The notes below the pieces were generated by a model that was given only the letters and a program-made list of their open reading frames with translations, did not search any database and was not told the origin of the DNA. Shown here piece by piece: positions 1 to 64,000 of a DNA stretch of 64,000 nucleotides. The stretch is from Haliclona indistincta. Lineage: Eukaryota; Porifera; Demospongiae; Haplosclerida; Chalinidae. The position numbers and the translations under genes were made by a program. The stretch is from assembly GCA_964017065.1 (NCBI GenBank), contig OZ024786.1, forward strand, positions 10,483,047 to 10,547,046, given 5' to 3'. Within the stretch, counting starts at the first letter, position 1. Every line of letters begins with the position of its first letter.

Positions 1-490
1 CGTCATCATGACCCTCACTCCTCTTTATATACAGACGCCATCACTCCTGTATAATATGGAAACCCAGTAAAGCACACACAATATCTACCGAACCTGAAAA
101 ACAAGACATCATCATGACCCTCACTCCTCTAGTCTACAGAGATACAGATGCCATCACTCCTGTATAATATATGGAAACCCAGTAAAGTACACACGATATC
201 TACCGAACCTGACAAACAAGACGTCATCATGACCCTCACTCCTCTAGTCTACAGAGATACAGACGCCCCATCACTCCTGTATAATATATGGAAACCCAGT
301 TAAGTACACACAATATCTACCGAACCTGACAAACAAGACGTCATCATGACCCTCACTCCTCTTTATATACAGACGCCATCACTCCTGTATAATATATGGA
401 AACCCAGTAAAGCACACACGATATCTACCGAACCTGACAAACAAGACGTCATCATGACCCTCACTCCTCTAGTCTAGAGAGATACAGACG
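1..490. repeat. Minisatellite, about 4.5 units of 107-116 bp
   Basis: The motif TCATGACCCTCACTCC recurs near positions 6, 114, 228, 343 and 451, each time followed by CCATCACTCCTGTATAATAT, AAACCCAGT and ATCTACCGAACCTGA blocks. Units differ by small indels, such as presence or absence of AGTCTACAGAGA. The array runs off the left edge. No coding potential is seen. Confidence 0.9.
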
Positions 491-2025
491 CAAACTGGGA
501 AATAGTAGCACACTGGGAAATACACACCATGAACACTATCGTTTTGAGAGCTGAACTTGGACACAGAAACTTGAATGAAGCATCTCCTAGTCACCTCATG
601 TAAACAGTCGCGATTATTATGAAGCACAGTGCACACAACCTATACTAATTTAAACCTTGCTAGTTACCTAGTTTATATACTACTAAAAATACTGATCATG
701 AACTCACTAGAGAATTTGGTAACAACGTTAACGCTTTAGCATCAGTTCCATTTGACACGGCATCTGTAAAACAGCAATAGTTACACTAGATTCACACATC
801 AGTAACCTTTTCTCTTGCCTATAAGCAACTGAGCAAGCTCTGCTGAAAGAATACGCCAAATCCCCCTCACCACGTTGCGTACAAGATGGCGGACGAGTAC
901 GTTTTGGCGCCAATCAGCTGACCAATGGGATCAATTCGCGCGGAATGTTTAGCGCGTAATTCACTTCTTGATTCCAGTGGTATCATAACTTATTTTACGC
1001 AGCTAAGGTTGAATCTAGCACCTGTCACAAGGCATCTAGATGTGCATGCTTGATTATTACAGTTGTCTGACACTATTATAATAGCCTCAATTTAAAAATC
1101 AACTTCTCAGGTGAAGAGAAATCAACAACATAATGTATCAATGGAACACATTCATTGACTGAGTCTGTCCGTAGTGATTTAGGTAGACAATGTTTCAAAG
1201 CTTGTCTCTTCAGTCAACATCGCATAGAAGTCAACAATACACTGAAATCAGTTTGTTGTTGTCAATGCCGTCAGAATTGATCTAGAATAAGTGAAAACAC
1301 TAGTTAATCCAGTACAATAATTCTAGTAGTTACAGGTGTGTAAACAGTGTTAAATATTATTGTGGTAGTTAGTTAACAAAAATGACGTGCTAATGGAGGA
1401 AAATCTATACTGAATGATGAACCAAGGCATGAACTATAGAACAGAGATTCAGAGCATAAAGAATCCTGGTGATAGGCATAGCTAGAGTATAGGTACTGAA
1501 GGACGTGCACTTAAGTTTGAGTCACTTTTCTGTATGAAAGCATGTACAGGCCTTAGGGAGTAGAGTAAAACTGAAATACCACTAGTGATCGAGTGAATGT
1601 GCATGACCAGATTCTTACAGAGCTAGCTATTTACGCAACATACCGTCCAACTACGCCTGTACTACAGTAAATAACGTACAGCTCATGATAATGCTGAAGG
1701 AATCCTGAAGCTGAAGGAATCATAGCCTTATCGATAACAGCTCACGATCGTAGTAGCGCTATCGCTGACCTGCCCTGCACACTCGCTTCCGCTGCCATGA
1801 TCGCCATCTTAATGTAGGCGTTACTACCACACCATGTGGTCTTAACCAATGGTTATGCAGGCCCACCGCAGCGCAGTATAACCCAGGATAACTAACGTAG
1901 TAAGTTATTCGGTAGTTGCACCGTAGTTATACTGTACAAGTTATACCGTGTGCAGAATTCCCCAGGGTAACCTAGTTATACTGAACAGTGGAAAACCACG
2001 GGTAACCATCCTTTTCTTGTAGTGA
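491..2025. other. No gene recognised
   Basis: Only short open frames occur here and none resembles a known protein. From about 1850 to 2000 there are diverged repeats of a GTTATACTG/TAACC word, ending where the BEL/Pao homology begins. Confidence 0.5.
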
Positions 2026-3030
2026 TGTGAGTTTAATCTACCCAAGGCTCCTTGGTGGGGAGGGCTATTCGAGAGGTTAATAAAGTCAGTTAAACGCTGC
2101 CTGCGCAAAATCATAGGTCAAGCCCGACTTAATTATGATGAGATGACAACTGCTCTAGTTGAAGTTGAAGCGGTGTTAAACTCTCGACCCCTCACTTATG
2201 TCACTACGGATGATATGGATGAACCACTTACTCCTTCTCACCTTCTGACTGGGCACAGGATCCTCAGTTTACCAGATAACCCTAAGTTGAACGAAGAGGA
2301 AGAAGATGAAGAATTTAATTTGATTGAGCGCAAACAGTTGACTAGAAGGGCACGTCACTTGAATCGTACGCTGAACACATTTTGGACCAGGTGGAGACAA
2401 GAATATCTATTAGAATTACGAGAAGCACACCGCTATCATCCAGGCTCACCAAATGTAGTACCAATTAAGGTTGGTGACGTCGTAGTCGTACACTCCAGTG
2501 AGCAACCAACAGCCTTTTGGAAGCTGGGACGTGTGGTGGAACTGGTTCGTGGACGAGATGGACAAATCCGAGGCGCCAAGCTAAGAGTGTCAGGCAAGGG
2601 ACGACAAGCGACTACTTTACACCGACCGATCCAAAGGCTTTTCCCTCTCGAGACCTCTGAAACTGAAGTAAATGATCCTTCTGAACCTGTCGCAAGTGCT
2701 CCCTCTGAAACTGATGCACATGACCCCTCTGAAGCTGATGCACATGATCCCTCTGAAGCTGATGCACATGATCCCTCTGAAACTGACGCACGTGATCCGT
2801 CTGAAACTGACGCACGTGATCTCTCTGAAACTGATGCACGTGATCCCTCTGGAACGGAATTATCTAATCTCTCAGGAGCAGGCACGCATGATCTCTCGAG
2901 TATTGAAGGTGTCGACCAGCCAATCAGCGATATCATGAACAACTGCCCAATTCTAAGGAGGAGACCCTCAAGAATCGCCGCACAAGTTGCTCGTGACAGA
3001 CTGCTCGCTCAGACACTCATGGACAATTGA
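2026..3030 (+). pseudogene. BEL/Pao retrotransposon polyprotein, 3' end (integrase C-terminus), 5'-truncated
   Basis: The frame is open from 2026, just after a TGA at 2023, to a TAA-type stop at 3030. It starts with the FNLPKAPWWGGLFERLIKS block typical of the integrase end in BEL/Pao elements, followed by LVEVEAVLNSRPLTYV, PLTPSHLLTGH, WTRWRQEYLLELREAH, VGDVVVV and FWKLGRVVELVRG, which match the domain that follows the integrase core in this superfamily. Gag, protease, reverse transcriptase, RNase H and the integrase catalytic core are absent, so the copy is 5'-truncated and dead. The C-terminal tail (about 2660-2900) holds an array of 8-residue repeats of the DPSETDAR type, encoded by 24-bp repeats. 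The real product would have been one polyprotein; the internal ATG at 2143 is not a natural start. Confidence 0.88.
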
Positions 3031-3078
3031 CTATGTATGAACTGTATATCTATCACATTTATCATGTTGACCCCATGT

Positions 3079-3360
3079 CAAGGTGGGGAGTGTATTCGGA
3101 CAATTATTATCATTATTATTCATATGTATGCATTGATTGATTGAATGAGCACGTTTTTTTGAAAGAGAACAGTTTGTGCTGCCTAACTTGTATCCGCGCG
3201 CATCCGCCTGAGCAGATCGGCTCTGAACCAGAACAGGATAGTAAAAACGCGTTCTTGAGAAATGCAGCATGAAAAGTAGAGTGTCTGGAATTAGGAACCG
3301 TCCAGAATTAGGCGCGGTTACCTTATATACTGCTTTGTGGTCAGCAGTTTAGTCGGTGGA
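3079..3360 (+). mobile_element. Possible polypurine tract and start of the BEL/Pao 3' LTR
   Basis: About 50 bp after the polyprotein stop lies the purine run AGGTGGGGAG, directly followed by TGTATTCGGA at 3091. A polypurine tract abutting a TG-starting LTR is expected at this place. No second LTR is present in the window, so the LTR end and target duplication cannot be set. Confidence 0.4.
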
Positions 3361-3504
3361 GTTGTTACAAGGTTCCTGTTAGGTACAGGAGGAATGCTGC
3401 CTAATTAATATTCATAATTCAATTAACCACACCCACACCCAGGAACATGCTCGCGCGTACAGAATCACTATAAAGGCTTGTTTTTAGCGTTGACTGGTCA
3501 GCAG

Positions 3505-3574
3505 GTTCCGGTGGTTCAACGGTTTAGTATAGTGCCTTGTAATGACATAGTACAGGGTTCGATACTCGCTGTGT
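3505..3574 (+). repeat. tRNA-derived SINE-like head, left arm
   Basis: A tRNA-like segment with an A-box-like TGGTTCAACGG and a B-box-like GGTTCGATACT at tRNA spacing, followed by T-rich sequence. The acceptor and anticodon stems do not pair well, so this is a tRNA-derived relic rather than a working tRNA gene. Its diverged inverted partner is at 4319-4388. Confidence 0.6.
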
Positions 3575-4318
3575 GCAATTTTTTATTTTATTTTTTATTG
3601 CAGAAAGTTAAGTTTTTTAACTAATTGCTCTTAGTGAGGGCCAGAGAGTCTGTTCAGAACAACGCTCCCGACGATCCTTAGCTAGGGCCGAAGGCCCTGT
3701 TTAGGACGACCCTCTGACGATCTTTAGGCTTACCAAGCCGGGCCGAAGGCCCGGGTTAGGACGACCCTCCCGACGATCCTTAGGCTTATCAAGGGCCGAA
3801 GGCCCGGGTTAGGAAGACCCTCCCGACTTTGCGCAGTTAGGAGAAGGTTTTTTAGGGTTTAGGGTTTAGTAGCTAGCAAAGAATGGGCGTCGTAGCCGTC
3901 GTTAATTGAATTATGAATATTAATTAGGCGGCATTCCTCCTGTACCTAACCGGGCGAATTTTTTTTTTTGGACGCGGTTTCGACTTAGTGTGATAACCAC
4001 ACCTACTCTTGGGCTATCTACTAAACCCTAAACCCTAAAAAAACCTTCTCCTAACAGCGCAAAGTCGGGAGGGTGGTCCTAACCCGGGCCTTCGGCCCTT
4101 GCTAAGCCTAAGGATCGTATAGGGTCGTCCTAAACCGGGCCTTCGGCCCTTGCTAAAGGATCGTCGGGAGGGTCGTCCTAAACCGGGCCTTCGGCCCTTG
4201 CTAAGCCTAAGGATCGTCGGGAGGCTCTTCCTAAACAGGGCCTTTGGCTCTAGCTAAGGAATATCTAGCAATTAGTTAAAAACTTAAGTTTTCTGGAAAA
4301 AAAAACAAAAAAAAATGC

Positions 4319-4388
4319 CCGCAGCGAGAATCGAACCCGAAACGCGTGCATTGCAAACAACCACACTAACCGCTAAGCCACCGGAACT
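4319..4388 (-). repeat. tRNA-derived SINE-like head, right arm
   Basis: On the minus strand it reads as a tRNA-like sequence with A-box TGGCTTAGCGG and B-box-like GGTTCGATTCT. The anticodon-loop position would read GCA (Cys-like), but the acceptor stem is poor. It is better preserved than the left-arm head. SINE or tRNA pseudogene is the likely identity. Confidence 0.6.
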
Positions 4389-5133
4389 TGCTGTCCGGTC
4401 TGGGCTACAAACAAGCCTTTATAGTGATTCTGCACGCGCGGGGCACGCGCGGGCATGTTCTGTATCATGAATATTAATTAGTTCGAAACCGCGTCCAAAA
4501 AAATAATTCGCCCTAACCGGAACCTTGTTACAAAGCTAACCGCCGGTATACGAGCCCCACCCATTTTCTCTCACGTGCGAAAAGCGACTAATGGAATGCA
4601 GGAGAAGGACTGATCGCGGACACAAACAAAACGGTCTAGAGCTAGCGTAGTATCGCTGTATCTATATGCTGAAGCTCTCTCTGTGCTTATTCTTAGTTGT
4701 GTATAACCTGAACAATGTCTGACAGTGAGTTACAATAACGTATATTTCATGCACATCATGATTTCGATCCTGTACACAGATATTCCAGCCCCAACCATCT
4801 TCCAGTTGACAACTGAATTGATAGACATGAAGGATTGGTATCCTCTAGGTGTTGCTTTGAGAATTAACCCCGATAAGCTACAAGAGATCCAGATATTGTC
4901 CCCACACGAGGGAATTCCACGATGGAGGATTGATTTGCTACAGTATTGGCTGAACTCAACACCTGATGCCTCGTGGAATGACATCATAGTCGCTTTGAAG
5001 ACAATCGGTCACCACACACTATCAGCTAAACTGAGAGAAAAATACATTTTGCCGTTAGCAGGTCAACAGGAGTCCTGCTCTACACAACCTGGACTTGCTA
5101 TTGTTCCATCCTCCACTGCTACTGCTGCTTCAG

Positions 5134-5620
5134 GTAAAGTATATAGCTTGCATTTTCCATAGCAGACATTTCAGGTGTATGATTATGATTATGAATACTG
5201 ACTTACACGAATATTATTATCCCTCAGTGTGGGCAGAGCCACGAGGCATTATTACTGTACTGGTCTGTCATTCGGTCCGTTATTTCATGTTACCAGTTGC
5301 ACACGCTGAAAGTTGAGCTTTGAAACTTCCAATGCTAGATAATTATTATTCTAAGTTTGAATATTTGTAACTTTTATACGAAGCTTTCCTCTCGAGTTAT
5401 GCCATGATTTGTGTTGCTGACGATATCTGAAGACTAAACTGCTTAAAATCTTTTGTTTTCATTACTTGTAGAATCATTGTGTAGTACAAGACAACATGGC
5501 AGGTCAAGAAAAGCATGCAATGTATAGCTATTCTGCATGAGTCATGGTTCTATGAATGCAAACTTGCCCCATACAGCTAATTACTAGTTATCTATCACAA
5601 AATGGGACCAAGTATCAGTG
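5134..5620. repeat. Intronic diverged copy of the GCCTCGGTGGGCGGAGCC repeat family
   Basis: GTGGGCAGAGCCACGAGGCAT near 5228 is followed by the same body words (GCACACGCTGAAAG, TTTATACGAAGCTT, GAGTTATGCC) seen at 6.1-8.0 kb. It is a decayed member lying in the first long intron of DD-SH2 copy 1. Confidence 0.6.
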
Positions 5621-5625
5621 TTCGA

Positions 5626-5945
5626 CGTAGTCAGGCGTGGCCTGCCTAATCGCATACTGTATATAGTCAGGGGACACTAGTATACCTGAGTCGTCGCGCT
5701 GGAATGTAGCGGTTACAATTATTTTAGGAAGTGGTTAACGTAGTATTAACATGCGTGGGCGTACACGTGCTATACAGCTGCCATATAGCTGTAGTGTTAC
5801 GTAATTATTACGTTTTAAATTAGATTCATAACTGATACTGCAATCTGATTGGGTCGCAGCTATAGCTGCGACGGGCACAAGTCGTGTATACTAGTGTCCC
5901 CTGACTATATACAGTATGCGATTAGGCAGGCCACGCCTGACTACG
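5626..5945. mobile_element. 320-bp MITE with about 60-bp terminal inverted repeats, 5-bp target duplication
   Basis: The ends CGTAGTCAGGCGTGG and its complement begin an inverted repeat of about 60 bp that includes TATATAGTCAGGGGACACTA on both sides with almost no mismatch. It is flanked by TTCGA (5621-5625 and 5946-5950). The high arm identity suggests a recent insertion. No coding capacity; the superfamily is not assigned. Confidence 0.85.
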
Positions 5946-6130
5946 TTCGACGTTGAATAAGACGTGTTTTAGTTCTAGCCACTGATTTATTGTTAGTTTT
6001 AGCTATCTCTTGGATTTAAGGTGGCGGGTACACCAATTTTTAATGATCTTCAAGGATCATTTCTTTCTAATTCTTAAGTTTTCAGAGTTTATAAAATAAA
6101 CTCTGTACTTGCAGGTTGCAATTGTAGTAA

Positions 6131-7995
6131 TTATGCCTCGGTGGGCGGAGCCACGAGGCATACAGTAATCGTGGTGTCAGTCAGTCATTATGCCTCGGTG
6201 GGCGGAGCCACGAGGCATACAGTAGTCGTGTTGTGTGTGTGTGTGTCATTATGCCTCGGTGGGCGGAGCCACGAGGCATACTGTAATCGCGTTGTCTGTC
6301 GTTCATTCTGTCTGTCTGTCTGTCTGTTACACTGTTTTTGCGGCGCACGCTGAAAAGTAAGCTCTGAAACTTGCAATGCAGGTAGAACTCGATATTATCT
6401 CGGATGTGAACTAGCGAAAGTTCGATACAAAGCTTCATTCTAGAGTTATGGCGTGATTTGCTCACCTAGATGGCTTTTGCTGGCGATCAGGACTTCTCCG
6501 AAAACAAAACTACCAACAGCAGACTGCCTAATAGCTTGTAGATTAAATTTATACTACAGGATGGCAGCGCAGGTCCGTAGAAACTGCGCGAGGTAGCTAC
6601 TTGTAACCAGAACCACTGCCATTGTAGGCACGCCCACTTATATACAATAATTGATAATTACTCAGCACTGTTTGGCTTCTGATTGCATAACTATAAAATT
6701 GCTGCATTGCTTCTGCTTGTGCTATTTGAATGCTGGCAGCTGAATATGAATCCTACTCTGTTATAGCATTACATGCTCAAATTTTAACATCCACCGAGGC
6801 ATAACCCGCACCAATGGTGCATTTTTCTGTCCGTTGCCGGCATAGCACATCGCACGCTAAAAAATAAGCGCTGATATCAGCAACACAGGTAGAAATCGCT
6901 ATTTGCTCGGAACTGTATTGATAAATTGTTGGTTCTAAAGCTCCGTTCGTGAGTTATGGCGTGAGATGCTTACCTCGATGGCTGTTCCCGGCTATCTGGA
7001 CTCCTCTAAAGACAAAACAGTTTACAGCTGACTGCCTTACAGCTAGTGAGTTCGTTTGTACTACAAAACAGCTTGGTAGGTCCGGCGAAATTCTCTCGAA
7101 GGCCTACATGTACAGCTCGAGCTTGAGCTACAGTAGTTGCTGATGATCTAGAGTTCTCCGTAGACAAAACTATCCACAGTTGACTGCCTAGAAGCTGATA
7201 AGTCACAGGATAGCAGCGTATTTCTAAAGAAATTGTGTAAGCAAGCTATGGACGCTATCTCGTTCGTGTATGTGCTGTGCCGTGCATGCTCTGCACTCGA
7301 ATTGAACTTTATAGACACGCCCAGTTGAATTAGTGGTCAGCACTGATTGGCTTCTGATTGCATAACTATTATACTGCATTGTGATTGCTGTACTTGCTGT
7401 ACAGAAATTCTGTATAGATGCATCTGCAGTTGCTGTGTTTGTGGAATGGTGGATAGTTACTGTACAGGAATTGTGCTATAGCTTGTATAATAGGTGGAGT
7501 TTACTGTAGTTAGTGCTGTGTACAATGGAATTTCACCGAGGCATCAGCACCTTTGGTGCCTAGTTCTGTCTGTCAGTCTGTCTTGTAGCGCACGCTGAAA
7601 GTTAAGCTCTGAAACTAGCAATGCAAGTAGAACAAGGTATCATCTCGCTTTCGAACATGTGAAAACTTTATACGAAGCTTAGTTCGTGAGTTATGGCGCT
7701 ATTTGTTCACCGTTGCTGGCGATCTGGACTTCTCCACTGGAGGCAAACTTGCTGTCCACAGTTGACTGCCTGGAAGCTGATTTGTTAGAATTTACTACAG
7801 GATAGCAGCGCAGGTCCAGAGAAATTGTTTAAGCAAGCTATAGAAGCTATCTCGCTCGTGGTATGCGTGTAACTGCTGTGGCACTGTAGACACGCCCAGT
7901 TGAATTGTGGTTAGCACTGATTGGCTTCTGATTGCATAACTAAAGCACTGCGCATTCCACCGAGGCATCTGCACCTTAGGTACTTCATTTTTATT
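6131..7995 (+). mobile_element. Cluster of hairpin-headed repeats (GCCTCGGTGGGCGGAGCC family)
   Basis: Three head units of about 56 bp, each with the hairpin ATGCCTCG..GGAGCCA..CGAGGCAT, stand in tandem at 6131-6290. Three diverged bodies follow, each ending in CCACCGAGGCAT plus a short hairpin of the GCACC..GGTGC type (near 6790, 7545 and 7965). The bodies share words such as GAGTTATGGCG and GTTGACTGCC. The same family occurs at 28.2-29.0, 31.8-32.4 (reverse) and 36.7-37.5 kb (reverse). No protein is encoded, so these are non-autonomous elements of unassigned class. Confidence 0.75.
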
Positions 7996-9054
7996 AATGG
8001 CCTAGTTATTAATGGTTAGTTACAACTTCATTTTTTGTCAGGGACTATTTAAAGTGAACGAAACTTCGCTTGTGTTATTGGTTAGCAAACTCTAGTATGC
8101 GATTTAGGCTAGACACAACCTTCGTGGAGTAATGGAAATAACTCGAATTTACAGTTTTCTAGACTTTGTCGCTTACCGGGTTAGTCGACGCAGAAACTAT
8201 CCAGATCGAATTTCTTTTTTGTAGGATAGACAATATTATATTCTTGGCTGCAGGACTTGATGAAATAACATGTAAAGCCCAATAACCTTGTACTCACATG
8301 ACAGCCATTGTTTATAGGCAGACACCTTGTGAATATAGTTGTGATAACCACAGCAATGAATATATAATTTTAGGCATTAATAGCTGTACCTGCCACCTCA
8401 ATTTTTAACCTCACAAGGATAATTAGAAGCATCTTCTAACTTGCCAAGGCGATGTGTATGGGATTTAGCCGACTGGTGGTGCCTTTGATCACACCCACGC
8501 AATGTAGTACAACACAGGTTACACAGCATGAACACAGTGGCTAGATTACACTCTCTACTTGCAGTGTTTTCGCCATTATGACTTACATGGGTGTCAGAGG
8601 AAACAGAAGTACATTGCGCTTTAAAATATGCCTGACAATGGGACTGGCAGAAATCTTGATTATCCCAACAGCTCTATACAAGCATGAATACCCTATAACA
8701 AGTAATTTTCATGGGGCTATCTTGAATTTTCGTGAATCGAGTGTTTTACCATTATCACAAGTTTAATTTTCATGGACAAGTCTTGACAGCAAACCAACTC
8801 AAAGCATTTCCCAAGATTCGTGCGTTATAATAATATTCGCGGTTTAAACAAAAACTGCGTAAAATATGAAAATTTGGTCCCACGAAAGTTACCCACTGTA
8901 TGGTATGCTTTTTGGGACACCATTACAAGTTTTCCTTGCCTGAGCAGTAGCTAGTTTACACCCTTGGTGTATTTGACACATGTTTGTTATGTGCATGTAC
9001 TAGTGATACAATTTATGATCATGCACAGTTGATATTATTAGACTAATCCTTTAG
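7996..9054. other. Intronic sequence of DD-SH2 copy 1, no gene
   Basis: No recognised coding or RNA gene. A stretch around 8770-8900 (AAAGCATTTCCCAAGATTCG, AAAACTGCGTAAAAT) recurs at 59.28-59.40 kb in the equivalent intron of copy 4, showing that the two introns descend from one ancestor. Confidence 0.6.
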
Positions 9055-9150
9055 ATGTACAAGATTGTTCTACTGCATCAGCTACACATCTAACATCTAC
9101 TATAGCAACAACTGACACTTCACTATCAGCTACTAGCTCTACTGCTCATG

Positions 9151-10127
9151 GTTAGTAATACACCAAAATGACTTTTTATCGATACCAATCTGTTGTGCTC
9201 ACTGATACACAACTTTAATGGAATTTACGATCATGTAGCTAGAGTTGAACAGTCTGTGATGCTAATAAAGCTAAAGCTGTGTGCTGTGAGCTGGAAAATA
9301 GAAAATACGGATATTAAAAAAGGAAAGAATATGAAGTTCCAATTATTTTGACGATATCGGTATCGATATTACCGATTGTTCGTCATTCCTTGTCAATCGG
9401 TGCACAGTATCAACCTATTGACAATGTAACATGTTTATAAATTGCTTATTTGAAGCCTCATGATATTAATGCAGGATTGAATACTTACACATGTGAGCAT
9501 TATGCTTGATTAGCCAGAAATGTAATACTATTGGCGGTCACATTCGCAAAACTGTTATAAACTGAAAATAATAACTATAAAACTCTTGTGGCGATTTATA
9601 TTTGCACGATTGTCCGTGCTTAACACTTCCTATGGCAAGACAAAGCTGCAACGGTACATGCACGTCACAACTAGGTGCCATAATTGCTCATTAAGTTCAG
9701 TTACGCCCATGAAAATCTAACTAAATCAGCAATTATTTTCATGTCAATTTTGTAGCGACATTTTGTCATGTACAAGAAAGCGACCAACTCAGCCTCTAGT
9801 ACAACTCTTCTTTGTCGAGTAGGAAAGTTGGGAGCAAGAAAACGTGTACGCATCACTGTGAAACATTGCAGCAAATTGGTGAATGTACTCAATTTTTGCA
9901 CAATAATGTATAGAGCATTTCGGAATTTGATCAATATTTTCAATCTGAAAATGTAGTGGACTTTTTCGAACTTAGTACAGCGTGAGCCCTTGCCGAAGTC
10001 AGCTCGCCATACAGATCGAAGATACCGTATTCGGATAAAATAAATTATACGTGAAAATTTGCTCAGTGACCGCTTGTTTCTGGCAATGATATTACATGCA
10101 GTCATGACTGAGTATTTCTGATTAAAG
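9151..10127. other. Intronic sequence of DD-SH2 copy 1, no gene
   Basis: Two overlapping open frames occur on opposite strands near 9700-10105, but neither resembles a protein family and both lie between exons whose phases join correctly. I see no functional element here. Confidence 0.5.
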
Positions 10128-13090
10128 CAACTCAGGTGATTGTATCAGAGAACTACAGAAGAGATTATGACGATATTCAAGGAAAGTTTGTATCACTATT
10201 CTATGAGGTCACTGAGCTATTCGAGAATGAAGAATCACTCACGATGAGTAAGCTGAAGAGATTTCTCTCCAAATACCCAAATCTAAGGGATCCACTGTGT
10301 AATGCTGACACAATTGCTGATGTCATGGACTTAATCCAAGAACAGTCATCATTCACCTGCTGCTCTTACCTGAAACACACAGCTACACGATTCAAGATTA
10401 CATCAGCTGTTGAGAGGATTAATGATTACTACAAGTCAGTGGATGAGTTCTGTCAACATGAACTGAGACATCACATCTATATGCAACCGTTTATCACAGC
10501 CAAGTCGATCAATATGACCAATTCTGGGATTATCTCATTTAAATTGCAATGGAGTACTGACTCAAAAACACTGTCCGATATTCAAAGTCTCTTGCGACAA
10601 GCTTTTGGGAAACAGAGTATCAACGTACATATCATGGTGGTCAGAGGAGGGAGTGTACGGGTAATCTGCTGTGCTCCACAATATCTAATGACCGAACTAG
10701 TGAGGCTAGCACAGAAGAACAGGGAGCTGCTGGTGGAGAGCAGTGTCACCTACCTTAGGGTAGGAGACGCTATAGTAGTGGACACCAGTGATCAGAGTGA
10801 GGTGAGGATATGTTATCATAGAAACTGTGTCACTTTAGATTTTGATCTTCAGATATCACTAGTGAAAGATCTTATACTTCAACTAACCATTGCACTTCAG
10901 TTGAAAGGTGAGTTGAAAGTAGATTTATTACTAAATACAAACATGCTGCTCTTGCTTCAAATCACAGACTTCTTGAGGGGACCTGATTCTCAAGGTATGG
11001 TAATACATTGTATGCGACTCAGTGTTGCAGTCATACTGTGCACATGGGTCATGAGTGTTTCCTACCCGCAGCAGCTGAGGATGTGATGAAGAGTATGACA
11101 CACTCCAGTGCTGTGAGTGATGGTGTTATTGTATAGTACATAATGGTTGTCAACATTCCCAGAATGAGCCCTCCAGCTCAATATGGCAGATCACATGGGA
11201 GGAGGCTGAGTATATCTTGACTTATAAACCAGATGGAACCTTTCTTGTTAATGAAAGAAAGGGGAAACTAGTTTCTGATCCATCATCATCATCAATCATC
11301 ACACATATCATGAGTATTGTGTAAGTAGTACATGTCACCATGATAACTGGTGTTTATTGTTTGTACAGTGTCAATGGGAGGGTTGAGGATGTAGGAATCT
11401 ACAAAAGAGGACACTACTATGGATTCCTCAATAATGAAAAATACACATCAGTTGAACACTTTGTAGCAATTCTCTCAAGAACAGGGTTTACTATTAAAAA
11501 AGGAGCAATATCAGTCACACTGACCAATCAACTATTTCCTGACAAGTGAGCTATCAGTAATGTTATTTGTGTTTATCACTTCTCACTATCTGCAGAGATA
11601 CTCTTGCCAACCTACCATCAGATATTCCCACTATCATACGAGTGAGTGTGTAAATTGTTCTTTTCCAATTACTCGATTTTTAGTATTTGCATTTTTGTGA
11701 ATGTAATTCCAAATTGAAGCTTGATTTTAGCTACGTGCCTACAATCAAGATGCCATACGAAAAAACTAATACCTGCAAGTACTGAGAGGCAAACGTTTAG
11801 AGAATGGTGTTGATTCAATGTGTAGTGGTATTGTCTTTTGTTACCCATGAGCAGTATGTGGGAGGGTTATGCATTTGAGTTTGTCTGCATACGTACGTAT
11901 ATTATGTGTGTCGTCAAAAAACATGCCTATTTGCGTCTTGTTTTTACTGCTTGGAAATCTCCATGAAAACACAGCTCTCTGTAGCTTTTTCACTGAATTT
12001 ATAGTCCTGTGTACTAGATATTAACAGTGCTGGCAAGCCTTCTATTCTATGGCTTTCTAAAGCTACGTGTCCTTGTAAGAGCACTTTACAGCATTGTGGG
12101 TGTGTCACCCAACCTCCTATATCCATCCATATTGACTTCCTGGTCTGCACTCAATCTCACATGTACCGTCATCAGGTGCTGTCCATGGACTGTTGCAGTA
12201 ATCCTGGAGTAGTGGTGTACTAACTATGTAGATCTTAGCTCAGCGCACGAGTATGTGTTCATTAGAAGTGTAGTTAAAAAATTTATAACTATAGTGTGTT
12301 TAGCTTCTGATAATAATCACTACATGTTATTTCACCTCCTCAGTATCACACATTCAGTGATGTGGCATCACTAATTCCCAAGCATTACCCTCACCATGAT
12401 GAGAGCACATGGCTCTGTAGACAGCTCAGTAAGGAGGAGTCAGAGAGGTTGCTGAGAGGGAGGATAGATGAGACATTCCTAGTGAGAGCAACTGACCTGT
12501 CAGGTCCCAGTCACCTCTTCACAGTGGATATTGTGTATGTAATAACAATAATTATTTTAATCTGATGCAAATACCATACTACATGATGCTGGCTTATCAT
12601 AATAATCGTATAATATTATAGAAATTTCAATTAGTCGAAATTTTGTCAGTGTTTGTATTGACATTAATACTCTATACAATATCATCACTGCATGTGTGTG
12701 TGTGTGTTAGTTGTTTGTTGTTCTTTAGGGTACAGAGGAAGGTGGTCAGTCTGTGTGTTTATAGAGATGGTGATTGGTTACATTTTGAAAGAGAAAGGGA
12801 AAGATATGACTCTATCAACACCATAGTGATGGATCGTCTCTCTGTAGTAGTTCGTATACCAATTGGTGATCATGTAGTACTAGTACATTTTCAATATCCA
12901 GTGCACTCATCAAAGTATTATAAATAATGTGCTTCTTTTTATGTTTGTCAAAAGTTTGGTTGAAAAGTTTGTTTTAACAAAATTACATTGTTCATTGTTC
13001 TAAGTAGATTGTACTCTGTAATTATCTGGTACAGTAATGAACAGTGAGTGTCTCATTCTAGCACCTACTGACCTTGAGAAGTGTCCTTTA

Positions 13091-13629
13091 GGCCTCGGTC
13101 ACACTACGATAAAATTGGCGACAACGACAAGATTGACGTCATTTTCTCCGGGTATGTCTGTTATATTCGCTGTCGTGCCATAGTCGTACAGTAGACGTTG
13201 TCGCTCCATTGGAGCCCAAGATTAAGACTGCGACAGCTGTTATGACTGCGACAAAGCTAGTATCGAGCCAAATGTGCATGCTAGAATCCCAACATAACCA
13301 AATATCGAACAAAAATGATCTAACAGCTCTACTGAGAGACTGACAAACTGGTGATCGTGAGGAAAACCGGGGGGGAGCGTCGTGGTCCGTGTCAAGAAGG
13401 GCCGACGATCAGCTTGCTGGCTTCGAAAAAGGACTCATGCCTTAAAATACAGTGAACTGTACACTCTCGAAACCCTTGTTAGTTGGCAGAGGCGAGTAGC
13501 AAAGCGGTAGTCTCTCAAGACGTTACAACAGCAAGGCGTCCATTTTTGGTAGTGTGACCGCGTGCATTTGCTGTCGTGACCGTGATCGCAGTGATTTGCC
13601 GTCATCGCTATCGTAGTGTGACCGAGGCC
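13091..13629. mobile_element. 539-bp MITE, PIF/Harbinger-like, inside the last coding exon of DD-SH2 copy 1
   Basis: The terminal inverted repeat GGCCTCGGTCACACTACGAT is matched at the right end by its complement. The flanks duplicate TTA (13088-13090 and 13630-13632). A 3-bp TTA target and GGCC-starting ends fit PIF/Harbinger MITEs. The unoccupied paralogous exon (CCTTTACCTGCAATGGAC) is seen at 21.79, 38.80 and 63.54 kb. In frame, the insertion would replace the last residues with about 30 MITE-encoded residues before a stop. Confidence 0.88.
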
Positions 13630-13990
13630 TTACCTGCAATGGACGATACAGATGAAGAATGATAATAATTATTGCATTAACGAGCCCTGTAATATCTAGT
13701 AACAAAGTCACTAGGACCACGAAGAGATCAAGCTAGGGAGCGTGCAACACTGTATTTTCACAATACAATGGCGAAATCCAAACATGGCTGCCGTTTGACA
13801 CAGCTGGAAATCTGCTGTCTACCGCTGCTGGGGTATGTTGATTACTACTACTCTCAATAACATGTGCTGTGATCTGAAAGGTGACTAGGTGAGAGTTGTG
13901 AGACTAAACACAGGGCATAATCAACGCATTTCCTCCTTTTGGACCATGAAGACCTTTTTTGGATGATACTATATTTAGCATCAACATTTT

Positions 13991-14466
13991 TTACCGTTTA
14001 CAGTTACACGCTTCTTCGACGGGTAGGTCTCGATGATTTCTTGATAGTAGCATGCATGCTTTTTGGCTTCTATTCTCTTCACTATGTGCGCTCAGTGAGA
14101 GTGAGTTGCTCTGCAACAGTGCAGTGTTTATTAAACTAACACTAGCTAGCACATCAAGTGGAGACAAGACTAAAATCAAAAATACCTGTCTTGCCCTGAA
14201 ACAACATTACAGTGTCACAATCAACTATGTACACATGCAGTTTACCATGTGTGTCCCCTACAAAGAACACCTCTCCTTGTCTGATAACTTTAGTCTCACC
14301 ACTGCTCACAGTGACCTCAACATCAGCATCAAGGTTGACTATGTACTGTCGCCGTGGAGCATTGTGCCATGAGAAATTATATGAAGGTGGAGTCTCTCTA
14401 AACATCATACCAGTGCTGGGAACTATCTGAGATAATAGACCTATTGCACCTGTTGTTATACCAACG

Positions 14467-14521
<55 letters not shown>

Positions 14522-15009
14522 AGAGAGATAAATACCAGTTAAATACATGTATCTAAATATCTTCATAAATATCTATCATATCTTCATAGATATCTTCATA
14601 AGTCAACAACTGTTAGAGTACCGGTGTATGTGTGAAATTCTTGAAGACAAATTTGAAGTCTTGAAGACTTGACCTCTAGCTTAGTCCACACAAGAAATAA
14701 TTATGACATGCAGCTAGTAACACACAATGTTAACATGGATAGCAGGCTTTAGGTACACTAACATACAGAGGTACATACTGTAAGGTGTAACAGTGATGTC
14801 AGCACAATTAAAACATTAGATATAGTTACGGTGTGTACTGACGGACTGCAAACCCGGTTGTGATAGTATATACATGTAATTGGACCAGATCTAATACACA
14901 TACCATCACTCTTCATTTCAATGTGGAAGATACCAAACTGAGATTCACCATTCTCATCAGTGTAGATCCTGGTAACAGGGAACCTGATGCAGTGTACAGG
15001 AATACTCAA
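13991..15009 (-). CDS. Cupin-domain protein, copy 1
   Basis: Predicted exons on the minus strand: 15009-14904, 14449-14246, 14169-13991; phases agree at both joins. Exon 1 starts MSIPVHCIRFPVTRIYTDE and exon 2 holds MMFRETPPSYNFSWHNAPRR, YIVNLDADVEVTVSSGET and IRQGEVFFVGDTHG. This pattern (RETPP...WHNAPRRQ..., then GEV and a (E/G)DT(H/T)G end) matches small single-domain cupins found in bacteria and eukaryotes. Substrate unknown; His and Glu positions could bind a metal. Exon 3 (LSPLDVLASVS onward) differs at its end between copies and its stop is uncertain. It lies tail-to-tail with DD-SH2 copy 1 and shares a divergent promoter with the methionine synthase-like gene. Confidence 0.72.
14468..14530. 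repeat. (GA)n microsatellite
   Basis: About 60 bp of near-perfect GA repeat, located just upstream (minus-strand sense) of the cupin exon 2 acceptor, where it reads as a CT-rich polypyrimidine tract. The same place carries GA-rich sequence in the copies at 39.64 kb and 54.73 kb. Confidence 0.95.
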
Positions 15010-15242
15010 CTTATTGTGATAGACCTTACACTTACTACTTTAGGGTTTACTCTTAGAATCACCTGGAGCTTCATTCTTTAGAAGACAAGTTATCACTAGT
15101 AGTCGCCATCTTTGAACACGCCCCAGAATATTAACCGTCACGCCTAGCTATCTCTAGCACGTGGATTCTGTGGTGAAGCGCGTGTCCCACCTCTTCTCAG
15201 CAGCTTCACAATAGTAGTCTAGGTTCATCATAATAGTCTAGA
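15010..15242. promoter_or_regulatory. Divergent promoter between cupin copy 1 and methionine synthase-like copy 1
   Basis: Only 233 bp separate the two start codons, which face away from each other. The spacer is strongly conserved with the spacer at 41393-41620 (AGTAGTCGCCATCTTTGAAC, GAAGCGCGTGTCCCACCTC, TTCATCATAATAGTCTAGA). It includes GCCATCTT, similar to a YY1-type initiator word, read toward the cupin or the enzyme depending on strand. No TATA box is obvious. Bidirectional action is inferred from geometry. Confidence 0.6.
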
Positions 15243-15518
15243 ATGTCTCTAGACACTTCTCTGTTGTTTAGACCGATTTATCCCAAGATATTTGGTAAGC
15301 TAAAGTGTAGAACAATCTTTTTGTTTACAAGTTTTTAGTTCATCTTTCATCTGTTCGTGTTCTTTCTCGTGTAGGGCTAGGAGAGGTATTAGCAGCAGAA
15401 ATGAGGAAACGTATTATGGTAATGGATGGTGCTATGGGCACAATGATTCAGTCATACCATCTCACAGAAGAACAGTTCAGAGGTACCTTCCACCCACTCT
15501 ATCTTCACTTTCCATTTT

Positions 15519-15519
15519 G

Positions 15520-15594
<75 letters not shown>
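15519..15594. repeat. (CT)n microsatellite in an intron of methionine synthase-like copy 1
   Basis: About 75 bp of CT repeat forms the polypyrimidine region before exon 3. It is also present, slightly shorter, at 41902-41958 in copy 2. Confidence 0.95.
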
Positions 15595-15599
<5 letters not shown>

Positions 15600-15973
15600 A
15601 ATCCCTCTATTTAATTTTGTTTTTCTTGTCTCTCTACAGGTGAAGAGTTCAAGGACCATCCCAAGAGTCTCAAAGGCAACAATGATCTACTCTGTCTCAC
15701 TCAACCTCACATCATATATGAGATACACAAGGTATGCTTATAGAATCCAAGTAATAGCTGCTGGGAATAACTGATAGACACCTGAAGTGTCCTAATTAAC
15801 GCCTCTCTGTGGCTCCTGTATGACCTGAAGCCTGTTTGATTTTTCCTATTTGTTTAGAATTACTATGAAGCAGGAGCTGATTTTGCAGAGACCAACACCT
15901 TCAATGGTACCAGTGTATCACAGAGTGACTATGGGACAGAACACCTGGTGAGGGACAATCATGCTCATCTTAA

Positions 15974-16152
15974 TTACTCTCTTACTCACTCACTCACCTA
16001 CTCACTCACTTGCTCACTCACTCACTCTCTCTCTCTCTCACTCACTCACTCACTCAATCACTCACTCACTCTCCTACTCACTAACTCACTCACTCACTCA
16101 CTCACTCACTCACTTACTCACCTACTCACTCACTCACTCACTCACTCATTCA
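15974..16152. repeat. (ACTC)n microsatellite
   Basis: Imperfect tetranucleotide repeats of ACTC fill the intron before exon 5 of the methionine synthase-like gene. The paralogous intron at 42243-42301 has a shorter, cleaner array of the same unit. Confidence 0.93.
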
Positions 16153-17735
16153 CTAACTACTTGTAACTCATCATTAGGTGCATAGGATCAACAAAACTGC
16201 TGCCTCCATTGCTAAACAAGCTGCCAAAGATGTCCAGGAAGCTACTGGTAATGATTATCTCAGCTGCCAACATTGTGTATGACATGATACATGAACACTG
16301 TGTTCTGTTAATAAACTAAAAACTAAAATGTAATCTAGAAAGGTCAGATTGCTGACCTATTGTGGGTCCATGTCATTGTAATCTATGGCTTCTCATTGTT
16401 TCTTTTGTGTCTCAAGTTATTTTGGGGCAAGCCAGCTCTTGATCATAACAACAGTTTGTACATAATTTTGAGGTAGTGCATTAGTGACCAGTAGTAGAGT
16501 GATAGTATAATGGATATAATTATGTGTACCATTATCCATTGTACAGGTGTTCCACGGTATGTTATTGGTGCAATGGGTCCCACCAATCGCACTCTATCAG
16601 TATCACCATCTGTGGAGAGACCTGACTATCGTAACATCAGTGAGTGCTTGTTTCATTTCTTCACGGATATTTTGAATCCTCTGTACAGCATTTGATGATC
16701 TAGTGCAGTCGTATGCTGATCAGGCTCGTGGTCTACTGGATGGTGGAGCTGATATACTGATGGTAGAGACCATCTTTGATACTGCTAACTCTAAAGTACG
16801 CAAGAATAATTTGGTGGATATGTAAACGTTCTTTTCCGGCAGGCTGCATTGTTTGCTCTCGAGACACTGTTTGAATCAGAGTATGAACCAGTTCCTGTGT
16901 TTGTAAGTATGTAACACACACTATATGTTGTAATTGTCATATTTTTAGTACTTACTATGAAAAACATTATACCATTGAGTTGGCATTTTGCAAACAGTAC
17001 AAGCAATGAAAATTATTTTTTGTGAAATTAAATTCGCAAGTTCAATTTTGTTTAAAGGTTTAAATTTAGGTTGTACGGCAAGTGTGAGAAAGCTTTACCG
17101 TACATTGACTGTGTTTCTTATCATTGTTTGACTAGGTATCAGGTACTATTGTTGATCAGAGTGGACGCACACTATCAGGACAGATTCCAGAAGCATTCCT
17201 CATCAGTGTGTCTCATGTTCGTCCACTATGGTGAGTATCTAACTGCATGAGTTAGACTCCTTTACAATACAACAGCATGGTTCTCACTAGGCAGGTTTAC
17301 CTGTAACTGGACAGGTTTGACTGGACAGGTTTTATGGCCATTTGTTACCCGTGCGCAGTATGTGGGAGGTTTATGCATTTGAGTTTGTCTATGTGCACAT
17401 ACATGTGTGTGTTGTCAAGAAACACGCCTGTTTGTGTCTTAACGCTCGAAAATCTCCACGAAAGCACTCTTTGCTGCTTTTCACTGAATTTATTGTCCTG
17501 TGAAGACGTTTTCAGTTCTATCAAGCCTTGCTTGAGCGGCTAATCTATGGCTTTCAAAAGCTACGTGTCCCTGTAAGAGCATTGTGGGTGTGTCACCCAA
17601 CCTCCTATCCGTATCGACGTCCTGGCCTGCACACTCAATCTCACATGTACCGTCATCAGGTGCTGTCTATGGACTGTTGCAGTAATGCTGGAGTAGTCAT
17701 GTACTAACTATGTAGATCTTAGCTCAGTGCACGGG

Positions 17736-19463
17736 CAGGGCTTCAAATTAGCACTAGCCCGCTAGCCCGAGGCTGGGAAAATATAGCTTGGGCTAGTGAA
17801 ATGTACAGGTCAGTAGCCCAGCTGGCTAGAGATATTATTTTGTAGACTTACTGCAGAATTTGACTGGAAACAAGTTCATTATTGCTTAAAATTAGCTTGA
17901 TTATTTTATTGGGCTGGTAGAAACTGTTTTGGGCTTGATTGCACTAGCCCTGCTTGCTGATTTGAAAAGAATTTAATGTGGCTCGTACAGGAATTACAAT
18001 AGAAATTTATTCATAACAAAATACGGGAATGTGCGGCAACTATACGAAAATTGTGCTGGTTAATTAATATTTAGAATAGTTAGATAACATTGTGGTTTTC
18101 AACTTTTGGTAGTCTCCATAAAAGTACGCGGATTATTATACACACTTTTATTATGACGCCTGATGTTCGCAATTTTTTGTTAATTCCAGATCTGATAGCT
18201 TCAAGATTTGCAGCCTGGTGTTCTTCGTAGGACTATATGCATGCATTTTAATCATGATAACTTTTTGCTTGTGTTATGCTTGCCAGATTGGTGCATGGGC
18301 GTACACGATTGCTCGGTTGGCGGCCTTAGAAGCTAAGGATCGGCTAATCCATGCATAGTCCCATGACCAGGTATATAATAATACTCTGTAGCGAATAATA
18401 GCTAGATCGAATGTTGTCTGTAAAACTGAGCCATCACAAACCACCCCGTTTTTAGTGATGAGCTACAAGTGTTGATTCTTTTTCGTAGCGCTGCATATTT
18501 TACATACAGTAAGAATACAATAGTACAAATGTGTAGTGTCTTCTGACCTGTACAGAAAGTAAAGAAATACGGTTAGCAAAAAGTCATTTTCTAATGATAT
18601 TCATGCGCACCCGCCACCTTAATTTGAAGCCTAGCCTCGTCCCCAGGCCAATTTCTTAGGATTTTAGGCCTGGTAACATTTGCACGCGCATGCGCGAAAG
18701 TTTAACTCTTTGTGTTCCGTGAAAGTAAATGAATGTATAACTTCACAAGCTTGTAATTTCCTAACTGTACTTCTTAGCTTTCTCTTCGTTGTAATATAGA
18801 CTCTCAACAAAGAATTCCTTCATTCAGCAAAGTTTAGTGCGTGCCGCTGCACTGGAGGCAAAGTTATGATTAAACTCTTCGTCTTGACACAAGCACGGAG
18901 TACGTGTCTCTAGCCCTGTGTTACAGGAGCTATCCACGGTTAGTCTAGAGGACCATACGTACAGTCATTTGGTTTTAGAGCTTTGTGGCCAGTTAACCGT
19001 CGGCTCTTACATTTGAGAGCGATGCACATCGAAGAAAAAGCATAGTTTCAGCGTATAGCTACGATGCCTTTTCGGTCCATGTCTTGGGAGTCCTACTGTG
19101 TCCACAAATAATATAGCTGTAAGCTGATGGGCCCATGTCTTGGAATCTTCGCGCCCATGTCTTGGGAGTCCTACTGTGTCCACAGATATAGCTGTAAGCT
19201 GATGTTGAGTTCAGGACGCGGCTTACAAGAAGCATACTGTAAACGCATCTTTGTCATGTCAGCAACAGACTAGAATTGCTCCGCCTCTTACCCTGCCTAT
19301 CTTTTGCTTATTACATAAACGGACCAGTTTACGGACATAAATATAGCAAACATTACACGTAAATGTCCGATCTCGCAATTTGAGCGAAAAATTGGCGCAT
19401 GCGCATGCAATTGTTACCAGGCCTTCTTTCAAAGGCCTGGGAACGAGGCTATTTGAAGCCCTG
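17736..19463. mobile_element. hAT-like non-autonomous element, carrying a nested insertion
   Basis: The ends CAGGGCTTCAAATTA and TAATTTGAAGCCCTG are inverted repeats once the nested element (18632-19451) is removed. The flanks are TGCACGGG (17728-17735) and CGCACGGG (19464-19471), an 8-bp target duplication with one mismatch. The empty site is visible in the paralogous intron near 12243. CAGGG ends and an 8-bp duplication are hAT hallmarks. Net length is about 0.9 kb, with no transposase. Confidence 0.87.
18632..19451. mobile_element. 820-bp Mutator-like MITE nested in the hAT-like element
   Basis: The terminal inverted repeats TAGCCTCGTCCCCAGGCC and GGCCTGGGAACGAGGCTA are flanked by a perfect 9-bp duplication TTTGAAGCC (18623-18631, 19452-19460). 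It has split the right end of the hAT-like element. A shorter element with TAGCCTCG ends lies at 43466-43770. Confidence 0.87.
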
Positions 19464-19891
19464 CGCACGGGTATGTGTTCATTAGAACTCTAGTTTAAAA
19501 TTATGTAACTGTGATGTGTTTAGCTTCTGATAATAATCACTACATGTTATTTAACCTCCTCAGTATTACACATTCAGTGATGTGGCATCATTAGTTCCCA
19601 AGCATTACCCTCACCATAGTGAGAGCACATGGCTCTGCAGACAGCTCAGTAAGAAAGAGTCAGAGAGGTTGCTGAAAGGGAGAATAGATGAGACATTCCT
19701 AGTGAGAGCAACTCACCTGTCAAGTCACAGTCACCTCTTCACAGTGGATATTGTGTAAGTTAATGTACTACAATTTTTTTAATCTGACGCAGTGCCATAA
19801 TTGTCGCATGGTGCAAGTGCCATAATCGTAGTAATTTCAATCACTCAAAAATGTTTTCCAGTGTTTGAATTGACATTAATAATTTTTTATG

Positions 19892-21369
19892 TTCCGCGCT
19901 TTTTAGGAATTTGCGCATTCTCAAGAAAGCGCAGCGCCTTTTAGGAATCCCTAGAAAGCGCGGGCTTTCTCTAGAAAGCACTGCGCTTTCTCAAGAAAGC
20001 GCAGTCACAGAAAGCGCAACGGATACTGCGCTCTCTAAGGTTTACTCACGGCTCTTGTCACTCAAGAATCGGAACAAAATAGCTCTATACTACTATAGAT
20101 GTTATAATTTATGTTGGGTGAGTCTTTTGCCGAGTGTAATGGCCCATGGCAGCAACTCGTGCTAGCACTGGCGCTCTGATGATTTGAGCCTGAGCACCTG
20201 AGCGAGCATGCATGGTTGCACTATAGCTACTACCATTACCTATGCTGCTTTATTGTACCTAAGACCGTAGCATGCATGCCTGGGTATGCAATGCTACCTA
20301 GACTGCTACCTGTCTCTCATCATAGTGTGATGTACCCTGTCACAATTAATGCACAGGAATGCTGACAACATTTCTGCATCATGCATGGACACTGCATACA
20401 GTAGGCACAGTTGCATGCAGGTATAGCTGGAGTAAAACAACCCCAACACACTGAAAATTTAATAATTATGTGTCGTTGCCTCTCTTCAGAATGGTTACTG
20501 TAGGCTGTGGGAGCTAGGTAATAGCAGTGCTGCGCTAAGGTGGAACCATGCATGCTCGCTCAGGCTCATTGTGCTAGCTCCAGGCTCAAATCGTCAGAGC
20601 GCCAGCGCTAGCACGAGTTGCTGCCATGGGCCATTACACTCGGCAAAAGACTCACCCAACTTAAATTATAACATCTATAGTAGTATAGAGCTATTTTGTG
20701 GCGATTCTTGAGCGACGAGAGCCGTGCAACAACAGGAGTTGTACCATAGGAAGCCTTATTTTCAAAGGCACCGCCAGTGGTGTATTTCAGATATACCATG
20801 GAAAGTCACATGATTTCCTGTGGAATAACTAGATATTCCATGGTTTATCATGTGATTTTCTGTGGTATATCTGGATATTCCACGGGAAGTCACATGACTC
20901 CCACTGGGCAAAAAAGATAATAGAAATGATCTACCTTCCAGAAAGAAAAATAGGAAGGGGTGAGAGTTGCGAGTCAACCTCACCAGTAAACTATAAAGAG
21001 TGCGCAAGCCGCCCTTATTTATCCTATAGAAACCTACAGACATCAGTGGGCCTTGTGGTTGCCATGATACAAGTCAGTTATACCATGCCTACCTGTGGTG
21101 TATCATGAATACACTCAGCAATAACCATTAATCCCTCGGGCTACGCCCTCGGGATTAATAGTTATTGCTTCGTGTATTCGTGATACACCACGGGTAGGCA
21201 TGGTATAACATATACTTAAACCTTAGAAAGCGCAGTATCCGTTGCGCTTTCTGTGGCTTCGCTTTCTTGAGAAAGCGCAGTGCTTTCTAGAGAAAGCCTG
21301 CGCTTTCTAGGGATTCCTAAAAGGCGCTGCGCTTTCTCGAGAATGCACAAATTCCTAAAAAGCGCGGAA
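19892..21369. mobile_element. 1.48-kb element with about 150-bp terminal inverted repeats and nested inserts
   Basis: Left arm 19892-20043 and right arm 21217-21369 are inverted copies rich in the word GAAAGCGCAG and starting TTCCGCGCTTTTTAGGAATT. Inside are a second inverted pair (about 20043-20215 against 20545-20725, with CCATGGCAGCAACTCGTGCT) and a hairpin-rich block (20770-21210) of the family also found at 31122-31547. The host intron is uninterrupted in copies 1 and 4. The target duplication is unclear. Confidence 0.75.
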
Positions 21370-21863
21370 GAAATACACTATACATTATCATCACTGTGTG
21401 TGTGTGTTAGTTGTTTGTTGTTCTTTAGGGTACAGAGAAAGGTGGTCAGTCTGTGTGTTTATAGAGATGTTGATTGGTTAGATGTTGAAAGAAGAAGTGA
21501 AAGATACGACTCTATCAACACCATAGTGATTCATCATGCCGCTAGTACACTTTCTATACCAATTGGTGATCATGTAATACAAGTACTGTTTCGATATCCA
21601 GTGCACTCATCAAAGTATTATAAATAATGTGCTTCTTTTTCCGTTTGCCACGGTCAAATTTTGGGTTAAATTTTTTTAACCATTTGACATTGTTCATTGT
21701 TCTAAGTAGATGGTACTTTGTAATTTCTGGTACAGTAATGAACAGTGAGTGTCTCATTCTAGCACCTACTGACCTTGAGAAGTGTCCTTTACCTGCAATG
21801 GACGATACAGATGAAGAATAATTAATGTATTAACCAGCCCTGTAATATCTAGTAACAAAGTCA

Positions 21864-22310
21864 CTAGGACCACAAAGTGAGTGTGCAGTGAGTGAGCGTG
21901 CAAAGTGAGCGTGGTCTCGATGATTTCTTGGTAGTTGCTAGCATGCATGCTTTTTGGCTTCTATTCTCTTCACTATGTGCACTCAGTGACAGTGAGTTGC
22001 TCTGCAACAGTGCAGTTTTTTCAAAACTAACACTAGCTAGCACATCAAGTGGAGACAAGACTAAAGTCAAAAATACCTGTCTTGCCCTGAAACAACATTA
22101 CAGTGTCACAATCAACTATGTACACATGCAGTTTACCATGTGTGTCCTCTACAAAGAACACCTCTCCTTGTCTGATACATGTAACTTTAGTCTCTCCACT
22201 GCTGACTCACAGTGACCTCAACATCAGCATCAAGGTTGACTATGTACTGTCGCCGTGAAGCATTGTGCCATGAGAATTATGTGAAAACGGAGTCTCTATA
22301 TGTGCTGGGA
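21864..22310 (-). pseudogene. Cupin relic (exon 3 and damaged exon 2)
   Basis: The minus strand retains exon 3 (LSPLDVLASVSFEKTALLQS) and part of exon 2 (FSWHNASRRQYIVNLDADVE), but exon 2 has small insertions and deletions around 22180-22210 and is lost beyond about 22310; exon 1 and the divergent promoter are gone. It lies tail-to-tail behind the partial DD-SH2 copy, in the same arrangement as the complete units. Confidence 0.78.
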
Positions 22311-22589
22311 ACAAACCCATTTTGTTTTGACAACGATGAATGCACAGTAGTATAATCATGATTGACAGTGCACAAGAATACCTGTTAATTCATTTTATTT
22401 CTGATATTAAATTCATTGTTAACATCAGTGTTGGTTGCAGTGGTATGGGAATATCTGCATTGCAAGTCTCTTGATTACAAATTTACATGTACGTAGCTGT
22501 ACACAACATAAACATGTGTTTGATCCAAAGGTATAGAATAATTCTTTGTGGTTGCAAGCTCATCATAGATTCGTTAGACTGTTGTGCAT

Positions 22590-22700
22590 GTACTGCTTTG
22601 TAGTCGGCAATTTAGTCAGATGCTACAAACCTGTGCTGAAACCCCCAATGTCGGTATACGAGCCCCACACCCACGTGTGAAAAAACAAATAGACACCCAC
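22590..22700. promoter_or_regulatory. Remnant of a DD-SH2 upstream region
   Basis: TACTGCTTTGTAGTCGGCAA, TTTAGTC and GTATACGAGCCCCAC match the two flanks of the 3371-4524 insertion upstream of DD-SH2 copy 1 (3334-3360 and 4551-4565), here without the insertion. No DD-SH2 first exon follows; NLR-like sequence follows instead. Confidence 0.5.
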
Positions 22701-22904
22701 AAGCATAATATACCTTAACCATGACCAAACCTCACCCATCACTCGATGTGAGCTGTTTCAGGAGCTTGTACTATATGCATGCATAGTTGTCTGTGACCTG
22801 GAAACTCGTCAATCCGATAGAGTCCTTGAAGATGAACAAGATTGTTTTTACACAGAAGGAAGTAACATCACTCTTTGCATTATAGGCCTGCTACATAGTG
22901 TCCT

Positions 22905-23668
22905 AGTCACTTGCAACTTTATCCATCTCTATAGCCGTCCAAGATCTCCTTGCTGCCTATATCTCTCGACTAGAATCAGCTGAGCATTGTAAACAATTTG
23001 AAACTCTGATCTTTTAAATGACAATTTCAAGTTTCTATGAACTCCAATTCTATTCTGGTCTGACCGGGCTCACCAATGAGAGTGTGAGAAACCTCATCAC
23101 TGGATTTCACCTTGACTATAAAGAAAAATCAAAAAAATTGCCTTTTAGCATTTCTGTACTTCATTTTTGAATCACAAATACAGGATCAATCGATTTGAAC
23201 AAATGGATCGTACTCAAAATTCACAAGTTAGTTTCTCTGAGTCCAATGGGCTGTCAGTGCAATTCTTTTTATCCTCTTGGTGACTGGACCGAGCGTGCTG
23301 AGACATTCTGTTCAACAAGTGTTTTAGAGTCTGTAGAAACACTGATAGTGCAGTTGAATGAATACACAGACACTGGGATTGCTTACATTGCCAGAGCTCT
23401 TATCTCCAACAACACTTTGACACATCCAGATGAAACTTTGAATAAGATCGGAGAGTGTGTAGAAAGAATAACACCGAAAAAATTTAAACTATTGTCTTTT
23501 TCTCCGTCATTGCAGTCAGAAGAGGCAGTTAAAGAGTGGATCCAGAGTGTGGTCGTTGGAGGGAACAGTCTTATATGTTCTCTTGAGCACAATCAGGTTA
23601 CTGACTTCATTATACTCATTAACATTTCATTTCGATTCAATACAGATGATGTAAAAACTCAATTATAG
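22905..23668 (+). pseudogene. NLR-like (NACHT-LRR) protein relic
   Basis: Fragments in shifting frames read NFIHL, VQDLLAAYISRLESAEH, LQFYSGLTGLTNESVRNLIT and, in an open stretch from 23195, ETLIVQLNEYTDTGIAYIAR with ALISNNTL. These are the winged-helix/C-terminal NACHT region and the first leucine-rich repeats of invertebrate NLR proteins. Frameshifts and stops (for example the TAA after QFETLIF) break it and there is no NACHT ATPase core. It is a decayed fragment, possibly of a neighbouring NLR gene. Confidence 0.68.
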
Positions 23669-23929
23669 ATTCATCACTCCAAAAAACAATGGGTAATTTA
23701 AGAAGAGTAAAGACATTCCATTGATTTGCTTGTTCATGTATGGTAATCCAACAATGTTATTTTGTCTTTTCATACTCGTTTCACCTCAAAGAAATAATAT
23801 TTTGTTCCTTTTTGACGTTCTTAGTAACTTCTTTCTCCAGCAAAGTACATCAATTTTTGAGTTATTGGAAAGGATTAGTTCTATTATAAGAAAAGATAAA
23901 GATGATGAAGGACATGTGTACACATGTGA

Positions 23930-24880
23930 ATCACTCACTATAGTAATCTCTTCCAAACCAAGCGTTCCTTGTGAGTGAGAATGCATGACCCTTCTCATGG
24001 GAATCGATCCACTCAGGGTAGCACCACTAGGACATGGAAGAGAAGAGGCTGTTGAATAGCTAAGCGTGGTGCAGAAGAGAGGGTGGAGTCTGGTATGGTG
24101 AAGGAGGTGGTAAGTAGGCAGCAACAAACTGAAGACACACCCACTCACCTGTCTATCACCAGGTAAGCAGATAAACACCACACCTTGAGTGCCATGGTAG
24201 CTATAGTCACATGGTGAAGTTTCATCAATTTCAGTTAAACTGTACGTCAATCCTTCTTGATAGTCACATTATTATGTCATGAACTAGCTCTACAAGGAAC
24301 AAGATAATCACATTATATCATAAAACATACATGCACAATGTACAGTGAGTGAAACTGGTAACTATACATTGTAGCAAATCAAACTATTGTGACACATTTA
24401 AAGCATAGAAAGAGGTTATACAAATCTTGTCTTATACAATGTTTTTCCTATTCTGAGCCAGCTGGTATACTCAAGACCAGAAGAGGCTCTAACAAAACAA
24501 AATCTACATTTTACTAGTTACTGTGTATCATTATCAAACAAGCAGCTGTTATGAGATGATATGAGTTGATCACTTTAAATAATCTGTTGTGTCATGACTG
24601 AGGAGGAGGCTCCTTATACATGTAATGAGAGGGTATCAAGATATCAACACATGAATGAAGTGAGTATCACTAGTCACTTGTAATCTCTACACAACCAAGC
24701 GATCCTTGTGAGTGAGAAAGAGGAGGAAAAGTCACTCTGCTCATGGGAATCGATCCACTCGAGGTAGCAGTGCCGAGATGGAAAGAATGATGAAGGGCAG
24801 AATGAACCAGATGAGGGATGGAGATTGGGGTTGAAGGAGAGAATGTTAATGCTATCGGCGTTTTTATCATTTACACTTCA
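23930..24880. repeat. Pair of diverged direct repeats, nature unknown
   Basis: Segments at about 23930-24060 and 24670-24790 share CCAAGCG(T/A)TCCTTGTGAG, CTCATGGGAATCGATCCACT and GGTAGCA blocks. On the minus strand both read SGSIPM.RV...SHSQG.LG.EIT, so they could be duplicated exons of an unrecognised minus-strand gene. No start, splice pairs or homologue recognised. Confidence 0.4.
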
Positions 24881-25075
24881 TTGGACCTACTCACAATATT
24901 ATATAGTTAGTAGTTTGTAGTTGATCAGCTCAGTACAATAGTTTTGTGCATGCAGCTTAAAAACAGCTCACTTACATTATTGATGGATGTTGCACCGCAG
25001 GTCCGCAGTGCAAAGGCCGTACTTTATGGGCGGGGCTAGTTATTAAGTGATTATCAACTTGTTTACCCTGAAGCC

Positions 25076-28000
25076 ATGGCGGCTCAAGCTTCTCTCTCCT
25101 CAGTACAAGGTAAAGGACTCGTAAACCACTATCATATTTGTTAATAACTATGTCTTTGATCATTGTGTTTAGGTTTCGACGTCGACTCAGTAGTTTTCGA
25201 GCTGCACAAAGCTCGTTTCCCCGCGGACAAATGGCGGTCTCTTGCCGGTGGTTTGAAGATGGCAACCACTGTCCCAATCATCGATGCTGATTGCAGGACC
25301 TCAGTCGACAAGCTGCAAGAGCTGATCCGGAGATGGGTTCGAGGCAGCGGCACTACCGGCAACCAGTGGGTCATGTTGATTGATGCTGTCGTGATGTGTG
25401 ACGAGCCTGCTGTAGCTCAGGAGCTAGCTACAGCAGTTGGTTGCCCTCTAGCTCGCTCAGGTACTACAACACAACATGTATAATCCAATGAAGCACTTGC
25501 ATGATTGATAGCACCACAACAATTCACTTGTGTTTACAATGTGTGAGTGTTACAGTATATATAGTTAGCCAGCTTGCACATTATAGACCGGTTGGGCGCT
25601 AATACTTGACCGCAATAATTCTATGGAAAAAAAATTCATAATCGCCATTTTTAAGTCCTACTAGTACACTTTTGCTACAAAGACCGTCAAGAAAAGCGTG
25701 GAACACAATTATTATGAGTTCTTTTGTGATGCCAAGCGGAGACAAGCTCGGAAAAGCACTGACAAGCGCAACTTGATTGGAGTCAAAACTCACACTTCTG
25801 ACTTCCAGCACCCGTTTTATCAACGGTAAGCCACAGAAACAGCGAAATGTAGCACATTACCTTCGATAAAACGTCGATCTATCTGTTTCTCAGTCTGAAA
25901 TCACTCCAAAGATCCTAGAACTGTCGAATACACTTTACTACCAGGTATTTGCTATGGCCCTGGAGCGTTTAGAACCATCTTTTTCAACCCTTTTCCATAT
26001 ATCTACGTTTGTCTATGATAGAGAGCCCCCAAGAGATGAGTAACACCCAAGAGTATCGGCGAATTGCTCCTGTTTGTTCGATGTTCACTACATTCTAGGC
26101 CTTGAAAATGGCGGACAAAGGCGTGGCACGATGACGTTTTTTAGAAATTATTGCGGTCAGCTGTTAGCGCCCAAGGGGTCTATATGCTTTAGAGGGTTTG
26201 TCTGATGAGGCTGTGACTGTCCAGGTTCTTATGGTGGTAGCATTGACTTCATTCAGCTGGTTTGGAACCCTAAATCCAGTAAGCTAAGCACGGTTCGTTC
26301 CCAGTAAACCACTGGAACCTAAACCCAAACATAGTTAGAAACCCACGAAACCCTTGAATTGGCTCTGAATCAGGTGCTTCATTTTAGCTGTATGAACAAA
26401 ATGACTACTTCGATACAGTGTGATTTGATTTGCTAAAAATTAACCTGATGGCTGCTTAGTCTGGAGACCCGCCCCTTTCGCATTAACAGGAAAGGGTCTG
26501 GTCGCTTCAGCATACAGTATACCCGTATACCACAGCGCAGGGATTCTTGAGGTCCAATCAGATTGCAGAAACGCACGGCAGAATCAATGAATAATGAATA
26601 TTCATAGCTACGAACGTTCGCCTAGAAATCACGCCGTATTGGCTGCAGTAAACGCGCTGTACACCTGTTGTGACCATGCAAATGTCACGAACGAGCTATA
26701 CTGAACGTAATGGTTGTAAGTAAGAATGCTAGAGCTGGCTTGTACGCTCGACTTTGTAACTTAGGTTGTAAACACGGTACAGAAAGTGTCTATGCTTTGC
26801 CTGCTTCCATTGGCGCTTGAATAAGATGTCATAGTTTAATTTTTAAGCTGACCGAAGGTTGCTTCTTCCGCCGATTTTGTGAGCTAGATCGATAAAACAA
26901 ACAGCACACTGACTGCCGCCATTTTGTTACTAATCAACACGTGAAAATGTTACGTAATTTAAATTCCACTGGTACAACTGATTGGTACTGCTGATACCAG
27001 ACCCTTTCCTGTTAATGTGAAAGGGGCGGGTCTCCAGACTAATGGCTGCTCTGAACATATCTACATATGACTGCCGTAAAACTTGTAGGTTCAACTTATA
27101 CTGTATAGCAACGGTGTAGGGACAGTCAGGACTTGAGTAAAGCCTTTATACTTTACCTACAGCTCATCGTCATGCATCATGGTATTGTGTAGTTACGTAC
27201 AGTAACATGTTAGCCTACCTTACCGAATCCTTTAATCAGGCATGATACAGTGGTTTACCACTTCTTGAACTGCATCACCAATAGAGGGTTAACCATTTTA
27301 AGAAGGGTAATATATATACAGGCACGAATCACTCTTTCCATTGTCAGAAATGTAATACATTTTTCGGATATGATTAGTTTTCTCATATTTTGCACACGAG
27401 GGCGTGTTAACAGTCATCTACACATCCAGAGAGCACAACCATTACATGTCATCTGCCACTATTCTTCTTTTTGCTGAGACATTGAGATTAACCTCGGCTC
27501 TATATACTGTCAGTTCTCACGTAATAAATAACTCAACTACAGCCCCACGGTTTTGATTCTTTACTTCTATCGTTTTTTCAAAATTCACATTCAAACTGGG
27601 CGTTGGGCATTTTGCACAAGTTTTCCCAGCATGAACATAACTGCTAGATTATTGTACTAGACTAGATTAGGCTGTTTGTTATGTGCACTGACAAGAGCTC
27701 ATTACCTAAGAGTATGCAACAGTCAATATACCCTGTTGGAATGGCTTGGGAATTTTCTGCTTTACAAGTTTATACAGAGAAAGCATTAGGGCTGCAATGT
27801 TAATGGTATTCACAGTTGTGTAAATGATTTTCACAACTGCAGTAATGAATAATGATCACAGTATTCGAAAATGCCCAATGCTATCCAATGGAGCTTATTG
27901 ACAGTTGCATACTCATAGGTAATGAACTGATACAATTTATGATCGTGCACAGTTGATATTATTAGACTAATCCTTTAGATGTACAAGATTGTTCTACTGC

Positions 28001-31000
28001 ATCAGCTACACATCTAACATCTACTATAGCAACAACTGACACTTCAGTATCAGCTACCAGCTCTACTGCTATTACTCATGGTACGTTGTTCATCATTCAT
28101 TGTCAAATAGTTTCAATTGTGCACAATATGTACAAATTGTATTTAGAAAATCTGGTAACATGTTTAAGGATAAAGCAGTTGCACGTGCGCATGCAATCTT
28201 GACCTTAACTTCAAACGTTTATTATTATGCCTTGGTGGGCAGAGCCACGGGGCATACGGTAGTCGGTTTGTGTATCTGTCTGTGTGTGTATCTGTCTGTC
28301 TGTCGGCAGGATTTGTCGTTGCTCGCTAAAAACGTGCAACACAAGCTAAAGTCGATATTTGCTTGAAAATGAATTGTAAGGATTTTGGTTATTAGGTTCT
28401 GTTCGTGGGTTATAGCGTGATTGCTTACCTCGCGATCGCCGGCTGGCGATCTAGTTGCTGATGTAAAGACAAAAATGCCTATTGCTGGCTGCCTTACAGC
28501 TAGTGAGTTCGCCTTTACTTCAGAACAGCACGGCAGACTTGTATATGAAGCTGCGTTCTAGAGTTATGGCGTAGCTTTGCTTACCTCGCGATCGATGGCC
28601 GTTGCTGGCGATCTAGAGTTCTCCGTAGACAAAACTATCCACAGTTGACTGCCTAGAAGCTGATAGGTTACATCGTATGTCTAAAGAAATTGTGCAAGCA
28701 AGTTATGGACGCTATCTCGCTTGTTATACGTGCTGCTGTGCCCTGAACATTATAGACACGCCCAGTTGAATTAGTGGTCAGCACTGATTGGCTTCTGATT
28801 GCATAACTATTATACTGCATTGTGATTGCTGTACAGAAAGGTACAACAACTGCAGTTTAATTTTACTGTGTATGTTTTTATAAGTTGTTAGCCACTAACA
28901 TAGTGTTCAACTAGCAACAGCAGACTTTTATTACAGCTTGTGTATTTCAGTTCAGCGTATTTGCAGACAGGCATGTATGTATAACATTTCACCGAGGCAT
29001 AAGCACCTTCGGTGCCTAGTTACAATTGCGGTGTAACGGAGATATGTGTTCCCCCTGATTTTCTGTTCCCCCGAACAGATATCTCCAGCCACGCCCCCGG
29101 AGATATGTGTTCCCCCTGATGAATTAAAACGCAGTGTTATCTGTTCCCAGCAAATTAGCACACGCGTGCGAATTGCTCGTCTCACAAACAATCTGGTATG
29201 CTATTTTATCAGGACAAGTGTAGTTCTCTTCCTCCATCGATATGGCCATTGCACTGAGGAATTGCAAGTATACCTAGTCTGAATACGAATAAATTTTATA
29301 GCCAGATGAGATAAATCTACACATGACTACTTGTCAACTCTGCAAATACGCAGTCAAGGGTGACGTCACTTGTCAGCACATTTGCTCGACTGCTACTACT
29401 ACTGCAAGAGACATTCTCTGCAACGAAATAAGATTTGCATTATAGCTATGTTTATTTTAAAACTTGACTTTAACTGAATTTATTATGACTAAATTTTTAA
29501 TAGGCAATGATAACCTTGATCATCAGAGCATACACCTCCATGATTAGAGATATCTATACTGCTTGAAACAGCCGCTCTGCATGCATTAATAAGCTAATTG
29601 AGGTAATACATGCACAAGATCGATCAGCAGTCACTGGTGCAAGTGAGACCACTGTCAGAGGGCATCACAAAGCTACCAGCCTACCATTGAAAGCCAAAAT
29701 GCTCTAGATCACTATACTATAGTTTAGGGCAGTCATATTTGTCGTGCAATCGAAGTCTCTCCTGTGTGTAGTCTACGATGAGCTAGTACTCACGCATGAA
29801 TACGCGCGCGAGCGAGTGGGAAACACATATCATCGGGGAAACACATATCCGCGTGAGGGGGAACAGATATCACTGCTAGTTCATCAGGGGGAACACATAT
29901 CTCCGAGGGCGTGGCTGGAGATATCTGTTCGGGGGAACAGAAAATCAGGGGGAACACATATCTCCGTTACAGCGGTACTAGTAATGATAATCATCACTGT
30001 GTATAAGTAAACTTGTGACATAGAAAATGCCCAACACTGTCCAAAGGAGCATATTATTGCGGTTGCATACTTATAGGTAATGAACTCTTGGCACTGATGT
30101 ACTAGTGATACAATTTATGATTATGCACAGGTAATAGTTAATGTATGGCTCCGCGTGGAACATTGGATTTGTACGCACGAGCTTGCGGTCTATTATTAAC
30201 AACGACACCGGAAGTGAGTGCGGACAAATCCAATGTTACACGAGGAGACATGCATTAATTGTTTGTTATATACTCGTTCGAGGTCCCACTAGCGTGAGCG
30301 CGCTCGTTGTGCATATGTTATGACCCGATTCACCGCGGCAATCTGACCCGTTTCGAAGCCGGCCGCCGGTTTCGAAGCCGGTTAACCCGATTTACAACCA
30401 CATAACTCGGTTGATCCGGTTTAAAACCGAATGTTTCAATGTTTCAGGGTGCCCACCTGCATGCTAGATCGACAGAACCGACCTATGTAGGAGTGCTGTC
30501 GCAGTTATAGCTCATGCAGTGAAGCCCAGCAAGACTGCGCGGAGGCGATTTAGAGCATCATGCAGTGCTACTACAGTCATCGACAGGAGTGTCGTTGTAC
30601 AATACAGCAAGCCTACCTGCTAAATTGACAGGAACGCCGTTACGAGTGGTTCAGCAACGCAGCGCAGCAAGAAATGTTGTGTGCATGCAACAGTTGTTTT
30701 TAACAATCAAACTGCACTAGAATCCATAGGAACATGTCACAGCTTCTTCTTCAGACGTGACTTCTGTACATAGAAGCAAATTTAAACACTCGATTGTGAT
30801 GCAATGTATATGGACACTCAGAGTACACGTTATGTTTAATAGTCGAAGTCTAATACACGAGCATTATGCATGCTATGAATCTGGCGTGCAGCTAACCCGC
30901 TTCGAAACCGGTCGACCGGCTTCGAAGCGGGTCAAAGGTTGTGAATCGGGTCGTAACACATAATTTATAAGGTGCGCACTACCTCTAAGAGCTCTTCACC

Positions 31001-34000
31001 TTCCGGTAGGGCTGCTGTCATGCGCCTTACCTAAATAGTTGGCAATGCGGGCACTGCTGTCCTGCTGTGTGCCATGAGATTTATTCATGGTTGCCACCAG
31101 ACCTGCCCATGAGTGGTACATATATGTTATACCATGCCTACCCGTGGTGTATCTAGAATACACGAAGCAATAACTACGCCCGAGGGATTAATGGTTATTG
31201 CTGAGTGTATTCATGATACACCATAGGTAGGCATGGTATAACTGACTTGTACCATGGCGACCACAATGCCCACTGATGTCTGTAGGTTTCTATAGGATAA
31301 ATAAGAGCAACTTGCGCACTCTTCATAGTTTATTGGTTAGGTTGACTCACAACTCTCACCCCTTCTGTCTGGAAGGTAGATTATTTAGATGGTCTTTTTT
31401 GCCCTGTGGGAGTCATGTGACTTCCCGTGGGATATCTGATATTCCACAGGATTTCCTGTGGAATATCTAGATATTCCACAGGAAATCCTGTATTCCCGTG
31501 GTATAACTGGAATATACTACGGGCGGCACCTTTGAAACCATGGTACAAAATACAGTTGTACCGCTCTGAGCTCCCAGTGCATACATTTGCATTGGGATTT
31601 TGCCGTGTAACAATTCGTTTGTTACGCTCATGGGCGGTCACTTTTGCCAGGATTTAATTGAACATCCAATTTGATCCATTGGCGGTGTCTTTGAAGAAAG
31701 GGTGGAGTATTATAACAATTGATATTATTAAAGTAATTCTTTAGATGTACAAGATTGTTCTACTGCATCAGCTACACATCTAACATCTACTATAGCAATG
31801 AAGCACCTAAGGTGCAGATGCCTCGGTGGAACGACACTATATATCACAAAAACAACTATCCACCATTCCTCAAACACAGCAACAGCATATGCATGTATAC
31901 AGGATTTCTGTACAGCAATCGCAATGCAGTGATTTTGTAATACAAACAGAAGCCAATCAATGCTAACCACAATTCAACTGGGCGTGTCTACAGTGTTTAG
32001 CACAGCACACGAGCGAGAAAGCTTCCATAGCTTGCTTACACGATTTCTCTGGACCTGCGCTGCTATCCTGCAGTAAAATTTGAACCTATCAGGTTCTAGG
32101 CAGTCAACTGTATACAGCTTTGCCTTTAGAGAAGTACAGATTGCCAGAAACGGGCATCGCGGTGAGCAAATCACGCCATAGCTCTGGAACTAAGCTTCGT
32201 GTAAAGCTCTCACATGATCAAAAGCGAGATAATATCGATTACTACTTGCATTGCTAGTTTCAGAGCTTACCTTTCAGCGTACGCCGCAAAACTGAAGTAA
32301 CAGACGGAATGACACACACACAAACAAACGAACTACTGTATGCCTCGTGGCTCCGCCCACCGAGGCATAACAACTGACACTTCAGTATCAGCTACTATCT
32401 CTACTGCTATTACTCATGGTAAGTTGTTCATCATTCCTTGTCAATCATTTTCAACAGTACTCAATACCTGTATATCCAGTTCGCGTATTCCTAGCATGCT
32501 ATCTGTTAGCCATGGACCCTTTCATACTTCGAAGTCTCGAAGTTATGGCTGCTTTTCGTTTAATTTTTTCAAACACGAGCCCTGAGTGTGCCGTTGCAAT
32601 GTAGCCGGTCTCCTCCTCCACTGAATGGGTGTCGTTAGGGAGGAGCAAAAATAATGGCTTGACCGCCGCCTTTATAAAATTAATTTAACCCTTTAAGTGC
32701 GGACAGCAATTCTAGCCTCTATTTTGTCAATTTCACTAACATTTGAAACCGTTAGACAGACAAACTAGCGCTGTGATCACTGTTAATATGCAAAATCAAC
32801 TTGCACAACGTGCGGGCTTGTTGTCAATGCCAATTGCAGTTAACCACGCCCACTTGACGATCTACCAACTGTCATGTGCTAGAATCACTCTCACTGGAGC
32901 AAAAAACGCTGCTTGTTTGGTCAAAACAGCACGTGTGAGACAAAGTTAGTGCACGTATGGCTGCTTTTTATGTCAAGAAGCCCCTGGAGACCCAGTGGTG
33001 CTAGGTAATCCTGCCATAGCTCTGCTTGGCGGGGCCGCAGGCCCCCCCAATGGCTCGCCATCACACCCCACATAGCTGTATTTGGTCTATATGTGAAATA
33101 AACTATCTTCGAATTTTAACGCCCACTTCCGGTGACGTCAAACTTGCCGGGCGACTATAGTCGCCCGCCGCTTGTGAAGGGTTAAAGCATGTGAATAAGG
33201 CTTGCACACTAACACATGTGAGCATTGTTATATCAGTCATGACCGAGTGTTTCTGATTAAAGCAACTCAGGTGATTGTATCAGAGAACTACAGAAGAGAT
33301 TATGATGATATTCAGGGAAAGTTTGTAATGCTGTTTGATGAAGTCACTGAGTTGTTCGAGAATGATGAATCAGTGACAATGAGTAAGCTGAAGAGATTTG
33401 TCTCCAGATACCCTAATCTGAGGGATCCACTGTGCAATGCTGACACCATTGCTGATGTCATGGATGTTATCCAGGATCAGTCGTCCTTTACATGCTGTTC
33501 TTGTCTGAAGCACACAGCTACACGATTCAATGTTACATCAGCTGTTGAGAAGATTAATGATTACTACAAGTCAGTAGATGAGTTCTGTCAACATGAGCTG
33601 AGACATCACATCTATATGCAACCGTTTATCACAGCCAAGTCGATCAATATGACCAATTCTGAGATTATCTCATTTAAATTGCAATGGAGTACTGACTCAA
33701 AAACACTGTCCGATATTCAAAGTCTCTTGCGACAAGCTTTTGGGAAGCAGAGTATCTATGTACACATCATGGTGGTCAGAGGAGGGAGTGTACGGGTAAT
33801 CTGCTGTGCTCCACAGTATCTAATGACCGAACTAGTGAGGCTAGCACAAAAGAACAGGGAGCTGCTGGTGGAGAGCAGTGTCACCTACCTTAGGGTAGGA
33901 GACATTACAGTAGTGGACACCAGTGATCAGAATGAGGTGAGGATAAGGTGTTATTTGAACTGTATCAAATGCATGTATTCAAATTAGTTTTGATTTTAAT

Positions 34001-37000
34001 TTTCAGACTTCACTTGTGGAAGATCTTATTCTTCAATTAACTATTGTACTTCAGTCGAAAGGTAAAAGTATACATTAATTAATTATGATTAATTTAATAC
34101 TATTATAAATTCATTTCTCTCACAGACTGGTTGAGTGTACCTAAATCTCAAGGTATGTAAATATATCTGTGTTGCAGTCATACTGTGCACATGGGTCATG
34201 AGTGTTTCCTACCCACAGCAGCTGAGGATGTGATGAAGAGTATGACACACTCCAGTGTTGTGAGTGATGGTGTTACTGATGATGGTATAGTACATAATGG
34301 TTGTCAACATACCCAGTGTGAGCCCTCCAGCTCAATATGGCAGATCACAGAAGAGGAGGCTGAGTATATCTTGGCTTATAAACCAGATGGAACCTTTCTT
34401 GTCAGAGAGATGAGTGGGAAACCTGCTTCTGTTCTATCATCATCATCAATCATGACACATGTCATCAGTGTTGTGTGAGTAGTACATGTCACCATGGTAA
34501 CTGGTGTTTATTGTTTGTACAGTGTGAATGGAAGGGTTGAGCATATAGCAATCAACAAAAGAGGACTCCACTATGGATCACTCTATAATGAAAAATACAC
34601 ATCAGTTGAACAATATGTAGCAGTTCTCTCAAGAACAGAGTTTACTGTAACAAAGGCAGCAAGATCAGTTACACTGACCAATCGACTATTTCCTGACAAG
34701 TGAGCTATCAGTAATGTTGTTTGTATTTATCACTTCTCACTATCTGCAGAGATACTCTTGCTAACCTACCATCAGATATTCCCACTATCAGACAAGTGAG
34801 TGTGTAAATTGTACTTTTCCAACCACTCAATTTTAATATTTGTATTTTTGTGAATTTAGTTCCAAATTGAAGCTTGATTTTAGCTACGTACCTACTATCA
34901 AGATGCCGTATGAAAAAAACCAATACGTGCAAGCACTGAGAGGCAAACGTTTAGAGAAAACCTTTGTGCAGTATGTGGCAGGATTATGCACTTGAGTTTG
35001 TCTATGTACATACGTATACATGTCGTCAAAAAACATGCCTCTTTGCGTCTTACCGCTTGAAAATCTCCACGAAAACACTCTCTGCAGCTTTTTCACTGAA
35101 TTTATAGTCCTGTGAAGACGTTTTCAGTGCTGGCAAGCCTTGCTTGAGCGGCGAATCCATGCCTTTCTAAAGCTACGTGTCCTTGTAAGAGCACTTTACG
35201 GTATGGTGGGTGTGTCATTCAATATATCCATCCATATTGACGTCCTGGCCTGCACTCAATCTCACAAGTACCGTCATCAGGTGCTGTCTATGGACTGTTG
35301 CAGTAATGCTGGAGTAGTCGTGTACTAACTGTGCAGTTCTTAGCTCAGCGCGCGGGTATGTGTTTATTGGAATTCTAGTTAAAAAATGTGTAACACTAGT
35401 GTGTTTACTGTTTGGTAATAATCACTAAATGTTATTTAACCTCCTCAGTATTACACATTCAGTGATGTGGCATCACTTCCCAAGCGTTACCCTCACCATG
35501 ATGAGAGCACATGGCTCTGCAGACAGCTCAGTAAGGAGGAGTCAGAGAGGTTGCTGAGAAGGAGAATAGATGAGACATTCCTAGTGAGGGCAACTGACCT
35601 GTCAGGTCCCAGTCACCTCTTCACAGTGGATATTGTGTAAGTCAATGTAATAACAATAATTAGTTTAATCTAATGCAAATGCCATACTGCATGGTGCGAG
35701 CTTATCATTAAATAATTATTGTAGTCATTTCAATTAGTCAAAGTTTTGTCAGTGTTTGAATTGACATTAACCCTTTAACCCTTAATGTCGCCTTTTGGCG
35801 ACATACATACTTCAGACACCATAACTTTATCAAAAAGTGTTAAAATATCCCAAAATTAAGCCAAATTGAAGAATACAAATAACCGCCAAAAATTGACCGG
35901 TTTTCGGCGCGCCCCCTGCGCTAAACGTTATGGCGACTGCATTTCTATGGCTTCAGTGCAAATTTCACAACATTTTAGGGAAAACAAAATGGCTGCCAAG
36001 AAAATTGGGACATTTTATGGCTTCAGGGTGCTCGGAAACACATTTTTGGACATTCTCTATGATCTGGGCTACATTTTGCACTCACCAAAGCCACTGCTAT
36101 TTGTGTGTACTTTTCAGCAGCCAGCCCCAAAGTACTAACTTTGAGCAAAATTTGACGAGGTCGTTGCACTTTATCGGCTTCACTTTCGAAGTGGGAGGGG
36201 CATATTGACCGACTTGAGTGTGGGCAATTGCGGCTACTCACTGGGGTAAAAGGACGCATATTTGAGACCAGTAGCTCAAAAGACACACGAGATATTCACG
36301 AGAGAAGTGGTCAGCATTTACGAGGTTAAAATTTCAGCTGGATAATTTAGTAATTAAAGGGTTAACCCTTTAGGGCCTAATGATGCCTTTAGGCATCATA
36401 ATTGACTCCACCTACTCTAGACGTCATAAATAGTGTGAAAAGTGAAGGTCAAATCAAGTTTAATTGCAAAAGATGACTTTACCTGAAAAAATCACTTTTT
36501 TTGGCGCGCCCTCCCCACTAAAACGTACAGAATGGGGGAATTTTAAAGGGGGGTGTTCCCCCCGTTAACCTGGGGTTCGAAGGGGCAGAGCCCCTCTCCA
36601 CTTTTGGCATTTTAAAGGCTTCAGGATGCCCGGAAATGCATACTTGGGCATAGAATATGGTTTAAACTATGCTGTTTGCTCACCTGGACACCACCAGGTT
36701 TTTGTATCAGTCACCAGGGCTAAACGAAGACCAGAACTGGCTGAATAAAGCACCAAAGGTGCAGATGCATCGGTCAATAGCATGTATGCTAGCATGCAAT
36801 TATCAGATGCATATGACAGCATGTATACGCGCAGTAGATCCATGGAAGCATCAAAACAGTATCATAGAAGCATGCAAGCAGCAGAACTATGGAAGCATAC
36901 AAGCAGCAGAACCATGGTAGCATGTAAGCTGCAGAACTGAAGTATGCAAGCAGCAGAACTATGGTTGCATGCAAGCAGCAGAACCATGGATTGTAGCAGT

Positions 37001-38831
37001 ATAGAGTACATGTAGCTAAAATGCATTATTGTACAGGCTGTTGTAATAAAAGTACAAGCTGTTTACTGAAGACTGACCTGCATAGACTGCTCAACGCTAG
37101 CTCGCTCAGGTTCACTTGACGAGCTAGATGAGTCTGAAGACGCTTTCGCTCGCTAGTTTCATTGCTGCTTATGGAGTCGTGTGATCTGCACTGTCACATA
37201 TCAAGCGCGATGTAGCCAGCTGTGGACAGTATTGTCTCTGAACGAAGCTCGAACGCGAGCAACGGCAGTGCAGGCAAGCAAATCATGCCATAACTCGAAA
37301 ACAAAGCCTTTAATCGCAATTCTGCCAAATTTGTTTTTAATAAACTACTGAGATCTACCTGTGTTGCTAATTTCAGCGCTTAGTAGCAAGTGGTTGCTGA
37401 GATACGCATTGCTAACACACACACAAACGAACAGACTACTGTATGCCTACGTGGCTCTGCCCACCACGGCATAAAAATGACATGGTCGCAGCACTTAAGT
37501 GGCTTCAGTTCTGAAGTGGGAGTGGCCAACTCAGAGTTTAGTACAGGGTCGTAAACTTTTAAAAGCCAGGAAAACATGAAACAGTGCTAGTTTGAAACTG
37601 CTAGCGTACTGCATGTTGTAGAAAATCGCAAGACAAACTGTCAGTTTAGGTCATTCGAAGTCGATTCACAGTTTATCATCCACTGATTTTTCAAATTACA
37701 TGAGGGCGGTAGGTCATTTTTCATTACTCATTTAAAATCAAAGAATTTTACAGTATAATTATTGTTGTACAAAAACAGCATTTTTGTACAAGTATTACAT
37801 AGTCCTTAGTTCAAAACATATATTATAGTACAAAACATAGTACAAACAAGTATTCAATCGAGGAAGAGATGGCTTGCAGGTAGTACGTTGAGAATTCATC
37901 ATCATCACGAAAGCATTCTTTGTCACGCTCAACAAACAGGTCTTTCGCCAGTGTCCACCAACACAACAAACTTGATAAACTGCCCAAAGCTTAAACACAC
38001 CTCGGATACATTCATGGATTTGTCAACCTGTGACAACTGAGTCTTGTCTTTCCCGATCCACACTGATTCAAGAGAAGCATCTGAAATTTCGGATGAAGTC
38101 TTGACAATCGAAAATTTTCCCGCTTGAATCGATTGATACAGGTCCACAAATCGATCTACTGGGTCTAGAGTGACTATGGTCCAAGGAACCAATGTCTTAT
38201 TGGCACTAGCCACATAAACACTGACGTACGACGCCATTTCTTTGCATCACGTGGGCAATATAATGAAAAATGAAATTTTTAAGGCGCAACCAAAATTACA
38301 TGCGGGCGAGAATGATAAACTGTGAATCGACTTTGTATGGCCTTAGAGCAAGTCAAATTTTTGTCAAAATAAATCAGGAATTAAAGGGTTAATACACTAT
38401 ACATTATCATCACTGTGTGTTAGTTGTTTGTTGTTCTTTAGGGTACAGAGGAAGGTGGTCAGTCTGTGTGTTTATAGAGATGGTGATTGGTTACATTTTG
38501 AAAGAGAAAGTGAAAGATATGACTCTATCAACACCTTAGTGATTGATCGTGTCTCTAGATCAGTTGATATACCAATTGGTGATCATGTAGTACGAGTATA
38601 TTTTCAATATCCAGTGCACTCATCAAAGTATTATAAATAATGTACTTCATTTTCCGTTTGCCAAATTTTGGTTAAAAAGTTTTTTTAAACAAATGACATT
38701 GTTCATTGTTCTAAGTAGATGGTACTTTGTAATTATCTGGTACAGTAATGAACAGTGAGTGTCTCATTCTAGCACCTACTGACCTTGAGAAGTGTCCTTT
38801 ACCTGCAATGGACGATACAGATGAAGAATAA
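25076..38831 (+). CDS. DD-SH2 copy 2: different death domain joined to linker, unknown domain and tandem SH2
   Basis: Predicted exons: 25076-25109, 25173-25460, 27979-28080, 33263-33936, 34007-34061, 34126-34152, 34219-34474, 34523-34699, 34750-34795, 35449-35636, 38442-38627, 38756-38831. Phases close exactly to a stop, giving about 702 residues. The N-terminus (MAAQASLSSVQG, then DKWRSLAGGLKM, KLQELIRRWV, WVMLIDAVVM, AVAQELATAVG) is a death-fold domain only distantly like the MSDN-type domain of the other copies, yet its phase-1 donor fits the linker exon. The rest follows the family: Ser/Thr linker, unknown domain, SH2-a (DGTFLVREMSG) and SH2-b (DETFLVRATD), both FLVR arginines intact, and tail LILAPTDLEKCPL. 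A second linker exon at 31745 is broken by a transposon and must be skipped. Joining the 25-kb exons to this gene is inference; they could belong to a separate gene. Confidence 0.68.
25586..26180. mobile_element. 595-bp TIR element with TA flanks
   Basis: The ends GACCGGTTGGGCGCTAA and TTAGCGCCCAAGGGGTC are inverted repeats that continue through CTGACCGCAATAATT, about 37 bp in all. TA occurs on both sides. A TA duplication suggests a Tc1/mariner-type or related MITE. It lies in intron 2 of DD-SH2 copy 2. Confidence 0.75.
26457..27041. mobile_element. 585-bp Mutator-like MITE with perfect 9-bp target duplication
   Basis: The inverted repeat TAGTCTGGAGACCCGCCCC continues through TTAACAGGAAAGGGTCTGGT with one mismatch in about 46 bp. 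The flanks are ATGGCTGCT on both sides (26448-26456, 27042-27050). No coding capacity. Confidence 0.92.
28204..29018 (+). mobile_element. GCCTCGGTGGGCGGAGCC-family element in DD-SH2 copy 2
   Basis: Starts with the hairpin head ATGCCTTGGTGGGCAGAGCC and ends in CACCGAGGCATAAGCACCTT plus the GCACC..GGTGC hairpin. The body shares GAGTTATGGCG, GACAAAACTATCCACAGTTG and GGCTTCTGATTGCATAACTA with the 6.9-7.6 kb members. Non-autonomous. Confidence 0.75.
29032..29971. mobile_element. 940-bp TIR element with 4-bp target duplication (Ginger-like), member 1
   Basis: The ends TGTAACGGAGATATGTGTTC and its complement continue as inverted repeats for about 100 bp (CCCTGATTTTCTGTTCCCCC, CAGATATCTCCAGCCACGCC). 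The flanks are GCGG (29028-29031 and 29972-29975). TGT...ACA ends with a 4-bp duplication match the pattern described for Ginger transposons. No integrase-like transposase present. Confidence 0.82.
30316..30958. mobile_element. 643-bp Ginger-like TIR element, 4-bp duplication
   Basis: The ends TGTTATGACCCGATTCACC and GTGAATCGGGTCGTAACA are inverted repeats; CATA is duplicated (30312-30315, 30959-30962). The empty site is preserved at 59.78 kb (TTTTGCATATAAGGTGCAC). The arms also hold TTCGAAGCCGG palindromes. Confidence 0.85.
31122..31547. mobile_element. Hairpin-rich repeat, same family as 20770-21210
   Basis: Contains an inverted pair TTATACCATGCCTACCCGTG / ATAGGTAGGCATGGTATAAC around a loop with AATAACTACGCCCGAGGGAT, then tandem ATATTCCACAGGA-type palindromes. 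Copy 4 has the clean site GAGTGGTACAATACAGTTG at 59.91 kb. The same block, in reverse, is inside the 19892-21369 element. Confidence 0.65.
31745..32423 (+). pseudogene. Second Ser/Thr linker exon of DD-SH2 copy 2, split by a transposon
   Basis: 31745-31798 encodes DVQDCSTASATHLTSTIA and 32369-32421 resumes with TTDTSVSATISTAITH and a GT donor. The 570 bp between are a reverse-oriented GCCTCGG element. This exon duplicates the intact one at 27979-28080 together with its intron flanks (TGAACT, ACAATTTATGAT, TGCACAG), so the linker exon was tandemly duplicated and one copy was then destroyed. Confidence 0.8.
31799..32368 (-). mobile_element. 570-bp GCCTCGG-family element inserted in a coding exon
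   Basis: In reverse orientation it begins ATGCCTCGGTGGGCGGAGCC (right end) and finishes with GCATCTGCACCTTAGGTGCTTCA (complement of the left end). The exon sequence TATAGCAACAACTGAC is recovered on deletion; AA is present at both borders (31797-31798, 32369-32370), a 2-bp duplication at most. Confidence 0.8.
32689..33181. mobile_element. 493-bp piggyBac-like MITE (TTAA)
   Basis: CCCTTTAAGTGCGGACAG on the left and TTGTGAAGGG on the right, with TTAA on each side (32685-32688, 33182-33185). CCCTT-starting ends and a TTAA target fit piggyBac-type MITEs. The terminal match is short. Confidence 0.65.
35771..36361. mobile_element. 591-bp piggyBac-like MITE (TTAA), family A
   Basis: Starts CCCTTTAACCCTTAATGTCG, with an inner hairpin GTCGCCTTTTGGCGAC, and ends ATTAAAGGG. 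TTAA flanks it (35767-35770, 36362-36365). Copies 1 and 4 of DD-SH2 have the uninterrupted intron (TTGACATTAATAC, TTGACATTAATGC). A truncated relative is at 54989-55444. Confidence 0.82.
37658..38333. mobile_element. 676-bp TIR element nested in the piggyBac-like element, with a small open frame
   Basis: AAGTCGATTCACAGTTTATCAT at the left is matched by its exact complement at the right. Most of the interior is a minus-strand open frame. Confidence 0.75.
37929..38237 (-). CDS. Unrecognised 102-residue open frame inside a TIR element
   Basis: Begins MASYVSVYVASANKTLVPWT and continues with TLDPVDRFVDLYQSI and SLESVWIGKDKTQLSQVD. It has ordinary amino-acid composition, unlike the surrounding shadow frames, and starts just inside the right terminal repeat, as a transposon-borne gene or exon would. 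I do not recognise the family. It could be a first exon, a captured gene fragment or chance. Confidence 0.35.
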   Translation of the reverse strand: MASYVSVYVASANKTLVPWTIVTLDPVDRFVDLYQSIQAGKFSIVKTSSEISDASLESVWIGKDKTQLSQVDKSMNVSEVCLSFGQFIKFVVLVDTGERPVC

Positions 38832-39191
38832 TAAATTGTATTAACCAGCCCTGTAATATCTAGTAACAAAGTCACTAGGACCACGAAGTGATCAAGGGAG
38901 CGTGCAACTCTGTATTTTCACAATACAATGGTGAAATCCAAACATGGCTGCCGTTTGACACAGGAATCTGCTGTCTACCGCTGCTAGGGTATGTTGATTA
39001 CTACTACTCTCAATAACATGTGTTGTGATCTGAAAGGTGACTAGGTGAGAGTTGCGAGACTAAATACAGGGCATAATCAACGCATTTCCTCCTTTTTGGA
39101 TCATGAAGACCTGTTTGGATATGATAACAATTATTTAGCATCAGGAATTTGCCGTTTACAGTTACACACTTCAACGACATGACTGTAGGTC

Positions 39192-41392
39192 TCAATGATT
39201 TGTTGATAGTAGCATGCATGATATTTGGCTTCTATTCTCTTCACTATGTGCACTCAGTGACAGTGAGTTGCTCTGCAACAGTGCAGTGTTTTTTTCGAAA
39301 CTAACACTAGCTAGCACATCAAGTGGAGACAAGACTAAAATCAAAAATACCTGCCTTGCCCTGAAACAACATTACCGTGTCACAATCAACTATGTACACA
39401 TGCAGTTTACCATGTGTGTCCTCTACAAAGAACACCTCTCCTTGTCTGATAACTTTAGTCTCTCCACTGCTCACAGTGATCTCAACATCAGCATCAAGGT
39501 TGACTATGTACTGTCGCCGTGGAGCATTGTGCCATGAGAAATTATATGAAGGCGGAGTCTCTCTAAACATCATACTAGTGCTGGGAACCATCTGAGATAA
39601 TAGACCTATTGCACCTGTTGTTATACCAACGAGGAGAGAAAGAGAGAAAGAGAGGGAGGGAGGGAGGGAGGGAGGGAGAGAGGTAAATACCAGTTGATGG
39701 TGATACACATGTGCATGGGGTAACGATCGATATCTTGATACGTAGTCAACAACTCTTAGAGATAGAGCCACGTAGTACTAAGTACTGGTATATGTGTGAA
39801 ATTCTGGAAAATTGAAGACTTGCGGGTGTACTGACGGTCAAGCGTGTTGACGGTCAACGTAAACAAGCGTGTTTTTTGACGACACACATACGTACGTATA
39901 TAAACAGACACAAACGCATAACCCTCGCGCATACTGCGCACGGGTAATAATTATGCCAGCTAGTAACACACAATGTTAACATGGATAGCAGGCTTTAGGT
40001 ACACTAACATACAGAGGTACATACTGTAAGGTGTAACAGTGATGTCAGCACAATAATAATATAATTACGGTGTGTACTGACGGACTGCAAACCCGGTGTA
40101 ACGGAGATATGTGTTCCCCCTGATTTTCTGTTCCCCTGAACAGATATCTCCAGCCACGCCCTCAGAGATATGTGTTCCCCTGATGAATTAAAACGCAGTG
40201 TTATGTGTTTCCAGCAAATTAGCACACACGCGCGAATTGCTCGTCTCAAACAATCTGGTAAGCTACTTTTATCAGGACAAGTGTAGTTTTCTTCCTTCGT
40301 CGATATGGCTATTGCAAGGTCAAGGAATTGTAAGTGCTCTGAATAAAGCATGTAGAATAAGATTTGTATAGCAATTTTAAAATCTACCACTACTTGTCAA
40401 CTCCGTGCAAATACGCAGTCAAGGGTGACATCACTTGTCAGCACATTGCCCAGCTACTACTGCAAGAGACAGTCTTAGGCACGAAGTAAGATTTGCATTA
40501 TGGCTATGTCATGTAATATTCAAACAAAATTAATTTTATAACTTTAACTGAATTTATTATGATCTATATCTGATCTAATATATTTTGAATAGACAATGAT
40601 TACCTTGATCATCAGTAGCAACTTTGGAGTTTCTGTGGAAGGAGCACTAGCTGCTTATGACAATTGACAAACAAGAGCTATCTGCAGTCTGTACGGCATA
40701 ACGGACTACATGACATTACTGTCTTAATTGTGATGTATAATTATTAAGATCAATCAACCGGGATGACCCATCATAATTATATAAATCGTAGTCATCCCAA
40801 CATAATTATCATTGCCTAGCGCCAATGGTAATAATTTAATATTGCACTCTTATTAAATTTTTAGAGCATAGATCTTCATGATTACATGCACAAGATAGGT
40901 CAGCAGTCACTAGTGCAAGTGAGACACTGTCAGGGGGCATCACAAAGCTACCATTAAAGCTAAAATGTTCTAGATCTTTAGACTATTGTTTAGGGCAGTC
41001 ATTCGCCATGCAATCAAAGTCTCTCCTGTGTGTAGTCTACGATGAGCTAGTACTTATGCATGAATACGTGCGCGAGCGCGTGGAAAACACATATCATCGG
41101 GGAAACACATATCCGCGTGAGGGGGGAACAGATATTACTGCTAGTTCATCAGGGGGAACACATATCTCCGAGGGCGTGGCTGGAGATATCTGTTCGGGGG
41201 AACAGAAAATCAGGGGGAACACATATCTCCGTTACACCGGTTGTGATAGTATATACATGTAATTGAACCAGATCTAATACACATACCATCACTCTTCATT
41301 TCAATGTGGAAGATACCAAACTGAGATTCACCATTCTCATCAGTGTAGATCCTGGTAACAGGGAACCTGATGCAGTGTACAGGAATACTCAA
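39192..41392 (-). CDS. Cupin-domain protein, copy 2
   Basis: Predicted minus-strand exons: 41392-41287, 39614-39411, 39334-39192, with phases as in copy 1. The protein is nearly identical to copy 1 in exons 1 and 2 (RIYTDENGESQFGIFHIEMK; SWHNAPRRQYIVNLDADVE) and has VEDTHG, where copy 1 has VGDTHG; Glu at this place is usual in related cupins. Exon 3 carries one extra codon (FEKNTALLQS) and ends at a TGA after LLSTNH, earlier than copy 1, so the C-terminus is not conserved and exon 3 may be only partly right. Intron 1 holds a 1.14-kb Ginger-like insertion absent from copy 1. The gene faces away from methionine synthase-like copy 2. Confidence 0.75.
39640..39680. repeat. GA/GGGA-rich microsatellite
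   Basis: Purine-rich GAGA and GGGA repeats replace the longer (GA)n of cupin copy 1 just before the cupin exon 2 acceptor on the minus strand. Confidence 0.85.
40097..41236. mobile_element. 1140-bp Ginger-like TIR element, member 2
   Basis: Same family as 29032-29971: ends TGTAACGGAGATATGTGTTC with complement, long inverted arms with CAGATATCTCCAGCCACGCC, and an interior with ATGCAATCAAAGTCTCTCCT. The target duplication is CCGG (40093-40096, 41237-41240). The empty site is in cupin copy 1 near 14854 (CAAACCCGGTTGTGATAG), so it inserted after the locus duplicated. Confidence 0.88.
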
Positions 41393-41620
41393 CTTATTGT
41401 GATAGACCTTACACTTACTACTTTAAGGTTTACTCCTAGAATCACCTGGAGCTTGTTTCTTTAGAAGACGCGTTGTCACTAGTAGTCGCCATCTTTGAAC
41501 ACGCCCCAGAATATTAACCGCCACGCCTATCAATAGCACGTGGATTGTGTGGTGAAGCGCGTGTCCCACCTCTTCTCAGCAGCTTCACAATAGTAGTCAG
41601 GTTCATCATAATAGTCTAGA
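41393..41620. promoter_or_regulatory. Divergent promoter between cupin copy 2 and methionine synthase-like copy 2
   Basis: A 228-bp spacer between two outward-facing start codons, closely matching 15010-15242. Conservation of this non-coding spacer across both complete units suggests shared control. No TATA box seen. Confidence 0.6.
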
Positions 41621-41897
41621 ATGTCTCTAGACACTTCTCTGTTGTTTAGACCGACTTATCCCAAGATATTTGGTAAGCTGAAGTGTATAACTAATTTTTT
41701 GTTTACAAGTTTTTAGTTCATCTTTCATCTGTTCGTGTTCTTTCTCGTGTAGGGTTAGGAGAGGTATTAGCAGCAGAAATGAGGAAACGTATTATGGTAA
41801 TGGATGGTGCTATGGGCACAATGATTCAGTCATACTATCTTACAGAAGAACAGTTCAGAGGTCACTTCCACCCACTCTATCTTCACTTTTCATTTTG

Positions 41898-41963
<66 letters not shown>

Positions 41964-44900
41964 GCTCCATTTTCTTTGTCTTGTCTCTCTACAGGTGATG
42001 AGTTCAAGGACCATCCCAAGAGTCTCAAAGGCAACAATGATCTACTCTGCCTCACTCAACCTCACATCATATATGAGATACACAAGGTATGCTTCTATTC
42101 TAGAATCAAGTAATGGCTGCTAATGATACCATTTTTAGAATTACTATGAAGCAGGAGCTGATTTTGCAGAGACCAACACCTTCAATGGGACCAGTGTATC
42201 ACAGAGTGACTATGGGACAGAACACCTGGTGAGGGACAATCATGTCACTCACTCACTCACTCACTCACTCACTCACTCACTCACTCACTCACTCACTCAC
42301 TACTTGTAACTCATCATTAGGTGCATAGGATCAACAAAGCTGCTGCCTCCATTGCTAAACAAGCTGCCAAAGATGTCCAGGAAGCTACTGGTAATGATTA
42401 TCTCAGCTGCCAATATTAGAACATTGTGTATGACATGATACATGAACACTGTATTCTGTTCATAATCTAAATGTAAGCTAGAAAGGTCAGATAGCTGACC
42501 TATAGTGAGCCCATGTTATTGTAATCTATGGCTTCTCATTGTTTCTTTTATGTCTCAAGCAAGCTAGCTCTTGATCATAACAACAGTTTGTACATAATTT
42601 TGACTTAGTGCATTATTTTAGTGGCCAGTAGTAGAGTGATAGTACCATTATTCCATTGTACAGGTGTTCCACGGTATGTTATTGGTGCAATGGGTCCCAC
42701 CAATCGCACTCTATCAGTATCACCATCTGTGGAGAGACCTGACTATCGTAACATCAGTGAGTGCTTGCCTCATTTCTTCACGAAAATTTTGAATCCTCTG
42801 TACAGCATTTGATGATCTAGTGCAGTCGTATGCTGATCAGGCTCGTGGTCTACTGGATGGTGGAGCTGATATACTGATGGTAGAGACCATCTTTGATACT
42901 GCTAACTCTAAAGTACGCAATAATAATTTGGTGGATATGTAAATGTTCTTTTTTTCCTGCAGGCTGCTCTGTTTGCTCTTGAGACACTGTTTGAATCAGA
43001 GTATGAACCAGTTCCTGTGTTTGTAAGTATGTCACACACTATACGTTATACTTGTAGTACTTACTATTAAAAGCATTATTAAAACCATTGAACTGGCAAT
43101 TTGCAAACACTACAATCAATGAAAATTATTTTTGTATAAAATTAATGTTTAAATTTAGGTTGTACTACAAATGTGAGAAAGCTTTACCGTACATTCACTG
43201 TGTTTCTTATCATTGTTTGACTAGGTATCAGGTACTATTGTTGATCAGAGTGGACGCACACTATCAGGACAGACACCAGAAGCATTCCTCATCAGTGTGT
43301 CTCATGTTCGTCCGCTATGGTGAGTATCTAACTGCACTAGTTAGACTCCTTTACAATACAACAGCATGGTCCTTGCTAGGCAGGTTTTCCTGTAACTGGA
43401 CAGTTTTGACTAACATGACTAGCATCACATGATAGTGTGACATTAGTGTCTCTATGGTTACATACTAGCCTCGCCTCCTGTCCACACCCTTCAGTTAGTG
43501 GCCTGGTAATGACTGTCTGCGCATGCGTTGATTTTCCCAGAAAAACCTGGGAAAAATGGCGGTGCCATCCTATACGTTGGTATCGCGCGTGTCTGCTCTT
43601 CTCTTAATATCTGCCTTTCCAACAAGCTGAGACGGTGTACTGTAGCGCTTAGTAATCGCGCGAGTAATTGATCATATCCGAATTACCAGGTTTTCCTGGG
43701 AAAATCAACGCATGCGGAGACAGTCATTACCAGGCCACTAACTGAAGGGCGTGGACTAGAGGCGAGGCTAGTTATATACTAGATGTGTTCATCTTACAGA
43801 AATAGATGTGATGTGTTCATGTTCATGTATGTGTTCATGTATATACTAGATGTGTTCATCTTACAGAAAGAGCAAAACTGATTGATACAGAAATAACATT
43901 TCTGTATCAATCAGTTTTGCTCTTTCTGTGTAGTATTGGTCTCAATTGTGCACTCGGAGCTATAGAGATGAGACCGTTCATTACAGCCATCAGTCGTAAC
44001 ACAGAAGCTTTCGTACTCTGCTACCCCAATGCAGGTGAGTAGTGTATAATAATCCCCTGACCAGAGGATACCCTCTCTATAATGGACAATTTTTTGTTGG
44101 TCCCAATAGTGTCCGCCTTAGAGAGGTTCCACTGACATTAGCATATTGGTTTAGTTTGTACAGCATTGTTTATATACATACGCATAAGTGCGCATGATCT
44201 TGATGCACCTGATGTGCGCATGATCTTGATGCTGCTTTATACTGTTCTTTTTATCTCAGGTCTACCTAATGATCTCGGCGACTATGATGAGACGCCAGAA
44301 GTCACAGCACAGCACATGAAGGTGTGTCAGTACACTTATTCCCTCTTCTACTATACGCATCAGTGATGTATAGTCAACCAGGGCTATTCCGACTCCATGT
44401 ACAAATCCAATTGGAATGTGATTTCGATCGTCGAAATATCCCCGCTAGCCTTACTTTCTCTTTTCGCTTATAGCATAAAAATGGTAGCGCACACATAATT
44501 AAAACAAGAATCAACGTGTTCAGCAGACAACTTCCTTTACAACACTACAAGTCTTCAAGCAGCCACGAGTAAGTGCGTCGCTGTAGAGATCGTGAAACGG
44601 CGCCAGAATTCAGCGGTTGAAATAGCCCGGGAAGGTTCACGAATTAAAACGGTCGATTTGACAAAATTATTAAACTTAACGATTCAAATTCTGTACTTCT
44701 AGGTGAAAAATAGGCGCTAGAACCGATTGGTAAAAGTTCCTGGTCAATCCAATGTTCGTGAACAAGGTTACAACTGTATAAACGAGAACTAAACAATGTA
44801 ACACCAAAACGCGTCGGAATGACTATAATGTATACTAAATTGTATTACACAGACTTGTCTCAGTTGTCTGTAGCTTTTATTCTTAGCACAGTGTGTTGTA

Positions 44901-45379
44901 TGTTATTCATCATGACTGTTCTTCCTCATGCAGTTGTTTGCTGAAGGTGGTTTATTAAATATTGGTAATGGATGCTGTGGAACTACTCCAGCTCATATCA
45001 AGTAAGCCAATGTAATACAGAGGTTTCATTACTTCTTGCAAGGAAGATTTGAATGTAAAGTGTCACCTTGCAGTCACTAATGTGTCAAGTCACTGGACAC
45101 AATGGAGCATGATCAAAGACTTAATGACATTTTAACGCATTAGTGCTCCACGCTTTACCCTTGCAAGAAGTAATAAAACTGCTGTATGTATTAGGAGGTA
45201 TAATGTATTTCAACCAGTCATTTGAGAACAATTATTTTCACTATTTGTTCATTAGTACTTTGTACTGATCGAACATGTGTGTTTGTCTCTGTCTTCCAGA
45301 GCAGTGGCTGAAGCTCTTCGTGGTATTACTCCTCGGAAACCACCGGAGAATTTGTTCAGTGATGCTCTGTTGCTGTCAG
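41621..45379 (+). CDS. Methionine synthase-like homocysteine-binding domain, copy 2
   Basis: Predicted exons: 41621-41672, 41753-41860, 41995-42086, 42139-42228, 42321-42390, 42664-42756, 42806-42912, 42963-43022, 43225-43319, 43934-44034, 44260-44321, 44934-45001, 45300-45379; phases agree throughout (about 359 residues). Exons 1-9 are nearly identical to copy 1. Exons 10-13 add [40 protein letters not shown] and [15 protein letters not shown], so all three zinc-ligand cysteines (GLNC, GCC) expected of the Hcy barrel are present. After exon 13 (LLLSG) no pterin, cobalamin or AdoMet-activation domain follows; instead exon 10 recurs twice. It could act only as a homocysteine-binding/S-methyltransferase-type barrel, or be a non-functional fragment of a full gene elsewhere. 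The stop is not identified. Confidence 0.75.
41900..41959. repeat. (CT)n microsatellite
   Basis: About 58 bp of TC repeat in the intron before exon 3, paralogous to the one at 15519-15594. Confidence 0.93.
42243..42301. repeat. (ACTC)n microsatellite
   Basis: A near-perfect tetranucleotide array of about 58 bp before exon 5, much shorter than its paralogue at 15974-16152. Confidence 0.93.
43466..43770. mobile_element. 305-bp Mutator-like MITE
   Basis: TAGCCTCGCCTC with complement at the right, arms of about 90 bp including GGCCTGGTAATGACTGTCT. The flanks GTTACATAC (43457-43465) and GTTATATAC (43771-43779) are a 9-bp duplication with one mismatch. Its ends resemble those of the 18632-19451 element. 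Confidence 0.83.
43864..43928. repeat. Perfect 30-bp inverted repeat with 5-nt loop at an intron acceptor
   Basis: Arms 43864-43893 and 43899-43928 are exact complements (starting CAGAAAGAGCAAAACTGATT) around the loop TAACA. The right arm includes the polypyrimidine tract TTTTGCTCTTTCTG just before the exon 10 acceptor at 43933. The two downstream copies of this exon keep TTTTGCTCTTTCTGTGTAG but lack the inverted left arm. Confidence 0.95.
44370..44933. other. Intron of methionine synthase-like copy 2
   Basis: No gene seen. Sequence from about 44380 to 44830 begins GGGCTATTCCGACTCC and ends GTCGGAATGACTAT, weakly inverted, so it may be an old TIR insertion; the evidence is thin. Confidence 0.3.
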
Positions 45380-45609
45380 GTGTGTGTGTGCGTGCGTGTG
45401 TGTGTGTGTGCGAGTGTGCGAAATAATTTATAGTGACACTGCAATCTTCCTTCAATTTCCTACTTTGTGATGTACCGTATTTCTTCTAAAGAGTCGGCAC
45501 ACAACACACACACACACACAAGGTGTGTGAGTGCTCACGTGACACACCTTGTGGTTGGATTTAGCTGCAAAGCTCCTTCTGCAAACCATAACTACCCCTT
45601 AACTCTACA

Positions 45610-46445
45610 ATGTGCATGACACACCGAGGATTTTGTGAAATCTGTTCTCATTTTTGCTCTTTCTGTGTAGTATTGGTCTCAATTGTGCACTCGGAGCTAT
45701 AGAGATGAGACCGTTCATTACAGCCATCAGTCGTAACACGGAAGCTTTCGTACTCTGCTACCCCAATGCAGGTGTGCACGACCTCAAGCAAACGACTGCA
45801 TGAGAAGAAAGTCACAACTATGTGTTACAGGTTCGTCATTATCAGTGTGTATATAATGTTCCTTTGTTATAAAGTATAGGAGTTCCTGATGTGAAATGAA
45901 GGTTCACCACGTTATGTGTGTATTTGTGTGTCACTGATTCTCTGTTATACAGCTGTTGTTTACATGGAGTGTGGAGGTTCGTCATAATGTATTCTGTGTT
46001 TCATTGTTTCTCTATTATACATTCTCAATTTGCATGACACACCGAGGATTTTGTGAAATCTGTTCTCATTTTTGCTCTTTCTGTGTAGTATTGGTCTCAA
46101 TTGTGCACTCGGAGCTATAGAGATGAGACCGTTCATTACAGCCATCAGTCGTAACACGGAAGCTTTCGTACTCTGCTACCCCAATGCAGGTGTGCACGAC
46201 CTCAAGCAAACGACTGCATGAGAAGAAAGTCACAACTATGTGTTACAGGTTCGTCATTATCAGTGTGTATATAATGTTCCTTTGTTATAAAGTATAGGAG
46301 TTCCTGATGTGAAATGAAGGTTCACCACGTTATGTGTGTATTTGTGTGTCACTGATTCTCTGTTATACAGCTGTTGTTTACATGGAGTGTGGAGGTTCGT
46401 CATAATGTATTCTGTGTTTCATTGTTTCTCTATTATACATTCTCA
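45610..46445 (+). repeat. Two head-to-tail 418-bp units, each with a copy of methionine synthase-like exon 10
   Basis: Units 45610-46027 and 46028-46445 are virtually identical from GCATGACACACCGAGGATTT to the TTCTCAATT end. Each contains exon 10 with acceptor and donor (45671-45771, 46089-46189; [14 protein letters not shown] to YPNAG). They stand downstream of exon 13, out of order, and their phase (2 in, 1 out) does not join to exon 13 or to each other, so they cannot be translated in frame. Confidence 0.92.
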
Positions 46446-46981
46446 ATTTTCTCTATACAGGGCTTTGTTTTACAGGGGATTGATTGTCCATGCATAGCTG
46501 CAATGAGGTGAGGTGATACTTGTCTAGCGTACAACAAACAATATTTTTTATGCAGGTTCATATTGCAACAGACACTTCTGAGTACATCAAGAAGAACAGT
46601 TACAGGACTATGATTTCGTGACTTCATAGATTATATTTTTATTTTCTTGAATAAAGTAACACGGAGAATACAAGCGTGAACTGTAGTAGTATACGGGTGT
46701 GCAATACGGGGCTGCTTGCACTGTAGTTGCGCGATGGTTACACTGTTGTTGCACTGGTTACAACGATTATTATCCTGACACAGTTATCCACTGGTGTTGT
46801 TATCCTGTGGTTACACGCAAGTTGCACTGGTCACTGTGCTAACCATAGAAACATATCCTGAAGTTAGCTCAAGTTAGCGAGGCCACTGCAGAAGTACGAG
46901 CCACGCCTATATATAGGTACACGCCCTAGAACGCCCCTTCGCGTCGCAAAGCAGTGGTTTGTAAAGCTAAGGATCGCTAGT

Positions 46982-49900
46982 ATGTCTGACAGTGAGTTGT
47001 ATAAGTATTATGTAGTACTGTTATTATCGTCATACTGTCAGATATCCCAGTACCAACCATCTACCAGTTGACAGAGGAGCTGCACTCGATGAGTGATTGG
47101 TACGCTCTGGGTGTGGCTTTGAAAGTGCCTCCCAGTAAACTAAAAGAGATCAGGCAATCTGCTCCGCAAGAGGGAATACAATATTGGAGAATTGAATTAC
47201 TACAGTAGTGGCTTGACTCAACACCTGATGCCTCGTGGAGCATGATTATAGCAGCTTTGGAAAAAATTGGTCATCACACACTGTCAACTAGACTGAGAGA
47301 CAACTACATTATACCAGTAACAGGTGCATGCAGATTGATTTGTGTCAATAGGTGATTATGTTATTTTATTTTTTACAGGTCAGCAAGACTGCTCTAGGTC
47401 TACCAATACAACTACTACTACAGCTCCTGGTAACTATATACATGGTTTCAAAAGTAGTTATTAACTTATTAATGCGACCGGCAAATTGTAATTCACGTGT
47501 AAGTTACACCTATATTTTGGTGGGCAAGCTGTCAGTTCTACTCACCACGAAGCGAAAAGCGGAGTTAGTTGCTGACCAATCAAATTCACTGCTAGTCACG
47601 TGTATTAAACCATCTACACATTCACGACTACTTCCGCTTTTCGTACGTGGTGCAAGGTCTCTGCACTGGTCATGTCTCTGCATCTCTGCATACCTCTGTT
47701 TCGGTCGTGACTCCAGAGATGCAAAATAGTCACTCAAATACATTTTTCACTCTTCTGCCCACCAAGGGAGGCGTGGCTGGTGATGCAGCCCAGAGTGACA
47801 CGTGCTCAATTATTATTTTGGAACCATGTATACAGCATGAAAATTGTCCTGTAGTGTTTACTATTAGTATGAATGGCTGTAAGTATTATAGATGCTCTTG
47901 GTGCAATCATCGCTGAATTATTATTGAGCAGTTACACCCATGTTACACCTATAGTTGCACCCATTTTGGGGCAGAAATAGGTGGGGCCACATGTGGTAAG
48001 ATGGTGGGTCCACCTATTTTCATGCTCGTGTTTGCTATTCTGCACAGCTCTCACTTGCGTAATAGCGCCAGCGTTTAATTCTTCCTAATAATTATCTGCT
48101 GTAGTTCTGAGATCTACATTTGTAAGCCTATAGCAACCAGCCCAAAAAGTGCAAAAACTTTCACGAAAACTATCATCTGTTGTGATATTTCGCTTTCACC
48201 CAGCTCTACTATAACAAATTTGAAAACAGAGTCAATAATTAATGAAACTGACGTTATTGTTGTATAGTTATACTTTGTATAGGAAATAGCTGTCAAGTGG
48301 CATCTGGCTATGAGAGAAACTGTTAGTTTTAAAAACTGGCTTTGCTTGCCACTAATAAGGCCATGCAAAGTAGATTGTCAGTTATCGTCAGCAACAAAAT
48401 GGGAAAGGATAGTGGGAGGGAGGTCATTCATTATTTTTCAGAAAACAGGTCATAATGAGAAGGAAAATGAAAAACTGGAAAAGATGCATGATATTGCAGA
48501 TGGTAGCTTGGCTAGTTAAACGCATTTCGAAGAAGAGCAACCTATGATTGCGAGCAATCTGTTTCAATGTAACTGTACAAGAACTTGATGTAGGAGCCAA
48601 ACCACTAACATACTACGAATGTACATACGCAAGTAGCTCATCCATAACACTCATGCCTTCTTTAAAATGCCCATCAAAACTTTCTGGAGTGACGAACGAG
48701 CCAAAAGTTTGTCGACTTGGAGCTTTGTACGTCCTTCTAGAATATTCTCGAATAAACCCACAAAGGTTATGCCATCTGGCACTTGAATCACTGTCGTCGC
48801 AGTGGTAATGATGGGCGGAGACTGTTATTTTGTTAATGTTGAACCAGTATGCTGGTAGTTTTCGTACATGCAGGTTACTTTCCATGGCCTACCTTTATGC
48901 TCAGTTTAGGCATTCTTTGTTAATATCATAAAATGCGCAAATGTTACTATCACTATCACGATGGTGAAAACATTCATGAGTGTGATAATTTCAATACTTT
49001 TGCTCAGCCCTGGAGTTTAGTACATTAGTGTGGTGCTTGTATGGTGCAGAGCATAATTGTAACCTAGTTTGGGACAGCTAGCATACTTTTTGTAGTAGAA
49101 ACTTGTATTGTCGAATAAATAATACAGTAACTAAAGGGTTAACAATGTACATTCAATTCTTGACGTGTTTTATTTGATGCACGAATCATACAGTTACAAC
49201 TGCTTCTGTTATTGTGCCTGGAAAGTATCGAAGAGATTTTGAAGATATACAAAATAAATTTGCTCGACTCTTTGTTGAAGTCACTGAGATATTGGAAAAA
49301 GAAAAATCAGTCAACATAAAGCGTCTCAGAGGATATGTGTCCAAATTTCCAGAGATGAATGATTCACTTGATAATGCTCGCACTATCTCAGACATCATTA
49401 ATATCATTCATAGACACTCATCTCTCACATCTTGCTCACATCTCAAAGGAGTTGCTGATCTATTTGGTGTCTCTGCTGCCATCGAAAAAATTGAAAAGTA
49501 TTATGAATTCGTTGACAATTTTTGTCAATACAAATTGACTAATCACATCTACATGAAGCAATTCTTTACTGTCAAGTCAATAGATGTAACACCTTCTACA
49601 ACCATCACTTTCAAATTAAGATGGCGTCCAAATGATAAGACTCTGTCCGATATACTAGAGCTTCTCCAACAAGCCTTCGATGATCAGTGTGTCTATGTCC
49701 ACATCATGGTAGTTAGAGGAGGGAGTGTACGGGTAATCTGCTGTGCTCCACAGAATCTAATGACCGAACTAGTGAGGCTAGCACAAAAGAACAGGGAGCT
49801 GCTGGTGGAGAGCAGTGTCACCTACCTTAGGGTAGGAGACACTATAGTAGTGGACACCAGTGATCAGAATGAGGTGAGGATATGTTATCATAAAATCTGT

Positions 49901-52322
49901 GTTACTTTAGATTTTCATCATCAGATATCACTTGTGCGAGATCTTGTCCTTCAACTAACCATTGCACTTCAGCTGAAAGGTGAGCAGAATGCAGACTATA
50001 TACAATCATATAATATTGCTCTTCAAACACCAGACTCCAAGCACAGGTTGAGTGGACCTGATTCTCAAGGTATGTTAATACTATGTGCCTGATCTATTGC
50101 AGTCATATAATATTATTACATACACATGCATGCGCCATAATATGTTTCCTACCCACAGCAGCTGAGGATGTGATGAAGAGTATGACACACTCCAGTGCTG
50201 TGAGTGATGGTGTTACTGATGATGGTATAGTACGTAATGGTTGTCAACATACCCAGAGTGAGCCCTCCAGCTCAATATGGCAGATCACAATAGAGGAGGC
50301 TGAGTATATCTTGGCTTATAAACCAGATGGAACCTTTCTTGTTAGAGCGGTTATTGGGAAACCTGTTTCTGATCCATCATCATATTCAATTAATACACAT
50401 GCTATCAATGTCGTGTGAGTTAGTACTATCTTACCTCATGCTATTGGTCAATACTGTGTGTCAATACAGTGTCAATGGACGGGTAAGGAATGCACTGATC
50501 TACAGAAGAGGAAGCTACTATGGATCACTCAATAATGAGAAGTATACATCAATTGAACACTTTGTGACTGATCTATCAAGAAAAGGGTTTACTCTTGATG
50601 AAGGAGCAACATCAGTTACACTGACCAATCCACTTTTTCCTGACAAGTGAGCTATCAGTAATGTTGTTTGTGTTTATCACTTCTCACTATCTGCAGAGAT
50701 ACTCTTGCTAACCTACCATCAGATATTCCTACTGTCATACCAGTGAGTGTTTGGATTTATGAATTTTCAACCACAATGTTGATTTTGTAAATTCATAGCT
50801 TTATTATGGTCACGTAGCAAGTGAAAAGCTGTATTGGAGTTGACAAAAACTAGAAAGTGTATAGGGATGATATGTTTGCAAGAATAATGACAGAGCAAGT
50901 GCCGTAACCCTCGCCGAGGGTTAAAACAAGTCTTGAATTAACACTTGCAAAGTTAACCAAAGCTAGTATCTAGCATATTAATAGCTTGCACATGTAAATG
51001 ATCATCTGTTCAAACTGCCCCAGGTCTGCACTCGATCCTTATAACTTTGAATTACTTGTTAACTTTCTGTTCCTTTATCACTTTAAACATTTTTCAGCTT
51101 CATCAAAAGTACATTTAACATAATTATTATGAAAAATCGCCTGATGCTGAAATTGTGAGAGACGGTGAAGATCTGGAATGGGTTTTCGTGAGATACACTA
51201 TCATGACTTATGACGATGATTAAGTGATGTCGGCGACGGACTTTTTCCTAGCGCTTGCATGAGCACATGACTTCAGTAAAGTTTAGATGGTTAAAACCAG
51301 CCAGTTAATTTGCAGACTTAATTATAGTTTTTTTTTGCATATCAGACTCATTTTCAATGCATGATTGGTATGCATTCTTAAATACACTAGATGTCATGTT
51401 TCACTTGTGTTAATTAACTAGTAGTATAGCTATCAATTTTCTAGTATTGTGTGGTATGTACACTGATTAAATAATGGTACCACTGATGTTGTTTCTCAGC
51501 ATTACACATTCAGTGATGTGGCATCACTTCCCAAGCATTACCCTCACCACGATCAAAGCACATGGCTCTGCAGACAGCTCAGTAAGGAGGAGTCAGAGAG
51601 GTTGCTGAGAGGGAGGATAGATGAGACTTTCCTAGTGAGAGCAACTGACCTGTCAGGTCCCAGTCACCTCTTCACAGTGGATATTGTGTAAGTCAATGTA
51701 TACATGCAATAGCAGCAATTATTGTTACTTCCTGTCCGGCATCAAAGGCACTGCCCAGACTTTAATCTCCGTATTTTCACGAGCGTAATATTGAACAGTC
51801 AATGACTTTTATACGTACTACACGTGCGCCACTAACACGAGTCACCCAAGTGTTTGATAGAAGGAACGATAATCATTTAATGTTAGTGAGTCGTGCTTTA
51901 TGTGATTTATGGAATTTGGGTCATGGTCTCATGTCATTAATCGTGCAAAGCACTTTTTCTCAACATTAAGTAATACATATTGACACAGATGTTGTATAGC
52001 ATAGTGAAAGCGTATCATATACATGCAGGTAATTTTAATTGTGTTAAGCAATCAGTAGTTTAAATCGACCAATTTGTTTTCTCTACGCTACAGTACATTT
52101 TTCTTTTTTTTCTGTTTTAGGGTACAGAAGAAAGTTGTCAGTCTGTGTGTTTATAGAGATGGTGATTGGTTACGAATTGAAGGAATGAGAGAAAGATATG
52201 ACTCTATCAACACATTAGTGATGCATCATGTCATCGCAGCATCATATATACTAATTGATGATCATGAAATACTAGTATATTTTCGATATCCTGTGCATAC
52301 ATCTAAGTACCATTATAAGTAA
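46982..52322 (+). pseudogene. DD-SH2 copy 3, with a nonsense codon in the death domain
   Basis: Predicted exons: 46982-46991, 47042-47323, 47379-47429, 49194-49873, 49925-49979, 50034-50069, 50159-50414, 50470-50646, 50697-50742, 51500-51687, 52121-52322. Phases close to a stop (about 660 codons), but codon 59 is TAG (47206-47208), where copies 1 and 4 have Tyr in LLQYWLN. This is the most diverged copy: its linker is short (SRSTNTTTTAPG) and the first two thirds of the unknown domain differ strongly (KYRRDFEDIQNKFARLF), while the last third is almost identical to the others. SH2-a (DGTFLVRAVIG) and SH2-b (DETFLVRATD) keep their FLVR arginines. It may still give a protein by internal initiation or readthrough, or the TAG may be an allele or an assembly error. 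Confidence 0.8.
47430..49193. other. Long intron of DD-SH2 copy 3
   Basis: No recognised gene. The right end (TAAAGGGTTAAC at 49134-49143) looks like the end of another TTAA/piggyBac-like element, but the matching left end was not found. A 90-residue minus frame at 48613-48885 is unassigned. Confidence 0.4.
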
Positions 52323-53291
52323 TTTTTTGTAATGATGTATCAAATTTAATGTTTCATTTGACAATGGCTCTAACTACTTGGTACATTGTCACTGCATGTG
52401 TAGCTATTAAATTTTGTTTAAACCATGTTACAAAACAATAGTAATGATCATGATTTAGATCAAACTACTAGCTCTTACAGTAAATGAGTTTATAACGTCT
52501 ACATGTGTGTTAATTGCTACAAATAAATCTGTTTTTTCACACCAAGTCTCACTTGCTTCTATAGCCCTAAGCATCACAGTGTTTGACACACATAAGACTC
52601 ATGAAATACTGTCGAAAGATATAGAGGTCAATTGATTGTGTCACATCCCAAAAAGTTCACTTGTGCATAAGAATGTGCATGGGGAAAGCCTAAAAATCTT
52701 CTGATGAGGGGTTTCTCTCCTGTTGTAGCTCCTGGTAAGTAGCACACTCTTGATAATATGCATCTCCTTAATTCATGCAACATGGTGTCTCATCAGCTCA
52801 CAACAATGGTATTATTATTATTTGCCATTAGTGGTGACAGGCTGTAGACATCCCTGTTCAATTCGTCTAGTTTGTATTCAGTGTATTGCGATGTGTGGCA
52901 GCTAGACTTAGGAAGTGTCCTGCATGGTACTACCATACAAATTAAAGCTATATATCAGGAGATACTAGTGGTATACTTGAGGTTTAGAGTCACAAAGATC
53001 CTGTGAAACAAGTAAAAGTATATGGCTCTGCGTGTAACATGATCTGTAGTATTGCATAGAAATTAATATTGATTAATTTATTTTGGTTTATTAGGCTTTT
53101 GATTTTCAAACATGATTGAGTGGCTGCTACACAACATTAACTTTTAGCAATACACATAAATGTAAAATGTGAATTCACAACACTTTTGTACCCAAAATAA
53201 TGCATCTACTCATCCGATCTACTGTAGCTTTACTGTGATGGTTGAAAGACTAATATTGTTAGTGCTCATGAGTTGTGTTTCCTGTCCACAG

Positions 53292-54635
53292 TTACTGAAG
53301 AGGATGTGACAAGCTCAAGTGTAAGTTGTGACTGATGGTGCTACTGATTGAGAGGAAGGATAGATGAGACATTCCTAGTGAGAGCAACTGACCTGTCAGG
53401 TCCCAGTAACCTCTTTACAGTGGATATTGTGTATGTAGTTAGAATATTGCATCATGAGTAGATATTATTATGTTTAAACTGTTGATCCTTAGAGTATACA
53501 GAAGAAAGTTGTTAGTTTGGGTGTTCATAAAGATGGTGATTGGTTGCGACTCAAAGGTGTTCGAGAAAGATATGACTCTATCAATACTTTGGTAATGCGA
53601 CGCGTCACAGCAGCAGTTCCTATACCAATTGTTGACAACACAGTACTAACATATATTTTCAATATCCAGTGAACTCAATGACATGAAGAACATCATGCAC
53701 ACATCAGCAAGTGCAATTCTTTTAATTAGCTATACGGTATCCGAACTCAATATCATCTGTTTCACTTTGAGTAGTAGCAATAAGTTTTCTATTAAAATCC
53801 ATATGCATGCTTCATAATTTCTATCTCGTTATTAAATTTTTTAATAACTGAAGGAGATCCACAGATAATTCAGGACCGCTCTAATGCAAGTAATTTTCCA
53901 ATAGTGCTTTTGTTCGGCATAAGGCGGCAACAACTCATCAGGTCATTGTGTCACACGTCATGATCAATGAGAGCACAGTGTGTTTGTGATCTGTGCTATT
54001 GTAAAGATACGGCAACGACAGTGAGCAGAATAATGTGTCTTTGGACGTGCACAATTCACCACAAGGTGAAATATCAGCATTTGAATGCTAATACATTGCA
54101 TTGTAGCTGCTATTTTGTTCTTCATCTATTCCTACATAGGGACGCCCTACCGTACTTCCCTGCGTACTTCACTCTGAGTAGTGCACGTGTATGCACCTTC
54201 TAAAAAATTAATTTGGTAATTTTTTCATTAAAATCAGTAAATTTAACTTAAAATTTATCAATTGAAAGCTCATTTTTTGGTATAATCTCATTAACATTCA
54301 TACAATGATGTGTTTCGAAGTTGTTCTTGTGTAGTAAAATATCGATAATTATTTGAAATTAAAATTTACAGTATCCAATGCACTCATCAAAGTATATGTA
54401 TTCCAATAGACTATTCCGTTGTAATGATATAAATCATAACATTGATGTTTTCTTTTATAATGTGTCAGCGAGTCAATGACATGGTTCAAGTACTTATTTA
54501 GTAGCACAATTGTAACCATCTGTTAAAGTCTGTCAGTGTCTCATTCTAGCACCTACTGACCTTGAGAAGTGTCTTTTACCTACAGTGGGTGATACAGATG
54601 AAGAATATACATGTACTTACCTGCAATGCAGGTAG
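53292..54635 (+). pseudogene. Degenerate duplicate of the SH2-b end of DD-SH2 copy 3
   Basis: Pieces in order: VTEEDVTSSS-like (53292), a 5'-truncated SH2-b exon (53351-53433, RIDETFLVRATDLSGPSNLF), a second SH2-b exon (about 53493-53672, KKVVSLGVHKDGDWLRLKG) with a small insertion that shifts frame before the end, and, after about 0.9 kb of unrelated sequence, the C-terminal exon (about 54537-54635, LILAPTDLEKCLLP). It matches copy 3 (QKKVVSL, LR.G.RERYD) best, so it is a decayed local duplication. The acceptor half of the first SH2-b exon is lost. Confidence 0.72.
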
Positions 54636-54658
54636 GAAAGCACTATAACACCACATAC

Positions 54659-54720
54659 CCAATGCAGTGCTGGGAACCATCTAAGATAATAGACCTATTG
54701 CACCTGTTGTTATACCAACG

Positions 54721-54763
<43 letters not shown>

Positions 54764-54788
54764 CGAGAGAGAGAGGGAGGGAGGGAGG
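54659..54788 (-). pseudogene. Cupin exon 2 fragment and (GA)n, ending at the assembly gap
   Basis: CAGTGCTGGGAACCATCTAA and GATAATAGACCTATTGCACC match the start of cupin exon 2 and its acceptor in copies 1 and 2, followed by the GA-rich tract. The rest of exon 2 is missing on the exon side (the fragment abuts the DD-SH2 relic) and the remainder is hidden by Ns. Confidence 0.75.
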
Positions 54789-54988
54789 NNNNNNNNNNNN
54801 NNNNNNNNNNNNNNNNNNNNNNNNNNNNNNNNNNNNNNNNNNNNNNNNNNNNNNNNNNNNNNNNNNNNNNNNNNNNNNNNNNNNNNNNNNNNNNNNNNNN
54901 NNNNNNNNNNNNNNNNNNNNNNNNNNNNNNNNNNNNNNNNNNNNNNNNNNNNNNNNNNNNNNNNNNNNNNNNNNNNNNNNNNNNNNNN
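54789..54988. other. Assembly gap, 200 N
   Basis: A run of exactly 200 N, probably an arbitrary-size gap, beginning within a GA microsatellite. A whole cupin / methionine synthase-like unit could be collapsed here. Confidence 0.99.
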
Positions 54989-55444
54989 AGGCGCGCCCCT
55001 GTGCCAAACGTATTGGCTTCGGCATTTCTATGGCTTCAGTGCAAATTTCACAACATTTTAAGAAAAACAAAATGGCTGCCAAGAAAATTTGGACATTTTA
55101 TGGCTTCGGGTGCTCGGAAAACACATTTTGGCGCATTCTCTACGATCTGGGCTACATTTTACATTGACCAGAACCACTGCTATTTACATGTACTTTTCAG
55201 TAGCCAGCCCCAAAGCACTAACTTTGAGCAAAATTTGACGAGGTCACTGCACTTTACCGACTTCACTTTCGAAGTGGGAGGGGCATATCGATCGACTTGA
55301 GTATGGGCAATTGCGGCTACTCACTGGCGTAAAAGGACGCAAATTTGAGACCAGTAGCACAAAAGACACATGAGATATTCACGAGAGAAGTGGTCAGCAT
55401 TTACGAGGTTAAAATTTCAGCAAGATAATTTAGTAGTTAAAGGG
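54989..55444. mobile_element. Truncated piggyBac-like MITE, family A
   Basis: GGCGCGCCC...GGCATTTCTATGGCTTCAGT to GTTAAAGGG matches 35909-36361 closely; TTAA follows at 55445-55448. The left end lies in the gap. Confidence 0.85.
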
Positions 55445-55776
55445 TTAATTAAACATGGACATGTCAAATGAGGGAGTATATCAGTATAGAATAGATCCTA
55501 GCCTGGTAACGGAAAACCTGCAGCAGATGATAACTTATGTATATAGTCATGATCATCATGCAATTGTGATTGATATCTAACATAACACTGTACCATCACA
55601 CTTGCCTTAATTTAATCTGTCTACTGCACTTAATTTTTGTATTCCCTTTTAGAATCACATGGATTTCACATCAATAATAAGTGGATATGTGAAGAGTTCG
55701 AAGTGTGTTTCCCTTGTCTTATCTGAAGCCTCACAACATGTGTTGCTAACATGTAACGAAGGCTATAATCACTCAT

Positions 55777-57773
55777 AGTCTGGCTGTTGAAGGGTTGGAC
55801 CGGGAAGAAATTGGTATAGAAGAAATTTTTGTACCAAAAGAAGCAGAATCTAATAGACAATAACATATCCAAAATCCACCAAAATCCACTTCGGGGAAAA
55901 TCTTTTATGGACATTCGAATAAAAATTAATTAATTATTCAATGAATACAATTATTTTCTAAATATTTTTCCTAATTTGCCATTATTTTGGAACAACCAGC
56001 ACTTCCTAATCAAGAATAGATCCTGTATGTGCTAGAAGAATAATTCTAATGTGATAGGATGATTAAAAATTAATTGCTGTCATATTTAATACTGTTATCT
56101 CCATAATGTTGAATCTATGGTTGAATTATTGCACTAATCAAAAAATTCTCTTTTGAAAGCATTTTGATCTCCACAACTATTGTACAAGTGAAGTGTTTAG
56201 TATAAGACTTATAGAAACTATTGTAAAAAGTCCGTGATTAGTTGATTTATTGACATGATAATGCATCCATTACAGTGCGTTAATATTCTTCTTCTGAGTC
56301 GAAAATAATGTCCTCTGCATTTCAACAACCTTCTCCTCTGCAGTCTCCACATGCTGTGACACACTTGAATTCATGTTTTCAGCTAGAGCACAAATTTGTT
56401 CCACAAGGATTTCTTGAAGAAAGCTTGCATTTGCACCATACAAATTTTAGTACTAGTGTTTCTGGTGTAGCAGCTATGTCTGTCATTGTTAGAGACAGAA
56501 TATTTCCATCAGAGTCAAGTGTCTAACCCCAATGCTGAGGATTCAATTGCAAGCATAAGCTTCTTCCAGAGGATGACCTGAAAATGAGCCCTCAAGCTAT
56601 GATACGTAGTGTGCTGCGCTCTCTGTATAGGTGGTAGCTTTTGTCGGTCAATTTCCTTACTGGATGAAACCATGTCTGTGAACTTCGCACACCGCAAAAA
56701 AGTTTAAGGAGTCTTCTTGCTTACCACCATAATACTATAACAAACAGACGAGCACCAGCTTTTCCGACTTCTTTAGCTGTGACTTGAGAATCACTTATCA
56801 ATGAAGATATCTGCTGGACCTCTGCATCGACCTGAATCTTCTTGATGAGCCTTGTTGTGCCTTGTCCAAAGTAGCAGAAATTGAGTCACATCCACTCTAT
56901 GCTTGTAGAAATAAGAGGTGAGATGCTACTAAGGTTTCAGCTTTGGCAACCAAATCACGTACGTTCCAAACTTGCAAGCCTTTCTTTGTTGCATAGTGCT
57001 CTTGGATTCAGAAAGAATATACACATCTGCCATGCTGTCTCTCCAGTGGTGCATTAGCAAAATGAGTACATCTGTGTTGTCAGCAACCACATTGACTTCC
57101 TGCCCATCCATTGCAATTTAAAAGAGTACAATTAACAGTTAAAGTTTCAGCATCACCAGTAGAATTTACACGTGTACTGCCTGATCATCAGATTTTAAGT
57201 AACAACTTAGCAGTAAGATAAACTGTGCTTTGTTATCTTTGTTAGAAGATTTGCACGAGCTTCCATCCATTCTACAAGTTGAACATCAACACATGCTTAT
57301 TGAGCTCTTTTCTGGTAATCATTGTCTTTGATTGATGGACTTTGATAGCCATCAAAAACAACAGAGCAAACGTTGTATTTAGCACACACATAGCCTACAC
57401 ATACATCTCTATAATTATGTCACTTTCTTCTCCCATTTCACTCTGTGAATCAGACTCTGTGACTCTGTGAATCGAGAACATGAATATTTTGCTTGTGCTC
57501 AATACATGACCACAAAGGAGAAGTCATGTAATATTTCCAGAAAATAACAAGCTAAGGTGCAAACTTACAAGATCTTGTTTACAAGATCCTCTTAGAAAAC
57601 AAGAATCATTTTATTGCTTTTTAAATAACCATAAACATTTTTCCCCAAAGTAGATTCAGGTGGATTTTGTATATGTAATTAAGTAAAACATTCTGCTTCT
57701 TTTGATACCAAAATTGTTACTATACCAATTTCTTCCGCGTTTGACCAATTTTTAGCCTTCAAACAGCCAGACT
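55777..57773. mobile_element. 2.0-kb TIR element carrying a decayed gene
   Basis: Left AGTCTGGCTGTTGAAGG and right CCTTCAAACAGCCAGACT are inverted, and the match continues in patches (GGAAGAAATTGGTATAG, ACCAAAAGAAGCAGAAT, TTTTCCCC(G/A)AAGT) for about 140 bp. The flanks may duplicate TCA. The interior is filled by the minus-strand pseudogene at 56520-57420. Confidence 0.72.
56520..57420 (-). pseudogene. Decayed gene of an uncharacterised invertebrate multigene family, inside the TIR element
   Basis: On the minus strand, in several frames, one reads CSVVFDGYQSPSIKDNDYQK, VEWMEARANLLTKITKHS, GDAETLTVNCTL, VNVVADNTDVLILLMHHW with MADVYILSE, then HLLFLQA*SGCDSISAT, FGQGTTRLIKKIQV and VGKAGARLFVIVLW. 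The order VVFDGY / GDA(E/D)T / DNTDVL.LL.HH / A(W)SGCD(S/T)(I/T)SA is one I know from large families of uncharacterised proteins in marine invertebrates; the acidic residues suggest a nuclease-like fold, but the function is unknown. At least three frameshifts and a TAG at the expected Trp break it. Position within TIRs suggests the family moves as transposon cargo. Confidence 0.65.
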
Positions 57774-57915
57774 ATCACGTGCGACAAGGTAAGCTTAACA
57801 CCCACGCACGATCTATGGAATGCGGGGCCCAAAGAAAACAAAACAAAACAGGGCTGTGACTGACACAGTCTCTCTCTACTTATTTCAGGATTATTAGCTG
57901 TTCATAACCAGGAAA

Positions 57916-60900
57916 ATGTCTGACAGTGAGTTACAACAGAGATGATTAATTACCACGTAACCAGGATAAGATACTGTCAATCAAAATGTATTGCAGGAGA
58001 CCCGGTACCCAAGCGTGTTTCGCATTTCGTCAAAGAACCACCAAGAACGCGTAGATACGGAGTTTGTATGAACGCTTGCTCGCTTTAGCACTTACTCTTG
58101 CGACGTTTTTCTTCACTACTACTGTCTCCTAGTCGAAGACTGTCTAGGTTGACAAGGGTGAATCTGTGTGCCGCGTCGGTGGCGATGTAAATAATAGTTG
58201 ACTTCATAAGATGCCTGTTGCAGTTCCTGCCTAGTTTATTGTAAAGTTCGAGTACTGGTGGTGTAAATATATACATTTTATGCTTCTTGGTAGCTTTGGA
58301 TTCGCACCAGAGACGGTTGAAGCCATTTCTTGGTCCTGCTTTTGTGAAAACAACCGTACAAAAATTATCTGTTGGCTTGGTGTTCGTTTTCACAGTATCT
58401 TTTGTTAGGTGGATTGTTGCATTATGTAAATATCATAATTTAAACTCTGTAACTTGTCTATAGCCACTGTCAGTTTTTTAACGAAAAAAACTCACGGTGT
58501 AGACGCTGAGTCGATTGTGGACTCCTGTAACACCAGATTGTCACAGTTTCTGATCCCGGTTACGTTGTATTTAGTAATCAATGGTTACAAAAAGGTACGC
58601 TTTTCTCGTGAATGCAGCATATGTTCCGTGTCGTTTTGATTCTGAACGTATTTATTTAGTGTGCATGAGTAAACCCGCTGTATCATGTTGTCACTATGTG
58701 TACATGGTCTTACCTTGAACCTTCCATCATTATCTATGTCCACAATGATTTATTGTACACAGACGTTCAAGCCCCAACCATCTTCCAGTTGACAACTGAA
58801 TTAAAAAGCATGAACGATTGGTATTCTCTGGGTGTGGCTTTGAGAGTTCATCCCAATAAGCTACAAGAGATCCAGAAATCGTCCCCACAGGAGGGAATAC
58901 AACGATGGAGGATTGATTTACTCCAGTATTGGCTGAACTCAACACCTGATGCCTCGTGGAATGATATCATAGTCGCTCTAGAGAGTATCAATCACCAAAC
59001 GCTGTCAGTTACGTTGAGAGACAAATACATCTTACCAGTAACAGGTATACAGTGTGTCTAGTGGCTAGCCTAGCTTTTGATCAGGCTTGTATTGTATTAG
59101 TTTCTCTTCTTCGTTACTACCTCTCTCTAATATGATTGAGTGTCTATGAATGATATAAATGATGGTGTAAGTTAGCCTCATACCCAGACCTTTTTCGATG
59201 AAGGCCTGGATATGGTACATAATTTTTTTGCCAATCGAGTGTTTCACCATTTTTGTGAGTTTATTCTCATGGACATGTCCTGACAGCAAACCAACGCAAT
59301 GCATTTCCCAAGATTCGTGTTTTATATAATTATTCGTTTTTAAAGTAAAAACTGCGTAAAATGTGAAAATTTGGTCTCACGAAAGTTACCCAATATACGG
59401 TATGCTTTTTTGGACAGCTTTGGGTATTTTCTATATCATAAGTTTTCACAGCATAAACACACCAGCTAGATTACACTCTTGGTGTATTTGACAAAATCAT
59501 GTTTGTTTGTGCATGTACATGTACTAGTGATACAATTTTATTATCATGCACAGGTAATAGTTAATGAATGGCTCCGCGTGTAACATTGGATTTGTACGCA
59601 CGAGCTTCCGGTCTCGTTGTAAAAATAGACTACTCTGGCTATGCCCTCGTGGTCTATTTTTAACGAGACCGGAAGCGAGTGCGGACAAATCCAATGTTAC
59701 ACAAGGAGCCACGCATTAATTGTTTTGTTATTACTCTTTCAAATTCCCACTAGCGTAAGCGTGCATGCTCATTTTGCATATAAGGTGCACACTGAAGAGC
59801 TCATCACCTTCCGGTAGGGCATGCGCGTTAGCTAAATAGTTGGCAATGCAGGCACTACTGTCCTGCTGTGCGCCATGAGATTTATTCATGGTTGCCTCCA
59901 GACCCATGAGTGGTACAATACAGTTGTACCACTCTTAGCTCCCAGTGCATACATCTGCATGTATTGGGAATTTGCCATGTAACAAATCATTTGTTACACT
60001 CATGGGCGGGTCACATAGCCAGGAATTAATGGAACAACCGATTTGTTCCACTGGCGGTCCCTTTGAAGAAAGGGTGGAGTATATAACAATTGGATTAATC
60101 CTTAGGTGTACAAGATTGTTCTACTGCATCAGCTACACACCTAACATCTACTATAGCAACAACTGACACTTCAGTATCAGCTACTAGCTCTACTGCTATT
60201 ACTCATGGTACGTTGTTCATCATTTCTTGTCAATCCTCTTCAACTGTGCACAATATCAATCCATTAAAAATTGTATGCAAAAAATCATGTATCATGTTTA
60301 AGGATAAAGGATTTGTATGTGTACAGTACGTTTATTATTTCTTACTTGTATATCTCAGCTCACGTATTCCTATACATGCAAGCTGTTAGCCATGGACCCT
60401 TTCAAACTGCAAAGTCTCTATTGTATTGCAACTATATGGAGAGAAAGTTATGGCTGCCTTTCGTCTATTTTTTTTCAGACACGAGCCCGGAGTGTGTTGC
60501 AATGCAGTCAGTCTCCTTTTCACAGCAGCTAGCCTGAGTTTAATGTTTGCTTGCGCGCCCATACGTGGATAAGGTTCTTGACTAGTTTTGGCCAAACAGT
60601 GACTGGTAGAGGCGGGCCGGTTAGGCACGAGAGATTGTGGCTGAATGTGATGTGCACGTGATGCTTGTGCATGTGCGAACGCTGGCTGCAGCCAACATTA
60701 ACCATGATTACACAACGTGCAACCAACATTAGTCCAGAGGGGGCTTAGTTGAGATATTTTGGTTTTTGTATTCTGTTGGCAAAATATAGGCGAGAAACAG
60801 ATCAAAAAATATTGAGTCTTGAACTCCAGATTGACGCCCATCGAAAGCAAGTCGTACTTCTACAAAGTTTCAACAAAGCCCCCTCCGCCCTTGTCTTGCT

Positions 60901-63363
60901 GTATCCATGGATATGGCTGTACGTTTCTAGAGTCTTTATACCAGAGTGCTGTTTGTAAGCGTCTTTTACTGAATGGGTGTGGTTAGGGTGCACATGTGAG
61001 CATTAGCATGCTATATCATTTTATCCGACATGAATGAGCATTTCTGATTAAAGCAACTCAGGTGATTGTATCAGAGAGCTACAGAAGAGATTATGATGAT
61101 ATTCAAGGAAAGTTTGTATCACTATTCTATGAGGTCACTGAGCTATTCGAGAATGAAGAATCACTCACGATGAGTAAGCTAAAAAGATTTCTCTCCAAAT
61201 ACCCCAATCTAAGGGATCCACTGTGTAATGCTGACACGATTGCTAATGTCATGGACGTAATCCAAGAACAGTCATCATTCACCTGCTGCTCTTACCTGAA
61301 ACATGCTGCCTCACAATTCAAGATTACATCAGCTGTTGAGAAGATTAATGATTACTACAAGTCAGTGGATGAGTTCTGTCAACATGAGCTGAGACATCAC
61401 ATCTATATGCAACCGTTTATTACAGCCAAGTCAATCAATATGACCAATTCTGGCATTATTTCATTTAAATTGCAATGGAGTCCTGACTCAAAAACACTGT
61501 CTGACATTCAAAGTCTCTTGCGACAAGCCTTTGAGAAGCAGAGTATCTACATACACATCGTGGTGGTTAGAGGAGGGAGTGTACAGGTAGTCTGCTGTGC
61601 TCCACAGTATCTAATGACCGAACTAGTGAGGCTAGCACAGAAGAACAGAGAGCTACTGGTGGAGAGCAGTGTCACCTACCTTAGGGTAGGAGACACTATA
61701 GTAGTGGACACCAGTGATCAGAATAAGGTGAGGATATGTTATCATAGAAACTGTGTCACATGCATGTGTTCAAATTTGATTTAATTTCAGACTTCACTTG
61801 TGGAAGATCTTATTCTTCAACTAACCATTGTACTTCAATTGAAAGGTAAAAGTAGACATTGAATATGATTAATTTTGATACTAGTACAAATTCATTTCGC
61901 TGACTGACTTGTTGAATGGACCTGAATCTCAAGGTATGACAATAAATTATATCTGTTTTGCTGTCATACTGAGCACATGGATCATGAGTGTTTCCTAACC
62001 ACATGCAGCAGCTGAGGATGTGATGAAGAGTATGACACACTCCAGTGCTGTGAGTGATGGTGTTACTGATGATGGTATACTACATAATGGTTGTCAACAT
62101 ACCCAGAGTGAGCCCTCCAGCTCAATATGGCAGATCACAAGAGATCAGGCTGAGTATATCTTGACTTATAAACCAGATGGAACCTTTCTTGTTAGAGAAA
62201 GAAAGGGGAAACCTGTTTCTGATCTATCATCATCATCAATCAGCACACATCTCATCTATGTTGTGTGAGTAGTACTTACATGTCACCATGGTAACTGGTG
62301 TTTATTGTTTGCAGTGTCAATGGGAAGGTTGAGAATTTACCAATCTACAAAAGAGGACAGGACTATGGATTCCTTGATGATGAAGAATGCACAACAGTTG
62401 AACACTTTGTAGCAGTTTTCTCAAGAACAGGGTTTACTATGAATGAAGGAATGACATCAGTTACACTGACCAATCAACTATTTCCTGACAAGTGAGCTAT
62501 CAGTAATGTTGTTTGTGTTTGTCATTTCTTACAATGCAGAGATACTCTTGCTAACCTACCATCAGATATTCCCACTATCATACGAGTGAGTGTGTAAATT
62601 GTTCTTTCCAATCACTCAATTTTATTATTTGCATAGATTTTAGCTCAGCGCACGGGTATGTGTTCATTAGAACTCTAATTTAATTTTGTAGCTGTAGTTT
62701 GCAGTTTAACTTCTGACAATTTAACCTCCTCAGTATTACACATTCAGTGATGTGGCATCCTTAGTTCCCAAGCATTACCCTCACCATGATGAGAGCACAT
62801 GGCTCTGCAGACAGCTCAGTAAGGAGGATTCAGAGAGGTTGCTGAGAGGGAGGATAGATGAGACATTCCTAGTGAGAGCAACTGACATGTCAGGTCCCAG
62901 TCACCTCTTCACATTGGATATTGTGTAAGTCAATGTAATACAATAATTATTTATTGTTTATTATTATCTGATGCAAATGCCATGCAGTAGGCATGGCATT
63001 TGCATCAGATTAAAATATTTATTGCATGGCATGGTATTATATTATTATACTACTCGTATAGTATTATTAATTAGTCAAAACTTTTGTCGGTGTTTGAATT
63101 GACATTAATGCACTATACATTATCATCACTGTGCGTTCGTGCGTGTGTTTGTGTGTGTTAGTTGTTTGTTGTTCTTTAGGGTACAGAGGAAGGTGGTCAG
63201 TCTGTGTGTTTATAGAGATGGTGGTTGGTTACGAGTTGAAAGATCAAGGGAAAGATATGACTCTATCAACACCTTAGTGATTCATCATCTCACTACTACA
63301 GTTCCTATAACAATTGATGATCAGATAGTACTAGTACTTTTTCAATATCCAGTGCACTCATAA
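57916..63363 (+). CDS. DD-SH2 copy 4: intact death domain / unknown domain / tandem SH2 protein
   Basis: Predicted exons: 57916-57925, 58763-59044, 60106-60207, 61054-61727, 61791-61845, 62009-62264, 62315-62491, 62540-62585, 62734-62924, 63180-63363. Every junction is GT/AG and phases sum to 658 codons plus stop. Order: MSDN plus death domain (about 5-100; DWYSLGVALRV, WRIDLLQYWLN, ASWNDIIVAL), Ser/Thr-rich linker (100-130), unknown domain (132-370), SH2-a (about 410-525; IWQITRDQAEYIL, DGTFLVRER) resembling the PI3K p85 C-terminal SH2, and SH2-b (about 535-655; WLCRQLSKEDSERLL, DETFLVRATD). Both FLVR arginines are present. The 27-bp exon used in copies 1 and 2 has lost its AG (61906) and should be skipped without frame change. 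It ends at a TAA in the last SH2 exon, before the splice used in copies 1 and 2. This is the best model for the family. Confidence 0.8.
58085..58393 (-). other. Unassigned open frame in intron 1 of DD-SH2 copy 4
   Basis: A 102-residue minus-strand frame (KMYIFTPPVLELYNKLGRNC, IYIATDAAHRFTLVNLDSLR, SSSEEKRRKSKC) with protein-like composition and no repeats. Homology unknown; it may be part of an old inserted element. No splice partners found. Confidence 0.3.
59551..60090. mobile_element. Insertion shared with copy 2 (GTAATAGTTAATG family), shorter form
   Basis: Starts GTAATAGTTAATGAATGGCT and ends GGAGTATATAACAA, as at 30131-31713, but without the two later inserts. The first part (59560-59725) is a long hairpin with arms TAACATTGGATTTGTACGCA and GCGGACAAATCCAATGTTAC and GACCGGAAG near the loop. 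Confidence 0.72.
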
Positions 63364-63490
63364 AAGTTCATGTATTGAAAATAATTTCCTTAATTTAATT
63401 CTGTTTTTCAAATTTAGTAAATTAAAAAAATTACATTTTTCATTGTTCTAAGTAGATGGTACTTTGTAATTATCTGGTACAGTAATGAAC

Positions 63491-63568
63491 AGTGAGTGTC
63501 TCATTCTAGCACCTACTGACCTTGAGAAGTGTCCTTTACCTGCAATGGACGATACAGATGAAGAATAA
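63491..63568 (+). pseudogene. Orphaned C-terminal exon of DD-SH2 copy 4
   Basis: NSECLILAPTDLEKCPL to DTDEE and TAA, as in copies 1, 2 and the partial copy, but the preceding SH2 exon already ends in TAA at 63361-63363 and its donor has moved beyond that stop, so this exon is probably 3' UTR here. Confidence 0.7.
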
Positions 63569-63929
63569 TAAATGTATTAACCAGTCCTGTAATATCTAGT
63601 AACAAAGTCACTAGGACCACGAAGTAATCAAGGGAGCGTGCAACTCTGTATTTTCACAATACAATGGTGAAATCCAAACATGGCTGCCGTTTGACACAGG
63701 AATCTGCTGTCTATTCCGCTGCTAGGGTATGTTGATTACTACTACTCTCAATAACATGTGCTGTGATCTGAAAGGTGACTAGGTGAGAGTTGCGAGACTA
63801 AACACAGGGCATAATCAATGCATTTCCTCCTGTTTGGACCACGATGACCTTTTGGGATGATAAGGCTATAATTATTTAGCATTAGGATTTTACCATTTCC
63901 AGTCACACGCTTCTTCGACGGGTAGGTTT

Positions 63930-64000
63930 CGATGATTTCTTGATAGTAGCATGCATAATTTCTGGCTTCTATACTCTCTTATCTATGTGAACTCAGTGAC
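63930..64000 (-). pseudogene. Start of a further cupin copy at the right window edge
   Basis: TTCGATGATTTCTTGATAGT, AGCATGCAT and CTCAGTGAC match cupin exon 3 sequence (13.99-14.10 kb), in the same tail-to-tail position behind a DD-SH2 copy. Small indels (TAAGAGAGTATAGAAG on the minus strand) suggest damage, but only the end is visible. Confidence 0.55.

What the first reader, a model, noticed from the sequence alone, without database searches (positions are those of the whole stretch)
4715..63363. Tandem family of death-domain plus double-SH2 proteins
Four gene-length copies and one partial copy share the order death domain, Ser/Thr linker, unknown domain, SH2-a, SH2-b. I know of no vertebrate protein that combines a death domain with two SH2 domains. 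SH2 reads phosphotyrosine and death domains nucleate assemblies, so this could be a direct tyrosine-kinase-to-death-fold adaptor, plausibly in immunity or allorecognition. The family expands and decays locally like an immune gene cluster. This is the best candidate here for an undescribed system.
Basis: partly seen in the sequence, partly recalled or inferred. Interest (0 to 1): 0.9.

Follow-up and report, generated by a model that had tools for sequence, protein, structure and literature searches.

The report
Diversifying death-domain double-SH2 gene family
The window holds part of a tandem family of about 65 animal (probably sponge) genes that join cell-death signalling domains to two SH2 domains, and the parts of the SH2 domains that choose a binding partner have changed unusually fast, as in immune recognition genes.

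Summary
Copy E (58763-63363) splices at GT/AG sites into a 635-residue frame: death domain, Ser/Thr linker, the "unknown" exon, SH2-a, SH2-b. The unknown exon is predicted to fold as a death-effector-like bundle plus an RRM/ACT-type domain with the turn motif of TRADD-N. In the whole genome 64 chains hold TN-SH2a-SH2b complete, 62 on one contig (shuffled labels: at most 2). The class is in print: Kaur et al. 2021 report death-like + TRADD-N proteins, some with SH2, in the sponge Amphimedon (passages). Apparently new: in SH2-b's second exon dN exceeds dS (omega 1.63, 61 copies); at sites chosen in one half of the copies, omega in the other half is 2.6-2.8. These sites align with the SH2 specificity pocket. 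SH2-b keeps its phosphotyrosine pocket in 22 of 22 copies tested; SH2-a varies even there (FLVR arginine in 14 of 31). Function and ligands are inferred.

The parts
58763..59044 (+). copy E, death-domain exon
60106..60207 (+). copy E, Ser/Thr-rich linker exon
   Evidence: AG/GT bounds, phase 1/1
61054..61727 (+). copy E, 'unknown' exon = DED-like bundle + TRADD-N-like domain
61791..61845 (+). copy E, mini-exon after a 63-base intron
   Evidence: AG/GT bounds, frame kept; in 22 of 35 copies the short intron could also be read through in frame
62009..62264 (+). copy E, SH2-a first exon (alpha A, FLVR strand, beta C)
   Evidence: splice bounds; spliced SH2-a Pfam 31.9 bits
62315..62491 (+). copy E, SH2-a second exon (beta D to BG loop)
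   Evidence: splice bounds
62748..62924 (+). copy E, SH2-b first exon (phosphotyrosine pocket, FLVR)
   Evidence: splice bounds; spliced SH2-b Pfam 23.2 bits
63180..63363 (+). copy E, SH2-b second exon and stop; hypervariable across the family
   Evidence: splice bounds; omega 1.63 over 61 copies
4714..4723 (+). copy A, probable first exon (start codon, phase 1 donor)
   Evidence: sequence read; inference
4782..5063 (+). copy A, death-domain exon (core)
10151..10801 (+). copy A, DED-like + TRADD-N exon (core)
11050..11546 (+). copy A, SH2-a exons (approximate start); frameshift near 11128, Asn in place of FLVR Arg
12359..12927 (+). copy A, SH2-b exons
19579..21627 (+). partial copy B: SH2-b exons only (19579-19755, 21430-21627)
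33286..38640 (+). copy C: DED-like+TRADD-N 33286-33936, SH2-a 34218-34700, SH2-b 35464-35637 and 38443-38640; no DD found; linker exon split by an insert (about 31799-32368)
47044..47325 (+). copy D, death-domain exon with in-frame TAG
49223..52322 (+). copy D: DED-like+TRADD-N 49223-49873, SH2-a 50158-50647, SH2-b 51515-51688 and 52122-52322
53255..53677 (+). scrap of a further SH2-b

Best explanation
This is a lineage-specific, tandemly expanded family of about 65 genes for intracellular adaptors: N-terminal death domain, Ser/Thr linker, DED-like domain, TRADD-N-like domain, then two SH2 domains of the PI3K-p85 type. Proposed mechanism: SH2-b docks on phosphotyrosine with a fixed pocket and a copy-specific specificity surface; SH2-a adds a second, freely varying contact that in more than half of the copies is not canonical phosphotyrosine binding. 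Docking clusters the protein, and the death-fold domains nucleate a signalling assembly (caspase, NF-kB-type or other). Shown by computation here: gene structure, predicted folds, family size, conservation of the SH2-b pocket and excess amino-acid change on the SH2 ligand side. Inferred: that the ligands are phosphotyrosine proteins, that the driver is pathogens or non-self, and that the output is cell death or inflammation.
For: One gene: phase-consistent GT/AG model of 635 codons, near-invariant splice sites, 64 complete chains against at most 2 in 1000 label shuffles. Domains: DD fold, DED2-like fold, SH2 by Pfam, p85-alpha C-SH2 as closest PDB chain for both (E 1e-14; 4e-9). Selection: SH2-b second exon whole-exon omega 1.63, 2dL 23.6 against omega=1; M2a over M1a 2dL 238.6 (SH2-b2, 61 copies), 55.1 (SH2-a2, 33), 101.5 (SH2-a1, 31), and 0 for SH2-b1 (22), TRADD-N part (35) and DED-like part (35). 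Held-out omega 2.79 [1.76-4.77] and 2.57 [1.59-4.38]. Selected sites align where a review puts the specificity pocket (alpha B, beta G, BG and EF loops; PMC7530234 passages). SH2-b positions aA2 K, bB5 R and bB7 T are 22 of 22. An artificial DED-SH2 or DED-PTB chimera is cited as redirecting tyrosine-kinase signalling to apoptosis (PMC2575513 passage).
Against: No transcript, protein or binding data. Copy E's start exon was not found. 27 of 66 chains lack a detected DD (DD hits are lower bounds). Site-model tests are inflated by wrong trees: with shuffled labels the TRADD-N control reached 2dL 32.9, so gene conversion could inflate them; the held-out pairwise counts use no tree in the test step. 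Random site sets of the same size from the same exon reached the held-out omega in 112 and 204 of 4000 draws (means 1.58 and 1.49): the whole exon is fast. As whole exons, SH2-a1 has omega 0.76, below 1 (2dL 4.6), and SH2-a2 1.15, not different from 1. In the 440 SH2-b2 pairs with pS of 0.2 or more, pN exceeds pS in 44% of 408 and none of 32. SH2-b1 is a weak control (few changes). The death domain also shows a mild signal (2dL 12.6, 16 copies). One of two divergent C7 relatives has Thr at the SH2-b FLVR position.
Confidence: 0.6

Rival explanations
1. Recent duplicates under relaxed constraint: the SH2 specificity halves vary because nothing selects them.
For: In the window two of four copies have a stop or frameshift and a third lacks the DD; 4 of 18 fully recovered chains have a stop (recovery as single hits favours intact copies). 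The remaining sites of the SH2-b second exon have omega near 1 (1.03 and 0.91).
Against: Relaxation gives omega up to 1, not 2.6-2.8 with intervals above 1. 61 of 62 SH2-b second exons are open with the same framework residues.
Confidence: 0.12
2. Gene conversion among tandem copies homogenises most of the 3' half and leaves unconverted patches, imitating selection.
For: Synonymous distance falls along the gene: DED-like part 1.19, TRADD-N part 0.30, SH2 exons 0.07-0.17. Selected codons also have higher pS (0.17-0.19 versus 0.10-0.12 in the held-out sets). Wrong trees raise the site-model statistic.
Against: Conversion lowers dN and dS together and does not by itself make dN exceed dS. Controls in the same genes give 2dL 0 on their own trees. 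It probably acts together with selection.
Confidence: 0.18
3. Kinase-network adaptors tuned to the animal's own receptors (development or allorecognition), not pathogen defence.
For: The SH2 pair is p85-like; large self-nonself gene families also diversify (general knowledge).
Against: Death-fold plus TRADD-N is the module that Kaur et al. tie to counter-invader systems (passages). No evidence here separates the two.
Confidence: 0.25
4. Separate genes: DD/TRADD-N genes interleaved with SH2-SH2 genes.
For: No cDNA; the DD lies up to 13.5 kb upstream of TN in some chains (chaining cap 14 kb; median 2.3 kb), and 27 of 66 chains have none.
Against: Matching phases and a 635-codon frame; 64 complete chains against at most 2 by shuffling; homologues P0002 and P0003 whose unspliced open frame runs from TRADD-N into SH2-a.
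Confidence: 0.04

Closest known systems
TRADD-N proteins of the NCOA6 clade expanded in the sponge Amphimedon (Kaur, Iyer, Burroughs, Aravind 2021)
   Same: Death-like domains, then TRADD-N, then a variable C-terminus that may include SH2; hundreds of copies (357 reported) (passages)
   Different: In the passages seen, SH2 is named once in a list. Double p85-type SH2, the single large tandem array and the selection pattern are not in those passages. PF13820 did not match these exons
TRADD and FADD (vertebrate adaptors)
   Same: Death-fold adaptor logic; TRADD-N next to a death-fold domain; DD plus DED as in FADD
   Different: No SH2; the DD of TRADD is C-terminal (PMC8195603 passage); FADD has no TRADD-N (recalled)
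PI3K p85 regulatory subunits
   Same: Best sequence match for both SH2 domains
   Different: Both SH2s match the C-terminal SH2; they are about 17 residues apart in copy E, which leaves no room for the inter-SH2 coiled coil (recalled)
Tandem-SH2 immune protein ZAP-70
   Same: Two adjacent SH2 domains used for double recognition (PMC7530234 passage)
   Different: It carries a kinase and no death fold
Engineered DED-SH2 / DED-PTB chimeras
   Same: Same logic: tyrosine-kinase input, death-fold output (cited in a PMC2575513 passage)
   Different: Artificial; here a natural, multiplied family

Membership tests
Death domain | six-helix death fold | tested here: met
Death domain | Pfam PF00531 over curated cut-off | tested here: inconclusive
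   20.8 and 22.2 bits, E 4e-4 and 1.5e-4, 18.7 in the whole protein, cut-off 22.6; C7 relatives 24.8, 24.5 and 45.6
Death effector domain | death-fold bundle of DED type | tested here: met
Death effector domain | DED signature residues (RxDL, recalled) | not tested
   no call
TRADD-N (Kaur et al. 2021) | RRM-like beta-alpha-beta-beta-alpha-beta fold | tested here: met
   E134-139 H148-165 E167-172 E176-181 H184-196 (H198-203) E206-211, predicted
TRADD-N (Kaur et al. 2021) | tiny residue + Ser in the beta2-beta3 turn | tested here: met
   G174 invariant and S175 at 90% or more of 46 rows; the two exceptions among the rows printed have Cys
TRADD-N (Kaur et al. 2021) | sequence or structure match to NCOA6/TRADD TRADD-N | tested here: inconclusive
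   PF13820: one candidate in the genome, elsewhere, under cut-off; not among the 25 of 56 families printed for 46 members; TRADD N-domain 1f2h at Foldseek rank 24, E 0.55, prob 0.30
TRADD-N (Kaur et al. 2021) | death-like domains N-terminal, variable C-terminus | tested here: met
   DD and DED-like domain before, SH2-SH2 after
SH2 | Pfam PF00017 over cut-off | tested here: met
   6 of 8 spliced domains over 21 bits; misses 19.8 (an SH2-a with Trp at FLVR) and 15.4 (C7 relative); copy E 44.6 bits in 2 stretches
SH2 (canonical phosphotyrosine reader) | FLVR arginine at bB5, SH2-b | tested here: met
   22 of 22 distinct exons of the array; Thr in one of two C7 relatives
SH2 (canonical phosphotyrosine reader) | FLVR arginine at bB5, SH2-a | tested here: not met
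   R in 14 of 31, W 12, S 2, Q, F, C 1 each; so SH2-a as a class is not filed as a canonical reader
PI3K p85 regulatory subunit | inter-SH2 coiled coil that binds p110 | tested here: not met
   about 17 residues between the SH2 domains in copy E

The most novel reading that the evidence does not exclude
A germline repertoire of intracellular immune receptors in which the SH2 domain itself is the variable recognition domain: SH2-b is a fixed phosphotyrosine anchor with hypervariable specificity loops, and SH2-a is an evolving binding site whose phosphate pocket is among its fastest-changing parts, both wired to a death-fold/TRADD-N trigger. It would sense tyrosine-phosphorylated non-self or hijacked proteins by sequence.
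Probability: 0.4. Interest if true: 0.92.

Novelty: new variant of a known kind. Interest (0 to 1): 0.8.

Why it matters
SH2 domains are textbook conserved readers: the FLVR arginine is reported conserved in all but 3 of more than 120 human SH2 domains (PMC7530234 passage). A family of about 65 natural death-fold/SH2 genes whose ligand-facing residues change faster than silent sites would be a natural counterpart of an engineered kinase-to-death switch, a new kind of variable immune recognition module, and a ready-made library for learning how SH2 loops set specificity.

Tried and rejected
Whole-genome search with Pfam SH2 gave 90 hits, none of them in this array, because an intron splits each SH2; exon queries solved that. 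The stretch after ...DTSDQNE (VRICYHRNC...) looked coding in protein hits, but of 35 copies (of 39) where its end could be located, 10 have a length not divisible by 3 and 7 have an in-frame stop, and a GT donor precedes it in 39 of 39. I treat it as a micro-intron; in 22 of 35 it could be retained in frame. PF13820 search for TRADD-N: no match at these exons. Profile search of A1 against PDB sequences: none. hmmscan of 10 distant homologues: no TRADD-N. TRADD is not among the VIA rows printed. A profile search for distant relatives returned 108 unnamed proteins, so other species could not be compared. A split of SH2-b2 codons into specificity positions and the rest gave 2.26 versus 0.96, but I drew it after seeing the selected sites, so I do not count it. 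Binning pairs by pS favours pN over pS in low bins and the reverse in high bins, so I do not count that either. I did not hand spliced SH2 domains to the folding tool, because it accepts only contiguous translations; SH2 positions were assigned by alignment to p85 and to Src numbering that I recalled. The codon models are my own implementation with fixed FastTree branch proportions, not PAML/HyPhy. Papers: PMC8195603, PMC7530234, PMC9783222 and PMC2575513 seen as passages only; other titles as search listings with abstract starts. The statement that no paper describes SH2 diversification in this family rests on the paper searches in the open PMC library.
Full report
What was checked. The window is C4:10483047-10547046 of a 144-Mb genome in 46 contigs. 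Exon searches inside the window found death-domain (DD) exons at 4782-5063, 47044-47325 and 58765-59046, an "unknown" exon (called TN) at 10151, 33286, 49223 and 61077, and two-exon SH2-a and SH2-b pairs behind each TN; SH2-b pieces also lie at 19.6-21.6 kb and 53.3-53.7 kb. All hits at E 0.01 or better were on the + strand.

Gene structure. TN donor GT in 39 of 39 fetched exons; SH2-a1 donor 32 of 32, acceptor 30 of 32; SH2-a2 acceptor and donor 36 of 36; SH2-b1 acceptor and donor 23 of 23; SH2-b2 acceptor 22 of 22, and 39 of 40 further copies; the DD acceptor is AG at the expected place in 12 of 19. Phases chain correctly. Copy E splices from 58763 to 63363 into 635 codons without an internal stop, with AG and GT at every internal junction. 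Its first exon was not found; copy A shows a plausible short one at 4714-4723. D has a stop inside the DD, A a frameshift in SH2-a, C no DD and a linker exon split by an insert. Of 18 fetched chains with all five downstream exons recovered as single hits, 14 are free of stops; of the 12 that also have the DD, 9 are. Recovery as single hits favours intact copies.

Family size. Searching the whole genome with copy E's exons gave 96 TN, 74 SH2-a1, 72 SH2-a2, 77 SH2-b1 and 77 SH2-b2 hits, and 150 scored DD hits out of 740 candidates. I chained 96, 70, 71, 77, 77 and 49 of these by position and strand (gap up to 14 kb, cut where order breaks). 66 chains hold four or more exon kinds; 64 hold all of TN-SH2a1-SH2a2-SH2b1-SH2b2, 37 of them with a DD in front, 62 on C4 (8.82-11.02 Mb), one on C2 and one on C39. 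With exon labels shuffled within each contig strand 1000 times, complete chains averaged 0.075 with a maximum of 2. TN exons also occur on C5, C6, C9 and C10, where none of the SH2 exon searches hit. On C7 (9.50-9.53 Mb) there are divergent relatives: L061 has two death domains over Pfam's cut-off, SH2-a (read by eye) and SH2-b; L060 a death domain and SH2-a; L062 SH2-b; no TN hit there.

Evolution. Pairwise dN/dS per exon: DED-like part 0.24, TRADD-N part 0.31, SH2-a1 0.71, SH2-a2 1.21 (95% 0.88-1.65), SH2-b1 0.46, SH2-b2 1.43 (1.01-2.01). One-ratio codon model: SH2-b2 omega 1.63, better than omega=1 by 2dL 23.6; SH2-a2 1.15, not distinguishable from 1; SH2-a1 0.76, below 1 (2dL 4.6); SH2-b1 0.70, not distinguishable. 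Site models: M2a beats M1a by 238.6 (SH2-b2, 61 copies, 30% of sites at omega 4.6), 55.1 (SH2-a2, 33 copies) and 101.5 (SH2-a1, 31 copies), and by 0 for SH2-b1 (22), TRADD-N part (35) and DED-like part (35); DD 12.6 (16 copies). Wrong trees inflate this test: with labels shuffled, the TRADD-N control reaches 32.9 and SH2-b2 469.7. I therefore chose SH2-b2 sites in one genomic block and counted in the other: omega 2.79 (1.76-4.77) and 2.57 (1.59-4.38), other sites 1.03 and 0.91. Random site sets of the same size from the same exon averaged 1.58 and 1.49 and reached the observed value in 112 and 204 of 4000 draws, so the whole exon is fast and the chosen sites are the faster part. Over all 1830 SH2-b2 pairs pN exceeds pS in 82%, but not among the 440 pairs with pS of 0.2 or more (44% of 408, 0 of 32); pairs are not independent.

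Where the changes are. In SH2-b the selected codons (copy E 63202, 63232, 63235, 63244, 63283-63306, 63310, 63325, 63331, 63337, 63343) align with beta D5, beta E, the EF loop, the end of helix B, the BG loop and alternate residues of strand G. [quoted passage not shown] Lys at aA2, Arg at bB5 and Thr at bB7 of SH2-b are 22 of 22. In SH2-a the selected codons include aA2, bB5, bB7, bD3 and bD6: bB5 is R 14, W 12, S 2, Q 1, F 1, C 1 of 31; aA2 shows 13 different residues in 31. Position names come from alignment to p85 and from Src numbering that I recalled. Synonymous distance falls along the gene from 1.19 (DED-like part) to 0.07 (SH2-b1), which I read as gene conversion homogenising the 3' part while SH2 surfaces keep diverging.

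How it probably works. SH2-b anchors the protein to a phosphotyrosine site with copy-specific sequence preference; SH2-a adds a second variable contact; clustering brings the DD and DED-like domains together, which in known proteins seeds assemblies that recruit effectors; TRADD-N would act as the switch between the two halves, as Kaur et al. propose for other TRADD-N proteins (passages). An engineered DED-SH2 adaptor is cited as turning tyrosine-kinase signalling into apoptosis (PMC2575513 passage). The ligands, the driver of selection and the output are inferred.

Novelty. Only one paper in the open library holds both "TRADD-N" and "SH2": Kaur et al., who list SH2 among C-terminal domains of Amphimedon's 357 TRADD-N proteins. 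The class is therefore known; the double-SH2 array and the diversifying change on SH2 binding surfaces appear new (paper searches). The supplementary tables of that paper were not open to me and may list this architecture.

Noticed in passing
window 2026-3030 (+): Open frame with Pfam DUF5641 (68 bits), probably the end of a retrotransposon polyprotein (the Pao/BEL label is recalled); described only.
   Followed up: no
window 13630-17322 and 38799-43411: About 87-93% identical blocks downstream of copies A and C; the first carries a homocysteine S-methyltransferase exon (Pfam S-methyl_trans 24.4 bits at 15858). The duplication unit is larger than the death-domain/SH2 gene.
   Followed up: partly
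window 45608-46449: 424-base segment in two tandem copies, 99.8% identical: a very recent duplication.
   Followed up: no
L060-L062 (contig C7 9.50-9.53 Mb): Divergent relatives: death domain(s), SH2-a with Trp at the FLVR position, SH2-b; no TRADD-N exon found between. May show the older architecture.
   Followed up: partly
G000 C4:10.923-10.932 and 10.988-10.997 Mb: Pairs of family hits with equal scores spaced 64,990 bases apart: a recent segmental duplication or an assembly duplicate.
   Followed up: no
G000, death-domain search: 740 candidate death-domain exons (150 scored) for one query: death-fold genes in general look greatly expanded in this genome.
   Followed up: no
P0069: By eye, an open frame with the DED-like + TRADD-N pair followed by what looks like a second, diverged RRM-like unit.
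   Followed up: no
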